In this document: piece after piece, positions 1-64,000 of the stretch
Layout: every line of letters starts with the position of its first letter
Position numbering within the stretch: position 1 is the stretch's first letter
Source of the DNA: Pseudomonas purpurea
Lineage (GTDB): Bacteria > Pseudomonadota > Gammaproteobacteria > Pseudomonadales > Pseudomonadaceae
NCBI RefSeq assembly: GCF_039908635.1
Contig: NZ_CP150918.1
Location: 2,356,001-2,420,000 of the forward strand
DNA: 64,000 nt
Direction: 5' to 3'
Notes under the pieces: generated by a model
Seen by the model: the letters and a program-made list of their open reading frames with translations, nothing else
Told to the model about the DNA's origin: nothing
Databases searched by the model: none
Translations under genes and position numbers: made by a program

Positions 1-717
1 GTTGTTGCCCACGTTCATCAGCAACCCGCGTTCAAGGCCCTCGCGGTAGAGGCGCGCAAGCAAGGGCATCACTTCGAGCAATTGGTAGGGTTGCAGCAGC
101 AGTTCCGGGTGATCCACGGCATTGCCCATGGCGACGGTCAGTTGGATCTGCCAGTGCGTGGCCCCGACGTCGATGATCACCTCCATCAGCGCCGGCAAAT
201 CGGCCAGGGTCGCGGCGCCAATCTGGGTGTTGACGCTGATGGCCAGCCCGGCCTGTTTGGCGCGCCGCAGGGTGTCCACGGCCTTGTCGAACGAGCCGGG
301 AACGTTGCGTACCGCGTCGTGCATCGGGGCCAGGCCATCGAGCGAGACGCCCACGCCATTGAGTCCGGCGTCCACGGCGGCCTGCATCTTCGCAGGCGTC
401 AGGTTGCGTCCGCCGGTCTGGATCGCGCAGTACATGCCGTGGTCATGGATGGCCTGGATGAGTCGGGTCCAGTCCTTGCGCAAATAGGCTTCACCACCGA
501 TCAGGGTGATTTCGCGGGTGCCGAGGGCTGCCAGTGAGTCGATCACCTCCAGGCATTCCTGGGTACTCAACTCGTCGGGTCGTCGATGGCCGGCGCGTGA
601 GCCGCAGTGCAGGCATTTGAGGTCACAGGCCAGGGTGATTTCCCAGACCACATGGACGGGGACGTAGCGCTTGAGGTCGTTTTCACTGAGGTAGCGAGCG
701 GGGAGACTGTCTGACAT
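1..717 (-). CDS. Radical SAM enzyme, probable peptide maturase (3' end outside window)
   Basis: The first 239 codons are present and the C-terminus lies beyond the left edge. The 4Fe-4S/SAM motif CxxxCxxC is at C31, C35 and C38 (ACDLKCLHC), followed by a GGE motif (LIGGEAYL) and the 'GVGVSLDG' strand typical of the radical SAM barrel. The start at 717 has an AAGGA sequence seven bases upstream. It is the last visible gene of a minus-strand series with three DUF1842/DUF1843-type genes (863-2355), all with a GDL motif. I recall a named family of 'GDL motif peptide-associated radical SAM/SPASM maturases', which would fit, but I cannot verify it here. A SPASM domain would lie outside the window. 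Modification of the neighbouring proteins is inference. Confidence 0.85.
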   Translation of the reverse strand, partial: MSDSLPARYLSENDLKRYVPVHVVWEITLACDLKCLHCGSRAGHRRPDELSTQECLEVIDSLAALGTREITLIGGEAYLRKDWTRLIQAIHDHGMYCAIQTGGRNLTPAKMQAAVDAGLNGVGVSLDGLAPMHDAVRNVPGSFDKAVDTLRRAKQAGLAISVNTQIGAATLADLPALMEVIIDVGATHWQIQLTVAMGNAVDHPELLLQPYQLLEVMPLLARLYREGLERGLLMNVGNN

Positions 718-862
718 GGGAAATCCTTGCGCGCAGGCTGGGCGCGGCACCAATCCATGGAGTGTGTGCGCCGTTCCAGGCATCGAGGGCGCAATCGGAT
801 TGACCTCGGGTGTTGAGAGAATCCGGGCCTGGCCATGGGGGGCCGAGCCCGGGTATGACGGG

Positions 863-1444
863 CTAGCGAGCTTCCAGACGGGCGATTTCTGCGTGCAGCT
901 GCTCCAGCGCGTTGCGCAAGGCACCGCTGTGGGCCAATTGCTGTTCACCCTGGCTCACCACGGCTTTGAGTTGCGCCAGGTCACCGCTGGCTTGCGCTTG
1001 CTGTACCGCGACGGCGTAGAGCGGCAAGTGAGGATGGTGCGGATGCTCCGGGTGCAGGGCCGGGGCCTGGCTGACAGCTGCGTGCTTCACTGTAGTCCAG
1101 TGGTCCTGATCGTAGTACTTGTAGCTGGCAAAACCGCTGGCCCAATCGGCACCTAAGATGCCGCGCAGGTCAAAGGTTTGGGCGATTTGGCTGTAAGGGC
1201 CGCTTGGGCTGCCATCCAGGGTGAGGATGATGTGGTTTTCCGCCTCGGGGATCAGTTTGGCCTCGGAGTACTCACCCCATACACGGGCACGGAAGTTCAA
1301 CGGTGGGTAGGTGCTTTGGAAAATGCTGGCCACACCGCTGACTTTCTTGTTGACGGTGTCCACCAGCAGATCCAGGGTTAAAACCGGTGCGCCGAGTAGC
1401 GAGTTGGTGACGCTGAGGCGCGTGTGAAAAAGTCCAATTGACAT
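863..1444 (-). CDS. DUF1842/DUF1843-like protein, possible radical SAM substrate
   Basis: A 193-aa protein of unknown function. The N-terminal ~120 residues match its neighbour at 1499-2131 in layout (IGLFHTRLSV..., VWGEYSEAKL, GADWASGFASYKYYD) and look like a DUF1842-type beta domain. The C-terminal ~55 residues (LPLYAVAVQQAQASGDLAQLK... then a helix ending EIARLEAR) match the DUF1843 pattern found alone in the 62-aa protein at 2167-2355. A good AAGGGAG ribosome site precedes ATG 1444. The radical SAM gene follows after about 145 bases. No signal peptide or membrane segment. The idea that the GDL segment is an enzyme recognition or modification site is inference. Confidence 0.75.
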   Translation of the reverse strand: MSIGLFHTRLSVTNSLLGAPVLTLDLLVDTVNKKVSGVASIFQSTYPPLNFRARVWGEYSEAKLIPEAENHIILTLDGSPSGPYSQIAQTFDLRGILGADWASGFASYKYYDQDHWTTVKHAAVSQAPALHPEHPHHPHLPLYAVAVQQAQASGDLAQLKAVVSQGEQQLAHSGALRNALEQLHAEIARLEAR

Positions 1445-1498
1445 GGTGCAACTCCCTTAATTTGTATTCAGGACAAGCCAGGCAGGTTGAGTTGCCGG

Positions 1499-2131
1499 TT
1501 AGCGGCGTTCCAGCCGGCTGATTTCACCCTTGGCGGCCTCAAGCGCACTCTGTAGCTGTGGTTGCTGGTCCAGTTGTTGTTTGGCAAGGCTCGCCAGACT
1601 TTTCATCTGGGCCAGGTCACCGCTGGCAATGGCACTCTGAATCGGCGCGGCGTACAGCGGCATGATCGGCGAATAGGCCGGAATCACCGGGCCGGGCTCC
1701 AAAGGCAGTGAATGGGCGTAGGAGGGCACGGATTCGATGAGATGGGCGGGAGCACTGACCTTGACCCACCGCTGACCATTGAAGTACTCGTAGTTGGCGA
1801 CGCCTTCTTTCCAGTCGCTACCGACCACCATATGCAACTTGAAATTCACGACAGAGTTCGAGCCTGAGCCGCCCTGGTTACCTTGAGCGGTGATCAGGAT
1901 TTTGCTGACACCGGGTTTCATGACGGTCAGGTAGGTGTATTCACCCCAGACATCGGAATGTACATCCAGTGGCGGGTTGGTTGCCTGAGTGATTGCAGCA
2001 GTGCCGCTGACCGTTTGCTCGGGTGTGAAAACCAAAAGATTGAGTGCCAGGTTTTGCGCACCTGCAGCCGAAGTGCCAATTCGATAGCAGAGTGGGAACA
2101 AACCGACAGCGTGCTGATTGGAATCAGACAT
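1499..2131 (-). CDS. DUF1842/DUF1843-like protein, paralogue of the 863-1444 product
   Basis: A 210-aa protein with the same two-part build as the downstream gene: an N-terminal domain (AVGLFPLCYRIG..., VWGEYTYLTV, GSDWKEGVANYEYFNGQRW) and a C-terminal module (MPLYAAPIQSAIASGDLAQM, then a helix ending EISRLERR). A start 12 bases further upstream is possible, but the GGAGG ribosome site lies between the two ATGs and points to the ATG at 2131. Between the two domains is a Pro-rich linker (EPGPVIPAYSPIMP). Function unknown. Tandem paralogy with the next gene and the shared GDL module suggest duplicated substrates or partners of the radical SAM enzyme. Confidence 0.75.
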   Translation of the reverse strand: MSDSNQHAVGLFPLCYRIGTSAAGAQNLALNLLVFTPEQTVSGTAAITQATNPPLDVHSDVWGEYTYLTVMKPGVSKILITAQGNQGGSGSNSVVNFKLHMVVGSDWKEGVANYEYFNGQRWVKVSAPAHLIESVPSYAHSLPLEPGPVIPAYSPIMPLYAAPIQSAIASGDLAQMKSLASLAKQQLDQQPQLQSALEAAKGEISRLERR

Positions 2132-2166
2132 AATTGCCTCCATTGCAATAGATAGTGGATACAGCG

Positions 2167-2355
2167 TTAGTGCTTTTCCAAACGCGCGACTACCGCTGAT
2201 AACTCCTCGTAAGCAGCTTTTAGTTCTTTGGGTTCTGTGGCGGAAACTTCGCGCTGTTTCAGCAAGGTTTTCATTTGCGGCAGGTCGCCTGCCGAGATCG
2301 CGCTTTGAATAGCAGTCCCATAAGGGGGCATGGTGTGGCGGGGCGTATTGCTCAT
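2167..2355 (-). CDS. Small DUF1843-like protein with GDL motif
   Basis: A 62-aa protein consisting only of the module that ends the two downstream proteins: MPPYGTAIQSAISAGDLPQM followed by a charged helix ending VVARLEKH. The start has a clear GAAGGGA ribosome site. It is the first gene of the minus-strand series and lies 35 bases upstream of the next start. Its size and position fit a precursor peptide for the radical SAM enzyme encoded three genes downstream, but there is no evident leader/core boundary and no Cys-rich or Gly-rich core. A small structural partner protein is also possible. Confidence 0.7.
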   Translation of the reverse strand: MSNTPRHTMPPYGTAIQSAISAGDLPQMKTLLKQREVSATEPKELKAAYEELSAVVARLEKH

Positions 2356-2708
2356 GACGTTCCCTTCCGTGGTATGAAAAAAAACGCTGCTTGAGTCAGC
2401 AGTTCATGGAGTTAAGCAGTCATCAATAATTATGCAATATGGGCGGATCAAATAACGTCGTATGTTTTTTAGTTGTTGGGCTATCAATTTCGATAAGTGT
2501 TCAATGGCTGTTTATATAGTGTGTTTGGCTATTATGAATGTCGGTGAGAATTAATTCCTCATAAAGAAGTGATGCTGTTATAGCTAATTGAGTTGCCAGT
2601 GGGGTATCGTTTGATTTTTATCTGTAAAATCACCGGCGGTTGAAACACTATAAGCGGTGAAAAAAGAGGTGGTCCGTACTTCCTGTCAGTCATATTGGGA
2701 GCAACCTG
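2356..2708. promoter_or_regulatory. AT-rich divergent intergenic region
   Basis: A 353-bp gap between the minus-strand DUF1843 series and the plus-strand hydrolase gene. It is clearly more AT-rich than its surroundings (about 2400-2660), as expected for divergent promoters or binding of an H-NS-like protein. I see no convincing single -35/-10 pair and no coding sequence; the long reading frame on the minus strand that enters it is a shadow of the hydrolase gene. Confidence 0.5.
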
Positions 2709-3407
2709 ATGAGCGATACACCGACGATTGTATTGGTACATGGTTTTTGGGGCGGGGCTGCACACTGGAGCAGGGTGATTGGCGAGCTGGTACGGATGGG
2801 GCACACGTCCATTCGTGCGGTGGAGCTGCCGCTGACCTCGCTGGCAGACGACGCAGAACGCACGCGCAAGATGATCGCCCAGCAACAGGGGCCGGTGCTG
2901 CTGGTCGGGCACTCGTATGGTGGCGCGGTGATTACCGAGGCGGGTGACCAACCCAATGTAGTGGGGCTGGTGTACATCGCGGCATTTGCCCCGGACGCCG
3001 GAGAGAGTCCCGGCGGGATCACGCAGGAGCATCTGCCGGTAGCGGCGGCCAACCTGTTGCCGGACAGCGATGGTTACCTGTGGGTCAAGCCTGAGCTGTA
3101 TCACACAAGCTTCTGTCAGGATCTGCCCGAGGCCGAGGGGAAGGTGATGGGCATCACCCAGAAAGCACCGCTGGCCAGTACCTTTGGCGACACGATCAGC
3201 AACCCGGCCTGGAAGAAGAAACCGTCGTGGTATCAGATCTCCAGCGAGGACCGGATGATTGCACCGCAAAATCAGCAGCGGATGTCTGCCCGGTTGAACG
3301 CCAGAAAGGTTATTACTTTGACGGCGAGCCATGCCTCGCTGGCGTCGAAAGCGCCTGAGGTGGCTGCCCTCATTGATGAAGCGGCCAGGGAATCAGTGAA
3401 GGCGTAA
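2709..3407 (+). CDS. Alpha/beta hydrolase, esterase-like
   Basis: A 232-aa protein. An N-terminal strand leads to the oxyanion motif LVHGFWGGAAHW, and the nucleophile elbow GHSYGG is near residues 79-84. The acid lies in the region of SEDRMIAP and the catalytic His in TASHASLAS near the C-terminus, giving a complete triad. Length and motifs resemble the AB_hydrolase_6 group, which includes plant salicylate-ester esterases and many bacterial proteins of unknown substrate. No signal peptide, so cytoplasmic. ATG 2709 has GGGAG eight bases upstream. A strong terminator follows the stop, so it is probably transcribed alone. Substrate unknown. Confidence 0.85.
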   Translation: MSDTPTIVLVHGFWGGAAHWSRVIGELVRMGHTSIRAVELPLTSLADDAERTRKMIAQQQGPVLLVGHSYGGAVITEAGDQPNVVGLVYIAAFAPDAGESPGGITQEHLPVAAANLLPDSDGYLWVKPELYHTSFCQDLPEAEGKVMGITQKAPLASTFGDTISNPAWKKKPSWYQISSEDRMIAPQNQQRMSARLNARKVITLTASHASLASKAPEVAALIDEAARESVKA

Positions 3408-3420
3408 CGCGCAGGTATCA

Positions 3421-3456
3421 ATCAGGCCCGGCCTTGCGCCGGGCCTGATCGTTTTT
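3421..3456 (+). terminator. Intrinsic terminator after the hydrolase gene
   Basis: A perfect 12-bp stem (3421-3432 with 3438-3449), loop of five bases (CTTGC), followed by CGTTTTT. It lies 14 bases after the hydrolase stop. The minus-strand gene ending at 3469 converges here, but the T-run is only on the plus-strand side. Confidence 0.85.
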
Positions 3457-3468
3457 GGATATTGGCCG

Positions 3469-4077
3469 TTAACCGGGCACCAGAGTGGTGGGTAACGCAT
3501 TGGCACCAATGCACATCGTCAACTGGCGACCGTCCTTGTCGTGGGCGCAGTCGGGCAAGGGCTCGCGCAACGCGAGGTACAAGGGCAAGCCCAGGAACAG
3601 CGCGATGAACACGCCCGCGACGACTGTCTTCAACTGCACGATAAGGCGAACCCCCGAAGGCGGTTTCTTGCGCTTGGGGATAAATATGACGCTGAGTAGC
3701 AACAGTGCCCCGAGCAGTATGTCGCGACTGATGTCCTCGGGCGTTGGCGAGAGCAGCAAATTCCCCAGCGCATTGTCCGGGTAGTTGAAGTACCACCAGG
3801 TGCCCATGACCACTGGAAAGACGCCGGCCGCTATCCACGCAAGCCGATAGCCTGGCAGCCGCAGCACGATCGCCAGCAGCAGCCCGATGGCGGCGATTGC
3901 CCAGCGGATGAGAGCCACTAGAAAATCGAAGCCCCCGGCAAACATGATACCGCCAGCGTTCGTCGGTTTTATCAGTTGCCAACTATAGTATCCGAGGTTG
4001 GCGATGATCCCGCCTATCGCTATCAGACTCAGCGCGTAGTACAGCCATATCCATCCTGAAACCTTGGTGCGAAGCAT
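3469..4077 (-). CDS. Hypothetical inner-membrane protein
   Basis: A 202-aa protein with about five hydrophobic segments: residues ~10-30, ~50-70, ~75-95, ~118-135 and ~148-165. A basic loop (PKRKKPPSGVR) precedes the last one. The C-terminal tail is hydrophilic and has two Cys (PDCAHDKDGRQLTMC). No family recognised. It lies 44 bases downstream of the lipoprotein gene at 4122-5156 and is probably co-transcribed with it. GGAAGA is the likely ribosome site. Confidence 0.7.
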   Translation of the reverse strand: MLRTKVSGWIWLYYALSLIAIGGIIANLGYYSWQLIKPTNAGGIMFAGGFDFLVALIRWAIAAIGLLLAIVLRLPGYRLAWIAAGVFPVVMGTWWYFNYPDNALGNLLLSPTPEDISRDILLGALLLLSVIFIPKRKKPPSGVRLIVQLKTVVAGVFIALFLGLPLYLALREPLPDCAHDKDGRQLTMCIGANALPTTLVPG

Positions 4078-4121
4078 GGTGTGGGTCTTCCGTGAGGGGA
4101 AAAAACGTTGATCCGACAGGC

Positions 4122-5156
4122 TCAGGGCTGTTCGGCGGGAGGGGTTTGCGCAGGCTCGGCCATTCGGCGTAACTGAACCCCGGAGCGTCGAGAGTGGGTC
4201 GTGATGGTCTTCCCGGCCCCGCGGAGTTCACTGGAGGTGCTGACGCTACGGTTGAGGTTGAAATCAGCCATCTCCATCCAGTCGCTCAATGTTGCCGAGT
4301 AGGAAAAGCCGTAATAGTGCTCGCCATCTTGGCGTCCTTCGCGGGTGTGATAGCGGACGGTGGCGTGGGCTGAGTCCATGACCCCGGTGGCATCAAACGG
4401 CATTGGGCGCATCTCGCCTTTGAGGGGGCAGGTGCCTTGCCAGTTCGCGGTGTTCCCGACCAGGCGTTGCTCACGGCTGGGAAACAACAGGCAGAACATC
4501 AACTCGGCGTCTTGGGGGGTAAGGACATCGAGCAGTTCGGCGACGTATTGCTCGCGGTCCGCGCGTTTGTCTGTCTTCAGTTTTTTCAGCGACGGGTCCA
4601 ACTGCTCCAGGCGCGGGTAGTTGTGCAGGCTGTCGAAACTTCCATCGGGTTTGAGGCGAATCTGGAAGGACTGCCGGGTCAATGTCTTGAGTACATTCAG
4701 TGTGTCGTTGAGCGGATGGTCGGGAGACTTCAGCCCAGGATGAACGAGCTGGAGTTCCAGGTCGGCGGTGTCGTCCATTTCGGCAACCGGCTCGCGGGTG
4801 TCCAACGTGAACATCAAGGGACCGACTGCTTCGGCGATCACGACGTAGGGGATTTTACCTTCCAGCATCCACCGGCCATCCGGCAGGCGTTGGGCCGTGA
4901 GTGTCAGGCCAAAATCCATCGCGCCTTCCTTGGCGAACTGGCCGCCATAAGGGCTCATTTTCGTTTCGCGCAATTGCGAGATTTCGGCCCGATACTCGAC
5001 AGTCGAACCGTCCTTGCCGGTTTTGGGAAACTCGATGATTGACGGCGCCTGGGAGGGCGGCGGGGCCGAAGGTGATTCCTCACAGCCACTCAGCAAGGCC
5101 AGAAGCGCGCCCGTCAGGGCCAGTTGCCCGAGGCGGGTCATACGAGGGGATTTCAC
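4122..5156 (-). CDS. Hypothetical lipoprotein
   Basis: About 344 aa from the GTG at 5156, which has AAGGA nine bases upstream. An ATG five codons later (5141) is the alternative; a longer reading frame from 5276 would bury the signal peptide. The N-terminus is basic, then hydrophobic, ending in the lipobox LLSGC, followed by a Pro/Ser-rich linker. The mature part looks soluble and beta-rich, without recognised family motifs. The Asp after the lipobox region is absent (CEES), so outer-membrane sorting is likely by general rules. Upstream of the membrane-protein gene at 3469-4077. Function unknown. Confidence 0.7.
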   Translation of the reverse strand: MKSPRMTRLGQLALTGALLALLSGCEESPSAPPPSQAPSIIEFPKTGKDGSTVEYRAEISQLRETKMSPYGGQFAKEGAMDFGLTLTAQRLPDGRWMLEGKIPYVVIAEAVGPLMFTLDTREPVAEMDDTADLELQLVHPGLKSPDHPLNDTLNVLKTLTRQSFQIRLKPDGSFDSLHNYPRLEQLDPSLKKLKTDKRADREQYVAELLDVLTPQDAELMFCLLFPSREQRLVGNTANWQGTCPLKGEMRPMPFDATGVMDSAHATVRYHTREGRQDGEHYYGFSYSATLSDWMEMADFNLNRSVSTSSELRGAGKTITTHSRRSGVQLRRMAEPAQTPPAEQP

Positions 5157-5396
5157 TGATGTCGATCCTTGTTCAGAAAAACGGATTACGTGCTGCACCG
5201 GGTGCGATCCATCAAGCGGTCTGTGGGAGAGGGCGCTTTTTGCGTACCGGGAAAACCAAGTCAAGCCGCCGTTCAATGCGCAGACCTACGACTGAAAGGC
5301 CTGATGATCGGGGTTTTTGAGGGCGCGTAGCATGAAGGGAATTGTTCCCTTGCTCAACCGGCGATGTGGGGGGACGTGATTCAGAGGGACCTGTGT

Positions 5397-5437
5397 CGGC
5401 CCGCGCCCTGGACTGCTCAGGTCCAGGGCGCGGGCCG
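5397..5437 (-). terminator. Long GC-rich hairpin at the end of the exopolysaccharide operon
   Basis: A perfect 17-bp stem (5397-5413 with 5421-5437) with a seven-base loop, starting 11 bases after the stop of the last operon gene. No T-run follows on either strand, so it is either a weak terminator or a 3'-end stabilising structure. Confidence 0.6.
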
Positions 5438-5448
5438 GCGTCGAGGAT

Positions 5449-6136
5449 TCAGGACGGTGCGGTGACCACAGCCGGAGCCGGTTTACGCAGCGGCTCGAGC
5501 CGCGAGCCGGTGTAGCGGCTTTCGCGAAACAACCGCCAGCGGCCGAACAGCCCGTACACGTGAGTGACCCGTCCCTGTTCGTGATAACCCATGCGGATGT
5601 GCAGCTTGAGGGCCGGGATGTTGCCGGTTTCGCACACGTCCACCACCTTGTCGCACCCCTGGGGCCTGCATCGCCGCCCAGAGGTTGACCTGCACATCCA
5701 CCGACAGACACGTGCCGAAGTAGGGCCTGGCCATTTCACCGCCGAATTCGAAGAACTCGCCCGGCTTCACCGGGAACCAGCAGCCATAGTAATGGCGGTC
5801 GTGATAGTCGCGTTTGCTGCCCCAGATGAACGCTACGGCGTTGCCTTCCGCATCCAGGTACATGTGACCGGTGTAGTCCTCGGCGGCCAGTTCGCGCATG
5901 GTTTCGACCCGGTCACCAAAATGTCTGGCGAATGCGTCGGCGTTCTCCGGGGTGATGGTGACCTGACGCAGCCCTTCGTACGGTCGCAATGTGTGAGGGG
6001 GCACCGGGCTGAGCAGGTCGCGCTCCATCCAGAGCAGTTCCCGGTGGATAAACACATAGCGCTGCCAGAAGGTCTGGAAAGTACGACGCAAGCCTTTTTG
6101 CCTGATCCGGTCCTGGAGTTTCTGCAATACGCTCAT
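5449..6136 (-). pseudogene. GNAT-like acetyltransferase, broken by a +1 frameshift
   Basis: A paralogue of the intact 229-aa protein at 8198-8887. The first ~158 codons from ATG 6136 (AGGAGG ribosome site) follow the paralogue up to ...QVNLWAAMQA. The reading frame then shifts, and the rest of the match (GCDKVVDVCETGNIPALKLH...) continues in the next frame to the stop at 5449. Removing one base from the C4/G4 run at 5656-5664 restores the whole protein. The shifted product would have a nonsense Arg/Pro-rich tail. It is the last gene of the exopolysaccharide operon. If intact it would probably transfer an acyl group to a sugar of the polymer. The frame break may be a real mutation or an assembly error. 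Confidence 0.8.
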
Positions 6137-6223
6137 AAAGCCTCCTGATTGGGCTTGGCGGTACGGAGGGCAGCGAAGTGAGCGGTGCACACGGGGCTGC
6201 TCAGCGGGGTAATTGACGAGGGG

Positions 6224-7015
6224 TTACTGCACGGCCGACTCCGACGTTGCAGGCACTCTGATCGCTGCGCTGTAAGCCACCCGGGATACCCCGGCCAGAC
6301 GCCTTTCAAGCAGGGCGCTGAGGGATTCGCCGTGGTTCAGATAGGCATCCCCGAAGTCCTCGCCGAGGTTGTTGGGGTGGGCGACGATCTCCAGTAAACC
6401 GTCGGTCGGCGGCGCGGCATTGCGCAGGTCGACCGGGGTGCAGACGTAGTCGGCGGTGGCACCGGCGAGGCTGCGCAGTCGACGATTGAGCAAGGTTTTG
6501 AACAGGCGTTTGGGCACGCTGAGGTTTTGCCCCAGGTTGCGCGCCAAGCGTACGGGTACGCCTTGCCGGGCGGCAAACCGGGCAACGATCTCACCGACGG
6601 GCCAGATGTTGTGGACGTGTTGGTGCGAGTCCAGATGGCTGGGGCGCATGCCATGATCCAGGCAATGTTGCCACTGCGCCGAAAGTTCCTGGCGCACCGC
6701 CTCGCTGTCGGCGCGGCTGAGCCAGAGGCGGTGGCGGGGCAGGTTCAAGTCGAATTCACCTTGGCTGTTGCAGAAGGTCCTGCGTTGCACGATTGCCTGG
6801 CTGAGCGGCCGGCCATAGGTGAGGTTGAAATGCAGGCCGACTCGCCCTTTGAGCAACGGCTGTTGTGCCAGCGCACAGGCCGCTTCGAACGCCGGCATAT
6901 TGGCCATGGCGGTGGCGGAACTGATGACCCCGGCCTGGAACGCCCGCAGGATCACGGCGTTTTCGCTGGGGCTGAGGCCGAAGTCGTCAGCGTTGACTAT
7001 GACGTGGTGAGGCAT
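6224..7015 (-). CDS. ChbG/YdjC-family carbohydrate deacetylase
   Basis: A 263-aa protein. Metal and catalytic motifs of the YdjC family are present: NADDFGLS near the N-terminus, GLHFNLTYGRPLS, and SHLDSHQHVH in the middle (Asp/His/His metal site). The family removes acetyl groups from acetylated sugars such as chito-oligosaccharides. ATG 7015 has AGGAGG six bases upstream and overlaps the end of the preceding gene by 29 bases, indicating translational coupling. No signal peptide, so it acts in the cytoplasm on precursors, unlike the NodB-type enzyme in the same operon. The exact substrate is unknown. Confidence 0.85.
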   Translation of the reverse strand: MPHHVIVNADDFGLSPSENAVILRAFQAGVISSATAMANMPAFEAACALAQQPLLKGRVGLHFNLTYGRPLSQAIVQRRTFCNSQGEFDLNLPRHRLWLSRADSEAVRQELSAQWQHCLDHGMRPSHLDSHQHVHNIWPVGEIVARFAARQGVPVRLARNLGQNLSVPKRLFKTLLNRRLRSLAGATADYVCTPVDLRNAAPPTDGLLEIVAHPNNLGEDFGDAYLNHGESLSALLERRLAGVSRVAYSAAIRVPATSESAVQ

Positions 7016-8192
7016 GTTCGTCCTCCTGCCGGGAAGTGGATGGCGCATTCCGGGCATCGGCCACGGGCGCGACGGCTGCCGGTTGGCCCGGGTGTCGGGC
7101 GCGCCATCGTTGCAGTCGTGGTTTGAGGTGATGCCAGAGCCGCAAGCCCAGCCCCAAAAAAAGGCCACCAGGGCGCCACGAATAGAAACTCCAGCGCCAG
7201 TGTTCGAGTTGGCCGGTCATGCGTTCATGCAGTTGATGGCTGGAATTTTCCAGGCTGACCCGCGAGGCGTCGATCCATCGCCAGTGTTCTTCAAGCCCCC
7301 AGCGGATCCACTCTTCGAGCAATACCCGGCCGCTGCCCAGGTCGGCGTATTGCGGCAAAAACGCCAGGTTGTAGTCATAGAGCCGACCCTGCTCCAGCAG
7401 CCCGAGGCGATAGCTGATGCAACGTCCCTCAAGCTCCAGCACCACCACCCGCACCAGGTTTTGGCCAGCGAGGGCGGTGAAGGCGTCTTCGATCCATCGT
7501 CGGTGGCGGGCGTCAGAAAAAATCCCGACGCCTTCATCGCCTTTCCAGCTGACCGCTTCAACCTCGCTCAATGCACGCAGTAACGGACCCATGGTCGTCG
7601 CGTCCGGTGTCAGGCGTTTGACTTGCGCACCGCACGCGGCAATACGCTTGCGTGCGCGGCGCAGTTTGTAGCGCGGATCACCGCAGACTTCCTGATGGTC
7701 GCTGTCGCTGATCAGGTGCACCGGCACCCGACAACTGAGGCGTCGTTCGCCGGTCGAGCTGAGGGGCATCCATTGGGCCAAGGTACTTTCTTCACCGGTG
7801 GGCTCCGACAGTTCGTTGAGTTGCAACAGCGCGTGGGGCATGTGTCGACGGATCTCCCCCAGGGCCTGGCGGGTGTGCGCCGCGTCCAGCGAACTGAGCA
7901 ATGCAATGCGATCAGCCAAGGGATAACCGAGGTGGTGCAACACGCGAAACGCCAGCCCGGCGAAGCGCTCGCGGGACGCCACCAGTGGCAGGCACAGGCT
8001 CAATCGCTCGTCCTCCCAGGCCAGCAACACCTGCAAGCGTTGGTCTGCGGTCAACGCGTGTTCGGCCGCGCAGAGCCAGGCCAATGAGTTGAACGGCGTG
8101 TGGTCCGTCACGTCCAGGCGCAAGGTCTCGTAGGCGTTCGCCGGAAAATCCTCGGCGCACAGCGATGCCCGCCATTCAAATCGCACGGCCAT
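6987..8192 (-). CDS. CelD/BcsL-like GNAT acyltransferase
   Basis: A 401-aa protein of the Acetyltransf_6 type, a double-GNAT fold related to FemAB. It has the characteristic core KLRRARKRIAACG, then ALSEVEAVSWKGDEGVGIFSD, the strand region VVLELEGRCISYRLGLLEQG, YDYNLAFLPQYADLGSGRVLLEEW and WIDASR. Such proteins occur in cellulose and exopolysaccharide operons and are thought to acylate glycan or lipid-linked precursors. The C-terminal ~40 residues are a Pro/Ala/Arg-rich tail that overlaps the next gene. The start follows the previous stop by five bases with only a weak ribosome site, so translation is probably coupled. Confidence 0.75.
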   Translation of the reverse strand: MAVRFEWRASLCAEDFPANAYETLRLDVTDHTPFNSLAWLCAAEHALTADQRLQVLLAWEDERLSLCLPLVASRERFAGLAFRVLHHLGYPLADRIALLSSLDAAHTRQALGEIRRHMPHALLQLNELSEPTGEESTLAQWMPLSSTGERRLSCRVPVHLISDSDHQEVCGDPRYKLRRARKRIAACGAQVKRLTPDATTMGPLLRALSEVEAVSWKGDEGVGIFSDARHRRWIEDAFTALAGQNLVRVVVLELEGRCISYRLGLLEQGRLYDYNLAFLPQYADLGSGRVLLEEWIRWGLEEHWRWIDASRVSLENSSHQLHERMTGQLEHWRWSFYSWRPGGLFLGLGLRLWHHLKPRLQRWRARHPGQPAAVAPVADARNAPSTSRQEDEHASPRHSQR

Positions 8193-8197
8193 GACGA

Positions 8198-8887
8198 TCA
8201 GGCCGCCGGTGCAGTGACAGGTGGCTGCGCAGGTTTGCGCAACCCGTCAAGCCGCGATCCGCTGTAGCGGGTTTCGCGGTAGAAGCGCCAGCGTCCGAAC
8301 AGCCCGTATACGTTCATGATCCGTCCTTGCTCCTGATAGCCCATGCGGATGTGCAGTTTGAGGGCCGGGATGTTGTGGAACTCACAGACATCCACCACTT
8401 TGTTGCAGCCTTGTTCCTGCATGGCTTTCCACAGGTTGAGCTGCAAATCCACCGACAACGTGGTGCCCCAGTAGGCACGCGTCAGCTCGCCGCCGAATTC
8501 GAAAAACTCGCCAGCCTTCACCGCAAACCAGCAGCCGTAGTAATGACGGTCATGGTAGTTGCGCGCGCTACCCCAGATGAATGCCGCCGCGTTCCCTTGA
8601 TCGTCCAGGTACATGTGCCCGGTATGACCTTCGGCGGCCAGTTCGCGCATGGTTTCAATGCGATCGCCAAAGTACTTGCCGAACGCCTCGACGTTGCTTG
8701 TGGTGATGGTTTCCAGGCGCAGCGGCGGGTAGGGCTTGAGGTTATGCGGCGGCACCGGGCTGACCAGGTCGCGCTCCATCCAGAGCAGTTCCCAGTGGAA
8801 AAACACATAGCGCTTCCACAGCGTGTTGAAGGTTGCACGCAGGCCTTTTTGCTTGATGTGCTCATTGAGTTTCTGCAATGCGCTCAT
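8198..8887 (-). CDS. GNAT-like acetyltransferase of the exopolysaccharide operon
   Basis: A 229-aa protein starting at ATG 8887 (AGGAGG, four-base spacing); 27 codons of open frame upstream are ignored. The N-terminal ~60 residues are helical and basic. Residues ~75-200 show a GNAT-like core: HTGHMYLDDQGNAAAFIWG, then EFFEFGGELTRAYWGTTLSVDLQLNLW, and the typical C-terminal motif NIPALKLHIRMGYQEQGRI. An intact paralogue of the frameshifted last gene at 5449-6136. Probably acylates a sugar residue of the exopolysaccharide or its lipid-linked precursor. The acceptor is unknown. Confidence 0.75.
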   Translation of the reverse strand: MSALQKLNEHIKQKGLRATFNTLWKRYVFFHWELLWMERDLVSPVPPHNLKPYPPLRLETITTSNVEAFGKYFGDRIETMRELAAEGHTGHMYLDDQGNAAAFIWGSARNYHDRHYYGCWFAVKAGEFFEFGGELTRAYWGTTLSVDLQLNLWKAMQEQGCNKVVDVCEFHNIPALKLHIRMGYQEQGRIMNVYGLFGRWRFYRETRYSGSRLDGLRKPAQPPVTAPAA

Positions 8888-8986
8888 GGTGCCTCCTGAT
8901 GGGACAGGTCGCTGGAAGAGCAGCCACGCCGGATTCACGCAAGGCGTGGCCAGCGGACCGCAAGGCAAAGCGTTCAGTGGAGCGTT

Positions 8987-10924
8987 TCATGAGTCGCTCC
9001 AGCTCAGGGCAAACAGGGTCTCGCCGGGCAGTTCAAAACTCAGTTGGCCCTGCTGACAGTGAAAGGTGGCGGGCCGACTGCGACTGTCGGCGCCGAAATA
9101 CACCAGCGTGCCTTTACCCGGTTGGCACGCGGCATCGCCGCCGCTGAGGCTGACGTGTTGCAGGCGCGTGCCTTTGTTCACCCCCAGCAGGCTGCGTTGC
9201 TGAAGCGTCGACATGGCCAGCACATCGACCTCGAATGCGTCGTTGTCCAGGCGCAGGACCTTGTCCAGCCAGTGCTGCTGAATGAACTGCTGGGCCAGTC
9301 CGACGGGCTTGAGCTCGAAGCGGTTCTCGCCCAGCACCCGCAACATGCCTTTGGGGTATTCGGCTTCGTCGGCTGCCTGGAACCAGTTGAGCATGTCCAG
9401 CAGGCCGTCCTGGGCCGAGTTGATGGCCACCGACGCCCACCACAATGAGGCGAAATGGGTTTCCTGATCGTAGGGGCTCAGGCTCGAACCGCTGGAGATA
9501 TTGGTCTGGTCCAGCAACAGCGCCTTGCGTGGCCGGCCTTGCGAATCGAGGCCCACCAGCTCGGCGGCGCGGCGCACGCTGTCGCGGTAGACCCGGGTGG
9601 CGAGCAGGTCGCGGATCATCCAATCGTGCCAGGCCAGGGCATCGATGCTGTCACCGGACTCGGCCAGCAACCGCTTCGCCCATGCCAGGCCGCGTTTGTC
9701 TGACGCGTTATCGGCTAAAGGGCCGTTGATCAGCCGTGAACTGGCCGGCATGGCGATGCGCACGCCAGCCTTGAAGTTGGCGGGGTTGCTGCGCACTTGA
9801 CGCGCCATGCTGGTGAAGAGGCTGCGGTACTGGGCGAAGTCCGGGTAATTGAGGTTCGGCTCATCGGCGAAGGCAATGTAATGCAATCCCTTGCCGCCCA
9901 GGGCACGGGTGCCAGCGAGCCAGGCGTCGAGGCCGGCGTTGCTTATGGCGTCGGGGCGCAGGTCGGACTTGCGCTGGGTGCCGGCCAGCAGGGTGATGTC
10001 CTGGGTGATGCCGAAACGGTCTTGATAGAGCTGACGGAAACGGTCTTCGTAGTGGGGCTCTCTGGCCGTCACGTCGACAAAACTGTAATAGCTCCCGGCC
10101 TTGGGCTTAAGGGCATCGAGCACCGGGAAACTGGCGGGCGGCGGCAGCACGTAGGGCAGGGCGAGACCCAGGTCCGGCGTGTTGCCCTTGACCTCGCTGT
10201 GCAGGGTGAGCCGGGTCTGGCCGTCGTCCTGGCGCAAGGGTTTGAGCTGCTGCGGCGTTTGCGCGAACAGATTCGCGGTGCCGTCGAGCCAGAACGCCAC
10301 TTTGCCGTTGCCTTGCAGGCGCAGGCGCCAGACTTGCTCGACCACGTCGCTGGGCAGCGCCAGTTGATCGAACTGCCAGTAACCGCGATAAGGCTTGAGC
10401 GTCAGGCTGAGTGATTTGCCATCGGCCACGCGCTGCGCTTGCAGGGCGCCGACCCCACCATGGAATTTGCCGGCGAGCACCGCGTGTTCACCGGGAGCAA
10501 TCTTGAAATAGAGCTCGTCACCGTCGTGGGTTTCAGCGCTGAAGTGAACCTTGGCGGGGGCGAACAGCGCGACGGTTTGCTCATCGTGTTGCACCCGATA
10601 GCGGCGGAAACTGTAGCCGGGTATCTCCAGCCGATAGCTGGCGGCGCTGGGCGCCAATGGCCAGCTTTGACTGCCTCGGGTTTCATCGGCACTGATCAGC
10701 CGTTCGCCTTGTAATGCGCCCTGACCGTCGAGCAGGTACAGGTGTTCTTCGTTGGCGTCGGCCTGCCACGCCGGCACCCAGCTCACCGTCAGGGTGTCGG
10801 CACGGCTGGGTTGCAGGTAGAGGCTGCCATCGCGAATCTCGGCCCAGCGCATCGGCGCGGCGTGAACGCTCAGCCCCAGGCTGGCAGTCAGGCTGAGCGT
10901 CAACAGCCGTGTCAGGCTGTTCAT
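8987..10924 (-). CDS. Secreted glycoside-hydrolase-like protein
   Basis: A 645-aa protein. ATG 10924 overlaps the flippase stop (ATGA). The signal peptide MNSLTRLLTLSLTASLGLSVHA ends in a typical AxA-like site. The first half (~25-280) is beta-rich. The second half resembles a GH-A (beta/alpha)8 barrel: LHYIAFADEPNLNYPDFAQY carries the expected acid/base Glu in a DEPN context, and SIDALAWHDWM and ALLLDQTNISSG follow. The place where the second Glu (nucleophile) is expected reads LLLDQTN, so the catalytic pair may be incomplete. By analogy with periplasmic PslG it may trim or release polymer chains; if inactive, it may bind them. Confidence 0.65.
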   Translation of the reverse strand: MNSLTRLLTLSLTASLGLSVHAAPMRWAEIRDGSLYLQPSRADTLTVSWVPAWQADANEEHLYLLDGQGALQGERLISADETRGSQSWPLAPSAASYRLEIPGYSFRRYRVQHDEQTVALFAPAKVHFSAETHDGDELYFKIAPGEHAVLAGKFHGGVGALQAQRVADGKSLSLTLKPYRGYWQFDQLALPSDVVEQVWRLRLQGNGKVAFWLDGTANLFAQTPQQLKPLRQDDGQTRLTLHSEVKGNTPDLGLALPYVLPPPASFPVLDALKPKAGSYYSFVDVTAREPHYEDRFRQLYQDRFGITQDITLLAGTQRKSDLRPDAISNAGLDAWLAGTRALGGKGLHYIAFADEPNLNYPDFAQYRSLFTSMARQVRSNPANFKAGVRIAMPASSRLINGPLADNASDKRGLAWAKRLLAESGDSIDALAWHDWMIRDLLATRVYRDSVRRAAELVGLDSQGRPRKALLLDQTNISSGSSLSPYDQETHFASLWWASVAINSAQDGLLDMLNWFQAADEAEYPKGMLRVLGENRFELKPVGLAQQFIQQHWLDKVLRLDNDAFEVDVLAMSTLQQRSLLGVNKGTRLQHVSLSGGDAACQPGKGTLVYFGADSRSRPATFHCQQGQLSFELPGETLFALSWSDS

Positions 10925-12225
10925 GCCGATTTTCGCGCGAGCATCTGGCGCACCGGGGCCAGGTCGCTGGGCAGGACGATCAGGGTTTGCCAGACCGATA
11001 CACCGCTGAGTCGGCAATACAACACCAGCAACGCGACGGTCACCGCCAGGTAGGCAATGGACGAGGCCGCCGCCGCCCCGACGATGCCATAGGGAGGAAT
11101 CAGCAGCAGGTTCAGCGCGAGGTTGAGCAGCGCCCCGAGGCCCATCAGCAAGGAAATACTGCCGGGCCGGTTTTTGCCCAGCAGGTCCAGGCGCAGGATG
11201 CTCGCGTAACACAACCCCAACAGCCCCGGCAGCAGCGCGAGCAAGGCCGGGTACGCGGGCTGATAGGCCACGCCGAACAGGGTGACGATCAGCCATTCAC
11301 CGATCAGCGCCATGCTCAGGCAGGCGCCCAGCATCACCGTGGCGGTCAGGCGCAAGGCCAGTGGGGTCAGGCGCTCGATGCCCTGTTCCTGTTGCAGCAA
11401 GCGTTTCATCAGGGGCGTGGTCACCGCTTCCGGAACGATCAGCAGCAACTCGGCGGCGGCGCTGGCCATGGCGTAATGACCCAGCGCGGTGCTGCCGAGC
11501 AGGGCGCCGATAAACAAGTAGTCGGAACGCAGGATGACTTGCTGGAACAGCAGGTCCGGATGGCTGCGGGCACTGTAGCGCAGCAGTTCGTTTTGCCCGG
11601 CGCGGTCCCATTGCAACTGCAACGGGTTGTCGCGTCGCAGCCAGACCCAACCGGCCAGCACCACCAGGCTGATGCCCGCCAGCCAACTGATCAGCGCCGC
11701 TTCCAGCGCGGCGCTTTTCCACATCCAGAACAGGGCCAGAAACAACAGCAGTGGTGCCAGCGATTCGATCAGCCGCAAGGCGTTGAACGCGACCACCCCG
11801 CCAGAGGCATTGTGCAGGGTCAACAGGCCGCTCTTGAGCACGGTCAGCGGGACGGCCAGCAGCAACAGCCAGGCCAGCAAGCCGAGTTGGGTGGTGATGT
11901 CCAGTTCACTGCCGAACTCGCGTACCAGCGCCACGACCAGCAGCGTCAGCAACGCAGCCAGCAGACATCCGAACACCAGCACTTGGCTGAGCAGCAGCCC
12001 CATCGGGCGTTGTTGCGCCGCCTGATAGCCGACCGCCGAATTCAGCCCGCCGCTGGTGGCCGCGCTGATCAGGTCCGGCAGTGTGCTGAGCAGGGCGAAC
12101 AGCCCACGCTCGCTAGGCCCGAGGATCCGCGCCAGCAATACGTTGCGCAGCAAACGCAGGCCGATCATCGCAAGCTTGGTGCCCATGCTCAACGCCAGGT
12201 GCTTGAGGTAATGGTTGCGGTTCAT
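10921..12225 (-). CDS. Polysaccharide flippase, Wzx-like
   Basis: A 434-aa protein with about 12-14 hydrophobic segments and the MATE/Wzx-type N-terminus (LLRNVLLARILGPSERGLFALLSTLPDLIS). Expected to flip undecaprenyl-linked repeat units across the inner membrane. The start shares one base with the preceding stop (TGATG), with AGGGGAG upstream, and the next gene overlaps by four bases. It belongs with the Wzy-, Wzc- and Wza-like genes of the same operon. Confidence 0.85.
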   Translation of the reverse strand: MNRNHYLKHLALSMGTKLAMIGLRLLRNVLLARILGPSERGLFALLSTLPDLISAATSGGLNSAVGYQAAQQRPMGLLLSQVLVFGCLLAALLTLLVVALVREFGSELDITTQLGLLAWLLLLAVPLTVLKSGLLTLHNASGGVVAFNALRLIESLAPLLLFLALFWMWKSAALEAALISWLAGISLVVLAGWVWLRRDNPLQLQWDRAGQNELLRYSARSHPDLLFQQVILRSDYLFIGALLGSTALGHYAMASAAAELLLIVPEAVTTPLMKRLLQQEQGIERLTPLALRLTATVMLGACLSMALIGEWLIVTLFGVAYQPAYPALLALLPGLLGLCYASILRLDLLGKNRPGSISLLMGLGALLNLALNLLLIPPYGIVGAAAASSIAYLAVTVALLVLYCRLSGVSVWQTLIVLPSDLAPVRQMLARKSA

Positions 12226-13226
12226 CAGCGACTCCCCTGGCTGATGCGCCAGGCCAGCAACTCGGGGCGACTGGCATTGCGCTGGCTGACGCCGAAGCGT
12301 GGCAACGCCAGTGGATCGCCGGTGCCGCGGTAGAGGCCGGTGCCGGTGCCCAGCGCGAAGGGATAACGGTGCGCGGCTAAGCGCTGGCGAACCCGTTGGT
12401 CGTGGTCACCGTTGGGGTAGCAATAGACCGGCAGCGGTTGCTGGCAGCCCAGTTGCAAGGCCGCGTGGCTGCGGCTCAGTTCTTGTTCCAGGCGCGCATC
12501 ATCAAGGCCGGTGAGGATCGCATGGCTGGCACCGTGGGGGCCGAAGCTGATCAGGCCGGAGTCTTCCAGAGCGCGCACTTGCTGCCAGTCCAGCGCCTGG
12601 GGCAATGACTCTTGTGGACACGCGTCGGTGAGGTCGCTGAGCACGTCGGGCGCCAGAGACTTCAGACGCTGAAGATAATGCGCCAATGCCAGGCTGCGGC
12701 GTTGTTCGTCGACCTCGTCGAGAAACGTCGTCGGCAACGGTCGTTCGACACGTTGCAGCTGTTCGACCAGGTGTTGGCGCGGGCCGTCGCCGTGGCTGCC
12801 CCAGAGGGTTTCACCCAGGCTTTCCCACCAGAAGCGCTGGCGGCTGCCGATGAAGTCCGTGGACAGAAAGATACTCGCCGGCACTTGATGTTTTTGCAGC
12901 AACGGGAAGGCGTTCAAGGCGTTGTCGCGCCAGCCATCGTCGAAAGTCAGGGCCACACGTGGGCGGCTTGAGGCCGGGGCGCCGGGTTGCAACAGCTCCA
13001 TCAGCGACACGCAATCGAAATAGCGTTTCAACCAACCCAGCAAGTGGTCGAACGCCTGGGGGCCGACGCACAGTTCATTGCGGTGGGGCAGTGCTGCCGC
13101 ACGGTCGTCGGCCAGCACCCGGTGCAACATCAGGATCACCCCGGCGCCACGCAATTGACGGCGGCCCAGGGGAGAGTTCAGGTACAGCCAACCGCTGGCA
13201 CGCTTGATACTGGTCTTGATCGGCAT
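12225..13226 (-). CDS. NodB-type polysaccharide deacetylase
   Basis: About 333 aa from ATG 13226. A GTG at 13235, directly after the previous stop, is an alternative start. NodB homology motifs: VALTFDDGWRDN (catalytic base and metal Asp), SFGPHGASHAIL (His pair of the metal site) and LPVYCYPNGDHD (motif 3). Such enzymes remove N- or O-acetyl groups from sugars. No clear signal peptide: a hydrophobic stretch (GAGVILMLHRVL) is the first fold strand. It probably acts on cytoplasmic or membrane-linked intermediates. Between a GT2 and the flippase gene. Confidence 0.82.
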   Translation of the reverse strand: MPIKTSIKRASGWLYLNSPLGRRQLRGAGVILMLHRVLADDRAAALPHRNELCVGPQAFDHLLGWLKRYFDCVSLMELLQPGAPASSRPRVALTFDDGWRDNALNAFPLLQKHQVPASIFLSTDFIGSRQRFWWESLGETLWGSHGDGPRQHLVEQLQRVERPLPTTFLDEVDEQRRSLALAHYLQRLKSLAPDVLSDLTDACPQESLPQALDWQQVRALEDSGLISFGPHGASHAILTGLDDARLEQELSRSHAALQLGCQQPLPVYCYPNGDHDQRVRQRLAAHRYPFALGTGTGLYRGTGDPLALPRFGVSQRNASRPELLAWRISQGSR

Positions 13227-13235
13227 GTCAGCCAC

Positions 13236-14372
13236 TCATCGAGTCTGGTCGGGGTTCCATTGGTTGTAGCTGTGCCCGCGCAGGAACTGCCACAGGCCGA
13301 CGCTGATGCCGGCCAGAGTCACCAGCACGAACGCGGCGAGGCGGAACGGCTTGGGCAAGCGGTGACGCACGTCCAGCAGGCCGGCCACGGCGAAGGCGTA
13401 GCCGAGCAACTGGGCGACCAAGATCAGGCGGTAGAAGCCATGCTCATCGAGCAGCCAGAGGTTGGCCACCAGCAAGGGCAGCAACAGTATCGGCGCCAGC
13501 CGGCGGATCAGCTTGTGGCTGATCAATGCAATGGCATACAGGCCATGGCGCAGCGGGTTGAGCAGCTCACGCCGGGCCGCCAGGCTGATCAGGCCGCCGA
13601 CGGTGACGCGCTGGCGGCGGCTGAACTGTCGGTCGGCCTCGTCCACGCCTTGATCGAGCACCTTGGCGTCGTCGACATAGACGACGCGCTTGCCCGCGAC
13701 CGGGGCGCAGGTGTTGATAAAGAAGTCGTCGTTGACCAGGGCTGGAATCGGTTGGTACAGCTCGCGGCGCAGCGCCTGCAAGGCACCGTCGGCCGAGACC
13801 GTGCAGCCGGTGCGGCTTTCCACCCGGCGCAGCCAGGCTTCGTAGTGGCGGTACAGGCTTTCGCCCAGGCTCAGGCCCGAGCCTGGGACGGGGATGTTCA
13901 TGTTGCCGACGGTACCACCGACCTCAGGGTCGGCAAACGGCGCCAGCAGCCGCTGCAAGGTGCCGTCGATCCAGTGAACATCGGCATCGGTAAACACCAG
14001 GATATCGCCTATGCAGTGGTTGACTGCGGCGTTGAGCACGCTGTTCTTGCCTTGGCGCGGCAGATCGAGCACCTCGATGCGCGGGTCGTCGAAGCTACGC
14101 GCCAGGGCCACGGTCTGATCGGTGGAGCCGTCGCTGGCGACGATGATCTGCAAGCTGGCGGCGTGATAGTCCTGGGCCAGCAGATTGCGCAGTTTGTTCT
14201 CGATGTTGCGTTGCTCGTTGTGCGCGGCAACCACCACGCTGACCCGTTGCGCAGGCAAGGGGGCTGGTCGGTGTCGAGGAAAAAATGGCCAAGCGATCGT
14301 CAGCAGCAGCGGGTAACCCAGGTAGGCGTACACCGGCAGCAACAGGCACAACCAGAAAATAAACTTAGCCAC
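13236..14372 (-). CDS. Family 2 glycosyltransferase, membrane-bound
   Basis: 378 aa from GTG 14372, chosen because AGGAGG lies seven bases before it; the ATG at 14390 would put that site inside the gene. The start overlaps the upstream stop by eight bases. One N-terminal membrane segment (IFWLCLLLPVYAYLGYPLLLTIAWPFF), then the GT-A domain with VSVVVAAHNEQRNI, SDGSTDQT, the DxD-type FTDADV, ALVNDDFF and RRQRVTVGG (acceptor/QxxRW-like region), then about three C-terminal membrane segments. Resembles processive and polymer-type GT2 enzymes. Adds one of the sugars of the repeat unit on the cytoplasmic face. Confidence 0.83.
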   Translation of the reverse strand: MAKFIFWLCLLLPVYAYLGYPLLLTIAWPFFPRHRPAPLPAQRVSVVVAAHNEQRNIENKLRNLLAQDYHAASLQIIVASDGSTDQTVALARSFDDPRIEVLDLPRQGKNSVLNAAVNHCIGDILVFTDADVHWIDGTLQRLLAPFADPEVGGTVGNMNIPVPGSGLSLGESLYRHYEAWLRRVESRTGCTVSADGALQALRRELYQPIPALVNDDFFINTCAPVAGKRVVYVDDAKVLDQGVDEADRQFSRRQRVTVGGLISLAARRELLNPLRHGLYAIALISHKLIRRLAPILLLPLLVANLWLLDEHGFYRLILVAQLLGYAFAVAGLLDVRHRLPKPFRLAAFVLVTLAGISVGLWQFLRGHSYNQWNPDQTR

Positions 14373-15333
14373 GGGCAGGCCTCCTGGCATTCCAATGACC
14401 CAGGCTGAGAATGAAGGCCGCCCCGGCCAGGTGCAGGCGCACCCAGTGCAGCCCCCAGAGTTGCAACGTCAGCTTGAGGTCGTGATGTTTGAGGCTTTGG
14501 CGCACGCTCAGGGCCAGCGCCGGCAGGCTGGTGACGACCAGCATCACCAGCGCAACATGCGGCATACCGTCAAGTAACGCGGATATCGCCATGAAATCCA
14601 GCACCCAGGCGCCGATCGACAGCATCGGGAAACGCAGCAGGCGCAGGCTCACACCGTGGGTGCGCAGCAGTTGCAAATGGCTGCCCTGGCGCCACAGTTC
14701 CTTGCCCAGCCACTCGCGCCAACTGCCTTCGTAGCCCCAATGCAACGCGACACTTTCATTGACCGTCAGCAAGGTCGCCCCGGCCTCGCCCAGGCGCATG
14801 GTCAGGTCCTTGTCTTCACTGGTACGCAGGTTTTCGTCGAAGCCGCCAGCCTGAACAAAACGTTCACGGCGCATCAGCAGGTTGGCGGTGGTCAGCCATT
14901 GCACCCGATGTGATGCATGACTGGTCGGGCGCAAGGTGCGGCGCTGCCAGGCGTGAGCAAACCACGGCGCCTCGGCGGGGGTGTGCAGGTCCAGGGCGGC
15001 GACATCGGCCTCGCCGCGGGCTTCCAGGTCGATCAGCAGCGTCAGCCAGTCTTGCGGCATCTCGATATCGGCATCCAGAAAGGCCAGCCACTCGCCGGTC
15101 GCGATGGCCGCGCCGCGATTGCGCAGCGCACCGATTTGCAGGCCCGGCAGGCTCAGGACTTGCGCACCGAAGCGGCGTGCGATCTGCGGGCCTTCATCCT
15201 GGGAGCCGTTGTCGACCACGATCAGTTCACATTCAAGCCCTGCGAACCGCGCGGCCATCTGAGCGGCCTGCAGCGTCCGGCCAATATGCCGGTGCTCGTT
15301 GTACATCGGGATCACGATACTGACGCGGCTCAT
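14365..15333 (-). CDS. Family 2 glycosyltransferase
   Basis: 322 aa from ATG 15333, which overlaps the Wzy stop (ATGA) and has GGAGG seven bases upstream. Motifs: SIVIPMYNEHRHIGRTL, VVDNGSQDEG, the DxD-type FLDADIEMP, and ENLRTSEDKDLTMRLGEAG (the ED motif of GT2 enzymes). Two hydrophobic segments near the C-terminus (MLSIGAWVLDFMAISALL and VALVMLVVTSLPALALS) suggest membrane attachment. Donor and linkage cannot be read from the sequence. Confidence 0.83.
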   Translation of the reverse strand: MSRVSIVIPMYNEHRHIGRTLQAAQMAARFAGLECELIVVDNGSQDEGPQIARRFGAQVLSLPGLQIGALRNRGAAIATGEWLAFLDADIEMPQDWLTLLIDLEARGEADVAALDLHTPAEAPWFAHAWQRRTLRPTSHASHRVQWLTTANLLMRRERFVQAGGFDENLRTSEDKDLTMRLGEAGATLLTVNESVALHWGYEGSWREWLGKELWRQGSHLQLLRTHGVSLRLLRFPMLSIGAWVLDFMAISALLDGMPHVALVMLVVTSLPALALSVRQSLKHHDLKLTLQLWGLHWVRLHLAGAAFILSLGHWNARRPARG

Positions 15334-16700
15334 GGCCTGGCCTCCAACAACGGACTTTGCTCGGCTTTCTGGCGCAATACCCAGGACAGGGCGAGCATGA
15401 TCCACAGGTACTTCTGGGCCGGGGCGCTGAGGAACATCAAAAACAGGGTCAGCGACAGCAGTCCTATGCCCAGGTGCGTGAGCATGTCGGCCTGCTCCCA
15501 GTCATGGCGCTGCAACCAGGCGGCGCGGGCGCGCAAGATGTTCATCAGCGCCATCGCGAGCATGCCAACAAACAGCAGCCCCGCAGGAATGCCCAGCTCG
15601 GTGAAGATTTCCAGGTAGGTGTTGTGTGCGCGGCGGTACAGGTCGCCGATCTTGCGGTTGGCCGAGAACGCCTTGGCGTAACCGGTGGTGGCGTAATGCA
15701 GTGGGAAGGTGCCAGGGCCCGAGCCGAGCAACGGGTTCTCGCGGATCATCTGACCGCCGACCACGATGTAGGAGGCGCGGCGTCCCAGGGATTCATCGTT
15801 GTGGCCACTGGCACCGGCACTGAGCACACTCAAGGACTGGATGCGCGCGATGTAACCGGCGGGCATCGCGTAAATCGCCAGGGGAATGATGATAGCCGCC
15901 CCGAGCATGGCAAACCCCAGGTGTCGTGGACGAATGCGTGGCAGTTGTGCGCGGTAGTGGTAAACGCCGATAACCAGGCTGATAAACAGCACCACCAGCC
16001 CGGAACGGGATTCGGTTTTGGTCATGCCGCCCAGCAACAGCAGGCAGCAGCCCCCCCAGAACAACCGATGCAGCAGGTTCGGGCTTTTGAGTACCAGCAG
16101 CAGCGCCAGCGGGACGGCGAAGGCGATCAGCATGGCGAAAGCGTTCGGGTCTTCGAGCAGGCCAGAGGCGCGACCCTGGTCCTGGTACTTGCTGGAGAAC
16201 ATCGCAAGGATGCAGGTCAGGGTTACGCTCAGGGTCGCCAACCGACAGAACATCATCAGGTTCAGCTCGCGGCCGATCAGCAAGGTGATCACGAACAGCA
16301 CCAGACCGACGCTGAGCTCGCGCAAATGGCCCATGGACATGCCCAGGTCATCGGTCATCAGCATGCTCAGGAAGTACAGGACCATGAACCACGTCAGAAA
16401 TCGCCACAGGTTGCTGTGCAGGCGATCAACCGGCAATTTGTGCACGGCCAGTTGCAGGGCCAGGATCAACGCCAGCGCGGCGCCGAAGAGTTTCGAACCC
16501 GACAGGGTGCTGTCCTTGAACAGGCCTTCCAGCGGCACAAGGGCGACGATGCCCAGCAGGCCCCAGGCCGGGCGGCGGAACAACACCGCCAACCCGACCA
16601 GCCCGACCACCACTCCAGGGGCAAGGTAAGGCCACGGGCTGGCCAGCAGGATCAGGCACACCAGCCCCAGCAGACCGACCACCGACAGAGGGAAAATCAC
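15330..16700 (-). CDS. O-antigen ligase-family polymerase, Wzy-like
   Basis: A 456-aa protein with about 12 hydrophobic segments. It carries the Wzy_C/O-antigen ligase signature: a large periplasmic loop after MAPAGYI-type residues, including GRRASYIVVGGQMIRENPLLGSG, and the conserved RRAHNTYLEIFTELG. Start is GTG 16700 with AGGAGG upstream, overlapping the GT4 stop (GTGA). In an operon with Wzx-, Wzc- and Wza-like proteins it is most likely the repeat-unit polymerase rather than a lipid A ligase. Confidence 0.82.
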   Translation of the reverse strand: MIFPLSVVGLLGLVCLILLASPWPYLAPGVVVGLVGLAVLFRRPAWGLLGIVALVPLEGLFKDSTLSGSKLFGAALALILALQLAVHKLPVDRLHSNLWRFLTWFMVLYFLSMLMTDDLGMSMGHLRELSVGLVLFVITLLIGRELNLMMFCRLATLSVTLTCILAMFSSKYQDQGRASGLLEDPNAFAMLIAFAVPLALLLVLKSPNLLHRLFWGGCCLLLLGGMTKTESRSGLVVLFISLVIGVYHYRAQLPRIRPRHLGFAMLGAAIIIPLAIYAMPAGYIARIQSLSVLSAGASGHNDESLGRRASYIVVGGQMIRENPLLGSGPGTFPLHYATTGYAKAFSANRKIGDLYRRAHNTYLEIFTELGIPAGLLFVGMLAMALMNILRARAAWLQRHDWEQADMLTHLGIGLLSLTLFLMFLSAPAQKYLWIMLALSWVLRQKAEQSPLLEARP

Positions 16701-17797
16701 GCGCGTGCCTCCTGTGCCGTGCGGACATACAACTGCGACCAGCGTTCAGCCAGGGCCGACAGGTCGTAGCGATCGAGCTGGGTGCGGCGGGCGTTGTCGG
16801 TCAAGGTGCGCACCAGTTGTGGCTGGTCCAGCAATGTTTCGATTTGCCGCGCAAGCGCGGTGCTGTCGGTGGGTTCGGCGAGCAGGCCGTTGTGGTGGTC
16901 TTGCAGCACATCGGGAATTCCACCGACGCCAAACGCCACCACCGGCACGCCAGCCTGCATCGCCTCCAGCAGAATCATCGGCGTGCCCTCGGTGCGTGAG
17001 CTGATGACCAGCGCATCAAGCCGGGTCCACCAGGGGCGCATGTCGGTCTGGTAGCCCGGCAGGGTGATGCGCTCCTGCAATCCGGCGGCTTTGACTCGCG
17101 CCATTAAAGCGCCGCGTTCAGGGCCGTCCCCGAGCATGACGGCCTGTAGTCGCGGGTGTTGATGACACAGTGGAATCAGGGCATCGAGAAACAGGTCGGG
17201 ACCTTTCTCGCTGCTTAATCGTCCGACATAACCGGCCAGCCAGTGCTGACGATCAGTGACGTGGGTAAACGACGTACTGGCAGTCGGCAGGCCGTTGGGG
17301 ATCACTTGCAGTTTTTCCGAGCGCACGCTGGCGTGCCGACACAGCGCGGCAATGCTTTCGGCAACGCAGACCACCCGGTCCACGGATGCCGTGCGGCACA
17401 GTTGCAGGCTCAGCCAGGTGTAGAACTTTTGCTTGCGACTGCGTGGGGTAAACCCGTGTTGGGTAATCACCAGCGGCAGGCGCAACAAGGTGGCGCCGAC
17501 CCAGCCAAACAACAGGCCCTTGAAGTTGTGGGTGTTGATCAGTGGACGCTCGTTACGCCGCTGATGCAAATACTGCAACAACTCGTTCAGGCTCGCGCAG
17601 CCACGGCAATCAACCCCGGCGTCACGGAACCGTGCGATCAACGCTGGCGAGGCATCAAGGAACAGCACCTGATGCTGCCCCGGCGTCGCCAGGCAATGGT
17701 CCAGCAACATCCGCTCGGCACCGTAGAAACCGCCGCTGCTGAGCAGATGAATGATCGGCAGCGCAGAGGCGGGTTGCCCGTTCAATTGCGCACCCAA
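16697..17797 (-). CDS. Family 4 glycosyltransferase
   Basis: About 366 aa. GT-B fold: N-terminal HLLSSGGFYGAERMLLDHC, mid VIPNGLP, YVGRLSSEKGPDLFLDAL (nucleotide-sugar loop), and the C-terminal SRTEGTPMILLEAMQAGVPVVA with the E-x7-E motif of GT4. The start is uncertain: TTG 17797 lies 16 bases inside the preceding gene without a good ribosome site, and TTG 17785 is the next option. Retaining transferase acting on the lipid-linked repeat unit in the cytoplasm. Confidence 0.82.
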   Translation of the reverse strand: MGAQLNGQPASALPIIHLLSSGGFYGAERMLLDHCLATPGQHQVLFLDASPALIARFRDAGVDCRGCASLNELLQYLHQRRNERPLINTHNFKGLLFGWVGATLLRLPLVITQHGFTPRSRKQKFYTWLSLQLCRTASVDRVVCVAESIAALCRHASVRSEKLQVIPNGLPTASTSFTHVTDRQHWLAGYVGRLSSEKGPDLFLDALIPLCHQHPRLQAVMLGDGPERGALMARVKAAGLQERITLPGYQTDMRPWWTRLDALVISSRTEGTPMILLEAMQAGVPVVAFGVGGIPDVLQDHHNGLLAEPTDSTALARQIETLLDQPQLVRTLTDNARRTQLDRYDLSALAERWSQLYVRTAQEARA

Positions 17798-19374
17798 TAC
17801 AGGAAGCTTGGCACTGACCAGTTCGGGTGCGGGTTAAGTTTGTCGGTGTTCTGGTCGTTGATCACCAGCAGTACTGGCAGGCCCAGTTCATGGCTGATTT
17901 GCGCCGGGTGTTTGAAGCGATGGTCGAAGAACTCACGCACGTAGACCAGGGCAATCGCCAGCAACAGGCCAGTGAACAAGCCGAACGGAATGACCAGCAG
18001 CGGTTTGGGGAACGCGGGTTCGGTCGGCTCATACGGTGGGCTGAGGATCCGTGCGTTAGACAGGTCGTTGTCGAGCAGGCGTGCGGTGCTGCTTTCGGCA
18101 AAACGCTGGGCGTAGGTGGAGAAGGCCGCGTGCAGGGCGTTGATCTCGGTGTCCATCTGCCGCAGTTTGCTTTGGGTTTCCTGCAACTGGTGGATGCGGT
18201 TCTTGTAATCGGCGATGCGCGCGGTTTTCTGATCGATCACCGAGCTGATGATCGCCAGGTCGTTGGTACGCTCCTGGATCCGGTTGCTGACGATTTTCAG
18301 GAACTGCTGGCGGGTTCGGGAGATTTGTTCCCGCGTCAGCAACATCGGTTCGCTGCCTGGCTGGAACACGGCCAGATCATTCATGTAGCGGCTGACCTGG
18401 GTGGTCAGTTGTTCGCCCAGTTGCTTGATTTCCCGGTCCTCATAGGCAACGTCGCCCACCGTATTGGTGAAGGTGAAGGGGAAGGTGTAGTCGTTGAGTT
18501 TTGAAGTGCTGGCATTGGCCAGGTTGGTCTTGAGGTACTCAAGCCAGCGCTGGCCTTGCAGAAAGCGATCGCGGAACAGGTTGAGAGCCTGCTCTTCGGT
18601 GTTGATGGCATTCAGGCGGAAGGTGATTTCTTCCTTGGGATCGGACGAGCCGATACTCTCCAGCAGCGCCAGGCGCGTGCCCTCAAGGCCATCAAGGCGC
18701 ACCTGATACTGGGACTTTTTCTGTTCGTAGAACGTCAGCGGCAGGTCGATCGACTGCAACTCCTGACGGTTCTGCAGGTAGTTCTGCAACAGTTGCGCGA
18801 CGAATCGCGTGCCCTGCACCGGATCGCCAAAGGCATAGACAATCGAAATCACGTTGGAACCGGGCAGGGTTTCGATCTTGAGGTTGTCGATGGCCAGTTG
18901 CGTGAACTCGTCCAGGGCGGTGTCACGTACCGGGTCGACCTCCAGGCCCACCAGTTTGCGCACGGGGTTGATCACGTATTCGCGTAGCGGGTTGGTGACG
19001 ACCTTGCGTAACGGGTCAGTCACCAGCCTGGCAAGCAGCCCCGGTGTCGGCGTGTACTCGCCTTTTTCGCGTAACTGGCTGATGGTCTGGCGAATCAGCG
19101 CTGGCGAACGCAGGATATTGGCTTCGGTTTCCATGTCCGCCAGGGAGGGCGGAATGAATGTCGCGTTGTCCTGGGTCAGCGATGTCGTGGCATCGCCCTG
19201 AGAGAGCTTTTTCGACTGCACGATCACTTGGGCAGTGATGTCGAAGCTCTGCTTGAGCACCAGTGGCAACAAGAGTGTGATCACTGCAAAGATCAGGAAG
19301 ACTCGCTTCACCAACTGCTTGTTGGCGAAGAAGATCCTGAAGAATTCATGCAGGTAGTTTTCCTTTGGATTCAT
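17782..19374 (-). CDS. Chain-length determinant, Wzc-like without kinase domain
   Basis: A 530-aa protein of the polysaccharide co-polymerase type. Membrane segment near residues 25-42 (VFLIFAVITLLLPLVL), a long periplasmic region with coiled-coil helices (~230-420, e.g. YKNRIHQLQETQSKLRQMDTEINAL), the GNVR-like zone PPYEPTEPAFPKPLLVIPFGLFTGLLLAIAL with the second membrane segment, and a short cytoplasmic tail without ATP-binding motifs. The ATPase-like partner is the separate gene at 20444-21091, as in the Gram-positive CapA/CapB split. Controls chain length together with the Wza-like exporter just upstream. Confidence 0.83.
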   Translation of the reverse strand: MNPKENYLHEFFRIFFANKQLVKRVFLIFAVITLLLPLVLKQSFDITAQVIVQSKKLSQGDATTSLTQDNATFIPPSLADMETEANILRSPALIRQTISQLREKGEYTPTPGLLARLVTDPLRKVVTNPLREYVINPVRKLVGLEVDPVRDTALDEFTQLAIDNLKIETLPGSNVISIVYAFGDPVQGTRFVAQLLQNYLQNRQELQSIDLPLTFYEQKKSQYQVRLDGLEGTRLALLESIGSSDPKEEITFRLNAINTEEQALNLFRDRFLQGQRWLEYLKTNLANASTSKLNDYTFPFTFTNTVGDVAYEDREIKQLGEQLTTQVSRYMNDLAVFQPGSEPMLLTREQISRTRQQFLKIVSNRIQERTNDLAIISSVIDQKTARIADYKNRIHQLQETQSKLRQMDTEINALHAAFSTYAQRFAESSTARLLDNDLSNARILSPPYEPTEPAFPKPLLVIPFGLFTGLLLAIALVYVREFFDHRFKHPAQISHELGLPVLLVINDQNTDKLNPHPNWSVPSFLYWVRN

Positions 19375-19394
19375 GGTCGGGCACCTGCATAAGG

Positions 19395-20420
19395 TTAGTT
19401 ATTGTTGCCGCTTTTGTTGTCGACTTGATAGGTGAAGCTGTAGCCGAAGCCTTGGAACAGCACGACATCCGCCAGTTGCCTGGCCAGTTCCCCGGCGCTG
19501 GCGAGTCTGGTCTTGGGGACAAACAGCATGTCTTCGGGTTGCAGGTAGGCGATCTGGCTGGCATCGCCGGACAAGGCGGCGTCGACGTCATAGTGACGAG
19601 CCTCCACCTGGTTACCGTTACGGCGCATGATCACCACCGAGTCGAGTCGGGCCTTGTTGTTGGCGCCACGGGCCAGCGTCAGGGCTTCGAGCACCGAGAT
19701 CGGCCGGCGAACCGGGTAGGCGCCGGGCTGGGCAACTTCGCCCAGCACATAGACCTCGTTGCCTTGCGTGGACTTGAGCAGCACGTCAACGGTCATTCGT
19801 CCCGGCAGTTGCTCGTAACGCTTGTTGAGGAAGGTTTCCAGTTGGCTGACGGTCATGCCTTGCAGCGGAACCGCCCCCACTTCCGGGAAGCTCGCATAAC
19901 CGTCGTTGCCCACGGTGATCTCCCGGCTCATGCCGGTGGCCGGGTGATTCAATGTGCTTTTGAGGTTCTGCTCGTTGGTCAGCGGGCTGATGATCTGCAC
20001 GGTCAACTGGTTGCGATTGGGCTGGAACAGCATTTTGCGCTGATAGGCACGCTGGATTTCATCGCGCGCCTCCTCGCTGGTCAAACCGGCAATTTTCACT
20101 GAGGTGTTGGCGCCGGGCAGTTGGATGGTGCCGTCCGGCAGCACCAGTTGGTTGCCGTTGAGCTGGCTGGCGGCCGTGAAGTTCAGTCCGATCTGGTCGC
20201 CAGGCTGAACGCGGTAAGCCGCCGAGCCGCTGGTGCTGATATGGAAAATCACATCCAGTTTGTCGCCGGGGCGCAGGGTCTGTTCGACCCTGGGCATGTC
20301 AGTGGCCTGGGCATTGGCGGGGGGGGCCGTGAGGATCTGCACCGGCATGGTTTGGGTTTCGTTGTAGTTGGAGCAACCTGCGAGAGGTAGCAACAGCAGG
20401 GCAAACCATTTCGCGTTCAT
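19395..20420 (-). CDS. Outer-membrane polysaccharide export protein, Wza-like lipoprotein
   Basis: A 341-aa protein. Signal peptide with lipobox (LLLLPLAGC), then the poly-export domain (LRPGDKLDVIF..., YRVQPGDQIGLNF..., VLPDGTIQLP...) and SLBB-type repeats (EVGAVPLQGMTVSQLETFLNKRY; VYVLGEVAQPGAYPV). The two PGD motifs suggest a duplicated export segment. C-terminus AELA...FGYSFTYQVDNKSGNNN has no clear amphipathic pore helix like that of E. coli Wza. Expected to form the export channel with the Wzc-like protein downstream. AAGGA is the likely ribosome site. Confidence 0.85.
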   Translation of the reverse strand: MNAKWFALLLLPLAGCSNYNETQTMPVQILTAPPANAQATDMPRVEQTLRPGDKLDVIFHISTSGSAAYRVQPGDQIGLNFTAASQLNGNQLVLPDGTIQLPGANTSVKIAGLTSEEARDEIQRAYQRKMLFQPNRNQLTVQIISPLTNEQNLKSTLNHPATGMSREITVGNDGYASFPEVGAVPLQGMTVSQLETFLNKRYEQLPGRMTVDVLLKSTQGNEVYVLGEVAQPGAYPVRRPISVLEALTLARGANNKARLDSVVIMRRNGNQVEARHYDVDAALSGDASQIAYLQPEDMLFVPKTRLASAGELARQLADVVLFQGFGYSFTYQVDNKSGNNN

Positions 20421-20443
20421 GTCGTCATCCTTTGGCTGCTGTT

Positions 20444-21091
20444 TTACAGGTTGTTATAGAGCCATTTTGGCATGTAGTACTTGCGTCGGTTGAAGATGCA
20501 ACCCACCGGTTTTGCCCCTGCCTGTGTCAACCGTTGGGTAGCGGCTTGCGCCACTTCCCAGCGGGTTTCTTCGGCGCGCACCACCAGCACCACGCCGTCC
20601 ACCAGGGTACTGATGACCAGGGTGTCGGCCGCCGAATACACAGCGTCGCCGTCGATCACGACAAACCGGTATTGCGTCCCCAGTTGCTTGAGCAGCGGGC
20701 GTAATGTTTCAGGGTTCAGCCGCTCGACGTTGTGGGTATGACGCCCGTTGGGCAGCACATGGAAGGGCAGGCTGGAAACCTGCACGATGCAGTCCTGCAG
20801 CAAGGGCGGGCTTTCGGTGTTGAACAGCAGGTCGCAAAACCCGCGTTCCTTTTGCAGGCCCAGTTGCTGGCTCAGGTTGTTGGTCGAATAGCTCGCATCG
20901 ACCAACAACACCGGGCCGCTGCTCATTTCGGACAGTTGCCGGGCCAGGGCCAGGGCACTGGTGCTGGTGCCGGAGTCCGTGTTGGCGGCGGTCAGCAGCA
21001 AGGTTCGTAGGTCCGAGTCGAGCACGGTCGAGGTCAGGTTGGTCTCGCTCGGGTTTGCGATGGTCAAGCTTTTGGTGGTTGAACCGTCCAT
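20444..21091 (-). CDS. CpsD/BY-kinase-like protein with degenerate Walker A
   Basis: A 215-aa protein of the CpsD/CapB fold: LLLTAANTDSGTSTSALALARQL at the P-loop position, PVLLVDASYSTNNLSQQLGL (Walker A'), DLLFNTE, and FVVIDGDAVYSAADTLVISTLVDGVVLVVR (Walker B region). The P-loop lacks the usual GK(S/T): the Lys is absent, so ATP binding or kinase activity is doubtful. The tail ends RRKYYMPKWLYNNL with three Tyr, far fewer than a typical Tyr cluster. Next to the Wzc-like gene that lacks a kinase. Probably a regulatory pseudo-kinase, or an ATPase with altered chemistry. Confidence 0.75.
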   Translation of the reverse strand: MDGSTTKSLTIANPSETNLTSTVLDSDLRTLLLTAANTDSGTSTSALALARQLSEMSSGPVLLVDASYSTNNLSQQLGLQKERGFCDLLFNTESPPLLQDCIVQVSSLPFHVLPNGRHTHNVERLNPETLRPLLKQLGTQYRFVVIDGDAVYSAADTLVISTLVDGVVLVVRAEETRWEVAQAATQRLTQAGAKPVGCIFNRRKYYMPKWLYNNL

Positions 21092-21092
21092 C

Positions 21093-21839
21093 TCAACTTG
21101 CTCCGTGGCCGCTGAAAACTTTGAAGGGGGTCTTGAGCAGGATTTTCAGGTCCAGCAGAAGGCTCTGTTCCGCGATGTAGCTCAGGTCGAGCTCCACGCG
21201 CTGGTCGAAGTCGATGTTGCTGCGTCCGGAGATCTGCCACAGGCCGGTCATGCCGGGGTAGATGCTCAGGCGGGCCAGGTGGTTGTCCTTGTACCGGTAG
21301 GCGTTGAACGAAGTTGGGCGTGGGCCGACCAGGCGCATGTCGCCGCAGACCACGTTGATCAGGTTCGGCAGCTCATCGAGGCTGCTGCGGCGCAGGAAAC
21401 CGCCGATGCCGGTGATTCGAGGGTCCTTGTCGATCTTGAAATCAATGGCGTCGGCCCCGTGTTTGTTCAGGTGACGCAGCGACTCCTTGAGCTCCTCGGC
21501 GTTGGCCACCATGGTGCGGAACTTGTACATGCCAAAGGCGCGGCCGCGATAACCGGTGCGTTTTTGTACAAACATCACCGGGCCCGGGCTGCTGAACTTG
21601 ACGGCCAGGCCAAGTCCCAGCAACACCGGCGATAACAGCACCAGCAACACCAGGGCACCGAAACAGGCAACCACCCGGTTGGTTCGCGACAGCGTCCAGG
21701 GACGGCCGCCGTCGCGTCCGGTGATCCAGCCACGTCCTTGCATGTGGATCGCGGTGTCCAGGCGCATGCGATGTTCGGGGTCCAGGCGTTTGTCGCGGCG
21801 CAGGTGTTGCAGCGGCACACCTTTTTCATGACCAGTCAT
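21093..21839 (-). CDS. Initiating undecaprenyl-phosphate sugar transferase
   Basis: A 248-aa protein of the bacterial sugar transferase family (C-terminal catalytic half of WcaJ/PssY). One hydrophobic segment (VVACFGALVLLVLLSPVLLGLGLAV), then the catalytic core: SSPGPVMFVQKRTGYRGRAFGMYKFRTM, DPRITGIGGFLRRSSLDELPNLINV, GDMRLVGPRP, YPGMTGLWQISGRS, and D-Y near LDLSYI. Transfers the first sugar-1-phosphate to undecaprenyl phosphate. ATG 21839 overlaps the epimerase stop by four bases. Which sugar is unclear; glucose or galactose is common for this group. Confidence 0.87.
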   Translation of the reverse strand: MTGHEKGVPLQHLRRDKRLDPEHRMRLDTAIHMQGRGWITGRDGGRPWTLSRTNRVVACFGALVLLVLLSPVLLGLGLAVKFSSPGPVMFVQKRTGYRGRAFGMYKFRTMVANAEELKESLRHLNKHGADAIDFKIDKDPRITGIGGFLRRSSLDELPNLINVVCGDMRLVGPRPTSFNAYRYKDNHLARLSIYPGMTGLWQISGRSNIDFDQRVELDLSYIAEQSLLLDLKILLKTPFKVFSGHGAS

Positions 21840-22918
21840 AGACTTCTCCGCTGTTTTACTGGCTCTGTGTGCGCTAACGACTCACTGGCGAGCGCCGTCT
21901 GGGCGATGGACAGCGGGTAGTAGTCACGGAACCAGGCAATGAAGCGGCCGAGCCCTTCGTCGAGTTCGACCTGGGGATGGAAGCCGGTGTCGTGTTCAAG
22001 CTCATGGACATCGGCGTAGGTATTGAGAACATCCCCCGGCTGCAAGGGCAGCAACTCCACCCGGGCTTTTCGCCCCAGGTGTTTTTCCAGTAATGCCACG
22101 TAGTCCTTGAGTTCCACCGGGCGTTCGCCGCCGATGTTGTAGATCCTCCATGGCGCCATGCTGGTCGAGGGGTCCGGGTGTTCTCGGTCCCACGCCGGTG
22201 CGACTTTGGGTGGTCGTTCGAGCAGGCGTGCAAGGCTTTCGATGATGTCGTCGATGTAGGTGAAATCACGCTGGTGTTCGCCGTAGTTGAACAGCTTCAG
22301 CGGATGCCCCTCGCTGATTGCCCGGGCGAACTGGATCGGGGACATGTCCGGGCGTCCCCAAGGGCCGTACACCGTGAAAAATCGCAGGCCGGTGCAGGGC
22401 AGGCCATACAAGTGGCTGTAGCTGTGGGCCATCAACTCGTTGGCTTTTTTGGTGGCCGCGTACAGGGACAGCGGATGGTTCACGCCGTCATGGGCCGAGT
22501 AAGGCGTGTGCTGGTTGGCACCGTAGACCGAACTGGACGAGGCATAGATCAGGTGGCGCACCGGATGGTGGCGGCAGCTTTCGAGAATATTCAGGAAACC
22601 CGTGAGGTTGCTGTCCAGGTACGCCCTGGGGTTTTCCAGCGAGTAGCGCACGCCGGCCTGTGCGGCGAGGTGGATGACCACTTCGGGTTGCTCGCGCACA
22701 AACAGCTCATGGATTGCCACGCTGTCGGCCAGGTCGACCCGTGCCAGCGCAAAATCCCCCGCTTGATCCTGTACCCAGCGCACCCGGTCGTGCTTGAGCT
22801 GGGGGTCGTAGTAATCGTTGAAGTTGTCGAGCCCACACACATGATGGCCGTCGCGCAGCAGCCGCAACACACAATGAGCGCCAATGAAGCCGGCCGCGCC
22901 GGTGACCAGTATTTTCAT
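21836..22918 (-). CDS. NAD-dependent epimerase, probable UDP-glucuronate 4-epimerase
   Basis: A 360-aa extended SDR protein. NAD motif GAAGFIGAH at the N-terminus, catalytic SSSSVYG and YAATKKANE (Tyr-x3-Lys), and the substrate region LRFFTVYGPWGRPDMSPIQFARAI. The stretch GRPDM...F and HQRDFTYIDDI are typical of the UDP-glucuronate 4-epimerase (CapI/LspL) group. Next to UDP-glucose dehydrogenase, the likely path is UDP-Glc to UDP-GlcA to UDP-GalA, predicting uronic acids in the polymer. Overlaps the dehydrogenase stop by four bases (ATGA). Confidence 0.85.
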   Translation of the reverse strand: MKILVTGAAGFIGAHCVLRLLRDGHHVCGLDNFNDYYDPQLKHDRVRWVQDQAGDFALARVDLADSVAIHELFVREQPEVVIHLAAQAGVRYSLENPRAYLDSNLTGFLNILESCRHHPVRHLIYASSSSVYGANQHTPYSAHDGVNHPLSLYAATKKANELMAHSYSHLYGLPCTGLRFFTVYGPWGRPDMSPIQFARAISEGHPLKLFNYGEHQRDFTYIDDIIESLARLLERPPKVAPAWDREHPDPSTSMAPWRIYNIGGERPVELKDYVALLEKHLGRKARVELLPLQPGDVLNTYADVHELEHDTGFHPQVELDEGLGRFIAWFRDYYPLSIAQTALASESLAHTEPVKQRRSL

Positions 22919-24267
22919 TGTGTCGAGACCTCGGGAGCAATCCTGCGCAGGCCGATGCCGCTGTAGTGCAGGCCGGCCGCGGCCACGTGCTCAGGGTTGT
23001 AGAGGTTGCGGCCGTCGACGATCACCCGTGAGCGCAATTTGTCGGCCAGTACCTCGAAATCGACCACCCGGAAGTTTTTCCATTCGGTGCAGATCACCAG
23101 GGCGTCGGCGTCTTCCAGGGTGTCGTCACGCGTCGCGCACAGGTGCAGGTCATCCCGGTAACCGTAGAGGCGCCGGCATTCGGACATGGCTTCAGGGTCG
23201 AACGCATGCACGGTTGCGCCTTCCTGCCACAGCGCTTCCATCAGGTAGCGGCTCGGGGCTTCGCGCATGTCGTCGGTGTTGGGCTTGAAGGCCAGCCCCC
23301 AGACGGCGATTTTCTTGTCGGCAAAACCGTTCGGGAAATACGCCCGCAGTTTGCTGAAGAGGATGTGCCGCTGGCTGTCGTTGACGTCGGTGACACTGCG
23401 CAGCAGGCGCAGCGGCATGCCGTTGTGTTCGGCGGTGTGCAGCAGGGCGCGCAGGTCCTTGGGGAAACACGAGCCGCCGAAGCCACAGCCGGGGTAGATG
23501 AAGTGATAACCGATGCGCGGGTCCGAGCCGATCCCTTTGCGCACCGCCTCGATGTCGGCACCCAGCAACTCAGTGAGGTTGGCCAGTTCGTTCATGAAAC
23601 TGATGCGGGTCGCCAGCATGGCGTTGGCTGCGTACTTGGTCAGCTCGGCGCTGCGGTTGTCCATGAACATCAGCTTTTCATGGTTACGGCAGAACGGCGC
23701 GTAGAGTTCGCTCAACTGATTGCGCGCTTCTTCGTCAGTGGTGCCGACGATGATCCGGTCCGGGCGCATGCAATCGGCCAGTGCACTGCCTTCCTTGAGG
23801 AACTCCGGGTTGGAGACCACGCGTACGTTGAGCTGCTCCAGGCCACGCCGATCCAGTTCATGGCGGGCAGCAGCAGTGACCTGATCGGCAGTACCGACCG
23901 GAACCGTGGATTTGATGATCAGTGTCCGGTCGGCGTTCATGCAACTGGCGATTTGCCGGGTGACCGCCAGGACGTGGCTGAGGTCGGCCGACCCGTCCTC
24001 GTCAGCGGGGGTGCCGACGGCGATGAAAATCAGTTCGGCGTGAGCGACGGCATCACTGGCCTGGGTGGTGAACAGCAGGCGACCGTCCTTGATGTTCTCT
24101 TCCAGCGTGCCGGAAAGGCCCGGTTCACTGATCGGAGGGACCGCCTGTTGCAGTTGCCGGATTTTGTTGGGGTCGATGTCCACACACAATACCCGGTGCC
24201 CAACGTCCGCCAAGGCCGCCGCTTGTATCAAGCCAACGTAACCCGTACCAAATACGCTCACGTCCAT
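22915..24267 (-). CDS. ugd: UDP-glucose 6-dehydrogenase
   Basis: 450 aa from ATG 24267 (GAGG nine bases upstream); a TTG 36 bases earlier has no ribosome site. Starts directly with the NAD fold MDVSVFGTGYVGLIQAAALA. Family motifs: FIAVGTP, STVPVGT, VVSNPEFLKEGSALADCMRPDRIIVG, KYAANAMLATRISFMNE, and the catalytic Cys in GCGFGGSCFPKDLRAL. Oxidises UDP-glucose to UDP-glucuronate. First gene of the exopolysaccharide operon. GDP-mannose dehydrogenase is a related alternative, but the NPEFLKEG...RPDRI block fits UDP-glucose enzymes. Confidence 0.88.
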   Translation of the reverse strand: MDVSVFGTGYVGLIQAAALADVGHRVLCVDIDPNKIRQLQQAVPPISEPGLSGTLEENIKDGRLLFTTQASDAVAHAELIFIAVGTPADEDGSADLSHVLAVTRQIASCMNADRTLIIKSTVPVGTADQVTAAARHELDRRGLEQLNVRVVSNPEFLKEGSALADCMRPDRIIVGTTDEEARNQLSELYAPFCRNHEKLMFMDNRSAELTKYAANAMLATRISFMNELANLTELLGADIEAVRKGIGSDPRIGYHFIYPGCGFGGSCFPKDLRALLHTAEHNGMPLRLLRSVTDVNDSQRHILFSKLRAYFPNGFADKKIAVWGLAFKPNTDDMREAPSRYLMEALWQEGATVHAFDPEAMSECRRLYGYRDDLHLCATRDDTLEDADALVICTEWKNFRVVDFEVLADKLRSRVIVDGRNLYNPEHVAAAGLHYSGIGLRRIAPEVSTQ

Positions 24268-24658
24268 ATTGGCGTGCCTCGTAAACCGGTGGATGTAACT
24301 CAATTGAGACTGTCAAAATGGGTATAGCCCAGCCTCGGTAATCCGTGTCAGCAAACTGACATGTTCTTCATGTTGGGAAAGGGCCGGAATTCCGGCGCTT
24401 TGCCATCAAGCGCCGTCAGGCAGCGGCTTTGGTGCGCTTTTGAGAGGTTGGTGGGGTTTTGAAGAAAGCGATAAACGGTCGCATGCCTCGTATTACAAGG
24501 CCTCACGGGGGCTGGGTGTGTCAGTTTTGAGTCAACGGTTTTTTGACGCTTTTAACGGTTTTTTCATGTTTCTTGCGCTTTGATCGCGGGCTGCTAGTGT
24601 CAAAAAGTGGCCATTGATGGGCACGCCAACGGCTGATGATCGGGAGCGTCAGGGCGCC
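24268..24658. promoter_or_regulatory. Divergent control region of the exopolysaccharide operon
   Basis: 391 bp between the first operon gene and the plus-strand sulfatase-fold gene. It contains a perfect 14-bp palindrome (24383-24396, GCCGGAATTCCGGC) and two copies of AACGGTTTTTT (24534-24544 and 24554-24564) exactly 20 bp apart, i.e. about two helical turns. A TTGACA on the minus strand (24311-24316) has no good -10 partner. These are operator-like features of unknown binding protein. I see no coding sequence. Confidence 0.5.
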
Positions 24659-26362
24659 ATGACCAAGTACCTCAAGGAACTGTTGCTGGTTCTGTACCTG
24701 CTGAAAAACCATGGTGACTACCTTGAACGCATCACCGCGATGGGCATCGGTGTGCCGTTGGTGTTGTACTGCGCGATGTTCGTAGCGTTGGTCGTGGCGT
24801 TATGGATGACGGCTTGCATCCGCCAGGCCCTGGTCCGCCACCTGTTTGCCCTGGCGATGTTCTGTTCGGCCGTGTTCTTTGACGTCTATGGCCGGGTCAC
24901 CGCCGACTACCTGACGTACAGCAGTTTTGTGTCGCTGGTCTATTCTGGCGGTTTCATTCAAGAGGCCGCCTACCAATACCGGGCCGCCATTCTCAGCGCC
25001 ATGGTCAGTGGCCTCTTGCTGCTGCTGGGGGTTGGCCTCAAGCCTCGCCGACGCCTGCCGTTGCCAGGGTTTGCGCTGGTCGCGGCGCCGTTGCTGGGCG
25101 TCATGCTGTTGAGCGCGGTGCTGTTCGTGCGGGCCGGGGAGGGCGCGCGCGGGCTGCCGATCATGTACACACCGCTGGCCTATCTGAATCTGTTTACCTA
25201 CGAAGCCTTGCACAACACCGTGGGCGCCCGCGAGCCGGTCAGCCTGGCGCGGGCCGGGGTGGCGGTCGATCACGACATTGTGTTGATCATCGATGAAAGC
25301 GTGTCCGGCAATTACCTGGACCTGAACACCGAATTCGGCGTGCACAGCAACCTGAAAGAGCCACGTCCAGGCGTGGATATTTTCAACTATGGCTATGCGG
25401 CCTCGATTGCCAATTGCAGCGCCGACACTAACGTGACCCTGCGTTACGGCGGTACTCGAAACGATTACACACGCATCAACTCGACCCAGCCGTCGATCTG
25501 GCAGTACGCGAAAAAGGCTGGCCTGCGCACGGTGTACATCGATGCCCAGCGTACGGGCGGCAACCTGCAGAATCTGATGAGCGACCTTGAGCGCAAGGAC
25601 ATCGACGAGTTCGTCCAGTTCGACCAGACCAGCGTGCGAGACCGCGACATGGCGGCCGCACAGAAACTGATCGAGTTGCTCAATGACGGGCAGCCGGAGC
25701 TGATTCTGATCAATAAGGTCGGCGCGCATTTCCCGGTGCACGATAAATACCCCGACGACTTCATGGTTTACCGTCCGGTATTGCCGCGTGGGCAGTTCCT
25801 GGAGATCGCCGACACCGGCAAGCGTGACGGTTTCAACGGTCAGCCAGATGACTGGGTGCTGTACCGCAACGCCTACAAAAACACCCTGCTGTGGAACGTG
25901 GGAGAGTTCTTTTCAAGGGTGTTCGCCAAGGCCGACTTGAGCCACGCCACGTTGATCTACACCTCCGATCACGGCCAGGACCTGCACGAGCGCGGCAACC
26001 CCGGACTGAACACCCACTGTGGCGGTGACCCGGTGGAAGAGGAGGGGCTGGTGCCGTTGGTGGTGATCCAGGGCCGCGCATTGCAGCCCCTCGACTGGCA
26101 GGCAGCGCTGGCTGCGAACAAGGATCGCTCCAGCCACTACAACATCTTTCCGACCCTGCTCCAGTTGATGGGCTACGCCGTGACGGACATCGAACCGGTC
26201 TACGGCACGCCGCTGAGCCGGCCCACGCATGACGCGTTCACCTTCAACTACCGTTTTAATGCACGGTTGGGCGCCAAGCCGGCCTGGCGGCATATCGACC
26301 TCACGAGCATCGTGACGCCCACCGAGGCCGCGCCGCAAACCGGGTTGGCGGCTGGGCAGTGA
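24659..26362 (+). CDS. Inner-membrane sulfatase-fold protein, phosphoethanolamine transferase-like
   Basis: 567 aa from ATG 24659; open frame continues 15 codons upstream to a TTG without a ribosome site. About five hydrophobic segments in the first ~170 residues (e.g. GVPLVLYCAMFVALVVALWM), then a periplasmic alkaline-phosphatase-like domain: DIVLIIDESVSGNYLD (metal strand), ANCSADTNVTLRYGG around the likely nucleophile, HFPVHDKYPDDF, and LIYTSDHGQDLHERG with the second metal site. The fold transfers phosphoethanolamine or phosphoglycerol to envelope glycans. Divergent from the exopolysaccharide operon, so it may decorate that polymer, LPS or periplasmic glucans; which is unknown. Confidence 0.75.
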   Translation: MTKYLKELLLVLYLLKNHGDYLERITAMGIGVPLVLYCAMFVALVVALWMTACIRQALVRHLFALAMFCSAVFFDVYGRVTADYLTYSSFVSLVYSGGFIQEAAYQYRAAILSAMVSGLLLLLGVGLKPRRRLPLPGFALVAAPLLGVMLLSAVLFVRAGEGARGLPIMYTPLAYLNLFTYEALHNTVGAREPVSLARAGVAVDHDIVLIIDESVSGNYLDLNTEFGVHSNLKEPRPGVDIFNYGYAASIANCSADTNVTLRYGGTRNDYTRINSTQPSIWQYAKKAGLRTVYIDAQRTGGNLQNLMSDLERKDIDEFVQFDQTSVRDRDMAAAQKLIELLNDGQPELILINKVGAHFPVHDKYPDDFMVYRPVLPRGQFLEIADTGKRDGFNGQPDDWVLYRNAYKNTLLWNVGEFFSRVFAKADLSHATLIYTSDHGQDLHERGNPGLNTHCGGDPVEEEGLVPLVVIQGRALQPLDWQAALAANKDRSSHYNIFPTLLQLMGYAVTDIEPVYGTPLSRPTHDAFTFNYRFNARLGAKPAWRHIDLTSIVTPTEAAPQTGLAAGQ

Positions 26363-26371
26363 ACGCCGGGC

Positions 26372-28270
26372 TCAGCGGAACTGGTCGCACAGCAGGTCTT
26401 CACGCATGCGCCCCCACAGCGGTTCAAGGTGATGCCGGAGCCAGCGGTACTGAGCGTCCGTCAGGGAATCCGAGGTTTCGCAGCAGCAGATCAGCGAGCG
26501 TAGTGCCATTTCCAGCCAGGTGGCGGTGTTCAGCTTCGAGGGTTTGGCGAGCAACCGGTCGATGCCTTCCATCAGGGGCGATTGCCCCAGGCTCAAGTTG
26601 CTTTTCACATAGCTGTAGTGACACTCGGGGAGCGCCTGGGCCAGTTCTGCAATGCAGGTGAGCACCGCAACGACAAGCGCAGGCTCGATCGCCGCTTCGC
26701 GGTTGTCGACGTAAAAGTGCGACTGCATCTGGCGCAGGCAGGCGATGGTCTGCTCTCGCGTCAGGGTCTCTTCCAGTGCCCGGCATTGCAGCCGTGCGCT
26801 GGAGTAGAAGTGGTTTTCCAGTTGATACCGGGGCACCGATCCTGACAGCGTTTGCCGGACCTTGTTCAGCCACGACAGCCGCTGGAATTCCTGGCTTTCA
26901 TACCAGCGCAGCACGCGGGGAATCAGCACATGGGCAAACCAGTGATGAGTGAACTCCGCGTCCCATTGTTTGCGCGGGCTCCAGTGAGGCGTACCGCCAC
27001 CAATGCGCGCGGGTGACCAGCCCAGCGTCAGGTTTTCCTCATGCAGGCCGGCGGTCAAACCACCCTCCAGGTACACGTAAGTGATCAGGTGAAAGCCGGG
27101 GTCCAGTTCGGCTGTACGCGTGGGGACGAACACCTTCAGAACGCCATTGCCCGGGTTTTCGAAAATATGCTCTGGCGAATCACCCTGGCTGTAGTCGTGG
27201 GCGCGCACATAGTCAATGATCAGCCGCCACAGCGGTTTGGACAGGCTGTAGAGCCCATACACGCCGTCGGCGTCACGCTCCAGCCGTTTGAAACGCAGGA
27301 TCTGCCAGTTTCTGTCGAGCGCTTCGACGGCGTTTCGATAGGGTTCCCAGGCATGCTGCAACACCCAGATCAGCTCTTCCAGCTCGCGGGCTTCAAGGAT
27401 CAGGCGCGCTTGGCGGGCGTTGAGCACAAACGCCTGTGGCCGGGTGTGACTGGGGTGGGAGAAAGGCACCTTGTCGCCCTTGCGATAATGGCCGGCCCAT
27501 TGCAGCCATGACACCAGCTCTTCGCCGTTCAGGCCCAGGATGATGCCGTTGAGATCGGACCGGCCAAACGTCAGGATGGCGCTCGGTTTAAGGTTGTTGG
27601 GGGTTGGGACACAGAGTTCGAAACGTACCGAGGTGTTCTCCAGGGTGACGAAGGTGTCGCCGACCTCATTGAAGTGCGCGCGATAAGTATGAGGCTGCGG
27701 CTCAGGCATGGATGGCAGGTGGCAGAAGCGTTCCATGATCGCCTGGGAGAAAAACGTGCGGACCAGGTCCGGCGCATGCCTGAGCAGCGTCTCGATGTGT
27801 TCCTTGTGCCAGATTTCACTGCGCACTTCACGGGCTTCCAGCACGCGCTGGGCTCTTCCCCAGGCTTCGACCAGTTGGGTGTCCAGCAGGTCGTTCGACA
27901 GGCACAGCAGGTACATTTCGGTGTCGTCGGCCAGCGCGCCTTCGCAGAATTCCCTGACCCAATTTTCGATATCGGCCGCGCCGATTTTTTTCCAGCGCTT
28001 GACCTGAGCCACGTGACGTTTGCTGGACAGGGGCAAACGCCAGGTCACGTCGATGCCTTCCTGAGCCTGGCCGGAGCGGCCGTATTCGAAGGTTTGGGTG
28101 ATGTGCTCGTAGTGATGCTGAATCAGCTGCGCGCAAAGTTTCTGAAAGTTTTCCCAGCGCAACTGATGGAGCGGCAAATGCTCGATTTGCGGGTCCAGCA
28201 CGTCACCGTCAAAGGGCGTGGGGGCGGTGAGAAGGTCGTCGCAGGAGGTGAAACCAGGGTCGGTTGACAT
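26372..28270 (-). CDS. PD-(D/E)XK nuclease-like protein of unknown role
   Basis: A 632-aa protein. Residues ~36-110 look like a restriction-endonuclease-like (Mrr/Cap4-type) fold: LRWENFQKLCAQLI (E40), YGRSGQAQEGIDVTW (D74), and HVAQVKRWKK (Q89, K91), i.e. E...D...QxK. This domain is common at the front of antiphage effectors fused to STAND ATPases. Here the remaining ~500 residues show no Walker motifs and no known family. Weak ribosome site. It is convergent with the sulfatase-fold gene (nine bases apart) and alone in its orientation. Defence function is inference. Confidence 0.6.
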   Translation of the reverse strand: MSTDPGFTSCDDLLTAPTPFDGDVLDPQIEHLPLHQLRWENFQKLCAQLIQHHYEHITQTFEYGRSGQAQEGIDVTWRLPLSSKRHVAQVKRWKKIGAADIENWVREFCEGALADDTEMYLLCLSNDLLDTQLVEAWGRAQRVLEAREVRSEIWHKEHIETLLRHAPDLVRTFFSQAIMERFCHLPSMPEPQPHTYRAHFNEVGDTFVTLENTSVRFELCVPTPNNLKPSAILTFGRSDLNGIILGLNGEELVSWLQWAGHYRKGDKVPFSHPSHTRPQAFVLNARQARLILEARELEELIWVLQHAWEPYRNAVEALDRNWQILRFKRLERDADGVYGLYSLSKPLWRLIIDYVRAHDYSQGDSPEHIFENPGNGVLKVFVPTRTAELDPGFHLITYVYLEGGLTAGLHEENLTLGWSPARIGGGTPHWSPRKQWDAEFTHHWFAHVLIPRVLRWYESQEFQRLSWLNKVRQTLSGSVPRYQLENHFYSSARLQCRALEETLTREQTIACLRQMQSHFYVDNREAAIEPALVVAVLTCIAELAQALPECHYSYVKSNLSLGQSPLMEGIDRLLAKPSKLNTATWLEMALRSLICCCETSDSLTDAQYRWLRHHLEPLWGRMREDLLCDQFR

Positions 28271-28397
28271 GCGGTAGGTCCAGGCCGTTTCACCGATTTA
28301 ACCGCAGGCCTGTCCGCCGCGACAAGCCACATGGGTGACTGCTTGAGGCGCAGGCAGTCTATCCTCAGTCGCATTGGCGATAAGAAGAGCGTTTTCC

Positions 28398-29066
28398 ATG
28401 CTTGAGGTGTCGGGTGTGTTCAAGAGCTACACCACTGCGCAGGGACCCCTGACGGTGTTGCAAGGCGTTGACTTGCAGTTAGCGTCGGGCAGCAGCCTGG
28501 CGCTGATGGGGGAGTCAGGCAGCGGCAAAAGTACTTTGCTGCACCTGATTGCCGGGTTGGACAACGTTGATCGCGGCAGCATTCGGATCGGTGACCAGTG
28601 CCTGGAACAGATGAACGAACGGCAACGGGCGAACTGGCGGCGCACCGACATTGGCTTGGTGTTCCAGCAATTCAATCTGATCAGCAGCCTGCGGGTCGAG
28701 GACAACCTGGCGTTTCAGGCGCGTTTGGCCGGGCGCTTCGATCCGGTTTGGCAAGCGCAATTGGTGGAGCGCCTGGGCCTTGGGGATTTGCTGCGGCGCT
28801 ACCCGGAACAGCTTTCCGGTGGGCAGCAGCAACGGGTGGCGCTGGGTCGGGCCTTGGCGTCGCGGCCGCCATTGCTCTTGGCCGATGAACCCACCGGCAG
28901 CCTGGATGAGCGCACCAGCGACGAGGTGCTGGACTTGCTCCTGGTATTGCTCGCCGACAGCCCCACCAGCTTGTTGATGGTGACTCACAGCCCTCGGGTG
29001 GCGGCGCGGCTGGCGCACAAAGTGGTGCTGCACCGCGGGCGCCTGGCCGATGCGGACGAGCGCTGA
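28398..29066 (+). CDS. ABC transporter ATPase, LolD/YbbA/AttE-like
   Basis: 222 aa from ATG 28398; a TTG eight codons earlier is less likely. Walker A GESGSGKST, Q-loop GLVFQQFNLIS, signature LSGGQQQRVALGRAL, Walker B LLLADEPTGSLD, H-loop MVTHSPRVA. The MacB/LolD/YbbA type pairs with FtsX-type permeases, and the next gene, overlapping by 17 bases, encodes one. Followed by an AttH-like lipoprotein gene, an arrangement like attEFGH. Probably extracts or moves a lipid or lipoprotein at the inner membrane. Confidence 0.88.
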   Translation: MLEVSGVFKSYTTAQGPLTVLQGVDLQLASGSSLALMGESGSGKSTLLHLIAGLDNVDRGSIRIGDQCLEQMNERQRANWRRTDIGLVFQQFNLISSLRVEDNLAFQARLAGRFDPVWQAQLVERLGLGDLLRRYPEQLSGGQQQRVALGRALASRPPLLLADEPTGSLDERTSDEVLDLLLVLLADSPTSLLMVTHSPRVAARLAHKVVLHRGRLADADER

Positions 29067-31549
29067 GGTGCGGGTTTTTCGGGAGACCTTGCGCGCCTTG
29101 CTCAGCCACTGGCGACACCACCCGGTGCAGTTTTTCAGCGTACTGACCGGGTTGTGGCTGGCCACCAGTCTGCTGACCGGTGTGCAAGCTCTCAACAGCC
29201 ACGCGCGGGACAGTTACGCCCGCGCCAGCCAGTTGATCGGCGGTGAACCCCAGGCCAGCCTCGGTCCGATCCAGGGCGCGACTTTTTCTCAAGCCGCATT
29301 CGTCGATTTGCGCCGTGCCGGCTGGCCGGTGTCTGCGATGCTGCAAGGTCGGTTGTCGCTCAAGGGCCATGACGAACAGCGCTTGCAGGTGATCGGGATC
29401 GAACCGCTGTCGTTGCCGGTCGGCAGCGCGGTGGCCGGGCGCGCTTTGGGCATGCAGCAGATTGTCGAGCTTTTCAGCCCGCCGGGTGTGACCTGGATCG
29501 CCGCGCCAACCCTTGAAGCCTTGGGGCTGCATGACGGTGATCAACCGCAGACCCTCAATGGCCAGGCCTTGCCGCCGCTTCGCAGCCAGGCGGACATGGC
29601 GCCCGGCGTGTTGCTGGTGGATATCGGCATGGCGCAACAACTGCTGGGGTTGCCGGACCAGCTGTCGCGGCTGTTGCTACCCAAAGACTTTGCCGCCCGC
29701 GAGCCGGCGTTGCCCAGTGAGTGGGCGGGGCAGTTGCAGTTCAGGCGCAGCGGTGAAGAAAACAACCTGGCGCGGCTGACTGAAAGTTTTCACTTGAACC
29801 TCGACGCGCTGGGTTTTCTGTCCTTCGTGGTGGGCCTGTTCATTGTCCATGCCGCGATCGGTTTGGCGCTGGAACAGCGGCGCGGGCTGCTCAGGACCTT
29901 GCGTGCCTGCGGCGTCAGTGCGCGGATGCTGATTGCCTGCCTGAGTGTAGAGCTGGGCGGGTTGGCGCTGCTTGGTGGGGTCGCCGGAGTGGTCAGCGGT
30001 TATCTGCTGGCCAGCCTGTTACTGCCGGATGTCGCGGCCAGCCTGCGAGGATTGTATGGCGCAGAAGTGGCGGGGCACCTGAGCCTGAGCCCGGGCTGGT
30101 GGCTCAGTGGGCTTGGCCTGAGCCTGTTCGGCGCGGTGCTGGCCGGGGCCAACAGCCTGTTGCGTGCGGCCCGGCTGCCGCTGCTGGCCTTGGCAAATCC
30201 ACAGGCGTGGCATCAGGCGCATGCACGGTGGTTGCGACGTCAGGCCTGGGTGGCGGCGCTGGCCACCGGGGTCGCGGTGATGGCGTGGCGCTGGGGCGAC
30301 AGCCTGGCCAGTGGTTTTGTGCTGATGGCGGCGCTGTTGCTCGGCGCGGCATTGGCGCTGCCGGTGGCGCTCAATGGCCTGTTGAACCGGGTGTTGCAGC
30401 GCAGTCGTTCGGTGCTGGGGCAATGGTTTCTGGCCGATTGTCGCCAACAGTTGCCGGCCTTGAGCCTGGCGCTGATGGCGTTGCTGTTGGCGTTGGCGGC
30501 GAACATCGGTGCCGGCAGCATGACCTCCGGATTTCGCCAGACCTTCAACGACTGGCTCGACCAACGCTTGAGCGCCGAGTTGTACGTCAATCCGCAGAGT
30601 CCGACACAGGCCGCCGAGCTTCAGGGCCTGGTTGTCCCGGCAAGCAGAGATCAACGCTGTGCTGCCCAACTGGCAGGCGTCCATGACCCTGCAAGGCTGG
30701 CCGGTGGATCTGTTCGGGATCATCGATCATCCGCACTATCGTCAACATTGGCCGTTGCTCGAAGCGCTGGGGGATAAGCCCTGGGACCGACTGGCCACGG
30801 CCGACACGCTGATGATCAGCGAACAACTGGCCCGCAGGCTCAAGGTCAGGTTGGGCGATCACCTGCCGATTCCGACGCCTGCAGGTGCGTGGTCGCCGCA
30901 GATCGTCGGGATCTACGCGGACTACGGCAACCCCAAGGGGCATCTGCTGGTCAATGGCCAACACCTGTTGCAGCACTGGCCAGCACTGGCGCCGAACCGT
31001 TTCAACCTGCGCCTGGCGCCACAGCGGATACCTCAACTGGTAAGTGCGTTGCACGCACGTTTTGCCCTGGACGACAGCCGCATAGTCGATCAGAGCCAAC
31101 TCAAGGGGTGGTCGACTCAAGTCTTCGAACGCACGTTCGCGGCCACCGCCGCCCTCAACAGCCTGACCCTTGGGGTCGCCGGTGTGGCGCTGTTTATCAG
31201 CCTGCTGACCCAGAGCCAGAGCCGCCTCGGGCAACTGGCGCCGTTGTGGGCGCTGGGCGTGAGTCGCCGGCAACTGATGTTGCTCAATCTGGGGCAGACC
31301 TGGCTGCTGGCGGTGTTGACGCTGGTGCTCGCGGTGCCGCTGGGCATCACGCTGGCCTGGTGCCTGAACACGGTGATCAACGTTCAGGCTTTCGGTTGGC
31401 AATTGCCGTTGCGGGTGTTTGCGCTGCAACTCCTGCAACTGTTGGGGTTGGCGATGCTGGCGACGTTGCTGGCGTCGGCGTGGCCGCTGTTCAAACTGGC
31501 GCGAACCCAACCTGCGGATTTGCTGAGGAGCTTTGCTCATGAGGATTAA
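29050..31549 (+). pseudogene. FtsX-type ABC permease (YbbP/AttFG-like), interrupted by a +1 frameshift
   Basis: Two reading frames together make one ~832-aa permease. Frame one (from ATG 29050) has a membrane segment at ~28-46, a periplasmic MacB-like domain, a triple membrane block (~265-370), more membrane segments, then a second periplasmic domain starting SAELYVNPQSPTQAAELQG. There it shifts: the continuation WLSRQAEINAVLPNW... is in another frame and runs to 31549 with three C-terminal membrane segments. Dropping one base in GGGCC at 30624-30628 restores one frame. Layout (about ten membrane segments, two FtsX domains) is as in YbbP. Either a recent inactivation or an assembly error; intact ATPase and lipoprotein neighbours favour the latter. 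Confidence 0.75.
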
Positions 31550-32618
31550 CAGGGCAATCGGCTTGCTGGTGTGGGTATTGGCGCTGGCCGGTTGCGATGA
31601 GTCAGCGGATCAGCCAAACGGATTTGCCGGTCTGGGCAGTCAGGCGGCAGCGTTCAGCCAGGTCACGCCCGGCAGGGTCTTCAGTTTTCCCGAGGATCAT
31701 GGCGCCCATGAGGGTTTTCGCGTTGAGTGGTGGTACGTCACCGCCAACCTCAAGGATGGACAGGGGCGTGAATTCGGTGTGCAATGGACGTTGTTTCGTA
31801 ATGCCCTCAAAGCGGTTCCCGAGCAACCCGGCTGGGGCAACCAGACGATCTGGCTGGGGCATGCGGCGGTCACGTCCGCGACCGTTCACCACGCCGCCGA
31901 ACGTTACGCACGGGGTGGCGTCGGTCAGGCCGGGGTCAGCGCGGTGCCATTGGACGCGTGGATCGATGACTGGCGCTTCGTCAGTGAGTCCGGCAACCCG
32001 AATCCCTTGGCCCGGATGCACCTGCACGCGAGCGGCAAGGGCTTCGCCTATCAGTTGCAGCTCACCTCGGATCGCGCGCCGGTGCTGCAAGGCGATCAGG
32101 GCTACAGTCGGAAATCCGAGCAGGGGCAGGCTTCTTATTACTACAGCCAGCCGTTTTTCCAGGCCTCGGGCAGCTTGCAAATCGACGGCGAAACCTATCA
32201 GGTCAGCGGCCCCGCGTGGCTGGACCGGGAGTGGAGCAGCCAACCGCTGGGCGCTGCGCAAACCGGTTGGGACTGGTTTTCCCTGCACCTGAACGACGGC
32301 ACCAAACTCATGCTGTTCCGGGTTCGGCAACAGGATGGCGGTGCCTATCTCACAGGCACCTGGATCGATGCTCAAGGCGTGCCGCAGCACTTGTCCAGCG
32401 ACGAGATCAGTCTCACGCCGCTGGCCTCGACCGAGGTGGCGGGACGCACCTTGCCGACGCGCTGGTCGATCAAAATCCCCGGTCAGGGCCTGGACATACA
32501 AAGCGCGGCGCTGAACCCCGCGGCGTGGATGAACTTGCGCATTCCTTACTGGGAAGGCCCGGTGCAGTTCAGTGGCAGCCACGCGGGGCAGGGCTATCTG
32601 GAAATGACCGGGTATTGA
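31539..32618 (+). CDS. AttH/CrtC-like lipocalin-fold lipoprotein
   Basis: 359 aa from ATG 31539, overlapping the permease stop by 11 bases. Signal peptide with lipobox ALAGC. Family features of the CrtC/AttH (lipocalin_9) group: FSFPEDHGAHEGFRVEWWYVTANLKD, FGVQWTLFRNAL, the GPAWLDREWSSQPLG motif, and WDWFSLHLNDGTKLMLFRVR. Members are lipocalin-like proteins, some hydrating carotenoids; in attEFGH operons the role is unknown. Here the ATPase, permease and AttH-like protein are encoded in order, suggesting one envelope transport unit handling a hydrophobic ligand. Confidence 0.83.
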   Translation: MRINRAIGLLVWVLALAGCDESADQPNGFAGLGSQAAAFSQVTPGRVFSFPEDHGAHEGFRVEWWYVTANLKDGQGREFGVQWTLFRNALKAVPEQPGWGNQTIWLGHAAVTSATVHHAAERYARGGVGQAGVSAVPLDAWIDDWRFVSESGNPNPLARMHLHASGKGFAYQLQLTSDRAPVLQGDQGYSRKSEQGQASYYYSQPFFQASGSLQIDGETYQVSGPAWLDREWSSQPLGAAQTGWDWFSLHLNDGTKLMLFRVRQQDGGAYLTGTWIDAQGVPQHLSSDEISLTPLASTEVAGRTLPTRWSIKIPGQGLDIQSAALNPAAWMNLRIPYWEGPVQFSGSHAGQGYLEMTGY

Positions 32619-32745
32619 GTCGTCAGGGGCAATGTGGCGGGTGAAGTTGTCATCAGCGTCTATGCTCCTTCGGCACGCGGCGTAATCGGCCTCGGTCGGG
32701 CGTCGCCGCTGCACCTTCATTTCATTACACAGGGAATGTACCGCT

Positions 32746-33330
32746 ATGAAGCTTCATACACTGACCAAAGCCATTTCGCTCGCTACGCTGCTGTCCGCTG
32801 CCAGCCTCAGTGCCTATGCCGCCGAGATCCCGCTGTCTCGCGCAGTGGAAGCCGATCAAGTGGTCACCAAAGTCATTTCTGTCGACGCGGCCAAACATCA
32901 AGTCGTGCTCGAGGGCGCACAGGGCCAGCCGGTGCATGTCCAGTTAAGCGACAAGGCCAAGGACCTGGGCAACCTGAAGGTGGGCGACAAGGTCAGCGTT
33001 CAGGTCACCCACTCGGTTGCTGCCTACCTCGACACCACGGTCGATAAAGGCCTGCCGGATGCGACCGAACGCACCGGCGAAATTCGCGCGACCAAGGACA
33101 ATCCGAACCCGGGTGGCGAAGCCTTCCGTCAGGTTCAGGTCCAGCTGAAAATCACCGGTATCGACCTGAAGAAGAACCAGCTGACATTTGAAAACCCGGC
33201 TGGCGAGAAGAAGACCGTCAGCGTGGAAAAACCGGAAGTTCAGGCCCATTTGAAAAATCTGAAAATCGGCCAGAGTGTCGTGGTGACGTACACCGATGTT
33301 CTTGAAATCACCACTCAACATGAAAGTTGA
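32746..33330 (+). CDS. Periplasmic protein of unknown function
   Basis: A 194-aa protein with a Sec signal peptide (MKLHTLTKAISLATLLSAASLSAYA, cleavage before AEIP). The mature part has two similar beta units: VISVDAAKHQVVLEGAQGQPVHVQL...LGNLKVGDKVSVQV and ITGIDLKKNQLTFENPAGEKKTVSVEK...LKNLKIGQSVVVTY. This internal duplication is OB-like, as in DUF5666-type proteins. The linker holds a conserved-looking region (TGEIRATKDNPNPGGEAFRQV). Separate from the ABC operon by 127 bases. Binding partner unknown. Confidence 0.75.
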   Translation: MKLHTLTKAISLATLLSAASLSAYAAEIPLSRAVEADQVVTKVISVDAAKHQVVLEGAQGQPVHVQLSDKAKDLGNLKVGDKVSVQVTHSVAAYLDTTVDKGLPDATERTGEIRATKDNPNPGGEAFRQVQVQLKITGIDLKKNQLTFENPAGEKKTVSVEKPEVQAHLKNLKIGQSVVVTYTDVLEITTQHES

Positions 33331-33351
33331 TTCAAGGCGCTAATCGGCGAT

Positions 33352-33384
33352 TCACCGTGTGCCAACTTGGCTGGCACACGGTGA
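33352..33384 (+). terminator. Terminator-like inverted repeat
   Basis: A perfect 13-bp stem (33352-33364 with 33372-33384) and seven-base loop, 21 bases after the stop of the periplasmic protein gene. No T-run follows, so termination is uncertain. Confidence 0.5.
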
Positions 33385-33754
33385 TGAACTCATGGGTCGA
33401 TCTGGTGAGTGAATGAAAGTTCGCCTGTTTCAGATGAACTACCCTGTTTGCAGACATATTGTGTTCAGAATTATTCAGGTTTTGTGCGCGGACAGATGGT
33501 TCGCATTCTATTAATATCCTCTCGTTCGCCCAGTGTGAGGGCTCTTTACCGGTGCATGGATTGCCAGGCCATAACACTGGGCGAACACCTTTTTACCCGG
33601 TCAATGGGTGTTCGGCGTATTGGCCCCATCCCATCCCATCCCTTTCCTTTCCTTTCAATGAGACTTCATTGAGCGATCCTGCGTATTGCAGATAAGATGC
33701 GCGGCATTTTTCAGAACAAGGAAGAAAGCGGCCATCCGGGCCGTTTTGAAACGG
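33385..33754 (+). promoter_or_regulatory. Non-coding region before the VanW-like gene, with competing hairpins
   Basis: 370 bp without a convincing gene. A perfect 13-bp inverted repeat (33524-33536 with 33574-33586) encloses a 37-base loop and is followed by CCTTTTT (33588-33594). Part of its right arm (33582-33589, CGAACACC) can instead pair with 33607-33614 (GGTGTTCG). Two exclusive folds upstream of a gene are typical of attenuators or small RNAs, but no known riboswitch is recognised. A pentanucleotide tract follows. Confidence 0.4.
33625..33655. repeat. Pentanucleotide tract
   Basis: Three CCCAT units (33625-33639) run into three CCTTT units (33641-33655). It is pyrimidine-only on one strand apart from the A of CCCAT, and could be prone to slippage. 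A small inverted repeat follows at 33656-33671 (CAATGA with TCATTG). Confidence 0.7.
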
Positions 33755-34591
33755 ATGAAACCACTCTCGCTTTATCACCCGATGTTGTACTGGCTGCGTG
33801 TTCGGCAAAAAAGAATGTTCCGACAGTTTGCCTGGAAGTTCTCCAGCCGAACGTATGCGCAACCGACGGGCTCTGCACCTCGATTGGCCTACCGCTACAT
33901 CAAGCACACTTCCAAGTTGATCAGGAAACTCGGTAACTCCGACCTGGCATTGCAGCACAACAAAGTCATTAACCTGAAACTGGCCGTGAGCAGCATCGAC
34001 GCGGTGGTCATTGCTCCGGGCGAGTACTTCTCTTTCTGTCGCCTGGTCGGTCGGCCCACGCGCAAGCGCGGGTTTGTCGAAGGCATGGAGTTATCGTTCG
34101 GTGAAGCCCGCAGCGGTGTCGGCGGCGGGATCTGTCAGTTGAGCAACCTGATTCACTGGATGGCGATTCACTCGCCGCTGGTGGTGACCGAACGCTCCAA
34201 TCACAGCTTCGATCCATTCCCCGATGAAGGCCGGGTGCTGCCGTTTGGGTCCGGGGCGGCGATTTTCTATAACTACATTGACCTGGTGCTGCACAACCCG
34301 ACCGACAGGCATTTCCAACTGAAGCTGCATGTCGGCGAGCAGCAACTCGAAGGTGAGTTGCTGAGCGATCAGCCGAGGGACTTTCGCTATCACATCTATC
34401 AACTCGAACACCGTTTCGTGCGGGACAGCGGCCGGGTTTTCCGTGAGAACGAAATCTGGCGCGACGTTCTCAGCAAGGGACAGAACAGCGAGTTGGTGCG
34501 GCGTGAGCGGTTGTACAAGAACCGGGTCGTGGTGAAGTACCCGGTAGACGATCAACAACTGGCGGATGACCCGCAATCGGTAGGGCGGTAG
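33755..34591 (+). CDS. VanW-family protein
   Basis: About 278 aa from ATG 33755. Open frame extends 23 codons further to a TTG at 33686, and AAGGAAG at about 33719 is too far from the ATG, so the start is uncertain. Carries the VanW signature: VVIAPGEYFSFCRLVGRPTRKRGFVEGMELSFG and SGVGGGICQLSNLIHWMAIHSPL. The family is named after a gene in VanB-type vancomycin-resistance clusters and its biochemical role is not established; Gram-negative copies are not resistance genes by themselves. No signal peptide and no partner genes. Confidence 0.8.
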   Translation: MKPLSLYHPMLYWLRVRQKRMFRQFAWKFSSRTYAQPTGSAPRLAYRYIKHTSKLIRKLGNSDLALQHNKVINLKLAVSSIDAVVIAPGEYFSFCRLVGRPTRKRGFVEGMELSFGEARSGVGGGICQLSNLIHWMAIHSPLVVTERSNHSFDPFPDEGRVLPFGSGAAIFYNYIDLVLHNPTDRHFQLKLHVGEQQLEGELLSDQPRDFRYHIYQLEHRFVRDSGRVFRENEIWRDVLSKGQNSELVRRERLYKNRVVVKYPVDDQQLADDPQSVGR

Positions 34592-34635
34592 CGGCATGAC
34601 CCGCTCGGCAGAATTTGAGCGCGGGGTTAACGCGC

Positions 34636-35781
34636 TCAATCCTCTTGAGGTTGCATTCTGTGCCGGCGCTGCCACAGCCTGCGAAGCAGGTTCACGGCAT
34701 ACGCAACGCACAAGCCGGCACTTGAATAGATGACCCAGGCCTGGGCCGGGGTGCGTTCCATTGACGGGTAGTGGTAGAGGCCGAGCGCCAGTGATGCAAG
34801 CATGACCGTCAGCATCAGTACGTTGCCGATCAAGGGTTCGTACTGGCGGTAGTCCCAGTCAATATAGGGGTCGGGCAGGCCATCGATCCTGACAATGCGC
34901 CTGTCCTTGACGGTCGCCTCGAGTGTCACCTCCTGGCCCGCTTGCAGGTGCTCGGCCATCAGTTGACGGTAGGGTTGCAGGCCCCAGACTTGTTCGTCGC
35001 CAATCAACACCGGGTATGTCAGTTCGGGATCTTGGCTATAGATCCCGCGAAGGCGGTTGATCGGTTCCGGGCGGTGATGTTTTTCCAGGGTGATCGGCAG
35101 AAAACCCAGCAGGGCCACCAGGGTGCCGAGTACAAACCAGCCTTTATCCTCAATCCAGTTCGTCGCCATCATCCAGAACAGCAGCATGCCGAGCACCACG
35201 GCCAATGATCCCAGCAAGCGTCGGGTATCCGGTACATCGGAATACAAGACGTACACGTCAATGCGGCGTTCGGTTTTGCGGCTGCGGCGCTGGCCAAGAA
35301 TCTCGATGTTCTGTCCATTGATCCGAGGCCCTGGAACACCAAAGTCCCACTGCGCCCAGTGGCGTTCGTTGTCTTCGACCTGCTGCGCGTAGCGCTCGAT
35401 GTCGTAGCCTTCGTTGAGGCGGATGACATAGGCGTGCTCCTTGCCGCACACCACGTCCAGGGTGTTCTCGCCGTGCTCTTTCAGAAATGGCTTCGCCAGG
35501 GGAGGCAACATCACTGGCAGGTCGCCGATCAGGTCCATGCCTTGCCATTCACGCATTGTCCCGCCACGACGGTAGCTGCCCGACAGCCGATGCACGTTGC
35601 GGTCAAAGGTTTCCTTGGGGTAGTACCTGGCCAGCAAGCGTTGTTGCTCCACCGTCGCACAGCGCAAGGGTTCGCTGCGGCGAAACCATTTGAACGCATT
35701 ACGGTACAGGGCGATCTTGCCGACGAATATCAACATGCCGGTGATTTGAAGCAGCAGCAGACCGACCTTGATCATGAGCAT
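34636..35781 (-). CDS. Membrane protein, possibly IgaA/UmoB-like
   Basis: A 381-aa protein. N-terminal membrane segment (VGLLLLQITGMLIFVGKIAL), a soluble region with LPVMLPPLAKPFLKEHGENTLDVVCGKEHAYVIRLN, two membrane segments near ~190-225 (LGSLAVVLGMLLFWMMATNW; GWFVLGTLVALLGFLPITL), a cytoplasmic part (INRLRGIYSQDPELTYPVLIGD...), and two C-terminal segments. The pattern 'V-LPPFW...NTVEL...YVISLN' and 'LRG-Y' recall the first half of enterobacterial IgaA, an inhibitor of Rcs signalling, which is about 700 aa. Pseudomonas lacks a typical Rcs phosphorelay, so the role is unknown. Assignment is tentative. Confidence 0.55.
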   Translation of the reverse strand: MLMIKVGLLLLQITGMLIFVGKIALYRNAFKWFRRSEPLRCATVEQQRLLARYYPKETFDRNVHRLSGSYRRGGTMREWQGMDLIGDLPVMLPPLAKPFLKEHGENTLDVVCGKEHAYVIRLNEGYDIERYAQQVEDNERHWAQWDFGVPGPRINGQNIEILGQRRSRKTERRIDVYVLYSDVPDTRRLLGSLAVVLGMLLFWMMATNWIEDKGWFVLGTLVALLGFLPITLEKHHRPEPINRLRGIYSQDPELTYPVLIGDEQVWGLQPYRQLMAEHLQAGQEVTLEATVKDRRIVRIDGLPDPYIDWDYRQYEPLIGNVLMLTVMLASLALGLYHYPSMERTPAQAWVIYSSAGLCVAYAVNLLRRLWQRRHRMQPQED

Positions 35782-35912
35782 TGGGGGCGATTCCTTGTCG
35801 GGGTATCAGTGACGATGGTGAAGAGGAGGGGCATTAGGGGCATGGGCGTCCTTGCAACCGCTCCAGATCCACCGTGCAGCCGACCAGGGCGACTTCAAGC
35901 CGGTTTTCGGGA

Positions 35913-36332
35913 TCACGTGTACTCATTCTCCATCAGGGCGCGGTAGCGAGCGAAAGTCGAAACACGGCCAGGTTCGCCGTCGATGAGTTGTTCATAAAAC
36001 AACGGGTCATCGGCCCAGATATCGAACACAAAACGGGTTGCAGGCGCTCGACGGGCTTCCTGATCGAAGCTGAGCCGCCAATACGTCGAGAACCGCTCAT
36101 CCACGACCTTGAACAAGTCTGCGGCATAGGGCTTGGGGTACTCGTCGTCGAGCGCATTGCACAGATAGAACCAGGGGCAGTTGTCCCACATTTCTATGCC
36201 GTACACCGTGTACGTTTTGCCCGGTTCAAGGTCGATCTCCCCGCCGGGCATGCGGATGTAATACCGGAGCCGGGCTGATACGTCCGGGTCCTGGAGGTCA
36301 TTCAGGTTGTTTATCGTGCAAACGACTTTCAT
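35913..36332 (-). CDS. Hypothetical protein, second gene of a coupled pair
   Basis: A 139-aa acidic protein with no signal peptide or membrane segment. Trp/Tyr-rich: TYTVYGIEMWDNCPWFYLCNALDDEYPKPYAADLF, and RFVFDIWADDPLFYEQLIDGEPG. ATG 36332 overlaps the stop of the upstream gene (ATGA), so the two are co-translated. The composition and small size are like immunity proteins of polymorphic toxin systems, but no toxin gene is nearby and no family was recognised. Confidence 0.65.
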   Translation of the reverse strand: MKVVCTINNLNDLQDPDVSARLRYYIRMPGGEIDLEPGKTYTVYGIEMWDNCPWFYLCNALDDEYPKPYAADLFKVVDERFSTYWRLSFDQEARRAPATRFVFDIWADDPLFYEQLIDGEPGRVSTFARYRALMENEYT

Positions 36333-36715
36333 TGTGCCGGGGCCTGTGGGTCGAGGGCTTGCAGGGCGGTTTTTCGCGCCAGCATGTAAGACTCGATTTT
36401 CTCAATGAACTCAGCTTTGCTCCTGGTCCTGAATTCGCCGAGAAAGACCTCCGAGTTCTTGATGACCTTGCACGCCTTGTCATATCGGATGGTCAGGAAA
36501 TCAACGACGAACTCACCGTCAGGGTCGCCTTCTGGTTCGAGCCTGGCGTCGAAACAGTCACCGGTACTGCGCCTGACGCCGCCCAGCAGGACAGAACTGC
36601 TGAACCAATCCGCTGTTTGCGGCGTGAGTTCGACCTCGAACAGGTTGTTGATCGTGATGGTCCAGCCACTTGGGACGCGAAGGGCTTGTAGAGCGTACTT
36701 CAAGGAGGCGGCCAT
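36329..36715 (-). CDS. Hypothetical protein, first gene of a coupled pair
   Basis: 128 aa from ATG 36715. Open frame continues upstream to a TTG at 36796 through a Cys/Ala-rich stretch that looks non-coding, so the internal ATG is preferred although no clear ribosome site precedes it. Contains VPSGWTITINNLFEVELTPQTADWF, then VVDFLTIRYDKACKVIKNSEVFLGEFRTRSKAEFIEKIESYML. Cytoplasmic. Function unknown; overlaps the next gene by four bases. Confidence 0.6.
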   Translation of the reverse strand: MAASLKYALQALRVPSGWTITINNLFEVELTPQTADWFSSSVLLGGVRRSTGDCFDARLEPEGDPDGEFVVDFLTIRYDKACKVIKNSEVFLGEFRTRSKAEFIEKIESYMLARKTALQALDPQAPAQ

Positions 36716-36959
36716 TCTAGGGATGCCCCAAAGTGCTGTGGCGTGAGCGCACGTTGCACAAGTCGCCCTCCCTAAACGATGAGTACTCAAAGGCAAAGTG
36801 GGGTATCAGCGGTTTTATGTGTTCGTTGAAGTAACCGATGTCCATATCGTTTTAAATCGGGTGCCAGGCGGGATGTCTGTCGAGGAGGGGGCTTTTTAGC
36901 ACGAATGGAGATGCGCAGCGAGGGAGAGGGGAAATTGGCGCATTGCCCCGTCTCGCTCG

Positions 36960-36992
36960 AAAAAGACGCGGGCCTGCGTTTGAGCGGCCCGC
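36960..36992 (-). terminator. Intrinsic terminator of the LuxR-type regulator gene
   Basis: On the minus strand a 7-bp GC stem (36986-36992 with 36968-36974) is followed by GTCTTTTT (36960-36967), 28 bases after the regulator stop. The rest of the 36716-37019 gap shows no further feature. Confidence 0.65.
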
Positions 36993-37019
36993 CTGTGAAG
37001 GGCGACGCGAGTCGGGGGC

Positions 37020-37826
37020 TTAGGCCCCGACCATCCACTTGGCCAGCCCATGCCGGCCGCTGACCCCCAGCTTTGCTGCGGCGCGTTTGAGGTAGGTTTC
37101 GATAGAGCTGTTTTTCACACTGAGCTTTTCGGCCATTTCCGGCACGGTGCCCCCGGTCAACAGCCCCAGGCAGACCTCTTTTTCTCTCGCCGACAAGGTG
37201 ATGTCGCTGAGCGACAGTCGCTCGTAGAACTCACGTTGTAACTGTGTCTGCTTGAGCGCCGCGACCGGTCCTTTCACCCAGGTTCCCAGCTTCTTCAGCG
37301 TGGTTTGTCGGCTGATCTGGGCGTGGCGCTCCAGGAGCGGCAGCAGGGTCTCGGAGAGGTTTTTCAAAAACGACAACTCACTCAGGGAAAACGCACGCTG
37401 TGTGTGAGGACGGTACAACGAAATGAGGTTGCGACGATTGGACTTGCGTGAAACCAGGTTGCACTGATGGGACGTGTCTCTGGTGTGTTTGCTGTGGGTT
37501 TGCGCATTCATTTGAATCAGCAGTGAATCATCCATTTCAAGTATTTGCTTGAGCAGTGGGTGATCGTCCTGGTGACTTGAGACGCAGGGCGCCGGCACCT
37601 CTTCCTTTAACCCGGCGCTGCCCAACAGCTTGATATCCAGAATGCTTGCCTGGCGCTCGTCCAGCGTCCATTCACTGAGGTCGATCATGCTGACCGGCAC
37701 TCGTTTGTCGACCAGATGGAGCATGTTTGCCGCAAAGTGGTCTTTGCCCGTGTTTGATACCAACTCCCCCAATTCGAAGTAAAAGTGCGGGCTTTCTATA
37801 TTGTCGATACTGCTGGTCAGACTCAT
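37020..37826 (-). CDS. LuxR-type transcriptional regulator of the lipopeptide cluster
   Basis: 268 aa from ATG 37826; 23 codons of open frame upstream lack a ribosome site. The N-terminal ~190 residues show no autoinducer-binding or receiver-domain motifs. The C-terminal ~65 residues are a LuxR/FixJ HTH: LSAREKEVCLGLLTGGTVPEMAEKLSVKNSSIETYLKRAAAKLGVSGRHGL. Regulators of this build (SalA/SyrF, and those flanking other Pseudomonas lipopeptide genes) activate the NRPS and exporter genes. Divergent from the exporter, with two similar 20-bp inverted-repeat boxes in between. Likely its targets, by inference. Confidence 0.83.
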   Translation of the reverse strand: MSLTSSIDNIESPHFYFELGELVSNTGKDHFAANMLHLVDKRVPVSMIDLSEWTLDERQASILDIKLLGSAGLKEEVPAPCVSSHQDDHPLLKQILEMDDSLLIQMNAQTHSKHTRDTSHQCNLVSRKSNRRNLISLYRPHTQRAFSLSELSFLKNLSETLLPLLERHAQISRQTTLKKLGTWVKGPVAALKQTQLQREFYERLSLSDITLSAREKEVCLGLLTGGTVPEMAEKLSVKNSSIETYLKRAAAKLGVSGRHGLAKWMVGA

Positions 37827-37961
37827 ATCCCTATCATCCTTGATGTAGACAAATCGCCGAACGGTTAACGGTTGCCAGTCTGAATCCGGGCGCAATCAGT
37901 TCTCCTTGAACGTGACTCGGCACCCTGAATTTGATTTAAGCCGATGCATTTGCCCTACGTC

Positions 37962-37981
37962 TGTAGCGGAAACCGGGGACA
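37962..37981 (-). promoter_or_regulatory. syr-syp-like box 1
   Basis: Read on the minus strand: TGTCCCCGGTTTCCGCTACA. It matches box 2 at 17 of 20 positions. It fits the general layout of the syr-syp box as I recall it (TGtCccg-N6-cggGaCA), the site of SyrF/SalA-type LuxR regulators. It lies about 135 bp upstream of the regulator start, so it could serve autoregulation. Confidence 0.5.
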
Positions 37982-38328
37982 CAACGTGCCATGAAACCGG
38001 TGTGATTAATCCGGCGCTTCTGGCGGTCAGGGAGTTTGGGGGGGCAGGAAAATCGTTCAGTTACACCGATATAGGCCTGATAAACATTATCTTTATGGGG
38101 AGTAGCGCCTGTCAGAAGGAAATAGTGGTCAGCGCGCTGTAGTTGATTTCCTACGTCTCTTTAAGCGTTTCCTTAGCGATCTTTTGGAAAACTACTACAC
38201 GTAACCGTCAGAACCGAATGTCAGGGCACCGAGGAAGGGATTCACTGGGGCCCCGTCTGTTGTTCGCCGCATCCCTCAGGGGGAATGTGGGCGTGAGAGG
38301 CCGGGATGTTTGGGATGCCCGCACATTT

Positions 38329-38348
38329 TGTACCCGGTTTCCGGGACA
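38329..38348 (+). promoter_or_regulatory. syr-syp-like box 2
   Basis: TGTACCCGGTTTCCGGGACA, an imperfect inverted repeat (CCCGG/CCGGG around TTT). The right half CGGGACA matches the syr-syp consensus I recall exactly. It lies 117 bp upstream of the exporter start, a typical distance for an activator site. Confidence 0.55.
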
Positions 38349-38464
38349 GTTGGCTCGTGGCTACTGCGTAAACTTGATGCCTTGGCACGCTTGCACGGCG
38401 TGGTTTGCGTAACAGGCCGCGACCCAAACGCCAGGTCGCAGAGTTCCTCTGAGGGTACGAATGA

Positions 38465-40168
38465 ATGAATAACGAGCAAGAGAAGAAGCCCAGGGCCGGC
38501 TCGGTCTTGCGCCTGCTCTGGAAGCATCATCCCTGGTTGGCGTTCCTTACGGTCGTGACCGGTATTGCCAGTGGCGTGGCGGCAATTTCGGTGATCAATG
38601 TGATCAACCGGGCCATTTATGAAGAAGGCTCGCGTTTGCAGTCGTTGTACTGGTTTATTGGGCTGAGTGTGGCGGCATTGATTCTGCGCAATGGTGCAAA
38701 CCTCTTTCCGGCCTATGCCAGCATGCAGTTGATGACCCGTCTGCGTATTGCCCTGTGCCAAAAGATTCTGGCCTCGTCGCTGGAAGACGTGGACCGGCGC
38801 GGCCCCCCCAACGTCCTGACCTTGCTGACCAACGACATTCCCCAACTGAACATGACGCTGCTGGTGGCGCCGGTGGTGCTGGTTGAATCGGCCGTGTTTA
38901 TCTTCGGTCTGGCCTACCTGGCTTATTTGTCCTGGATGGTATTTGCCGTCACGGCCTGCTTGTTGATAGTGGGGGTGGCGTTGTACATCTTCTTTTTCCT
39001 GGGGGGCGTGAAGTTCACTAATCGTGTACGTGACGAGTTCACGGCCTTCAATGAACACACCCATTCGCTGGTGTTTGGCTTGAAGGAGTTGAAGCTCAAC
39101 GGCATTCGTCGTCGCTGGTTCGGTCGCGCGGCTATTCAGGTCTCCTCGACGCGTGTGGCGCGCTACAAATTCATTGAGCGTGTGTGGTTCGTGTGTGCCG
39201 AGAATGTGGGGCTGATGACTCAATCGCTGCTGATTGGTTGTCTCGTGTTCGCGTTGCCGCTGCTGGTGGTGGTCGACAGCCAGGTCATGACCGCCAGCGT
39301 GCTGACCGTGTTGTACATATTGGGGCCGCTGGGCCTGCTGATCGGGTCGATGCCGGTCATGGCGCAAGGGCGCATTGCTGCTGAGCGCCTGGCCGAATTC
39401 GGGTTCTTCATCAACGATCATCACCCGGATATCGACGAGCCGGAAACCGCCAACGTGTTGCGCCTCGATCATAAAAAACACTGGGGCAAGATCGAACTCA
39501 AAGGCGTGGTGATGAACTATCAGGGATCGCAGGCCGATAAGCGCAGCGGTTTTGCGTTGGGGCCGATCGACCTGAGCATTCGTGCGGGGGAATTGATCTA
39601 TATCGTCGGCGGCAACGGCAGTGGCAAGAGCACGCTGGTGAAGGCGCTTTGCGGGTTGTACGTTGCCCAGGCGGGGCAGATATTGCTCGATGGCGTAGCG
39701 ATTACCGAAGCGTCGCGCAGCGACTACCGCGACCTGTTTTCGGCGGTCTTCAGCGACTTTCATCTGTTCAACCGGCTCATCGGCCCGGAAGGCGACGAGG
39801 CCAGTCCGGTGCTGGCACGCAAGTACCTTGCGACCCTGGAGCTGGAGGACAAGATTGATATCGAGGGGCTTGGCTTCTCGACCACCAAAGCCTTGTCATA
39901 TGGTCAGCAAAAGCGCCTGGCGCTGGTCTGTGCCTACATGGAGGACCGTTCGGTCTATGTGCTGGACGAGTGGGCGGCGGATCAGGACCCACCGTTCAAG
40001 CGCTTCTTTTACGAAGAGCTGCTGCCGGATCTCAAGCGTCGCGGCAAAACGGTCTTGATCATTACCCACGACGATCAGTACTTCCAGTTGGCTGACCGGA
40101 TTATCAAATTGTCGGAAGGCCAGATCGTTTCCGACGTCACACTGGCCGTGCGCGACAAGCGCGCCTGA
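38465..40168 (+). CDS. Cyclic peptide ABC exporter, SyrD/PvdE type
   Basis: A 567-aa fused permease-ATPase. Six membrane segments in residues ~20-310, then the ATPase: Walker A IVGGNGSGKSTLVKAL, signature LSYGQQKRLALVCAYM, Walker B VYVLDEWAADQDPPFKRFF, H-loop LIITHDDQYF. LSYGQ and DEWAADQDP are hallmarks of the SyrD/PvdE group that moves lipopeptides and pyoverdine precursors to the periplasm. GAGGGT precedes the start. Upstream of the NRPS in the same direction, so it most likely exports the product of this cluster. A strong hairpin follows the stop. Confidence 0.9.
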   Translation: MNNEQEKKPRAGSVLRLLWKHHPWLAFLTVVTGIASGVAAISVINVINRAIYEEGSRLQSLYWFIGLSVAALILRNGANLFPAYASMQLMTRLRIALCQKILASSLEDVDRRGPPNVLTLLTNDIPQLNMTLLVAPVVLVESAVFIFGLAYLAYLSWMVFAVTACLLIVGVALYIFFFLGGVKFTNRVRDEFTAFNEHTHSLVFGLKELKLNGIRRRWFGRAAIQVSSTRVARYKFIERVWFVCAENVGLMTQSLLIGCLVFALPLLVVVDSQVMTASVLTVLYILGPLGLLIGSMPVMAQGRIAAERLAEFGFFINDHHPDIDEPETANVLRLDHKKHWGKIELKGVVMNYQGSQADKRSGFALGPIDLSIRAGELIYIVGGNGSGKSTLVKALCGLYVAQAGQILLDGVAITEASRSDYRDLFSAVFSDFHLFNRLIGPEGDEASPVLARKYLATLELEDKIDIEGLGFSTTKALSYGQQKRLALVCAYMEDRSVYVLDEWAADQDPPFKRFFYEELLPDLKRRGKTVLIITHDDQYFQLADRIIKLSEGQIVSDVTLAVRDKRA

Positions 40169-40503
40169 GCCTCAACGCCCCTGCGCCCGTGCCCCATCAA
40201 CTTCTGATGGGGCGCGGGCGCAGTCATGTGCAGTGCCCTGAAATCCGTTCCTGACCTGGGTGCCCGAGCAGTCGAAGGCATTGGATTTTACTGTCCGGGT
40301 TTCAGGTGTCATACGGGCCGCAGGGCCGGTGTTTAAATTCGTCGATACCTCTACCGGGGTTATTCCGTTTTGCCATTTCTGACCGTTGCGCAGGTACGCG
40401 CCGATGGGGGGAGGGCGCGCGGCATGACCCCATTGAATTCGAATCAACTGCCAACGTCGATGTGCTTTGCGCAACGCACGAATAAATCACCGAGAAGGAT
40501 CTT
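40169..40503 (+). promoter_or_regulatory. Region between exporter and NRPS, with hairpin and possible box
   Basis: 335 bp. Contains the 19-bp-stem hairpin (40181-40223) and, at 40292-40311, TGTCCGGGTTTCAGGTGTCA, which resembles boxes 1 and 2 (shared GGTTTC core) but aligns only with a one- or two-base gap. Probably holds a separate NRPS promoter. No coding sequence seen. Confidence 0.45.
40181..40223 (+). terminator. Long hairpin after the exporter gene
   Basis: 19-bp stem with one G-T pair (40181-40199 with 40205-40223) and a five-base loop, starting 12 bases after the exporter stop. No T-run follows. It may terminate, stabilise, or separate exporter and NRPS expression. Confidence 0.55.
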
Positions 40504-40650
40504 ATGGAACTTTTTTCTGCAGCCGTTGTGGGCGACGTGATCGCGAAAGGGACTTCTTCAAGCGATCCATGTAGTGAAAAGTCGGCGTGTCCGGCCCTGA
40601 TTTCGAAGCGTTCAGAGGCCAGTCATTCTGCTCGGGGGAACAAGGCATGA
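40504..40650 (+). CDS. 48-aa reading frame coupled to the NRPS start
   Basis: Too short for standard ORF lists. ATG 40504 has an excellent ribosome site (GAGAAGGAT, six bases before it). The frame stays open for 48 codons and ends at TGA 40648-40650, overlapping the NRPS ATG 40647 as ATGA. The N-terminus reads MELFSAAVVGDVIAKG, followed by a Ser/Cys/Lys-rich stretch. No family recognised. The strong ribosome site and exact overlap suggest it is translated and serves as a coupling leader for the giant NRPS, whose own site is weak. A functional peptide is also possible. Confidence 0.55.
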   Translation: MELFSAAVVGDVIAKGTSSSDPCSEKSACPALISKRSEASHSARGNKA

Positions 40651-43600
40651 ATCACACGCTTCTGATCCCGCAGACATTCTCCCTGACCGCAGCCCAGCGC
40701 GATATCTGGCTCGATCAGGTAAGCCGTGGCGACTCGCCGCTCTACAACATCGGTGGATACATTGAAATCAATGGGCATGTGTGTCCTGCGGTGATTCAGC
40801 ATGCGGTCGAGTTGCTGGTGGAAAAACATGACGCCTTGCGCACCGTGCTGCTGGCCGATTCCGGCCCCGACGGCGTACCGCTACAGTCCTTTGCCCACGC
40901 GCTACCGGTCCGGGTTCCGTTGCACGACTTCTCGACGCAGCCCGATCCGCTGGCGGCCGCGCAGGTCTTGATGCAGCAACAGATGGCGTTGCCCTATCCG
41001 CTGGATACCGGCCCCTTGTTCCGCTTTTTCCTGATCAAGCTTGAAGACGAGCATTTCTTCCTGGGTACCCAGGCGCATCACCTCATCCTCGACGGGTGGG
41101 GATTCGGCCAGATGCTGCAGTCTCTGGGGAGTCTCTATAGCGCACTGGAACAGGAAGGCGAGCCTGATCTGTCGGCAGCGTCTTATATCGATTTCATTCA
41201 CGACGATCACCGCTATCACCACTCTGCGCGTTACGCCCGCGACCGGGCTTACTGGCTGGACAAGTACCAGACGGTCCCCGAGCCCTTGTTGGTGCCACGT
41301 TATCGAGACCGCCATGTCGATGGCATTGCACCGAGCAGCACTGTCGTGCGGCCGTTTCCGGTTGTCCTGCACGAGCGAATGGGGCAGTTGGCGAAAACGT
41401 ATCAGGCGTCGCCTTTCCACGTGTTGCTGGCCGCGTTGTATGTCTACTTCACCCGCACGACGCAGCGCGACGAGTGGGTGGTGGGGCTGCCGATCCTCAA
41501 TCGTCCCAACGCCGGGTTCAAGTCCACCCTGGGGTTGTTCACCCAGGTCAGTGCGGTGCGATTGCGCTTCAGCAATGACCTGTCGTTCGGCGAACTGATT
41601 CGTGCGGTGCGCGATGTGCTCAGGCAGGACTTTCGTCATCAGCGCTTCCCCTTGAGCGAGATGAACCGTGCCCTTGGGCTGCTGCGCGATGATCGTGCGC
41701 AGCTGTTTGATCTGTCGGTTTCTTATGAACAGGAGGACCACGATTATCGCTACGGTCAGGCCCTGGCACATTCGGTGAAAGTCTCGAACAACCACGAGCA
41801 AACGCCGCTGACCCTGCACTTGCGCACCAACAGTTACCACGACAAGGCATGGGCCCATTACGTCTACAACGAGGCGTACTTTGAGCGCACCGAGATCGAG
41901 TCGCTGGCCGAACGTTTTACCGGTGTCCTGGAGCAGGGGCTGGAAGCCCCCGATGGGTCTATCCGCCATTTCACCCTGATGACGCCTGCTGAAGCCGAGC
42001 GGCTGCGTCAATGGAACGCGACCGAAAAGGCCTACCCCGGCGACCAGACTCTTCATCAATTGATCGAGGCGCAGGTCGCGGCCCGGCCTCATGCCACGGC
42101 GGTGACGTATGCCGGCCTGACGCTGAGCTACGGCGAATTGAATGCACGCGCCAACCAGGTCGCTCATCGGCTGTTGGCCATGGGGGTTCGCCCCGATGAC
42201 CGGGTGGCAATCTGTGTCGAGCGTGGGCTTGAGATGGTCGTCGGCCTGCTCGGGATTCTCAAGGCGGGTGCCGGTTATGTACCGCTGGACCCGGAGTACC
42301 CGAGCGAACGACTCACCTACATGATCGAAAACAGCGCCCCCACGGTGTTGCTGACGCAACAGGCCTTGCTTGAGCGCCTGAGCCAAACGGCGGCCCCTGT
42401 GCTGCTGCTCGACGCCCAGGGACGCGATGCCGAGGAAATCGGCCGTCAGTCACGCTCCAATCCCGATGTCGGCGGTTTGTCCCACGCAGCCCTGGCCTAC
42501 GTGATCTACACCTCGGGTTCTACGGGGCAGCCCAAGGGTGTGGCCATGCCTCACGGGCCGCTGGTCAATCTGATGCAATGGCAGCTTGATCAGGCGACCC
42601 AACAAGGTCGAGGGGCACAGCGCACGCTGCAATTCGCCGCACTGGGTTTTGATGTGGCGTTCCAGGAGGTGTTCAGCACCCTGTGTGCCGGTGGTGAACT
42701 GTCGATGATCCATGCCGACATCCGGCTGAATTTCCGACACCTGTTCCAGCATATCTGCGAGCACCGCATCGAACGCCTGTATCTGCCGTGCATCGCGCTG
42801 CAAGCGCTGACGGAAACGGTGGTCGGTGACGAGCAGTTGAGTCAATTGCCGTGTGCGTTGGCCGATGTGATTACCGCCGGTGAGCAACTGCGCATCACCG
42901 AACCCATGCGCACCTTCTTCCGGGGTCTGCAAGGTTGTCGCCTGCATAACCACTACGGCCCCACCGAGTCCCACGTGACCACGGCGCTGACGCTTGCGGG
43001 CGACGCGACAGGGTGGCCCGTCCTGCCATCGATCGGGCAGCCAGTGGCCAATACCCGCATCCATCTGCTGGATGAGCAGCTTCAGCCGGTCCCGCCAGGC
43101 GTTGCCGGGGAGATCTACATCGGCGGTGCGTGCGTGGCCCGTGGCTACCTGAACCGCGAAGACCTGACCCGCGAGCGTTTCATCGTCGACCCGTTTGTCG
43201 GCGAAGGTTCGGCGCGTCTGTACCAGTCCGGAGACTTGGGGTGTTACCAGGCCAACGGTGATATCGAGTACCTGGGGCGCAACGACGGCCAGATCAAGAT
43301 CCGTGGTTTTCGTGTCGAACCGGGCGAGGTCGAAGCCCGGTTGGCCCGGCACCCAGGCGTACGCGAAGCGGCGGTGGTGGTTCGCGAAGAGGTCGCGGGT
43401 GACAAGCGATTGGTGGCGTACTTTACGGCGTACCCCGGCCAAGCGTTGCCGGATGTCGATGCATTACGCCGTTACCTGCAAGGCTTGTTGCCGGACTACA
43501 TGATTCCCGCCGCCTATGTGCGGCTCGAAACACTGCCGTTGTCGCCCAATGGCAAGCTTGATCGAAGAGCCCTGCCCATGCCGCAGGCCGAGGCTTTTGT

Positions 43601-46600
43601 CTGCCGCGAATACGAGGCCCCGGTGGGTATCAGGGAAATCACGCTGGCCAGGTTGTGGGCCGAACTGCTGAATGTGGAGCGCGTGGGGCGTCACGACCAC
43701 TTTTTCGAGCTGGGCGGGCACTCGCTGTTGGCGGTGAATCTGATCGAGCGCATGCGTCGGGCCGGGCTGAGTGCTGACGTGCGTGTGCTGTTCACTCAGC
43801 CAACGTTGGCGGCACTGGCGGCCGCGACCGACGGTGGCACGGAAGTCGAAGTGCCGGCCAATCGCATCCCGGTCGATTGCACACGCATTACCCCGGATCA
43901 ACTGTCACTGGCAGAACTGGACCAGGCGTCCATCGATTGCATCGTGGCGACGGTGCCCGGCGGTGCGGCTAACGTGCAGGAGATTTATCCGCTGGCGCCG
44001 TTGCAGGAAGGTCTGCTTTATCACCACCTGAGTGCCGAAGAAAGCGACCCCTATCAGCAACACGCACTGTTCGCCTTTGAGGATGAGGCTCGGCTGCACG
44101 CTTTTGTGCAGGCGTTGCAAGCGGTGGTCTCGCGGCACGACATCCTGCGTACCAGCCTGGTCTGGGAGGGGATCGCGCAGCCCATGCAAGTGGTCTGGCG
44201 CGAGGCCAGGTTGAGTGCTGATCCGATTGCACTGGAGCCTGGGGCCGGGGATATCGTCGAGCAGTTGCGCGAGCGTCTCGATCCGCGTCACTTCGTCCTG
44301 GGTATTCGCCGGGCACCGATGATGCGTGTCTGCTATGCCGAAGACCCGGCAAACACGCGTTGGGTCGGCATGCTGGTGTTCCATCATCTGGTTAACGATG
44401 CGACATCGCTGGGTGTGTTGATCGAGGAGGTCGCGGCTCACATGCAGGGCCGGGAGCAGGATCTGGCGCCACCCGTGCCGTATCGCAACTACGTGGCCCA
44501 GGCGCGGTGGGGCGTCAGCCAGGAGGAACACGAAGCGTTTTTCCGTCAACAGTTGAGCGATGTCGACGAGCCGACGCTGGCGCTCGGTCTGCACCACGAT
44601 CACGGCGATCATGAAGAAGGCCACGCCCTGCTGGAGGCTTCGCTCAGCCAGCGCTTGCGGGGGCAGGCCCGGCAACTGGGCGTCAGTGCCGCGTGTGTGT
44701 GTCACTTGGCCTGGGCTCGGGTCGTCGGTTGCCTGGCGGGCCGCGACGATGTGGTTTTCGGCACCGTGCTGTTGGGGCGCTTGCAGGCCGGTGAAGGGGC
44801 GGATCGCGCCCTGGGCATGTTCATCAATACCTTGCCCCTGCGGGTCAACCTGGGCGAACACAGTGTGCAAGCTGCGGTGAAGGCCACGCACGCACGATTG
44901 AACGCCTTGTTGGCCCACGAACATGCCTCCCTGGCGTTGGCCCAGCGTTGCAGCGGTGTCGCGGCGCCGACGCCGCTGTTCAACACCTTGTTCAACTACC
45001 GTCATGGCGGGGTATCGGATGAGGGGGGCGCATTGCGGGCCTGGCAGGGCATTGAACTGCTGGGCAGCGAGGAGGTTGTCAGCTACCCGCTGATCGTGTC
45101 GGTGGATGACCTGGGTGAAGGATTCAAGTTGAGCGCCGTTGCGCCCAGGGACGTCGGGGCGCAACGGATCCTTGGTTACCTGCATACCGCGCTGCAAGGG
45201 TTGGTCGAGACCCTTGAACATGGCCTGCAAACACCGTTGCACAGCGTGCCGGTTCTTGTGGCGACCGAGCGCCAGCAGGTGCTGTTTGAGCTTAATGCCA
45301 CCGAAACGGATTACCCCTGCGACCAGACGATTCACGCGTTGTTCGAGGCGCAGGTTCGACGCACCCCGGACTCGGTGGCACTGCTGGCCGGTGAACAGCA
45401 ACTGACCTACCGCGAACTCAACGAACGCGCCAATCAACTGGCTCGTCATCTGCGTCAGTTGGGTGTAAAGCCCGATTCACGGGTAGCAATCTGCGTCGAA
45501 CGCGGGCCGGAACTGGTGATCGGCTTGCTGGGGATTCTCAAGGCGGGCGGCGCTTACGTGCCGCTGGACCCCGGCTATCCGCGCGAACGCATTGCTTACA
45601 TGTTGCAGGACAGCGCGCCGGTCGCGGTGTTGGTGCAAGGGACCACTCATGATTTGCTGGATAAGACCACGGTGCCAGTGATCGATCTGGATCACCCGAC
45701 CTGGCAGGCGCAATCCGTCAGCAATCCGCAGGTTCCGGGATTGACCGTCTCGCACCTGGCCTACGTGATCTACACCTCGGGTTCGACCGGCACACCGAAG
45801 GGCGTGATGGTCGAGCATCGCGGGGTCAATAACTTGGTGCACTGGAGTTCCCAGGTGTGCGGGGGCACGCAAGACGCTGCGCTGTTGCAGAAAACCCCGT
45901 TCAGTTTCGATGCCTCGGTCTGGGAGTTCTTCTGGCCGCTCACCACCGGGATGCGCTTGGTGCTGGCCCGTCCTGACGGTCACCGCGAACCGGCCTATAT
46001 GGCGCAGTTGATCCGTGAGCAGCGCATCACGGTGATTCAGTTCGTGCCGGCGATGTTGCAACAATTTCTGGAGCTGGACGAAGTCAGCCAGTGCGTCAGC
46101 CTGACCGACGTGTTCTGTGGCGGTGGTGAACTCACCGCCGCGCTGGCCCGACGGGTTCAGGAACGCTTGCCGCAGGTGCGTTTGCACAACGTTTATGGCC
46201 CCACCGAAGCTACGGTCGACAGCACGGTCTGGACCCTTGAACCGGGCGCGACGATACCGGATGTTCAGTTGCCAATCGGCCGGCCGATTGCCAATACACG
46301 GTTGTACGTGCTGGACGCCCACGACGCGCCGGTGCCGCTGGGTGTGAGCGGACACCTGCATATCGGCGGCGTCGGGGTCACGAGGGGCTATGTGGGCTTG
46401 CCACAATTGACGGCGGAACGCTTCATCGACAGTCCGTTCGTGGCTGGCGACCGGTTGTACCGCACCGGTGATCTGGTGCGCTATCGCCCCGACGGGAACC
46501 TGGAATTTCTCGGTCGCAACGACTTCCAGGTGAAGTTGCGAGGCGTGCGCCTGGAACTGGGCGAAATCGAAGCCCTTCTGGCGGCGCACCCGGCGGTGCG

Positions 46601-49600
46601 GGAGGCGGTAGTGCTGGCGCGGGATGAGCGCCTGGTCGCGTACTTCACCCCTCGGGTCGCGGGCCAGATCCCGGCAATCGAAGCGTTGCGCGCTCATCTG
46701 CTGGCGCAGTTGCCGGAACACATGGTGCCTGCTGCTTATGTGCACCTTGACGCGCTGCCCCTGAGCCCCAACGGCAAGCTGGATCGCAGGGCGTTGCCGG
46801 CGCCGGACCAGGACGCGCTGATGACTCGTCGCTACGAAGCACCGCAGGGCGAAGTGGAAACAGTCTTGGCGCAGATCTGGGCCGATGTGCTCAAGGTGGA
46901 GCGGGTGGGGCGCCATGACCATTTCTTTGAACTGGGCGGGCACTCGTTGCTGGCGGTGAGCCTGATCGAACGCATGCGTCAGGCCGGGTTGTCGGCGGAT
47001 GTGCGAGTACTGTTTGGCCAGCCGACGCTGGCCGCTTTGGCGGCAGCGGTGGGCGGTGGTCGAGAGATAGACGTGCCGGTCAACCGCATACCGTTTGGTT
47101 GCACGCACATTACCCCGGACCTGCTGCCGCTGGCAGACCTGGATCAAGCAGCCATCGACCGCATCGTGGCGACGGTGCCCGGTGGCGTGGGCAACGTGCA
47201 GGATATCTACCCGCTGGCACCGTTGCAGGCCGGCATCCTCTATCACCACTTGTCGGTTACGCAAGGCGACCCCTACGTGCTGCAGGTGCAATTTGCCTTC
47301 GACAATGACGAGCGCCTGGAGGCTTTCGCCCAAGCGTTGCAGGCCGTCATCGAGCGTCATGACATTCTCCGGACCGCGATGACCTGGGAAAGCCTCGATG
47401 AGCCGGTGCAAGTGGTCTGGCGTCAGGCCCCACTGGGGCGAGAGGCGGTTGAGTCGGACCCGAAAGCGGGTGATGTGTTGACTCGACTGCACGCCCGTTT
47501 TGATCCCCGGCATTATCGGCTGGACATCACCCAGGCGCCGTTGATGCGCCTGGTGCATGCCCGGGACGAGGCCAATCAGCGGGTAGTCGCCGTGCTGCTG
47601 TTTCACCACATGGTGATGGACCATGTCGCGCTGGAGGTTTTACAGCACGAGATAGGCGTCGGTTTGCTGGGTCAGCAGTCGTTGCTGGGAGAGGCGGTTC
47701 CGTATCGTAACTATGTGGCACAGACCCGCCTAGGCATTAGCGAACAGGAACACGAGATGTTCTTTCGCGAGATGCTGGGCGATGTCGATGAGCCGACCCT
47801 GCCGTTCGGTTTGCAGGATGTGCAGGGCGACGGCAGCGGTATCGAGGAAGCGACGCAACGGGTGCCGGCTGATGTGAGCCAGCGCTTGCGCGCCCAGGCA
47901 CGCGTGTTGGGGGTGAGTGCTGCCAGCCTGTTCCATCTGGCGTGGGCGCAGGTACTGGCCGGCGTATCGGGCAAGGAGCACGTGGTGTTTGGCACCGTGA
48001 TGCTGGGCCGGATGCAGGGCGGTGAAGGCACCGAGCAAGCCTTGGGTTTGTTTATCAATACCTTGCCGTTACGCATCGATGTAGGGGCTCAAGGCGCCCG
48101 GGCGGGTGTCGAGGCAATCCATGCGCGGCTCACCGCATTGCTGGGGCATGAACATGCCCCGTTGGTGCTGGCGCAACGTTGCAGTGGTGTGGTCGCGCCG
48201 TCGCCGTTGTTCAGTGCGTTGCTCAACTACCGGCACAGCGCGACCGATACGATTCACCACCACCACGCCTGGCATGGGATTGAGCTGCTGAGTGCCGAAG
48301 AGCGGACCAACTATCCACTGACGCTGAACGTGGATGACCTGGGCGACGGGTTCAACCTGAACGCCATGACGGTTGCCCGGATCGGTGCGCAGCGGATCTG
48401 CGGCTATGTGCAGACCGCACTGGAATCACTGGTCGAGGCGCTGGAACAGGATTCGCCGGTCGCACTGAACCGCTTGCCGATGCTTCCCGCTGCCGAACGT
48501 CGGTATCTGGTGTTTGACCTCAACGCCACCGACGTCGATTACCCACTCAATCAAACGATTCATGGTCTGTTCGAGAGTCAGGTGCAACGCACGCCGGATG
48601 CGCCAGCCGTGCTGGCGGGCGAGCAGCGCCTGACCTACCGCGAACTCAATCAGCGCGCCAATCAACTGGCCCATCACCTGCGCCTGCAGGGCGTCGGCCC
48701 GGATTCGCGGGTGGCGATCTGTGTCGAACGCGGGCTGGATATGGTGGTTGGCTTGCTGGCGATCCTCAAGGCGGGCGGCGGTTACGTACCGCTGGACCCG
48801 GCGTATCCGCTGGAACGCATCGCCTACATGCTGCATGACAGCGCTCCGGCGGCGGTGCTGGTGCAAGGCACGACCCGTGAACTGCTGGGCGAGGTGGCCG
48901 TGCCGGTGATCGATCTGGATCACCCGACCTGGCAGGCGCAATCCGTCAGCAATCCGCAGGTTCCGGCGCTGACTCCGGCGCATCTGGTCTACGTCATCTA
49001 CACCTCTGGTTCCACCGGTCAACCGAAAGGCGTGATCAACGAGCATGGCGCGGTGGTCAACCGCTTGTTGTGGATGCAGGACGAATACCGCCTGACGTCT
49101 GCCGATGCCGTGCTGCAAAAGACCCCGTTCAGTTTTGACGTGTCGGTCTGGGAATTCTTCTGGCCGTTGTTCACCGGCGCACGGCTGGTGATGGCGCGCC
49201 CGGAAGGGCACAAGGACCCTGCGTACCTGTGCGAGGTGATTCACGCAGAACAGATCACCACGCTGCACTTCGTGCCGTCGATGCTCGACGTGTTCTTGGC
49301 CCATGGCGATGTCAGCCAATGCGCCGGGCTGAAGCGGGTGATGTGCAGCGGCGAAGCGTTGCCGGGCAGTCTGGTGCGGCGTTTCAAGGTTCAGTTGCCG
49401 GGTTCTGAATTGCATAACCTGTACGGCCCGACCGAAGCGGCAGTGGACGTGACGGCCTGGAACTGCGCCGGTCCTTTGGAGCTGACCCCGGACAACACGC
49501 CCATTGGCAAACCGATTGCCAACACCCGCCTGTACCTGCTCGACGGGCAGCTACAGCCGGTGCCGCAAGGCGTGGTCGGTGAGCTGTACATCGGCGGCGT

Positions 49601-52600
49601 GCAAGTGGCGCGCGGTTACCTGCACCGCCCGGAGCTGACCGCCGAACGCTTCTTGAATGACCCGTTCAGCAGCGTGAACAATGCGCGGATGTACCGCACC
49701 GGCGACGTCGCGCGTTACCTTGCGGACGGCAACATCGAGTACCTGGGACGAAACGACGATCAGGTGAAGATCCGTGGTCTGCGCATCGAACTGGGTGAAA
49801 TCCAGGCGCGCCTGACCCAGTTCCCCGAGGTGAAGGAAGCGGTAGTGCTGGCCCGTGAAGACGTGCCGGGCGATAAGCGTCTGGTGGCGTATTACACCAC
49901 TCAGGCCTCGGCTGAAGCCCTCAATATCGAGACGCTGCGCAGCCATCTGCTGGAGCATCTGCCGGAGTACATGGTGCCGTCGGTGTTCGTCCATCTCGAT
50001 GCGTTGCCGTTGAGTCCCAACGGCAAGCTGGACCGCAAGGCCTTGCCGGCACCGGGTCTGGGCGCGATGATCATGCGCGGTTACGAAGCGCCGCAAGGTG
50101 ATGTGGAAACCACGCTCGCGCAGATCTGGGCCGAGTTGCTCAAGGTCGAACGGGTGGGGCGTCATGACCACTTCTTCGAGTTGGGTGGGCATTCGTTGCT
50201 GGCCGTCAGCCTGATCGAGCGCATGCGTCGGGGCGGATTGTCGGCGGATGTGCGGGTGCTGTTTGGCCAGCCGACGCTGGCGGCATTGGCGGCGGCAGTC
50301 GGCAGTGGCCGGGAAATCCGGGTGCCGGCCAACCTCATCCCGCCGGGCTGTGAAAGGATCACCCCGGAGCTGTTGCCGCTGGCGGATCTGAATCAAGCGG
50401 CCATTGACCGCATCGTCGCCACTGTCCCCGGCGGCACTGCCAATGTGCAGGATATTTACCCGTTGGCACCGTTGCAGGCTGGCATCCTTTATCACCACCT
50501 TTCGGTCACACAAGGTGACCCTTACGTGATGCAGGTGCAGTTCGCCTTCGATAATGAACAGCGTCTGGAGGCTTTTGCCCAGGCGTTGCAAGCCGTGATC
50601 GGGCGGCATGACATTCTTCGGACCGCCATGGTTTGGGAAAACCTCGATCAGCCGGTGCAAGTGGTCTGGCGTCAGGCCCCGCTGGGCCGAGAGGCGGTCG
50701 AGCCGGACCTGAAAGCGGGTGATGTGCTGGCCCAACTGCATGCCCGTTTTGATCCTCGGCATTATCGGCTGGACATCACCCAGGCACCGTTGATGCGGCT
50801 GGTGCATGCCCGGGACGAGGCCCGTCAGCGGGTGGTCGCGATGCTGCTGTTCCATCACCTGGTGATGGACCATGTCGCGCTGGACGTGTTGCAACATGAG
50901 ATACGGGCCTTTCTGCTCGGCCAGCAGGCGCGGCTGGGCGAGGCGGTTGCGTACCGCAACTATGTCGCGCAGACGCGTCTGGGCATCAGTGAGCAGGAAC
51001 ACGAAACGTTCTTCCGCGAGATGCTGGGCGATGTCGATGAGCCGACGTTGCCGTTCGGTTTGCAGGATGTGCAGGGCGACGGCAGCGACATCGAGGAAGT
51101 CTCACAACCGGTGCAGCGCGATTTGGGCCAGCGTCTGCGTGCCCAGGCCCGCACGTTGGGGGTGAGTGCCGCCAGCCTGTTCCACCTGGCGTGGGCGCAG
51201 GTACTGGCCGGTGTGTCGGGCAAGGCGTCGGTGGTGTTTGGCACCGTGTTGCTGGGCCGGATGCAGGGCGGCGAAGGCGCCGAACATGCCCTGGGGATGT
51301 TCATCAACACCTTGCCGCTGCGTGTAGATATAGATGAAACAGGTGTGGAGGCAGGTGTCAGAGCGACACACGCACGGCTCACGGCGTTGTTGGGCCATGA
51401 GCATGCTTCACTGGCTCTTGCGCAACGTTGCAGCGGGGTGGCCGCGCCGGCGCCATTGTTCAGCGCATTACTCAATTACCGGCATAGCGCGGTTGCGCAC
51501 GACTCGGCCGAACATCGCAGTGCCTGGCAAGGGATTGAGGTGCTGAGTGCGCAAGAGCGGACCAACTATCCGCTGACGTTGAGCGTTGATGATCGGGGCG
51601 AAGACTTTGGCCTGACGGCCATGGCGGTTTCGTCCATTGGTGCGCGGCGGATCTGCGGCTATATGCACACGGCGCTGGAGCACTTGGTGCACGCCTTGGC
51701 GCAGACACCTCAGGTCGCGCTGAATCACTTGTCGATCCTGCCACTGGCCGAACGTCAGCAACTGCTGGTGGACTTCAACACCACCCACGTCGACTATCCG
51801 CAAGGGTTGACCATTCACCAGCGCGTCGAGGCGCAAGCCGCCAAACATCCGCAGGCAATGGCGGCGTTTTATCAAGGGCAGAGCCTGAGCTACGGGCAGT
51901 TGAACCAACAGGCTAATCAGTTGGCTCATCACCTGCGCGACCTGGGTGTGCAGCCGGATGATCGGGTGGCGATTGTTGCCCGGCGTGGGCTGGACACGTT
52001 GGTCGGGCTGCTGGCGATTCTCAAGTCCGGCGCGTGTTATGTACCGATTGATCCGTCCCATCCGGCTGAGCGCCTGAGCTATTTGCTCAGCGACAGCGGT
52101 CCGGTGGCGGTGCTGACGCAGCAGGATTTGCTGGCGCGGTTGCCGGTGCTGGACGTGCCGGTCATTGAGCTGGACCGCAACCGCTGGCAAGACCAACCCA
52201 TTACGAATCCGCAGGTTGCCGGGCTGACGCCTGCACACCTGGCCTACGTGATCTACACCTCCGGCTCCACCGGTTTGCCCAAAGGCGTGATGGTTGAACA
52301 CCGCACCCTGGAAAACCTGGTGAACTGGCATTGCGATGTCTTCAACCTGCATCACGGTAGCCACACCTCCAGCGTGGCCGGTTTCGGCTTCGACGCCATG
52401 GCTTGGGAAGTCTGGCCAGCCTTGTGCGTCGGCGCGACCCTGCACCTGCCGCCCGCACATGACGGCAATGAAGATATTGATGCGCTGCTGAATTGGTGGC
52501 GCGCGCAACCATTGGACGTGAGTTTTCTGCCGACCCCGGTGGCCGAATATGCCTTCAGCCAGGATCTGGAACACCCGACCCTGCGCACGTTGCTGGTGGG

Positions 52601-55600
52601 CGGTGATCGCCTGCGGCAGTTCAGCAAGGCCCAGCGTTTCGCGCTGATCAACAACTATGGCCCGACCGAAGCCACCGTCGTCGCAACCTCCGGGCGCATC
52701 GAGGCTGGACAGACGCTGCACATCGGCAAGCCGATGGCCAACGCCAAGGTCTACCTGCTCGACGAGCAGATGCGCCCGGTGCCGGTGGGCGTGGCGGGTG
52801 AGTTGTATGTCGGTGGTGCGGGCGTGGCGCGGGGTTATTTGAACCGTCCGCAGATGACTGCCGAGCACTTTCTCAAGGACCCGTTCAGCGACGATCCGCA
52901 AGCGCGGATGTACCGCACCGGTGATCTGGCGCGCTGGCTGGCGGACGGCAACATCGAGTACCTGGGGCGCAATGACGATCAGGTGAAAATCCGTGGCATG
53001 CGCATCGAACTGGGGGAAATCGAAGCCAAACTGACGGCACTGGAGTCGGTGAAAGAAGCCGTGGTGATGGTGCGTGACGGCCGACTGGTGGCGTACTTCA
53101 CCGAACACACGCCGTTGGAAATCGAGCAGCTAAGGACCCAACTGCAAGCAACATTGCCGGACTACATGCTGCCGTCGGCCTACGTAAAACTGGAGTTCTT
53201 GCCACTGACCGCCAACGGCAAGCTGGACCGCAAGGCTTTGCCTGCCCCGGATCAGGCGTCAATGCTCAGCCGTGGCTACGAAGCGCCGCAAGGCGAGGTC
53301 GAAACCACCCTGGCGCAGATCTGGGCCGAGGTGCTCAAGGTCGAGCGGGTCGGGCGCCATGATCATTTCTTCGAACTGGGCGGGCACTCGCTGCTGGCGG
53401 TGAGCCTGATCGAACGCATGCGTCAGGCTGGTTTAAGTGCGGACGTGCGGGTGTTGTTCAGCCAGCCAACACTGGCGGCGTTGGCGGCTGCGGTCGGTGG
53501 GTATCGCGAGGTCATCGTACCGGCTAACCGTATAACGCCGGACTGCGAACGGATCACCCCGGACCTGCTGCCCCTGGCAGACCTGAATCAGGACGCCATC
53601 GACCGCATCGTCGCCACCGTCCCCGGTGGCGCGGCAAACGTGCAGGACATTTATCCGCTGGCGCCGTTGCAAGAAGGCATCCTCTACCACCACATCACCG
53701 CAGAGCAGGGCGATCCGTACCTGCTGCAATCGAAAATGGCTTTCGACAGCCTTGAGCGTTTGCAGGCATTTGCCCAGGCCTTGCAAAAGGTCATCGAGCG
53801 CCACGACATCCTGCGTACCGGGGTGGTCTGGGAAGGTTTGCAGCAGCCGATGCAAGTGGTCTGGTGCCAAGCCGAGCTGACCGTGCAGGAGGTGCTGCTG
53901 GACCCTGCGGCCGGCGACATTCTCGGCCAACTGCATGCACGCTTTGACGCCCGGCATTACCGTCTGGAGGTGACCCAGGCGCCGTTGATTCGCATGATGT
54001 TTGCTTGCGATCAGGCCAATCAGCGTGTGGTCGCCGTCCTGTTGTTCCATCACATGGCGCTGGATCACACGACCATGGAGGTGGTGGGCCAGGAGATGCG
54101 TGCGTACCTGTTCGATCAGGCAGAGTCTCTGGGGCCCGCGGTGCCTTACCGCAACTATGTGGCGCAGGCCCGATTGGGTGTCAGCGAGCAGGACCATGAA
54201 ATGTTCTTCCGCGAGATGCTCAGTGACATTGACGAACCGACGTTGCCGTTCGGTTTGCAGGATGTGCAGGGCGATGGCAACGATATCGAGGAAGCGACCC
54301 AACCTGTACCGGCCGCACTGAACCTGCGTGTACGGGCGCAGGCCCGGCAATTGGGCGTGAGCGCGGCGAGCGTGTTCCACCTGGCGTGGGCGCAGGTGCT
54401 CAGCCAAGTGTCCAACAGGCAGGAGGTGGTGTTCGGCACCGTACTGATGGGCCGTATGCAGGGCGGCGAAGGGGCTGACCGAGCACTGGGCATGTTCATC
54501 AACACCCTGCCGTTGCGTGTCAATCTGGGTGAGACCGGCGTGCAGGCAGGCGTCAAGGCCACACATGCGCGGCTGACCGCGTTACTGGGCCATGAACATG
54601 CGTCGTTGGCCCTGGCGCAGCGTTGCAGCGGCGTGGCGGCACCGTCTCCGCTGTTCAGTGCCTTACTCAATTACCGGCACAGTGTGGTGGACGAACCGGC
54701 GCAAGACGGCCAGGACATGTGGGAGGGTATCGAGTCGCTGGGCGGCGACGAGCGCACCAATTACCCGTTGACGTTGAGCGTCGATGACCTCGGTAATGGG
54801 TTCAGCCTGACCGTGCTGGCGGTTCCCCACGCGGGCGCACAGCGCATGTGCGGTTACATGCAGGCCGCGTTGGCCTCCCTGATTGACGCACTGGAGCAGA
54901 CACCTCAGGTCGCGCTGAATCACTTGTCGATCCTGCCGCCGGCCGAACGTCGGCAACTGCTGGTGGATTTCAACGCCACGCGTGTCGACTACCCACACGG
55001 CGAGACTGTTCACGCTGTGTTCGAGGCTCAGGTCGTGCGCATACCTGATGCCCTTGCGGTCTGTCAGGGCGAGCAACACCTGACTTATCGCGAACTCAAC
55101 CAGTGCGCGAATCAACTGGCTCATTACCTGCGCGACCTGGGTGTGCAACCGGATGACCGGGTGGCCATCGTTGCCCGGCGCGGGCTGGACACGTTGGTCG
55201 GGCTGCTGGCGATTCTCAAGTCCGGCGCGTGCTACGTGCCGGTTGATCCGTCCCATCCGGCCGAACGCCTGAGCTATTTGCTCAGCGACAGCGGCCCGGT
55301 GGCGGTGCTGACGCAGCAGGATTTGCTGGCGCGGTTGCCGGTGCTGGCAGTGCCGGTCATTGAGCTGGACCGCAACCGTTGGCAAGACCAACCCATCACG
55401 AATCCGCAAGTTGCCGGGTTGACGCCCGCACACCTGGCCTACGTGATCTATACCTCCGGCTCCACCGGTTTGCCCAAGGGTGTGATGGTCGAACATCACA
55501 CTTTGGAAAACCTGGTGAATTGGCATTGCGATGCCTTCAACCTGCATCACGGTAGCCACACTTCCAGCGTGGCCGGTTTCGGCTTCGACGCCATGGCCTG

Positions 55601-58600
55601 GGAAGTCTGGCCAGCCTTGTGCGTCGGCGCGACTCTGCACCTGCCGCCTGCACATGACGGCAATGAAGATATTGATGCGCTGCTGAATTGGTGGCGCGCG
55701 CAACCATTGGACGTGAGTTTCCTGCCCACCCCGGTGGCTGAATATGCCTTCAGTCATCACCTGGAACACCCGACCCTGCGCACGCTGCTGGTCGGCGGTG
55801 ATCGCCTGCGGCAGTTCAGCAAGGCCCAGCGTTTCGAGCTGATCAACAACTATGGCCCGACCGAAGCCACCGTCGTGGCGACCTCGGGCCGCATCGAAGT
55901 CGGACAGACGCTGCACATCGGCAAGCCGATGGCCAACGCCAAGGTGTACCTGCTCGACGAGCAGATGCGCCCGGTACCGGTGGGCGTGGCGGGTGAGTTG
56001 TATGTCGGTGGCGCGGGCGTGGCGCGGGGTTATTTGAACCGTCCGGAACTGACCGCCGAGCGTTTCCTCCAAGACCCGTTCAGCAGCGATCCGCAAGCGC
56101 GGATGTACCGCACCGGCGACTTGGCACGTTGGCTGGCGGACGGCACCATCGAGTACCTGGGGCGCAATGACGATCAGGTGAAAATCCGTGGCGTGCGTAT
56201 CGAACTGGGGGAAATCGAAACCAAACTGGCGGCACTGGACGCGGTGAAAGAAGCCGTGGTGCTGGTACGTGACGGCCGACTGGTGGCGTATTTCACCGAA
56301 CACACGCCGTTGGAGATCGAGCAGCTCAGGGCTCAACTGCAAGCGATATTGCCGGACTACATGCTGCCCTCGGCTTATGTGAGGCTGGACAACTTGCCGC
56401 TGACCGCCAACGGAAAACTGGACCGCAAGGCCCTGCCGGACCCGGACCTTGACGCGTTGATCCGTCGTGGCTACGAAGCGCCGCAAGGCGAGGTCGAAAC
56501 CACCCTGGCGCAGATCTGGGCCGAGGTGCTCAAGGTCGAGCGAGTCGGGCGCCATGATCACTTTTTTGAACTGGGCGGGCACTCGCTGCTGGCGGTGAGC
56601 CTGATCGAGTGTATGCGCCAGGCCGGGTTGAGCGCCGACGTGCGGGTGTTGTTCAGCCAACCGACGCTGGCGGCACTGGCCGCTGCGGTGGGCAGTGGTC
56701 GGGAAATCCAGGTTCCGGCGAACCTGATCCCGCCCGGTTGCACACGGATCACCCCGGACCTGTTGCCCCTGGCAGACCTGAATCAGGACGCCATCGACCG
56801 CATCGTCGCCACCGTCCCCGGTGGTGTGGCCAACGTGCAGGACATCTACCCCTTGGCGCCGTTGCAGGAAGGCATCCTTTACCACCACATCACCGCAGAG
56901 CAGGGCGACCCGTACCAGCAACATGCGATGTTCGCCTTTGACAACCGTGAACGGTTGGACGCGTTTGTTCGGGCGTTGCAAGGGGTGATTGCCCGGCACG
57001 ACATCTTGCGCACCAGTCTGGTTTGGGACCGTCTCGAAGTGCCGATGCAAGTGGTCTGGCGCAAGGCTGAGCTAACGATGCAGGAAGTGGCGCTGGACCC
57101 GGCGGCGGGCGATACCGTGGATCAGTTGCGTGAGCGCTTCGACCCGCGTCGTTACCGTCTGGATCTGCGTCAGGCACCGATGATGTTCATGGTGTATGCC
57201 CAGGACCCAGGGAACAACCGCTGGGTCGGCATGCTGGTGTTCCATCACCTGGTCAACGATGCGACTTCCATGGGTGTTCTGGTCGCAGAAATCGAAGCGC
57301 ACGTGTTGGGGCAGGCGCACCACTTGGCGCCCCCGATGCCGTACCGCAACTACGTGGCCCAAACCCGTTTGGGCACCCACCGGAAAGAGCACGAGGCGTT
57401 TTTCCGCGAGATGCTGGGGGACATCGACGAGCCGACGCTGGCGTTTGGTGTGCAGTCCGGCAGTGGCATTTACGAGGAGCGCGAGCACCTGCTGGATGCC
57501 TCGTTCAGTCGGCGCCTGCGCGTGCAGGCCCGGCGATTGGGGGTGAGTGCGGCGAGCCTGTATCACCTGGCCTGGGCGCACGTGCTGGGAAGTGTCTCGG
57601 GCCGCGACGACGTGGTCTTCGGCACGGTACTGCTGGGCCGTTTGCAGGCCGGTGAAGGGGCTGATCGCACGCTGGGCATGTTCATCAATACCTTGCCGCT
57701 GCGGGTCAATCCGGGCGAGCACAACGTACAGGCTGCGGTCAAAGCGACCCACGTGCGCTTGAGTGCCTTGCTGGCTCACGAGCATGCGCCGCTGACGCTG
57801 GCGCAGCGGTGCAGTGGGGTTGCGGCACCGACGCCGTTGTTCAATGCCTTGCTCAACTATCGCCATGGTGCGCAGTCCAGCGGTGATCAGGCGCAGCGGG
57901 CCTGGCAAGGTATTGAAATACTGGGCCGCGACGGCAACGCAAGTTACCCGTTGATCCTGTCGGTGGATGACCTGGGAGACGACTTCAGATTAGGCGCCCA
58001 GACCCTCGTCGAGATAGGCGCACAACGAGTGATTGGCTACATGCAGGTCGCGTTGGAGGGGCTGCTCGAAGCCCTCGAACACAACCCGCAACAGTCGTTG
58101 CAAGGGTTGCCGGTATTGCCTGCGCAGGAACGCAATCAGTTGCTGGTGGACTTCAACGTCACCGACGTCGATTTCCCTCTTGAGCAGACCCTTCACGGTC
58201 TGTTCGAGGCGCAGGTCTTGCGGACGCCGGATGCGTCTGCGGTGCTTTTCGGTGAACAACGCCTGACCTACCACGACCTCAACAAACGTGCCAACCAGTT
58301 GGCGCATCACTTGAGCGAACTGGGGGTTCAGCCGGATTCACGGGTAGCAATCTGCGTCGAACGCGGGCCGGAACTGGTGATCGGCTTGCTGGGGATTCTC
58401 AAGGCGGGCGGCGCTTACGTGCCGCTGGACCCCGGCTATCCGCGCGAACGCATTGCTTACATGTTGCAGGACAGCGCGCCGGTCGCGGTGTTGGTGCAAG
58501 GGACCACTCATGATTTGCTGGATAAGACCACGGTGCCAGTGATCGATCTGGATCACCCGACCTGGCAGGCGCAATCCGTCAGCAATCCGCAGGTTCCGGG

Positions 58601-60002
58601 ATTGACCGCCTCGCACCTGGCCTACGTGATCTACACCTCGGGTTCGACCGGCACACCGAAGGGCGTGATGGTCGAGCATCGCGGGGTCAATAACCTGGTG
58701 CACTGGAGTTCCCAGGTGTGCGGGGGCACGCAGGACGCTGCGCTGTTGCAGAAAACCCCGTTCAGTTTTGATGCCTCGGTCTGGGAGTTCTTCTGGTCGC
58801 TCACCACCGGGATGCGGTTGGTGCTGGCCCGTCCTGACGGTCACCGCGAACCGGCCTATATGGCGCAGTTGATCCGTGAGCAGCGCATCACGGTGATTCA
58901 GTTCGTGCCGGCGATGTTGCAACAATTTCTGGAGCTGGACGAAGTCAGTCAGTGCGTCAGCCTGACCGACGTGTTCTGCGGCGGTGGTGAACTCACCGCC
59001 GCGCTGGCCCGACGGGTTCAGGAACGCTTGCCGCAGGTGCGTTTGCACAACGTTTATGGCCCCACCGAAGCTACGGTCGACAGCACGGTCTGGACCCTTG
59101 AACCGGGCGCGACGATACCGGATGTTCAGTTGCCAATCGGCCGGCCGATTGCCAACACACGGCTGTACGTGCTGGACGCCCACGATGTGCCGGTGCCCAT
59201 CGGCGTGACAGGGCACCTGCATATCGGCGGCGTCGGCGTCGCGAGGGGTTATGTGGGGTTGGCGCAACTGACGGCCGAGCGGTTCATCAGCGACCCGTTC
59301 AGCCAGGATTCGCAGGCACGGATGTACCGCACCGGCGACAGGGTGCGCTACCGCGCGGACGGCAACCTCGAGTACCTGGGACGAACCGATGATCAGGTGA
59401 AAATCCGTGGCTTGCGAATCGAACCGGGTGAAATCCAGGCGTGCCTGAGTCAGTTCCCCGAGGTGCAAGAAGCGCTGGTGCTGGCCCGCGAGGACATGCC
59501 GGGCGACATGCGTCTGGTGGCGTATTACACCACCCGGACAGCGGGAGACAGTGTGGCCATCGACACCTTGCGCAGCCACTTGCTGGAGCAGATGCCGGAC
59601 TACATGGTGCCATCGGTGTTCGTGCATCTTGATGCATGGCCACTGAGCCCCAACGGCAAACTGGATCGCAAGGCGTTGCCAGCGCCGGGCCAAGAGTCGG
59701 TGATCGCCCGGGGCTACGAAGCGCCGGTGGGGGAAACCGAAACCACCCTGGCTCGGCTCTGGGCCGAGCTGCTCAACGTGGAGCGAGTGGGGCGGCATGA
59801 CCACTTCTTCGAGTTGGGCGGGCACTCGTTGCTGGCGGTCAGCCTGGCCGAACGCATGCGCAAGCAAGGGCTGGATGCTGATCTTCGGGCCTTGCTCAGG
59901 CAGCCGACGCTGGCGCAGATGGCCGACGCCGTGGGGCATGTGCAACGGCTGGCGGTTCCCGAGACCACGATTCCAACGCTCAGCCGCAAACGTCGTCTCT
60001 GA
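40647..60002 (+). CDS. Six-module lipopeptide NRPS, predicted acyl-Pro-Gln-Ser-Leu-Leu-Gln
   Basis: 6451 aa. Starter-type condensation domain (HHLILDG, ~144), then A-T and five C-A-T units. A3 core TSGSTG near 622, 1710, 2786, 3871, 4936, 5997; carrier serines (GGHSLL) near 1026, 2100, 3183, 4248, 5313, 6394. Internal C domains (His motifs near 1246, 2320, 3403, 4468, 5533) begin with ITPD...IDRIVATVPGG, typical of dual condensation/epimerisation domains; no separate E domains and no thioesterase. Hand-read A-domain codes: DVQYIAHV (Pro), DAWQFGVV (Gln/Glu), DVWHMSLV (Ser), DAWFLGNV (Leu), DAWFLGNV (Leu), DAWQFGVV (Gln/Glu). ATG 40647 is preferred over GTG 40587. Ends in a basic tail (LSRKRRL). 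Product passes to the NRPS at 60327. Confidence 0.92.
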   Translation: MNHTLLIPQTFSLTAAQRDIWLDQVSRGDSPLYNIGGYIEINGHVCPAVIQHAVELLVEKHDALRTVLLADSGPDGVPLQSFAHALPVRVPLHDFSTQPDPLAAAQVLMQQQMALPYPLDTGPLFRFFLIKLEDEHFFLGTQAHHLILDGWGFGQMLQSLGSLYSALEQEGEPDLSAASYIDFIHDDHRYHHSARYARDRAYWLDKYQTVPEPLLVPRYRDRHVDGIAPSSTVVRPFPVVLHERMGQLAKTYQASPFHVLLAALYVYFTRTTQRDEWVVGLPILNRPNAGFKSTLGLFTQVSAVRLRFSNDLSFGELIRAVRDVLRQDFRHQRFPLSEMNRALGLLRDDRAQLFDLSVSYEQEDHDYRYGQALAHSVKVSNNHEQTPLTLHLRTNSYHDKAWAHYVYNEAYFERTEIESLAERFTGVLEQGLEAPDGSIRHFTLMTPAEAERLRQWNATEKAYPGDQTLHQLIEAQVAARPHATAVTYAGLTLSYGELNARANQVAHRLLAMGVRPDDRVAICVERGLEMVVGLLGILKAGAGYVPLDPEYPSERLTYMIENSAPTVLLTQQALLERLSQTAAPVLLLDAQGRDAEEIGRQSRSNPDVGGLSHAALAYVIYTSGSTGQPKGVAMPHGPLVNLMQWQLDQATQQGRGAQRTLQFAALGFDVAFQEVFSTLCAGGELSMIHADIRLNFRHLFQHICEHRIERLYLPCIALQALTETVVGDEQLSQLPCALADVITAGEQLRITEPMRTFFRGLQGCRLHNHYGPTESHVTTALTLAGDATGWPVLPSIGQPVANTRIHLLDEQLQPVPPGVAGEIYIGGACVARGYLNREDLTRERFIVDPFVGEGSARLYQSGDLGCYQANGDIEYLGRNDGQIKIRGFRVEPGEVEARLARHPGVREAAVVVREEVAGDKRLVAYFTAYPGQALPDVDALRRYLQGLLPDYMIPAAYVRLETLPLSPNGKLDRRALPMPQAEAFVCREYEAPVGIREITLARLWAELLNVERVGRHDHFFELGGHSLLAVNLIERMRRAGLSADVRVLFTQPTLAALAAATDGGTEVEVPANRIPVDCTRITPDQLSLAELDQASIDCIVATVPGGAANVQEIYPLAPLQEGLLYHHLSAEESDPYQQHALFAFEDEARLHAFVQALQAVVSRHDILRTSLVWEGIAQPMQVVWREARLSADPIALEPGAGDIVEQLRERLDPRHFVLGIRRAPMMRVCYAEDPANTRWVGMLVFHHLVNDATSLGVLIEEVAAHMQGREQDLAPPVPYRNYVAQARWGVSQEEHEAFFRQQLSDVDEPTLALGLHHDHGDHEEGHALLEASLSQRLRGQARQLGVSAACVCHLAWARVVGCLAGRDDVVFGTVLLGRLQAGEGADRALGMFINTLPLRVNLGEHSVQAAVKATHARLNALLAHEHASLALAQRCSGVAAPTPLFNTLFNYRHGGVSDEGGALRAWQGIELLGSEEVVSYPLIVSVDDLGEGFKLSAVAPRDVGAQRILGYLHTALQGLVETLEHGLQTPLHSVPVLVATERQQVLFELNATETDYPCDQTIHALFEAQVRRTPDSVALLAGEQQLTYRELNERANQLARHLRQLGVKPDSRVAICVERGPELVIGLLGILKAGGAYVPLDPGYPRERIAYMLQDSAPVAVLVQGTTHDLLDKTTVPVIDLDHPTWQAQSVSNPQVPGLTVSHLAYVIYTSGSTGTPKGVMVEHRGVNNLVHWSSQVCGGTQDAALLQKTPFSFDASVWEFFWPLTTGMRLVLARPDGHREPAYMAQLIREQRITVIQFVPAMLQQFLELDEVSQCVSLTDVFCGGGELTAALARRVQERLPQVRLHNVYGPTEATVDSTVWTLEPGATIPDVQLPIGRPIANTRLYVLDAHDAPVPLGVSGHLHIGGVGVTRGYVGLPQLTAERFIDSPFVAGDRLYRTGDLVRYRPDGNLEFLGRNDFQVKLRGVRLELGEIEALLAAHPAVREAVVLARDERLVAYFTPRVAGQIPAIEALRAHLLAQLPEHMVPAAYVHLDALPLSPNGKLDRRALPAPDQDALMTRRYEAPQGEVETVLAQIWADVLKVERVGRHDHFFELGGHSLLAVSLIERMRQAGLSADVRVLFGQPTLAALAAAVGGGREIDVPVNRIPFGCTHITPDLLPLADLDQAAIDRIVATVPGGVGNVQDIYPLAPLQAGILYHHLSVTQGDPYVLQVQFAFDNDERLEAFAQALQAVIERHDILRTAMTWESLDEPVQVVWRQAPLGREAVESDPKAGDVLTRLHARFDPRHYRLDITQAPLMRLVHARDEANQRVVAVLLFHHMVMDHVALEVLQHEIGVGLLGQQSLLGEAVPYRNYVAQTRLGISEQEHEMFFREMLGDVDEPTLPFGLQDVQGDGSGIEEATQRVPADVSQRLRAQARVLGVSAASLFHLAWAQVLAGVSGKEHVVFGTVMLGRMQGGEGTEQALGLFINTLPLRIDVGAQGARAGVEAIHARLTALLGHEHAPLVLAQRCSGVVAPSPLFSALLNYRHSATDTIHHHHAWHGIELLSAEERTNYPLTLNVDDLGDGFNLNAMTVARIGAQRICGYVQTALESLVEALEQDSPVALNRLPMLPAAERRYLVFDLNATDVDYPLNQTIHGLFESQVQRTPDAPAVLAGEQRLTYRELNQRANQLAHHLRLQGVGPDSRVAICVERGLDMVVGLLAILKAGGGYVPLDPAYPLERIAYMLHDSAPAAVLVQGTTRELLGEVAVPVIDLDHPTWQAQSVSNPQVPALTPAHLVYVIYTSGSTGQPKGVINEHGAVVNRLLWMQDEYRLTSADAVLQKTPFSFDVSVWEFFWPLFTGARLVMARPEGHKDPAYLCEVIHAEQITTLHFVPSMLDVFLAHGDVSQCAGLKRVMCSGEALPGSLVRRFKVQLPGSELHNLYGPTEAAVDVTAWNCAGPLELTPDNTPIGKPIANTRLYLLDGQLQPVPQGVVGELYIGGVQVARGYLHRPELTAERFLNDPFSSVNNARMYRTGDVARYLADGNIEYLGRNDDQVKIRGLRIELGEIQARLTQFPEVKEAVVLAREDVPGDKRLVAYYTTQASAEALNIETLRSHLLEHLPEYMVPSVFVHLDALPLSPNGKLDRKALPAPGLGAMIMRGYEAPQGDVETTLAQIWAELLKVERVGRHDHFFELGGHSLLAVSLIERMRRGGLSADVRVLFGQPTLAALAAAVGSGREIRVPANLIPPGCERITPELLPLADLNQAAIDRIVATVPGGTANVQDIYPLAPLQAGILYHHLSVTQGDPYVMQVQFAFDNEQRLEAFAQALQAVIGRHDILRTAMVWENLDQPVQVVWRQAPLGREAVEPDLKAGDVLAQLHARFDPRHYRLDITQAPLMRLVHARDEARQRVVAMLLFHHLVMDHVALDVLQHEIRAFLLGQQARLGEAVAYRNYVAQTRLGISEQEHETFFREMLGDVDEPTLPFGLQDVQGDGSDIEEVSQPVQRDLGQRLRAQARTLGVSAASLFHLAWAQVLAGVSGKASVVFGTVLLGRMQGGEGAEHALGMFINTLPLRVDIDETGVEAGVRATHARLTALLGHEHASLALAQRCSGVAAPAPLFSALLNYRHSAVAHDSAEHRSAWQGIEVLSAQERTNYPLTLSVDDRGEDFGLTAMAVSSIGARRICGYMHTALEHLVHALAQTPQVALNHLSILPLAERQQLLVDFNTTHVDYPQGLTIHQRVEAQAAKHPQAMAAFYQGQSLSYGQLNQQANQLAHHLRDLGVQPDDRVAIVARRGLDTLVGLLAILKSGACYVPIDPSHPAERLSYLLSDSGPVAVLTQQDLLARLPVLDVPVIELDRNRWQDQPITNPQVAGLTPAHLAYVIYTSGSTGLPKGVMVEHRTLENLVNWHCDVFNLHHGSHTSSVAGFGFDAMAWEVWPALCVGATLHLPPAHDGNEDIDALLNWWRAQPLDVSFLPTPVAEYAFSQDLEHPTLRTLLVGGDRLRQFSKAQRFALINNYGPTEATVVATSGRIEAGQTLHIGKPMANAKVYLLDEQMRPVPVGVAGELYVGGAGVARGYLNRPQMTAEHFLKDPFSDDPQARMYRTGDLARWLADGNIEYLGRNDDQVKIRGMRIELGEIEAKLTALESVKEAVVMVRDGRLVAYFTEHTPLEIEQLRTQLQATLPDYMLPSAYVKLEFLPLTANGKLDRKALPAPDQASMLSRGYEAPQGEVETTLAQIWAEVLKVERVGRHDHFFELGGHSLLAVSLIERMRQAGLSADVRVLFSQPTLAALAAAVGGYREVIVPANRITPDCERITPDLLPLADLNQDAIDRIVATVPGGAANVQDIYPLAPLQEGILYHHITAEQGDPYLLQSKMAFDSLERLQAFAQALQKVIERHDILRTGVVWEGLQQPMQVVWCQAELTVQEVLLDPAAGDILGQLHARFDARHYRLEVTQAPLIRMMFACDQANQRVVAVLLFHHMALDHTTMEVVGQEMRAYLFDQAESLGPAVPYRNYVAQARLGVSEQDHEMFFREMLSDIDEPTLPFGLQDVQGDGNDIEEATQPVPAALNLRVRAQARQLGVSAASVFHLAWAQVLSQVSNRQEVVFGTVLMGRMQGGEGADRALGMFINTLPLRVNLGETGVQAGVKATHARLTALLGHEHASLALAQRCSGVAAPSPLFSALLNYRHSVVDEPAQDGQDMWEGIESLGGDERTNYPLTLSVDDLGNGFSLTVLAVPHAGAQRMCGYMQAALASLIDALEQTPQVALNHLSILPPAERRQLLVDFNATRVDYPHGETVHAVFEAQVVRIPDALAVCQGEQHLTYRELNQCANQLAHYLRDLGVQPDDRVAIVARRGLDTLVGLLAILKSGACYVPVDPSHPAERLSYLLSDSGPVAVLTQQDLLARLPVLAVPVIELDRNRWQDQPITNPQVAGLTPAHLAYVIYTSGSTGLPKGVMVEHHTLENLVNWHCDAFNLHHGSHTSSVAGFGFDAMAWEVWPALCVGATLHLPPAHDGNEDIDALLNWWRAQPLDVSFLPTPVAEYAFSHHLEHPTLRTLLVGGDRLRQFSKAQRFELINNYGPTEATVVATSGRIEVGQTLHIGKPMANAKVYLLDEQMRPVPVGVAGELYVGGAGVARGYLNRPELTAERFLQDPFSSDPQARMYRTGDLARWLADGTIEYLGRNDDQVKIRGVRIELGEIETKLAALDAVKEAVVLVRDGRLVAYFTEHTPLEIEQLRAQLQAILPDYMLPSAYVRLDNLPLTANGKLDRKALPDPDLDALIRRGYEAPQGEVETTLAQIWAEVLKVERVGRHDHFFELGGHSLLAVSLIECMRQAGLSADVRVLFSQPTLAALAAAVGSGREIQVPANLIPPGCTRITPDLLPLADLNQDAIDRIVATVPGGVANVQDIYPLAPLQEGILYHHITAEQGDPYQQHAMFAFDNRERLDAFVRALQGVIARHDILRTSLVWDRLEVPMQVVWRKAELTMQEVALDPAAGDTVDQLRERFDPRRYRLDLRQAPMMFMVYAQDPGNNRWVGMLVFHHLVNDATSMGVLVAEIEAHVLGQAHHLAPPMPYRNYVAQTRLGTHRKEHEAFFREMLGDIDEPTLAFGVQSGSGIYEEREHLLDASFSRRLRVQARRLGVSAASLYHLAWAHVLGSVSGRDDVVFGTVLLGRLQAGEGADRTLGMFINTLPLRVNPGEHNVQAAVKATHVRLSALLAHEHAPLTLAQRCSGVAAPTPLFNALLNYRHGAQSSGDQAQRAWQGIEILGRDGNASYPLILSVDDLGDDFRLGAQTLVEIGAQRVIGYMQVALEGLLEALEHNPQQSLQGLPVLPAQERNQLLVDFNVTDVDFPLEQTLHGLFEAQVLRTPDASAVLFGEQRLTYHDLNKRANQLAHHLSELGVQPDSRVAICVERGPELVIGLLGILKAGGAYVPLDPGYPRERIAYMLQDSAPVAVLVQGTTHDLLDKTTVPVIDLDHPTWQAQSVSNPQVPGLTASHLAYVIYTSGSTGTPKGVMVEHRGVNNLVHWSSQVCGGTQDAALLQKTPFSFDASVWEFFWSLTTGMRLVLARPDGHREPAYMAQLIREQRITVIQFVPAMLQQFLELDEVSQCVSLTDVFCGGGELTAALARRVQERLPQVRLHNVYGPTEATVDSTVWTLEPGATIPDVQLPIGRPIANTRLYVLDAHDVPVPIGVTGHLHIGGVGVARGYVGLAQLTAERFISDPFSQDSQARMYRTGDRVRYRADGNLEYLGRTDDQVKIRGLRIEPGEIQACLSQFPEVQEALVLAREDMPGDMRLVAYYTTRTAGDSVAIDTLRSHLLEQMPDYMVPSVFVHLDAWPLSPNGKLDRKALPAPGQESVIARGYEAPVGETETTLARLWAELLNVERVGRHDHFFELGGHSLLAVSLAERMRKQGLDADLRALLRQPTLAQMADAVGHVQRLAVPETTIPTLSRKRRL
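45474..46334 (+). repeat. A-domain core of module 2, near-identical to module 6
   Basis: Compared by eye with 58335-59195 (constant offset 12861): only about ten base differences in ~861, while the flanks diverge sharply on both sides. It covers the A-domain core with all specificity residues. Confidence 0.85.
51923..53300 (+). repeat. Module 4 A domain, tandem duplicate of module 5
   Basis: Aligns with 55118-56495 (offset 3195, one module length) at high identity but with many more silent differences than the module 2/6 pair. Both carry the same Leu code. The right boundary is approximate. Confidence 0.7.
55118..56495 (+). repeat. Module 5 A domain, tandem duplicate of module 4
   Basis: Partner of 51923-53300. 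The duplication fits a whole-module tandem copy that has since drifted. The right boundary is approximate. Confidence 0.7.
58335..59195 (+). repeat. A-domain core of module 6, near-identical to module 2
   Basis: Partner of 45474-46334. The identity begins within the A-domain N-terminal part (GATTCACGGGTAGC) and stops near YVLDAHD, i.e. inside the protein domain rather than at module borders. Confidence 0.85.
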
Positions 60003-60326
60003 CCTCGAAACTTCGATCTGTCCACCAGGGCGCCGGCCATTTGGCCGGCGCCCCACGGGCTGACTCGCCTCCTGCAAGGCCTTCGGGCTTGTCCCGACTT
60101 CCCATGTCAGCCACGCCTGCCGGGATGTTTTAGTTTTCCAGACCTGCGGGGGAGCTCTTGCGGGCTCAATGCGCCCCATCACTTTTGAACAGGGCGGCCA
60201 GGCCGGCGTTCAGGTTTTCGCATCGCCAGGGACCACACGGCGCTGCCGTTCGACGTTCGGGCACAACGTTGCATCTGAAACCGGATTTTCACGTCAACCG
60301 TTTCCGAATTTAAAGCAGGTTACTCA
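60003..60326 (+). promoter_or_regulatory. Gap between the two NRPS genes
   Basis: 324 bp, unusually long for consecutive NRPS genes of one assembly line. Contains a perfect 11-bp hairpin (60028-60038 with 60043-60053, loop ATTT) without a T-run, and at 60270-60289 (minus strand) a core CCGGTTTCAG similar to the boxes upstream. It may carry a second promoter. No coding sequence seen. Confidence 0.5.
60028..60053 (+). terminator. GC-rich hairpin after the first NRPS
   Basis: 11-bp perfect stem, four-base loop, 25 bases after the stop codon. No T-run, so read-through into the second NRPS is plausible. Confidence 0.5.
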
Positions 60327-63300
60327 ATGCAATTCAGCGAATTGATGGCAGTTATTTCAACCTACCCGATCCGTCTTCAACTGGAAGATGATGATTTGGT
60401 CATCCTGGGCGACGACGAGGCACTGGATGACGCGTTGTGGGACAGCCTGACCAAACACAAAGCTGAATTGCTCGCCCTGGTGGCGAGAAACGGTGGCGAT
60501 TGGCTGAGCCCGGCCTATCGGATTACCCCGGACATGCTGCCGCTGGTGAGCCTGGATCAACAGGCCATCGATCGAATTGTCGCCCACGTGCCCGGCGGCG
60601 CGGCCAACGTTCAGGATATTTACCCGTTGGCGCCGTTGCAGGCAGGCATGCTCTACCACCATCTCTCGGCAGAGCAGGGTGACCCCTACGTGCAACAGTC
60701 GCAGTTCGCCTTCGACAGCCGCGAGCGTCTGGAGACGTTTGCCCAGGCGCTGCAATGGGTGATCGATCGCCATGACATCCTCAGGACGTCAATGGTCTGG
60801 GAAGGCCTGGACGAACCGGTGCAAGTGGTCTTGCGCCAGGCGCGGCTGGTGCGTGAAGAACTCGAACTGGCCCCGGCTGGCGGTGATGTCCTGGCGCAGT
60901 TGCGGGCTCGTTTCGATGCTCGGCATTACCGTCTGGATGTGCGTCAGGCGCCGATGCTGCGTCTGGTGTTCGCGCGGGACGAGGTCCGTCAGCGGGTGGT
61001 CGCCATCCTGTTGTTTCACCACATGGCACTGGACCATACCGCTCTGGAAGTGGTGAGCCACGAAATGCAGGCGTATTTGCGGGGTCAGGCGGATCAGTTG
61101 AGCCCGGCCGTACCGTTTCGCAACTATGTTGCCCAAACCCGTCTCGGGACCCGCGAGCAGGAACACGAAGCGTTCTTCCGCCAGATGCTCGGCGATATCG
61201 ATGAACCGACCCTGCCGTTTGGGTTGAGCGATGTGCAGGGCGACGGTCATGGCGTCGAGGAGGCGGGCGTCAGCGTTGACAGCGTTTTGAGCCAGCGGCT
61301 GCGGGCACAGGCCCGACAGCTTGGGGTCAGTGCGGCGAGCCTGATGCACCAGGCGTTTGCCCAGGTGTTGGGCAAGGTTTCCGGGCGTAAGTCCGTGGTC
61401 TTCGGCACGGTCCTGCTAGGCCGGATGGAGGCTGGCGAGGGCTCCGACCGGGCGCTGGGGATGTTCATCAACACCTTGCCGCTGCGCGTGGACGTGGGGG
61501 AGCAAGGCGTACGCGCAGCCTTGAAGCAGACCCATGTGCAATTGACCGCGTTGTTGGGGTATGAACATGCCTCGCTGGCCCTGGCGCAACGTTGCAGCGC
61601 AGTCATCGCGCCAACGCCGCTGTTCAGTTCGCTGCTCAATTACCGGCACAGCCAGGTGGCGGTCGGTGCCGACACGGCAGTGGAGTGGGAAGGCATCCAG
61701 GGGCTGGGTGCCGAGGAACGGACCAACTATCCGCTGACCGTGAACGTGGACGATCTGGGGGAGGATTTTCGCATCACCGTGTTGGTCGACACCTCGATTG
61801 GCGCGCAGCGTGTCGGCGACTACCTGAGCACCGCGCTGGAGAGTCTGGTGCAGGCACTGGAAGCAACGCCGGAGGCACCGCTGCAAACGCTGAACATTCT
61901 GCCGGCTGCCGAACGCCAACACCTGCTGAACACGTTGAACGCCCCGCAGGTTTGCTACGTCGACACGGAGCTGATCCATAGCCGGGTCGAAGCCCGGGCC
62001 GCGGCCCGGCCTGATGCCACGGCAGTGCTGTATGAAGACCTGAACCTGACTTACGGACAACTCAACGCCCGCGCCAATCAGGTGGCACATCGACTGCTGG
62101 CCCTGGGCATTCGCCCCGATGACCGGGTGGCAATCTGTGTCGAGCGGGGCCTGGAAATGGTCGTCGGTTTGCTGGGGATTCTCAAGGCTGGCGCCGGTTA
62201 CGTGCCCATCGACCCGGCCTCACCGGTCGAGCGCATTGCCTACACCTTGCAAGACAGCGCTCCGGTTGCGCTGCTGTTGCAGACCGCGACTCAAAGCCTG
62301 GCCGCCAGCGTGTCCGTGCCGGTGATCGACCTCGACAGCGACACGTTGCAGGACGAGTCCGCAGCCAACCCGCATGTCCCGGAGCTGAGCGCTTCGAACC
62401 TTGCCTACGTGATCTACACGTCCGGTTCCACGGGGCTGCCCAAAGGCGTGATGGTCGAGCACCGCAACGTGGCGCGGCTGTTTTCGGCGACTCAGGGCTG
62501 GTTTGATTTCAATCAGCAGGATGTGTGGGCCTTGTTCCACTCATTTGCCTTTGACTTCTCGGTCTGGGAAATCTGGGGGGCCTTGACCTACGGCGGTCAG
62601 TTGCTGGTGGTGCCGCAACTCATCAGCCGTTCGCCGGACGAATGCTACGCGCTGCTGTGCACCGCTGGCGTAAGCATTCTCAACCAGACCCCGAGTGCGT
62701 TCCGTCAACTCATTGCGGCCCAGGGCCACAGTCAACTCAAGCATTCCTTGCGTCAGGTCATCTTCGGTGGCGAAGCCCTGGAGCCGGGGGTTCTCAAACC
62801 CTGGTATGCCCGCGTTGCCAATGCCGGCACGCAACTGGTGAACATGTACGGCATCACTGAAACCACGGTGCACGTGACTTATCGGGCGCTGGAGGTGGCG
62901 GATGCGCACCGGGTGGGTGTCAGCCCGATTGGCGGGCAGATTCCGGATTTGCAGCTGTACGTGCTCGATGACCGGCGTGAACCGGTCCCGGTCGGTGTCG
63001 TCGGTGAGTTGTACGTCGGCGGCGCGGGAGTTGCCCGGGGTTATCTGAACCGCGAGGAACTGACGGCCGAGCGTTTTATTACCGACCCGTTCAGTGGCCG
63101 CGGCAACGCCCGCTTGTACAGGACGGGCGATCTGGGGCGCTGGACGGCGGACGGCAGTCTGGAGTACCTGGGCCGCAACGACGATCAAGTGAAAATCCGT
63201 GGTTTCCGTATCGAACTGGGTGAGGTCGAAGCCCGTCTTTCGGCCTGCAACGGCGTGCGCGAAGCGGTGGTGATCGCTCGCGAAGACGAACCGGGAGACC

Positions 63301-64000
63301 AGCGCCTGGTGGCCTACGTGATTGCCGGCGAGGGTGTCGAGCTGAGCGCGGCCGGGCTGCGTGAGCAACTGCTGGTGTCGCTTGCCGAGTACATGGTGCC
63401 GAGCGCGTTCGTGATGCTTGAAGCCTTCGCGCTGACTACCAACGGCAAGCTGGATCGCAAGGCGCTGCCGGTGCCGGACACGGATGCGGTTGCCCGGCGC
63501 ACCTACGAAGCGCCGCAGGGCGAGGTGGAGATCGCCCTTGCCGCCCTCTGGCAGGACTTGCTCAAACTTGAGCAAGTCGGTCGCGATGACCACTTTTTCG
63601 AGCTGGGCGGGCATTCGTTGTTGGCGGTCAAATTGATCGGACGCATGCGTCAGGTTGACCTGTACGCAGACGTGCGGGTGTTGTTCAACCAACCGACCCT
63701 GGCGGCGTTGGCCAGTGCGGTGGGGGGGCGCCGCCAGGAAATCGAGGTGCCTGCCCGTGGCGTTCCCCACGGATGCGAGCACCTTACCCCGGACATGTTG
63801 CCCCTGGCAGACCTGGACCAAGGCGCGATAGACCGGATCGTTGCGAGCGTGCCGGGCGGCGCACGCAATGTGCAGGAAATCTACGCCTTGGCGCCGTTGC
63901 AGGAAGGTATTTTGTATCACCACCTGGCGGCGGCCCACGGCGATCCCTACCTGCAATACGTCACGTTTTCGTTCGACAGCCGTGAACATCTTCAAGGATT
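60327..64000 (+). CDS. Second lipopeptide NRPS (3' end outside window), first module predicted Thr
   Basis: 1224 codons to the window edge. Residues 1-~50 form a TubC-like docking domain (MQFSELMAVISTYPIRLQLE, then an acidic stretch DDDLVILGDDEALDD and a helix). Then a dual-type C domain (RITPDMLPL...IDRIVAHVPGG; HHMALDH near 231), A domain (TSGSTG near 698, YGITE near 841), carrier serine near 1097, and the start of the next dual-type C domain. The A code by eye is DFWNIGMVH, the classic Thr code; dehydrobutyrine is possible. ATG 60327 has AGGTT upstream. Continues the assembly line of the first NRPS. Confidence 0.9.
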   Translation, partial: MQFSELMAVISTYPIRLQLEDDDLVILGDDEALDDALWDSLTKHKAELLALVARNGGDWLSPAYRITPDMLPLVSLDQQAIDRIVAHVPGGAANVQDIYPLAPLQAGMLYHHLSAEQGDPYVQQSQFAFDSRERLETFAQALQWVIDRHDILRTSMVWEGLDEPVQVVLRQARLVREELELAPAGGDVLAQLRARFDARHYRLDVRQAPMLRLVFARDEVRQRVVAILLFHHMALDHTALEVVSHEMQAYLRGQADQLSPAVPFRNYVAQTRLGTREQEHEAFFRQMLGDIDEPTLPFGLSDVQGDGHGVEEAGVSVDSVLSQRLRAQARQLGVSAASLMHQAFAQVLGKVSGRKSVVFGTVLLGRMEAGEGSDRALGMFINTLPLRVDVGEQGVRAALKQTHVQLTALLGYEHASLALAQRCSAVIAPTPLFSSLLNYRHSQVAVGADTAVEWEGIQGLGAEERTNYPLTVNVDDLGEDFRITVLVDTSIGAQRVGDYLSTALESLVQALEATPEAPLQTLNILPAAERQHLLNTLNAPQVCYVDTELIHSRVEARAAARPDATAVLYEDLNLTYGQLNARANQVAHRLLALGIRPDDRVAICVERGLEMVVGLLGILKAGAGYVPIDPASPVERIAYTLQDSAPVALLLQTATQSLAASVSVPVIDLDSDTLQDESAANPHVPELSASNLAYVIYTSGSTGLPKGVMVEHRNVARLFSATQGWFDFNQQDVWALFHSFAFDFSVWEIWGALTYGGQLLVVPQLISRSPDECYALLCTAGVSILNQTPSAFRQLIAAQGHSQLKHSLRQVIFGGEALEPGVLKPWYARVANAGTQLVNMYGITETTVHVTYRALEVADAHRVGVSPIGGQIPDLQLYVLDDRREPVPVGVVGELYVGGAGVARGYLNREELTAERFITDPFSGRGNARLYRTGDLGRWTADGSLEYLGRNDDQVKIRGFRIELGEVEARLSACNGVREAVVIAREDEPGDQRLVAYVIAGEGVELSAAGLREQLLVSLAEYMVPSAFVMLEAFALTTNGKLDRKALPVPDTDAVARRTYEAPQGEVEIALAALWQDLLKLEQVGRDDHFFELGGHSLLAVKLIGRMRQVDLYADVRVLFNQPTLAALASAVGGRRQEIEVPARGVPHGCEHLTPDMLPLADLDQGAIDRIVASVPGGARNVQEIYALAPLQEGILYHHLAAAHGDPYLQYVTFSFDSREHLQG

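Follow-up and report, generated by a model that had tools for sequence, protein, structure and literature searches.

Lipopeptides of Pseudomonas are studied as biocontrol agents, as surfactants and, in some species, as virulence factors, and are grouped into families according to their length, the size of the ring and the residues they start with. The stretch of P. purpurea DNA analysed here (64,000 nucleotides, referred to as the window) ends inside an NRPS locus for which a preliminary description had read a product opening with acyl-Pro-Gln-Ser-Leu-Leu-Gln-Thr. The locus raises the question of whether a Pseudomonas assembly line can begin with Pro, what such a line would make, and whether it belongs to any described family.

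Modules, codes and flanking genes

The NRPS reported at 40647..64000 is indeed there, as a gene of six modules that runs to 60002 (NRPS-A) and a second gene from 60327 (NRPS-B). The frame of NRPS-A is open throughout 40587-60002 (+), with an ATG at 40647 and a product of 6451 aa; for its first 500 residues the best non-self identity among the matches listed was 67%. The features of the window are as follows.

37020..37895 (-): LuxR-type regulator (GerE domain, PF00196 over cut-off), upstream of and divergent to the cluster
38465..40168 (+): SyrD-type cyclic-peptide exporter, ABC, 567 aa (TIGR01194, 830.8 bits against a cut-off of 286.2)
40647..60002 (+): NRPS-A, six C-A-T modules, Pro-Gln-Ser-Leu-Leu-Gln
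40671..42005 (+): lipo-initiation (starter) C domain of module 1 (PF00668, HHLILDG intact)
42087..43640 (+), approximate limits: A domain of module 1 (Pro), code DVQYIAHVT
43974..45227 (+): C domain of module 2 (Gln), dual E/C, with a variant of the N-terminal motif
47196..48449 (+): C domain of module 3 (Ser), dual E/C
50445..51767 (+): C domain of module 4 (Leu), dual E/C
53640..54962 (+): C domain of module 5 (Leu), dual E/C
56835..58145 (+): C domain of module 6 (Gln), dual E/C
60327..64000 (+): first part of NRPS-B, with a docking-like N-terminus, module 7 (Thr) and the start of module 8 (Asp/Glu)

Module 8, the second of NRPS-B, extends past the end of the window. Following the sequence to the right, as had been advised, recovered the remainder of the cluster (genome positions 2420001-2440996; L009, L010): modules 8-13, which add Asp/Glu-Leu-Val-Gln-Val-Leu, and two thioesterase stretches in the last NRPS, the tandem TE being as in Pseudomonas cyclic lipopeptide synthetases generally. 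The whole line, window and fetched sequence together, has 13 modules, all of which carry the A3, A10, C3-His and GGHSL motifs. Domains C2 to C13 are of the dual E/C type by alignment; the motif of that type is exact in 10 of these 12, and C2 and C9 carry a variant form. The frame of NRPS-B is, however, broken at two places: within carrier domain 8, ORF2 and ORF3 overlapping there in different frames, and at carrier domain 11. The enzyme layout is [6-2-3-2] as sequenced and [6-5-2] by homology. As sequenced, the line would thus end after module 8, and the two breaks make the function of the cluster uncertain.

Residues were assigned from nine signature positions per A domain, using the GrsA position numbering and the usual residue meanings of the codes; position 278 of the Leu domains was set by eye, the automatic alignment having misread it. 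Besides DVQYIAHVT in module 1, the codes are DAWQFGVVD in both modules 2 and 6, DVWHMSLVD in module 3, DAW(F)LGNVV in modules 4 and 5, and DFWNIGMVH in module 7, and modules 9-13 read as Leu, Val, Gln, Val and Leu. As positional controls for Pro, module 2 of P. palleroniana carries the same code as our module 1, that of P. costantinii (listed as a tolaasin F producer) DVQFIAHVT, and that of a protein named SypA (P0019) DVQYIAHVV. For Gln, the second A domain of a genome matched to P. palleroniana (G157), for which viscosinamide production is reported, reads DGWQFGVVD, with Q278. Residue 2 of viscosinamide is Gln, and we read this domain as a Gln control. Three other initiator NRPSs carry DGWKLGVVD or DSWKLGVVD, with K278, and would load Asp/Glu, given the published Leu-Glx/Asp rule. 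Codes and controls agree and thus bear out the order Pro-Gln-Ser-Leu-Leu-Gln-Thr. Module 8, mostly outside the window, has the Gln-like code DGWKFGVVD but more likely loads Asp/Glu: Gln at this position was rejected on the K278 control, and an amphisin-like terminal NRPS that ends with Gln-Leu-Ile-DGWKFGVVD (P0132) also speaks against it.

The SyrD-type exporter is 78-80% identical to copies in six genomes with tolaasin-type starter NRPSs (L011-L013, L022-L024). Genes of pleA and pleB type lie on the 3' side of the NRPS genes, together with another luxR-type gene; LuxR regulators and pleAB are thus present as in Pseudomonas cyclic lipopeptide clusters generally. A pleC (OprM-type) domain, published as typical beside the upstream regulator of such clusters, was not found in the six frames scanned over 33686-37895, nor was a Dab aminotransferase gene in the six downstream frames scanned. 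In pairwise comparison, with family labels inferred from codes or contigs, PleB is 85-87% identical to copies in many Leu-first genomes, 83% to tolaasin-linked ones and about 80-81% to Dhb-first peptin-like ones; of the copies in one genome (G410), the one sharing a contig with SyrD is 83% identical and the other 86%. With 80-87% spread over Leu-first, tolaasin-linked and peptin-like genomes, PleB was not decisive as a family marker. Neither the docking segment with the first C domain of NRPS-B (best matches of 71-73% in several kinds of cluster) nor the thioesterase pair (matching several clusters at 66-68%) served as one.

Origin of the starter module

We surveyed 398 genomes of the genus, including that of P. 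purpurea, whose rpoD shows no more than 93% identity to those of 70 other congeners and of 22 genomes reached through loci. A Pro A domain of the module 1 type occurred in 25 others and stood one module later in 23 of them; in the remaining two the contig is broken, so that the domain cannot be placed. This is in line with the earlier statement that known Pro-containing Pseudomonas lipopeptides have Dhb before Pro. The best matches of the module 1 A domain (A1), at 72-74% identity, are without exception module-2 Pro domains of tolaasin/peptin-like synthetases. Code, A1 homology and the starter-type C domain together support the loading of Pro by module 1, as predicted.

The C domain (C1) has a different set of relatives. 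It is 69% identical to the starter C domain of a Ser-first comparison cluster (G362) and 25-27% to the internal C domains of that cluster; the P. purpurea genome itself gives one starter C hit at E <= 1e-60. Across the surveyed genomes its identity was 64-65% to Leu-first starters and about 61% or less to Dhb-first ones. In a tree of 65 first-module C domains C1 grouped with those of tolaasin- and acidilin-type NRPSs, where it was weakly (82/42) joined to Leu-first and Ser-first starters, not to the tolaasin ones. A sliding comparison with two Dhb-Pro proteins located the change: the first 440 residues resemble their module 1, and from about residue 560 nearly all segments resemble their module 2, one segment around the specificity core being 31% identical to module 1 and 82-85% to module 2. 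We infer a mosaic origin for the starter module: its C domain would be nearest to the starter of the Ser-first [5-4-2] cluster, and its Pro A domain would stem from the Dhb-Pro (tolaasin/peptin) lineage. The case is weak for C1, whose exact sister is unsure. That a tolaasin-type line simply lost a Dhb module, as the sole origin, is only partly supported, because of the weak grouping of C1 with Leu-first and Ser-first starters.

A starter C domain loading Pro had been called unusual. For Pseudomonas this holds, but the arrangement is not unprecedented: a Burkholderia protein likewise combines a starter C with a Pro A domain, and PMC8069584 gives empedopeptin (Massilia, Duganella) as 3-OH-acyl-D-Pro1-..., Pro1 being loaded by a first module that has a Cstarter, with D-Pro formed via dual C/E and a tandem TE. 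Empedopeptin has eight residues and an unrelated sequence, and in the locus of Duganella sacchari identity to ours is 29% for the starter C domain and 55% for the Pro A domain. Module 1 would be a natural case of a starter C domain that takes a secondary amine, potentially useful for NRPS engineering.

Relation to described lipopeptide families

By starter and plan, the nearest cluster found is the Ser-first [5-4-2] cluster G362, which is apparently undescribed. A near-identical starter C domain occurs in Pseudomonas sp. 681, and 'lipopeptide' combined with that strain or with Pseudomonas sp. N3-W (the match of G362) returned no literature match. The two lines share three enzymes with a multimodular initiator, an NRPS-B opening with Thr, a two-module TE-TE terminator, the docking segment and the C-terminal tails; C1 (69%), C7 (71%) and C12 (69%) each find their best match at the same place. 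In contrast, G362 has 11 modules (Ser-Ser-Leu-Ile-acid / Thr-Leu-Leu-acid / Leu-Ile), two of its C domains align as LCL type, no SyrD-type gene lies in the stretch searched, and its NRPS-B is a single continuous frame of 4357 aa. Most other C domains lack a one-to-one match, and for the TE (66%) and the start of NRPS-B (73%) other clusters are equally close.

The Tolaasin family (tolaasin, sessilin) has the upstream SyrD-type exporter and, in module 2, a Pro A domain that falls in the same group, together with the published features of tandem TE and pleAB, but 18 modules and a Dhb-Pro start, against 13 and Pro1 without Dhb here; our line has no Dab, Hse or Lys modules, and the aminotransferase is absent from the downstream genes scanned. 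The Peptins (syringopeptin, fuscopeptin, corpeptin group) also share the Pro A group and exporter, but have 19-25 residues, a hydrophobic tail and Dhb1-Pro2, whereas the line here is rich in Gln, Ser and Thr. Asplenin and LP13a-d match in having 13 residues but are laid out as [2-7-4] or [1-8-4] and, assuming the published general rule, start with Leu-Glx instead of Pro-Gln. Viscosin and other acidilins open NRPS-B with Thr as the latch, and the ring predicted here would have seven residues as in viscosin (9:7); in these (Viscosin, Amphisin, Bananamide, Xantholysin etc.) the initiator is a dimodular Leu1-Glx/Asp2 enzyme, not a hexamodular Pro-Gln one. No Pseudomonas family tested fits this line, as had been suspected, and the literature searched, mostly at the level of titles and abstracts, gave no Pro-first Pseudomonas lipopeptide or matching sequence.

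Predicted product and competing readings

We read the locus with good confidence as a 13-module lipopeptide synthetase with its own regulators and exporters, making an acyl-Pro-first peptide. Pro would be acylated by the starter C domain, probably with a 3-hydroxy fatty acid, and three enzymes, originally [6-5-2], would build acyl-Pro-Gln-Ser-Leu-Leu-Gln-Thr-(Glu/Asp)-Leu-Val-Gln-Val-Leu. The dual E/C domains may give D residues at most or all of positions 1-12, in an uncertain D/L pattern, since such domains can be idle (PMC12948218). Release by the tandem thioesterase would most likely give a lactone on Thr7 (13:7), the likely ring-closing residue by analogy with core acidilin families, where NRPS-B begins with the latch residue. 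If produced, the peptide would leave through the SyrD-type and PleAB exporters and may serve as a surfactant or act on membranes. The prediction is specific enough for testing by mass: the lactone would have an [M+H]+ of 1619.962 (Glu8, 3-OH-C10) or 1605.946 (Asp8), shifted by 28.03 up or down with a C12 or C8 chain, and acyl-Pro-Gln-Ser-Leu would give b ions at 268.191, 396.249, 483.281 and 596.365.

It is possible, but doubtful, that the cluster, while real, is damaged or defunct, both NRPS-B breaks being true mutations that preclude a full-length product; the frames are indeed broken, and NRPS-B of G362 is continuous. Motifs intact in all 13 modules argue against long decay, and both breaks fall in carrier domains, which recur 13 times in near-identical form. 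Exact repeats in the cluster reach 1943 bp (both breaks lie outside the longest). Taken together, this makes assembly errors plausible, and they are perhaps the cause. A dead cluster might still yield truncated lipo-octapeptides, and that reading overlaps with ours as to what the line was built for. Elsewhere in the genome, a further NRPS locus has a C domain whose match covers just positions 7-316 of 456; this might, or might not, be an error of the same sort.

Assembly error could also have acted at the start of what is really a Dhb-Pro synthetase, dropping a Dhb module that separated the starter C domain from the Pro A domain. NRPS repeats are prone to such error, 23 of 25 comparable genomes have the Pro A domain in module 2, and C1 may have its kin among Dhb-first starters. 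We nevertheless regard this as improbable: a collapse requires long near-identical repeats, at odds with 31% against 82-85% identity around the specificity core, C1 is nearer to a Ser-first starter and to Leu-first ones, and the frame of NRPS-A is open from end to end. There is very little chance that the line is a Tolaasin, Peptin, Asplenin/LP13, Viscosin or other known family member with a drifted A1; the SyrD-type gene recalls Tolaasin and Peptin, the 13 residues asplenin, and PleB the Leu-first genomes, but each family fails on length, first residues or module distribution. That module 1 loads another residue, such as pipecolate, or a mixture is just as hard to credit: codes are predictive only, but in code and in A-domain sequence alike module 1 matches the Pro domains of synthetases whose products have Pro2.

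On balance we favour a new Pro-first lipotridecapeptide family (13:7), made by a [6-5-2] line whose initiator is hexamodular instead of dimodular Leu-Glx and whose starter module couples a C domain of lipo-initiation type with a Pro A domain of Dhb-Pro lineage. Such a line varies a familiar theme among bacterial lipopeptides in a new way and is no new kind of system; it departs from both the Leu-Glx and the Dhb-Pro openings and combines Tolaasin/Peptin with acidilin parts. If this Pro-first reading is true, the exocyclic tail can lengthen through the initiator enzyme, whereas in the stated acidilin pattern extension is invariably inside NRPS-B, and export of the SyrD type is not bound to Dhb or Dab peptides.

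Substrate codes and gene layout

We extracted the A-domain codes by alignment and motif. The predicted residues are Pro, Gln, Ser, Leu, Leu and Gln for the six modules of NRPS-A, Thr, Asp or Glu, Leu, Val and Gln for modules 7–11, and Val and Leu for modules 12 and 13. We take the residue meaning of the codes as given; the positional controls were computed here. DVQ(Y/F)IAHV(T/V) is the module-2 code of tolaasin-type synthetases (L011–L013, L022–L024) and of P0019, a protein named SypA. Syringopeptin has Pro at position 2. In the parts of the sources consulted, tolaasin carries D-Pro2 (PMC12948218), and producers of tolaasin F include P. costantinii LMG 22119 (PMC8788793). The second A domain of a genome taken as P. 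palleroniana (G157), a species from which viscosinamide is reported (PMC9948697, in the part consulted), reads DGWQFGVVD, and the matching position in three other initiator NRPSs reads DGWKLGVVD or DSWKLGVVD. For those three, we infer acidic residues from the Leu-Glx/Asp initiator rule, not from a named product. With Q278 taken as Gln and K278 as acidic, module 8 is therefore assigned Asp/Glu. Codes and controls thus uphold the order Pro-Gln-Ser-Leu-Leu-Gln-Thr, which the preliminary description had read by eye; its observation and interpretation stand, with position 8 refined to Asp/Glu.

The window covers 2356001–2420000 of the 5.93 Mb genome, which by sequence has its relatives in Pseudomonas, and contains:

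40647–60002: NRPS-A, from its ATG, 6,451 aa, six modules
60327: start of the second NRPS (NRPS-B)
34636–36796 (−): beside the upstream luxR, where pleC is expected; small frames, none with a Pfam match that reaches the cut-off
17782–24303 (−): genes coding for UDP-sugar dehydrogenase, epimerase and Wzz-type domains, which suggest a polysaccharide cluster to the left of the lipopeptide cluster

The remaining modules and the thioesterase had been expected to the right of the window. With that sequence included, the NRPS region ends at genome position 2440996 and comprises 13 C, 13 A, 13 T and two thioesterase domains. The NRPS genes are flanked upstream by a LuxR-type gene and a SyrD-type exporter, and downstream by PleA-type and PleB-type genes and a second LuxR-type gene. 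This neighbourhood resembles the usual surroundings of Pseudomonas lipopeptide clusters as described in the consulted part of PMC9948697, except for a pleC-type gene, of which we found none among the flanking frames scanned.

The starter C domain and its Pro-type partner

Judged by its sequence, C1 is a lipo-initiation domain: it shares 69% identity with the starter C of a Ser-first cluster in genome G362, but 25–27% with the internal C domains of that cluster. A tree built from 65 first-module C domains groups C1 in one clade with starters of the tolaasin, Leu-first and Ser-first types (93/100) and leaves its exact sister uncertain (82/42). The best matches of A1 are Pseudomonas module-2 Pro domains (72–74% for the best, about 66–72% for most), which supports Pro at module 1. 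When NRPS-A is compared in sliding windows with two Dhb-Pro proteins (tolaasin/peptin-like synthetases with Pro at module 2), it changes from module-1-like to module-2-like at about residues 440–560; for one of these proteins, the last sliding window resembles module 1 as much as module 2, or more.

We surveyed 398 genomes of the genus, including our own, for homologues of the A1 core (E ≤ 1e-60). Besides our own, 25 genomes have one, 63–76% identical (assigned by homology of the core rather than by individual codes). In 23 of these a starter C begins 4743–4818 bp upstream, so the Pro-type domain is module 2 there; G006 and G079 make up the other two, each with a broken contig. The distance in our genome is 1533 bp. 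A search of the first 500 residues of NRPS-A against 5.8 billion proteins gave 847 scored candidates, of which 743 passed and 120 were listed. Among the matches listed, the best non-self identity was 67%, and five proteins, our own included, have a Pro-type A domain first; besides ours, these are P0013 from Burkholderia perseverans, P0092 from Xenorhabdus, P0027 and P0061.

A starter C loading Pro had been called unusual. This holds for the surveyed Pseudomonas genomes, but acyl-Pro precedents exist outside the genus. In the studied case of empedopeptin from Massilia, the assembly line combines a Cstarter-Pro1 module with two TE domains (PMC8069584, in the part consulted), and the same Cstarter-Pro1 arrangement is visible in Duganella sacchari (locus L045). 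These precedents, together with P0013, make acylation of Pro by the starter C credible. P0013 resembles its Thr-Pro relative P0010 minus one module, which leaves a starter C beside Pro: its codes are those of P0010 less the first, and it switches from module-1-like to module-2-like at about residues 600–640, within the A domain.

Module plan, stereochemistry and ring

NRPS-B is interrupted twice (L009/L010): ORF2 and ORF3 overlap out of register in carrier domain 8 (genome about 2422874–2423271), and ORF3 ends early at carrier domain 11 (about 2432500). Both breaks are possibly assembly errors in repeats, and they bear on the predicted production. The A domains of modules 10 and 12 are identical, and an exact 1943-bp DNA repeat lies in these module regions (genome 2427623 and 2434295), which indicates recent duplication or gene conversion. 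The original plan was likely [6-5-2], because the Ser-first relative in G362 has a single continuous NRPS-B. In another NRPS locus (L121, genome 3824425–3825300), inferred from its size to be pyoverdine-like, a C domain matches only positions 7–316 of 456, a possible further frame break.

C2–C13 align as dual E/C type, with the motif of that type exact in 10 of the 12 and variant in C2 and C9. By alignment we found no LCL-type domain among C2–C13; the G362 cluster has two. With every dual E/C domain active, the configuration would be D at residues 1–12 and L at Leu13. In core acidilins (viscosin-like lipopeptides with a Leu-Glx/Asp start) the ring-closing residue is the first residue of NRPS-B (PMC12948218, in the part consulted). 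As that residue is Thr7 here, the rule suggests a seven-residue lactone (13:7).

Relation to known families and to the nearest cluster

None of the known lipopeptide families compared fits length, opening residues and module plan jointly. Known lipotridecapeptides have [2-7-4] or [1-8-4] plans, according to the part of PMC9948697 consulted, in contrast to the likely original [6-5-2]. The preliminary description had proposed an undescribed product, and the predicted product indeed appears undescribed in the literature searched (supplementary tables aside). The assembly line would be a variant of a well-known class, and both production and structure of its product are predictions. G044 (L114, L118–L120) has a [1-8-4] plan resembling the one described for LP13a of P. 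gingeri, and its mono-modular initiator has an acidic-type code.

The SyrD-type protein shares 78–80% identity with its counterparts in six genomes that have tolaasin-type starters, and 69–74% with the other sixteen compared. For PleB, identity is 85–87% with copies in many genomes whose starters are Leu-first, 83% with one tolaasin-linked copy and about 80–81% with copies in several Dhb-first peptin-like genomes; the P. fuscovaginae genome also has a copy 85% identical.

By starter and plan, the nearest cluster found is that of G362, probably Pseudomonas sp. N3-W (L113, L115, L116, L117), with a [5-4-2] plan for Ser-Ser-Leu-Ile-acid / Thr-Leu-Leu-acid / Leu-Ile. Its counterparts are the best matches for C1, C7 (71%) and C12 (69%). 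Three observations speak against close kinship: most other C domains lack a one-to-one match there, the TE pair resembles other clusters just as closely, and several kinds of cluster show 71–73% identity at the start of NRPS-B. We found no SyrD-type gene in the G362 stretch examined. This Ser-first lipoundecapeptide cluster is itself apparently undescribed, and Pseudomonas sp. 681 has a starter C near-identical to its own.
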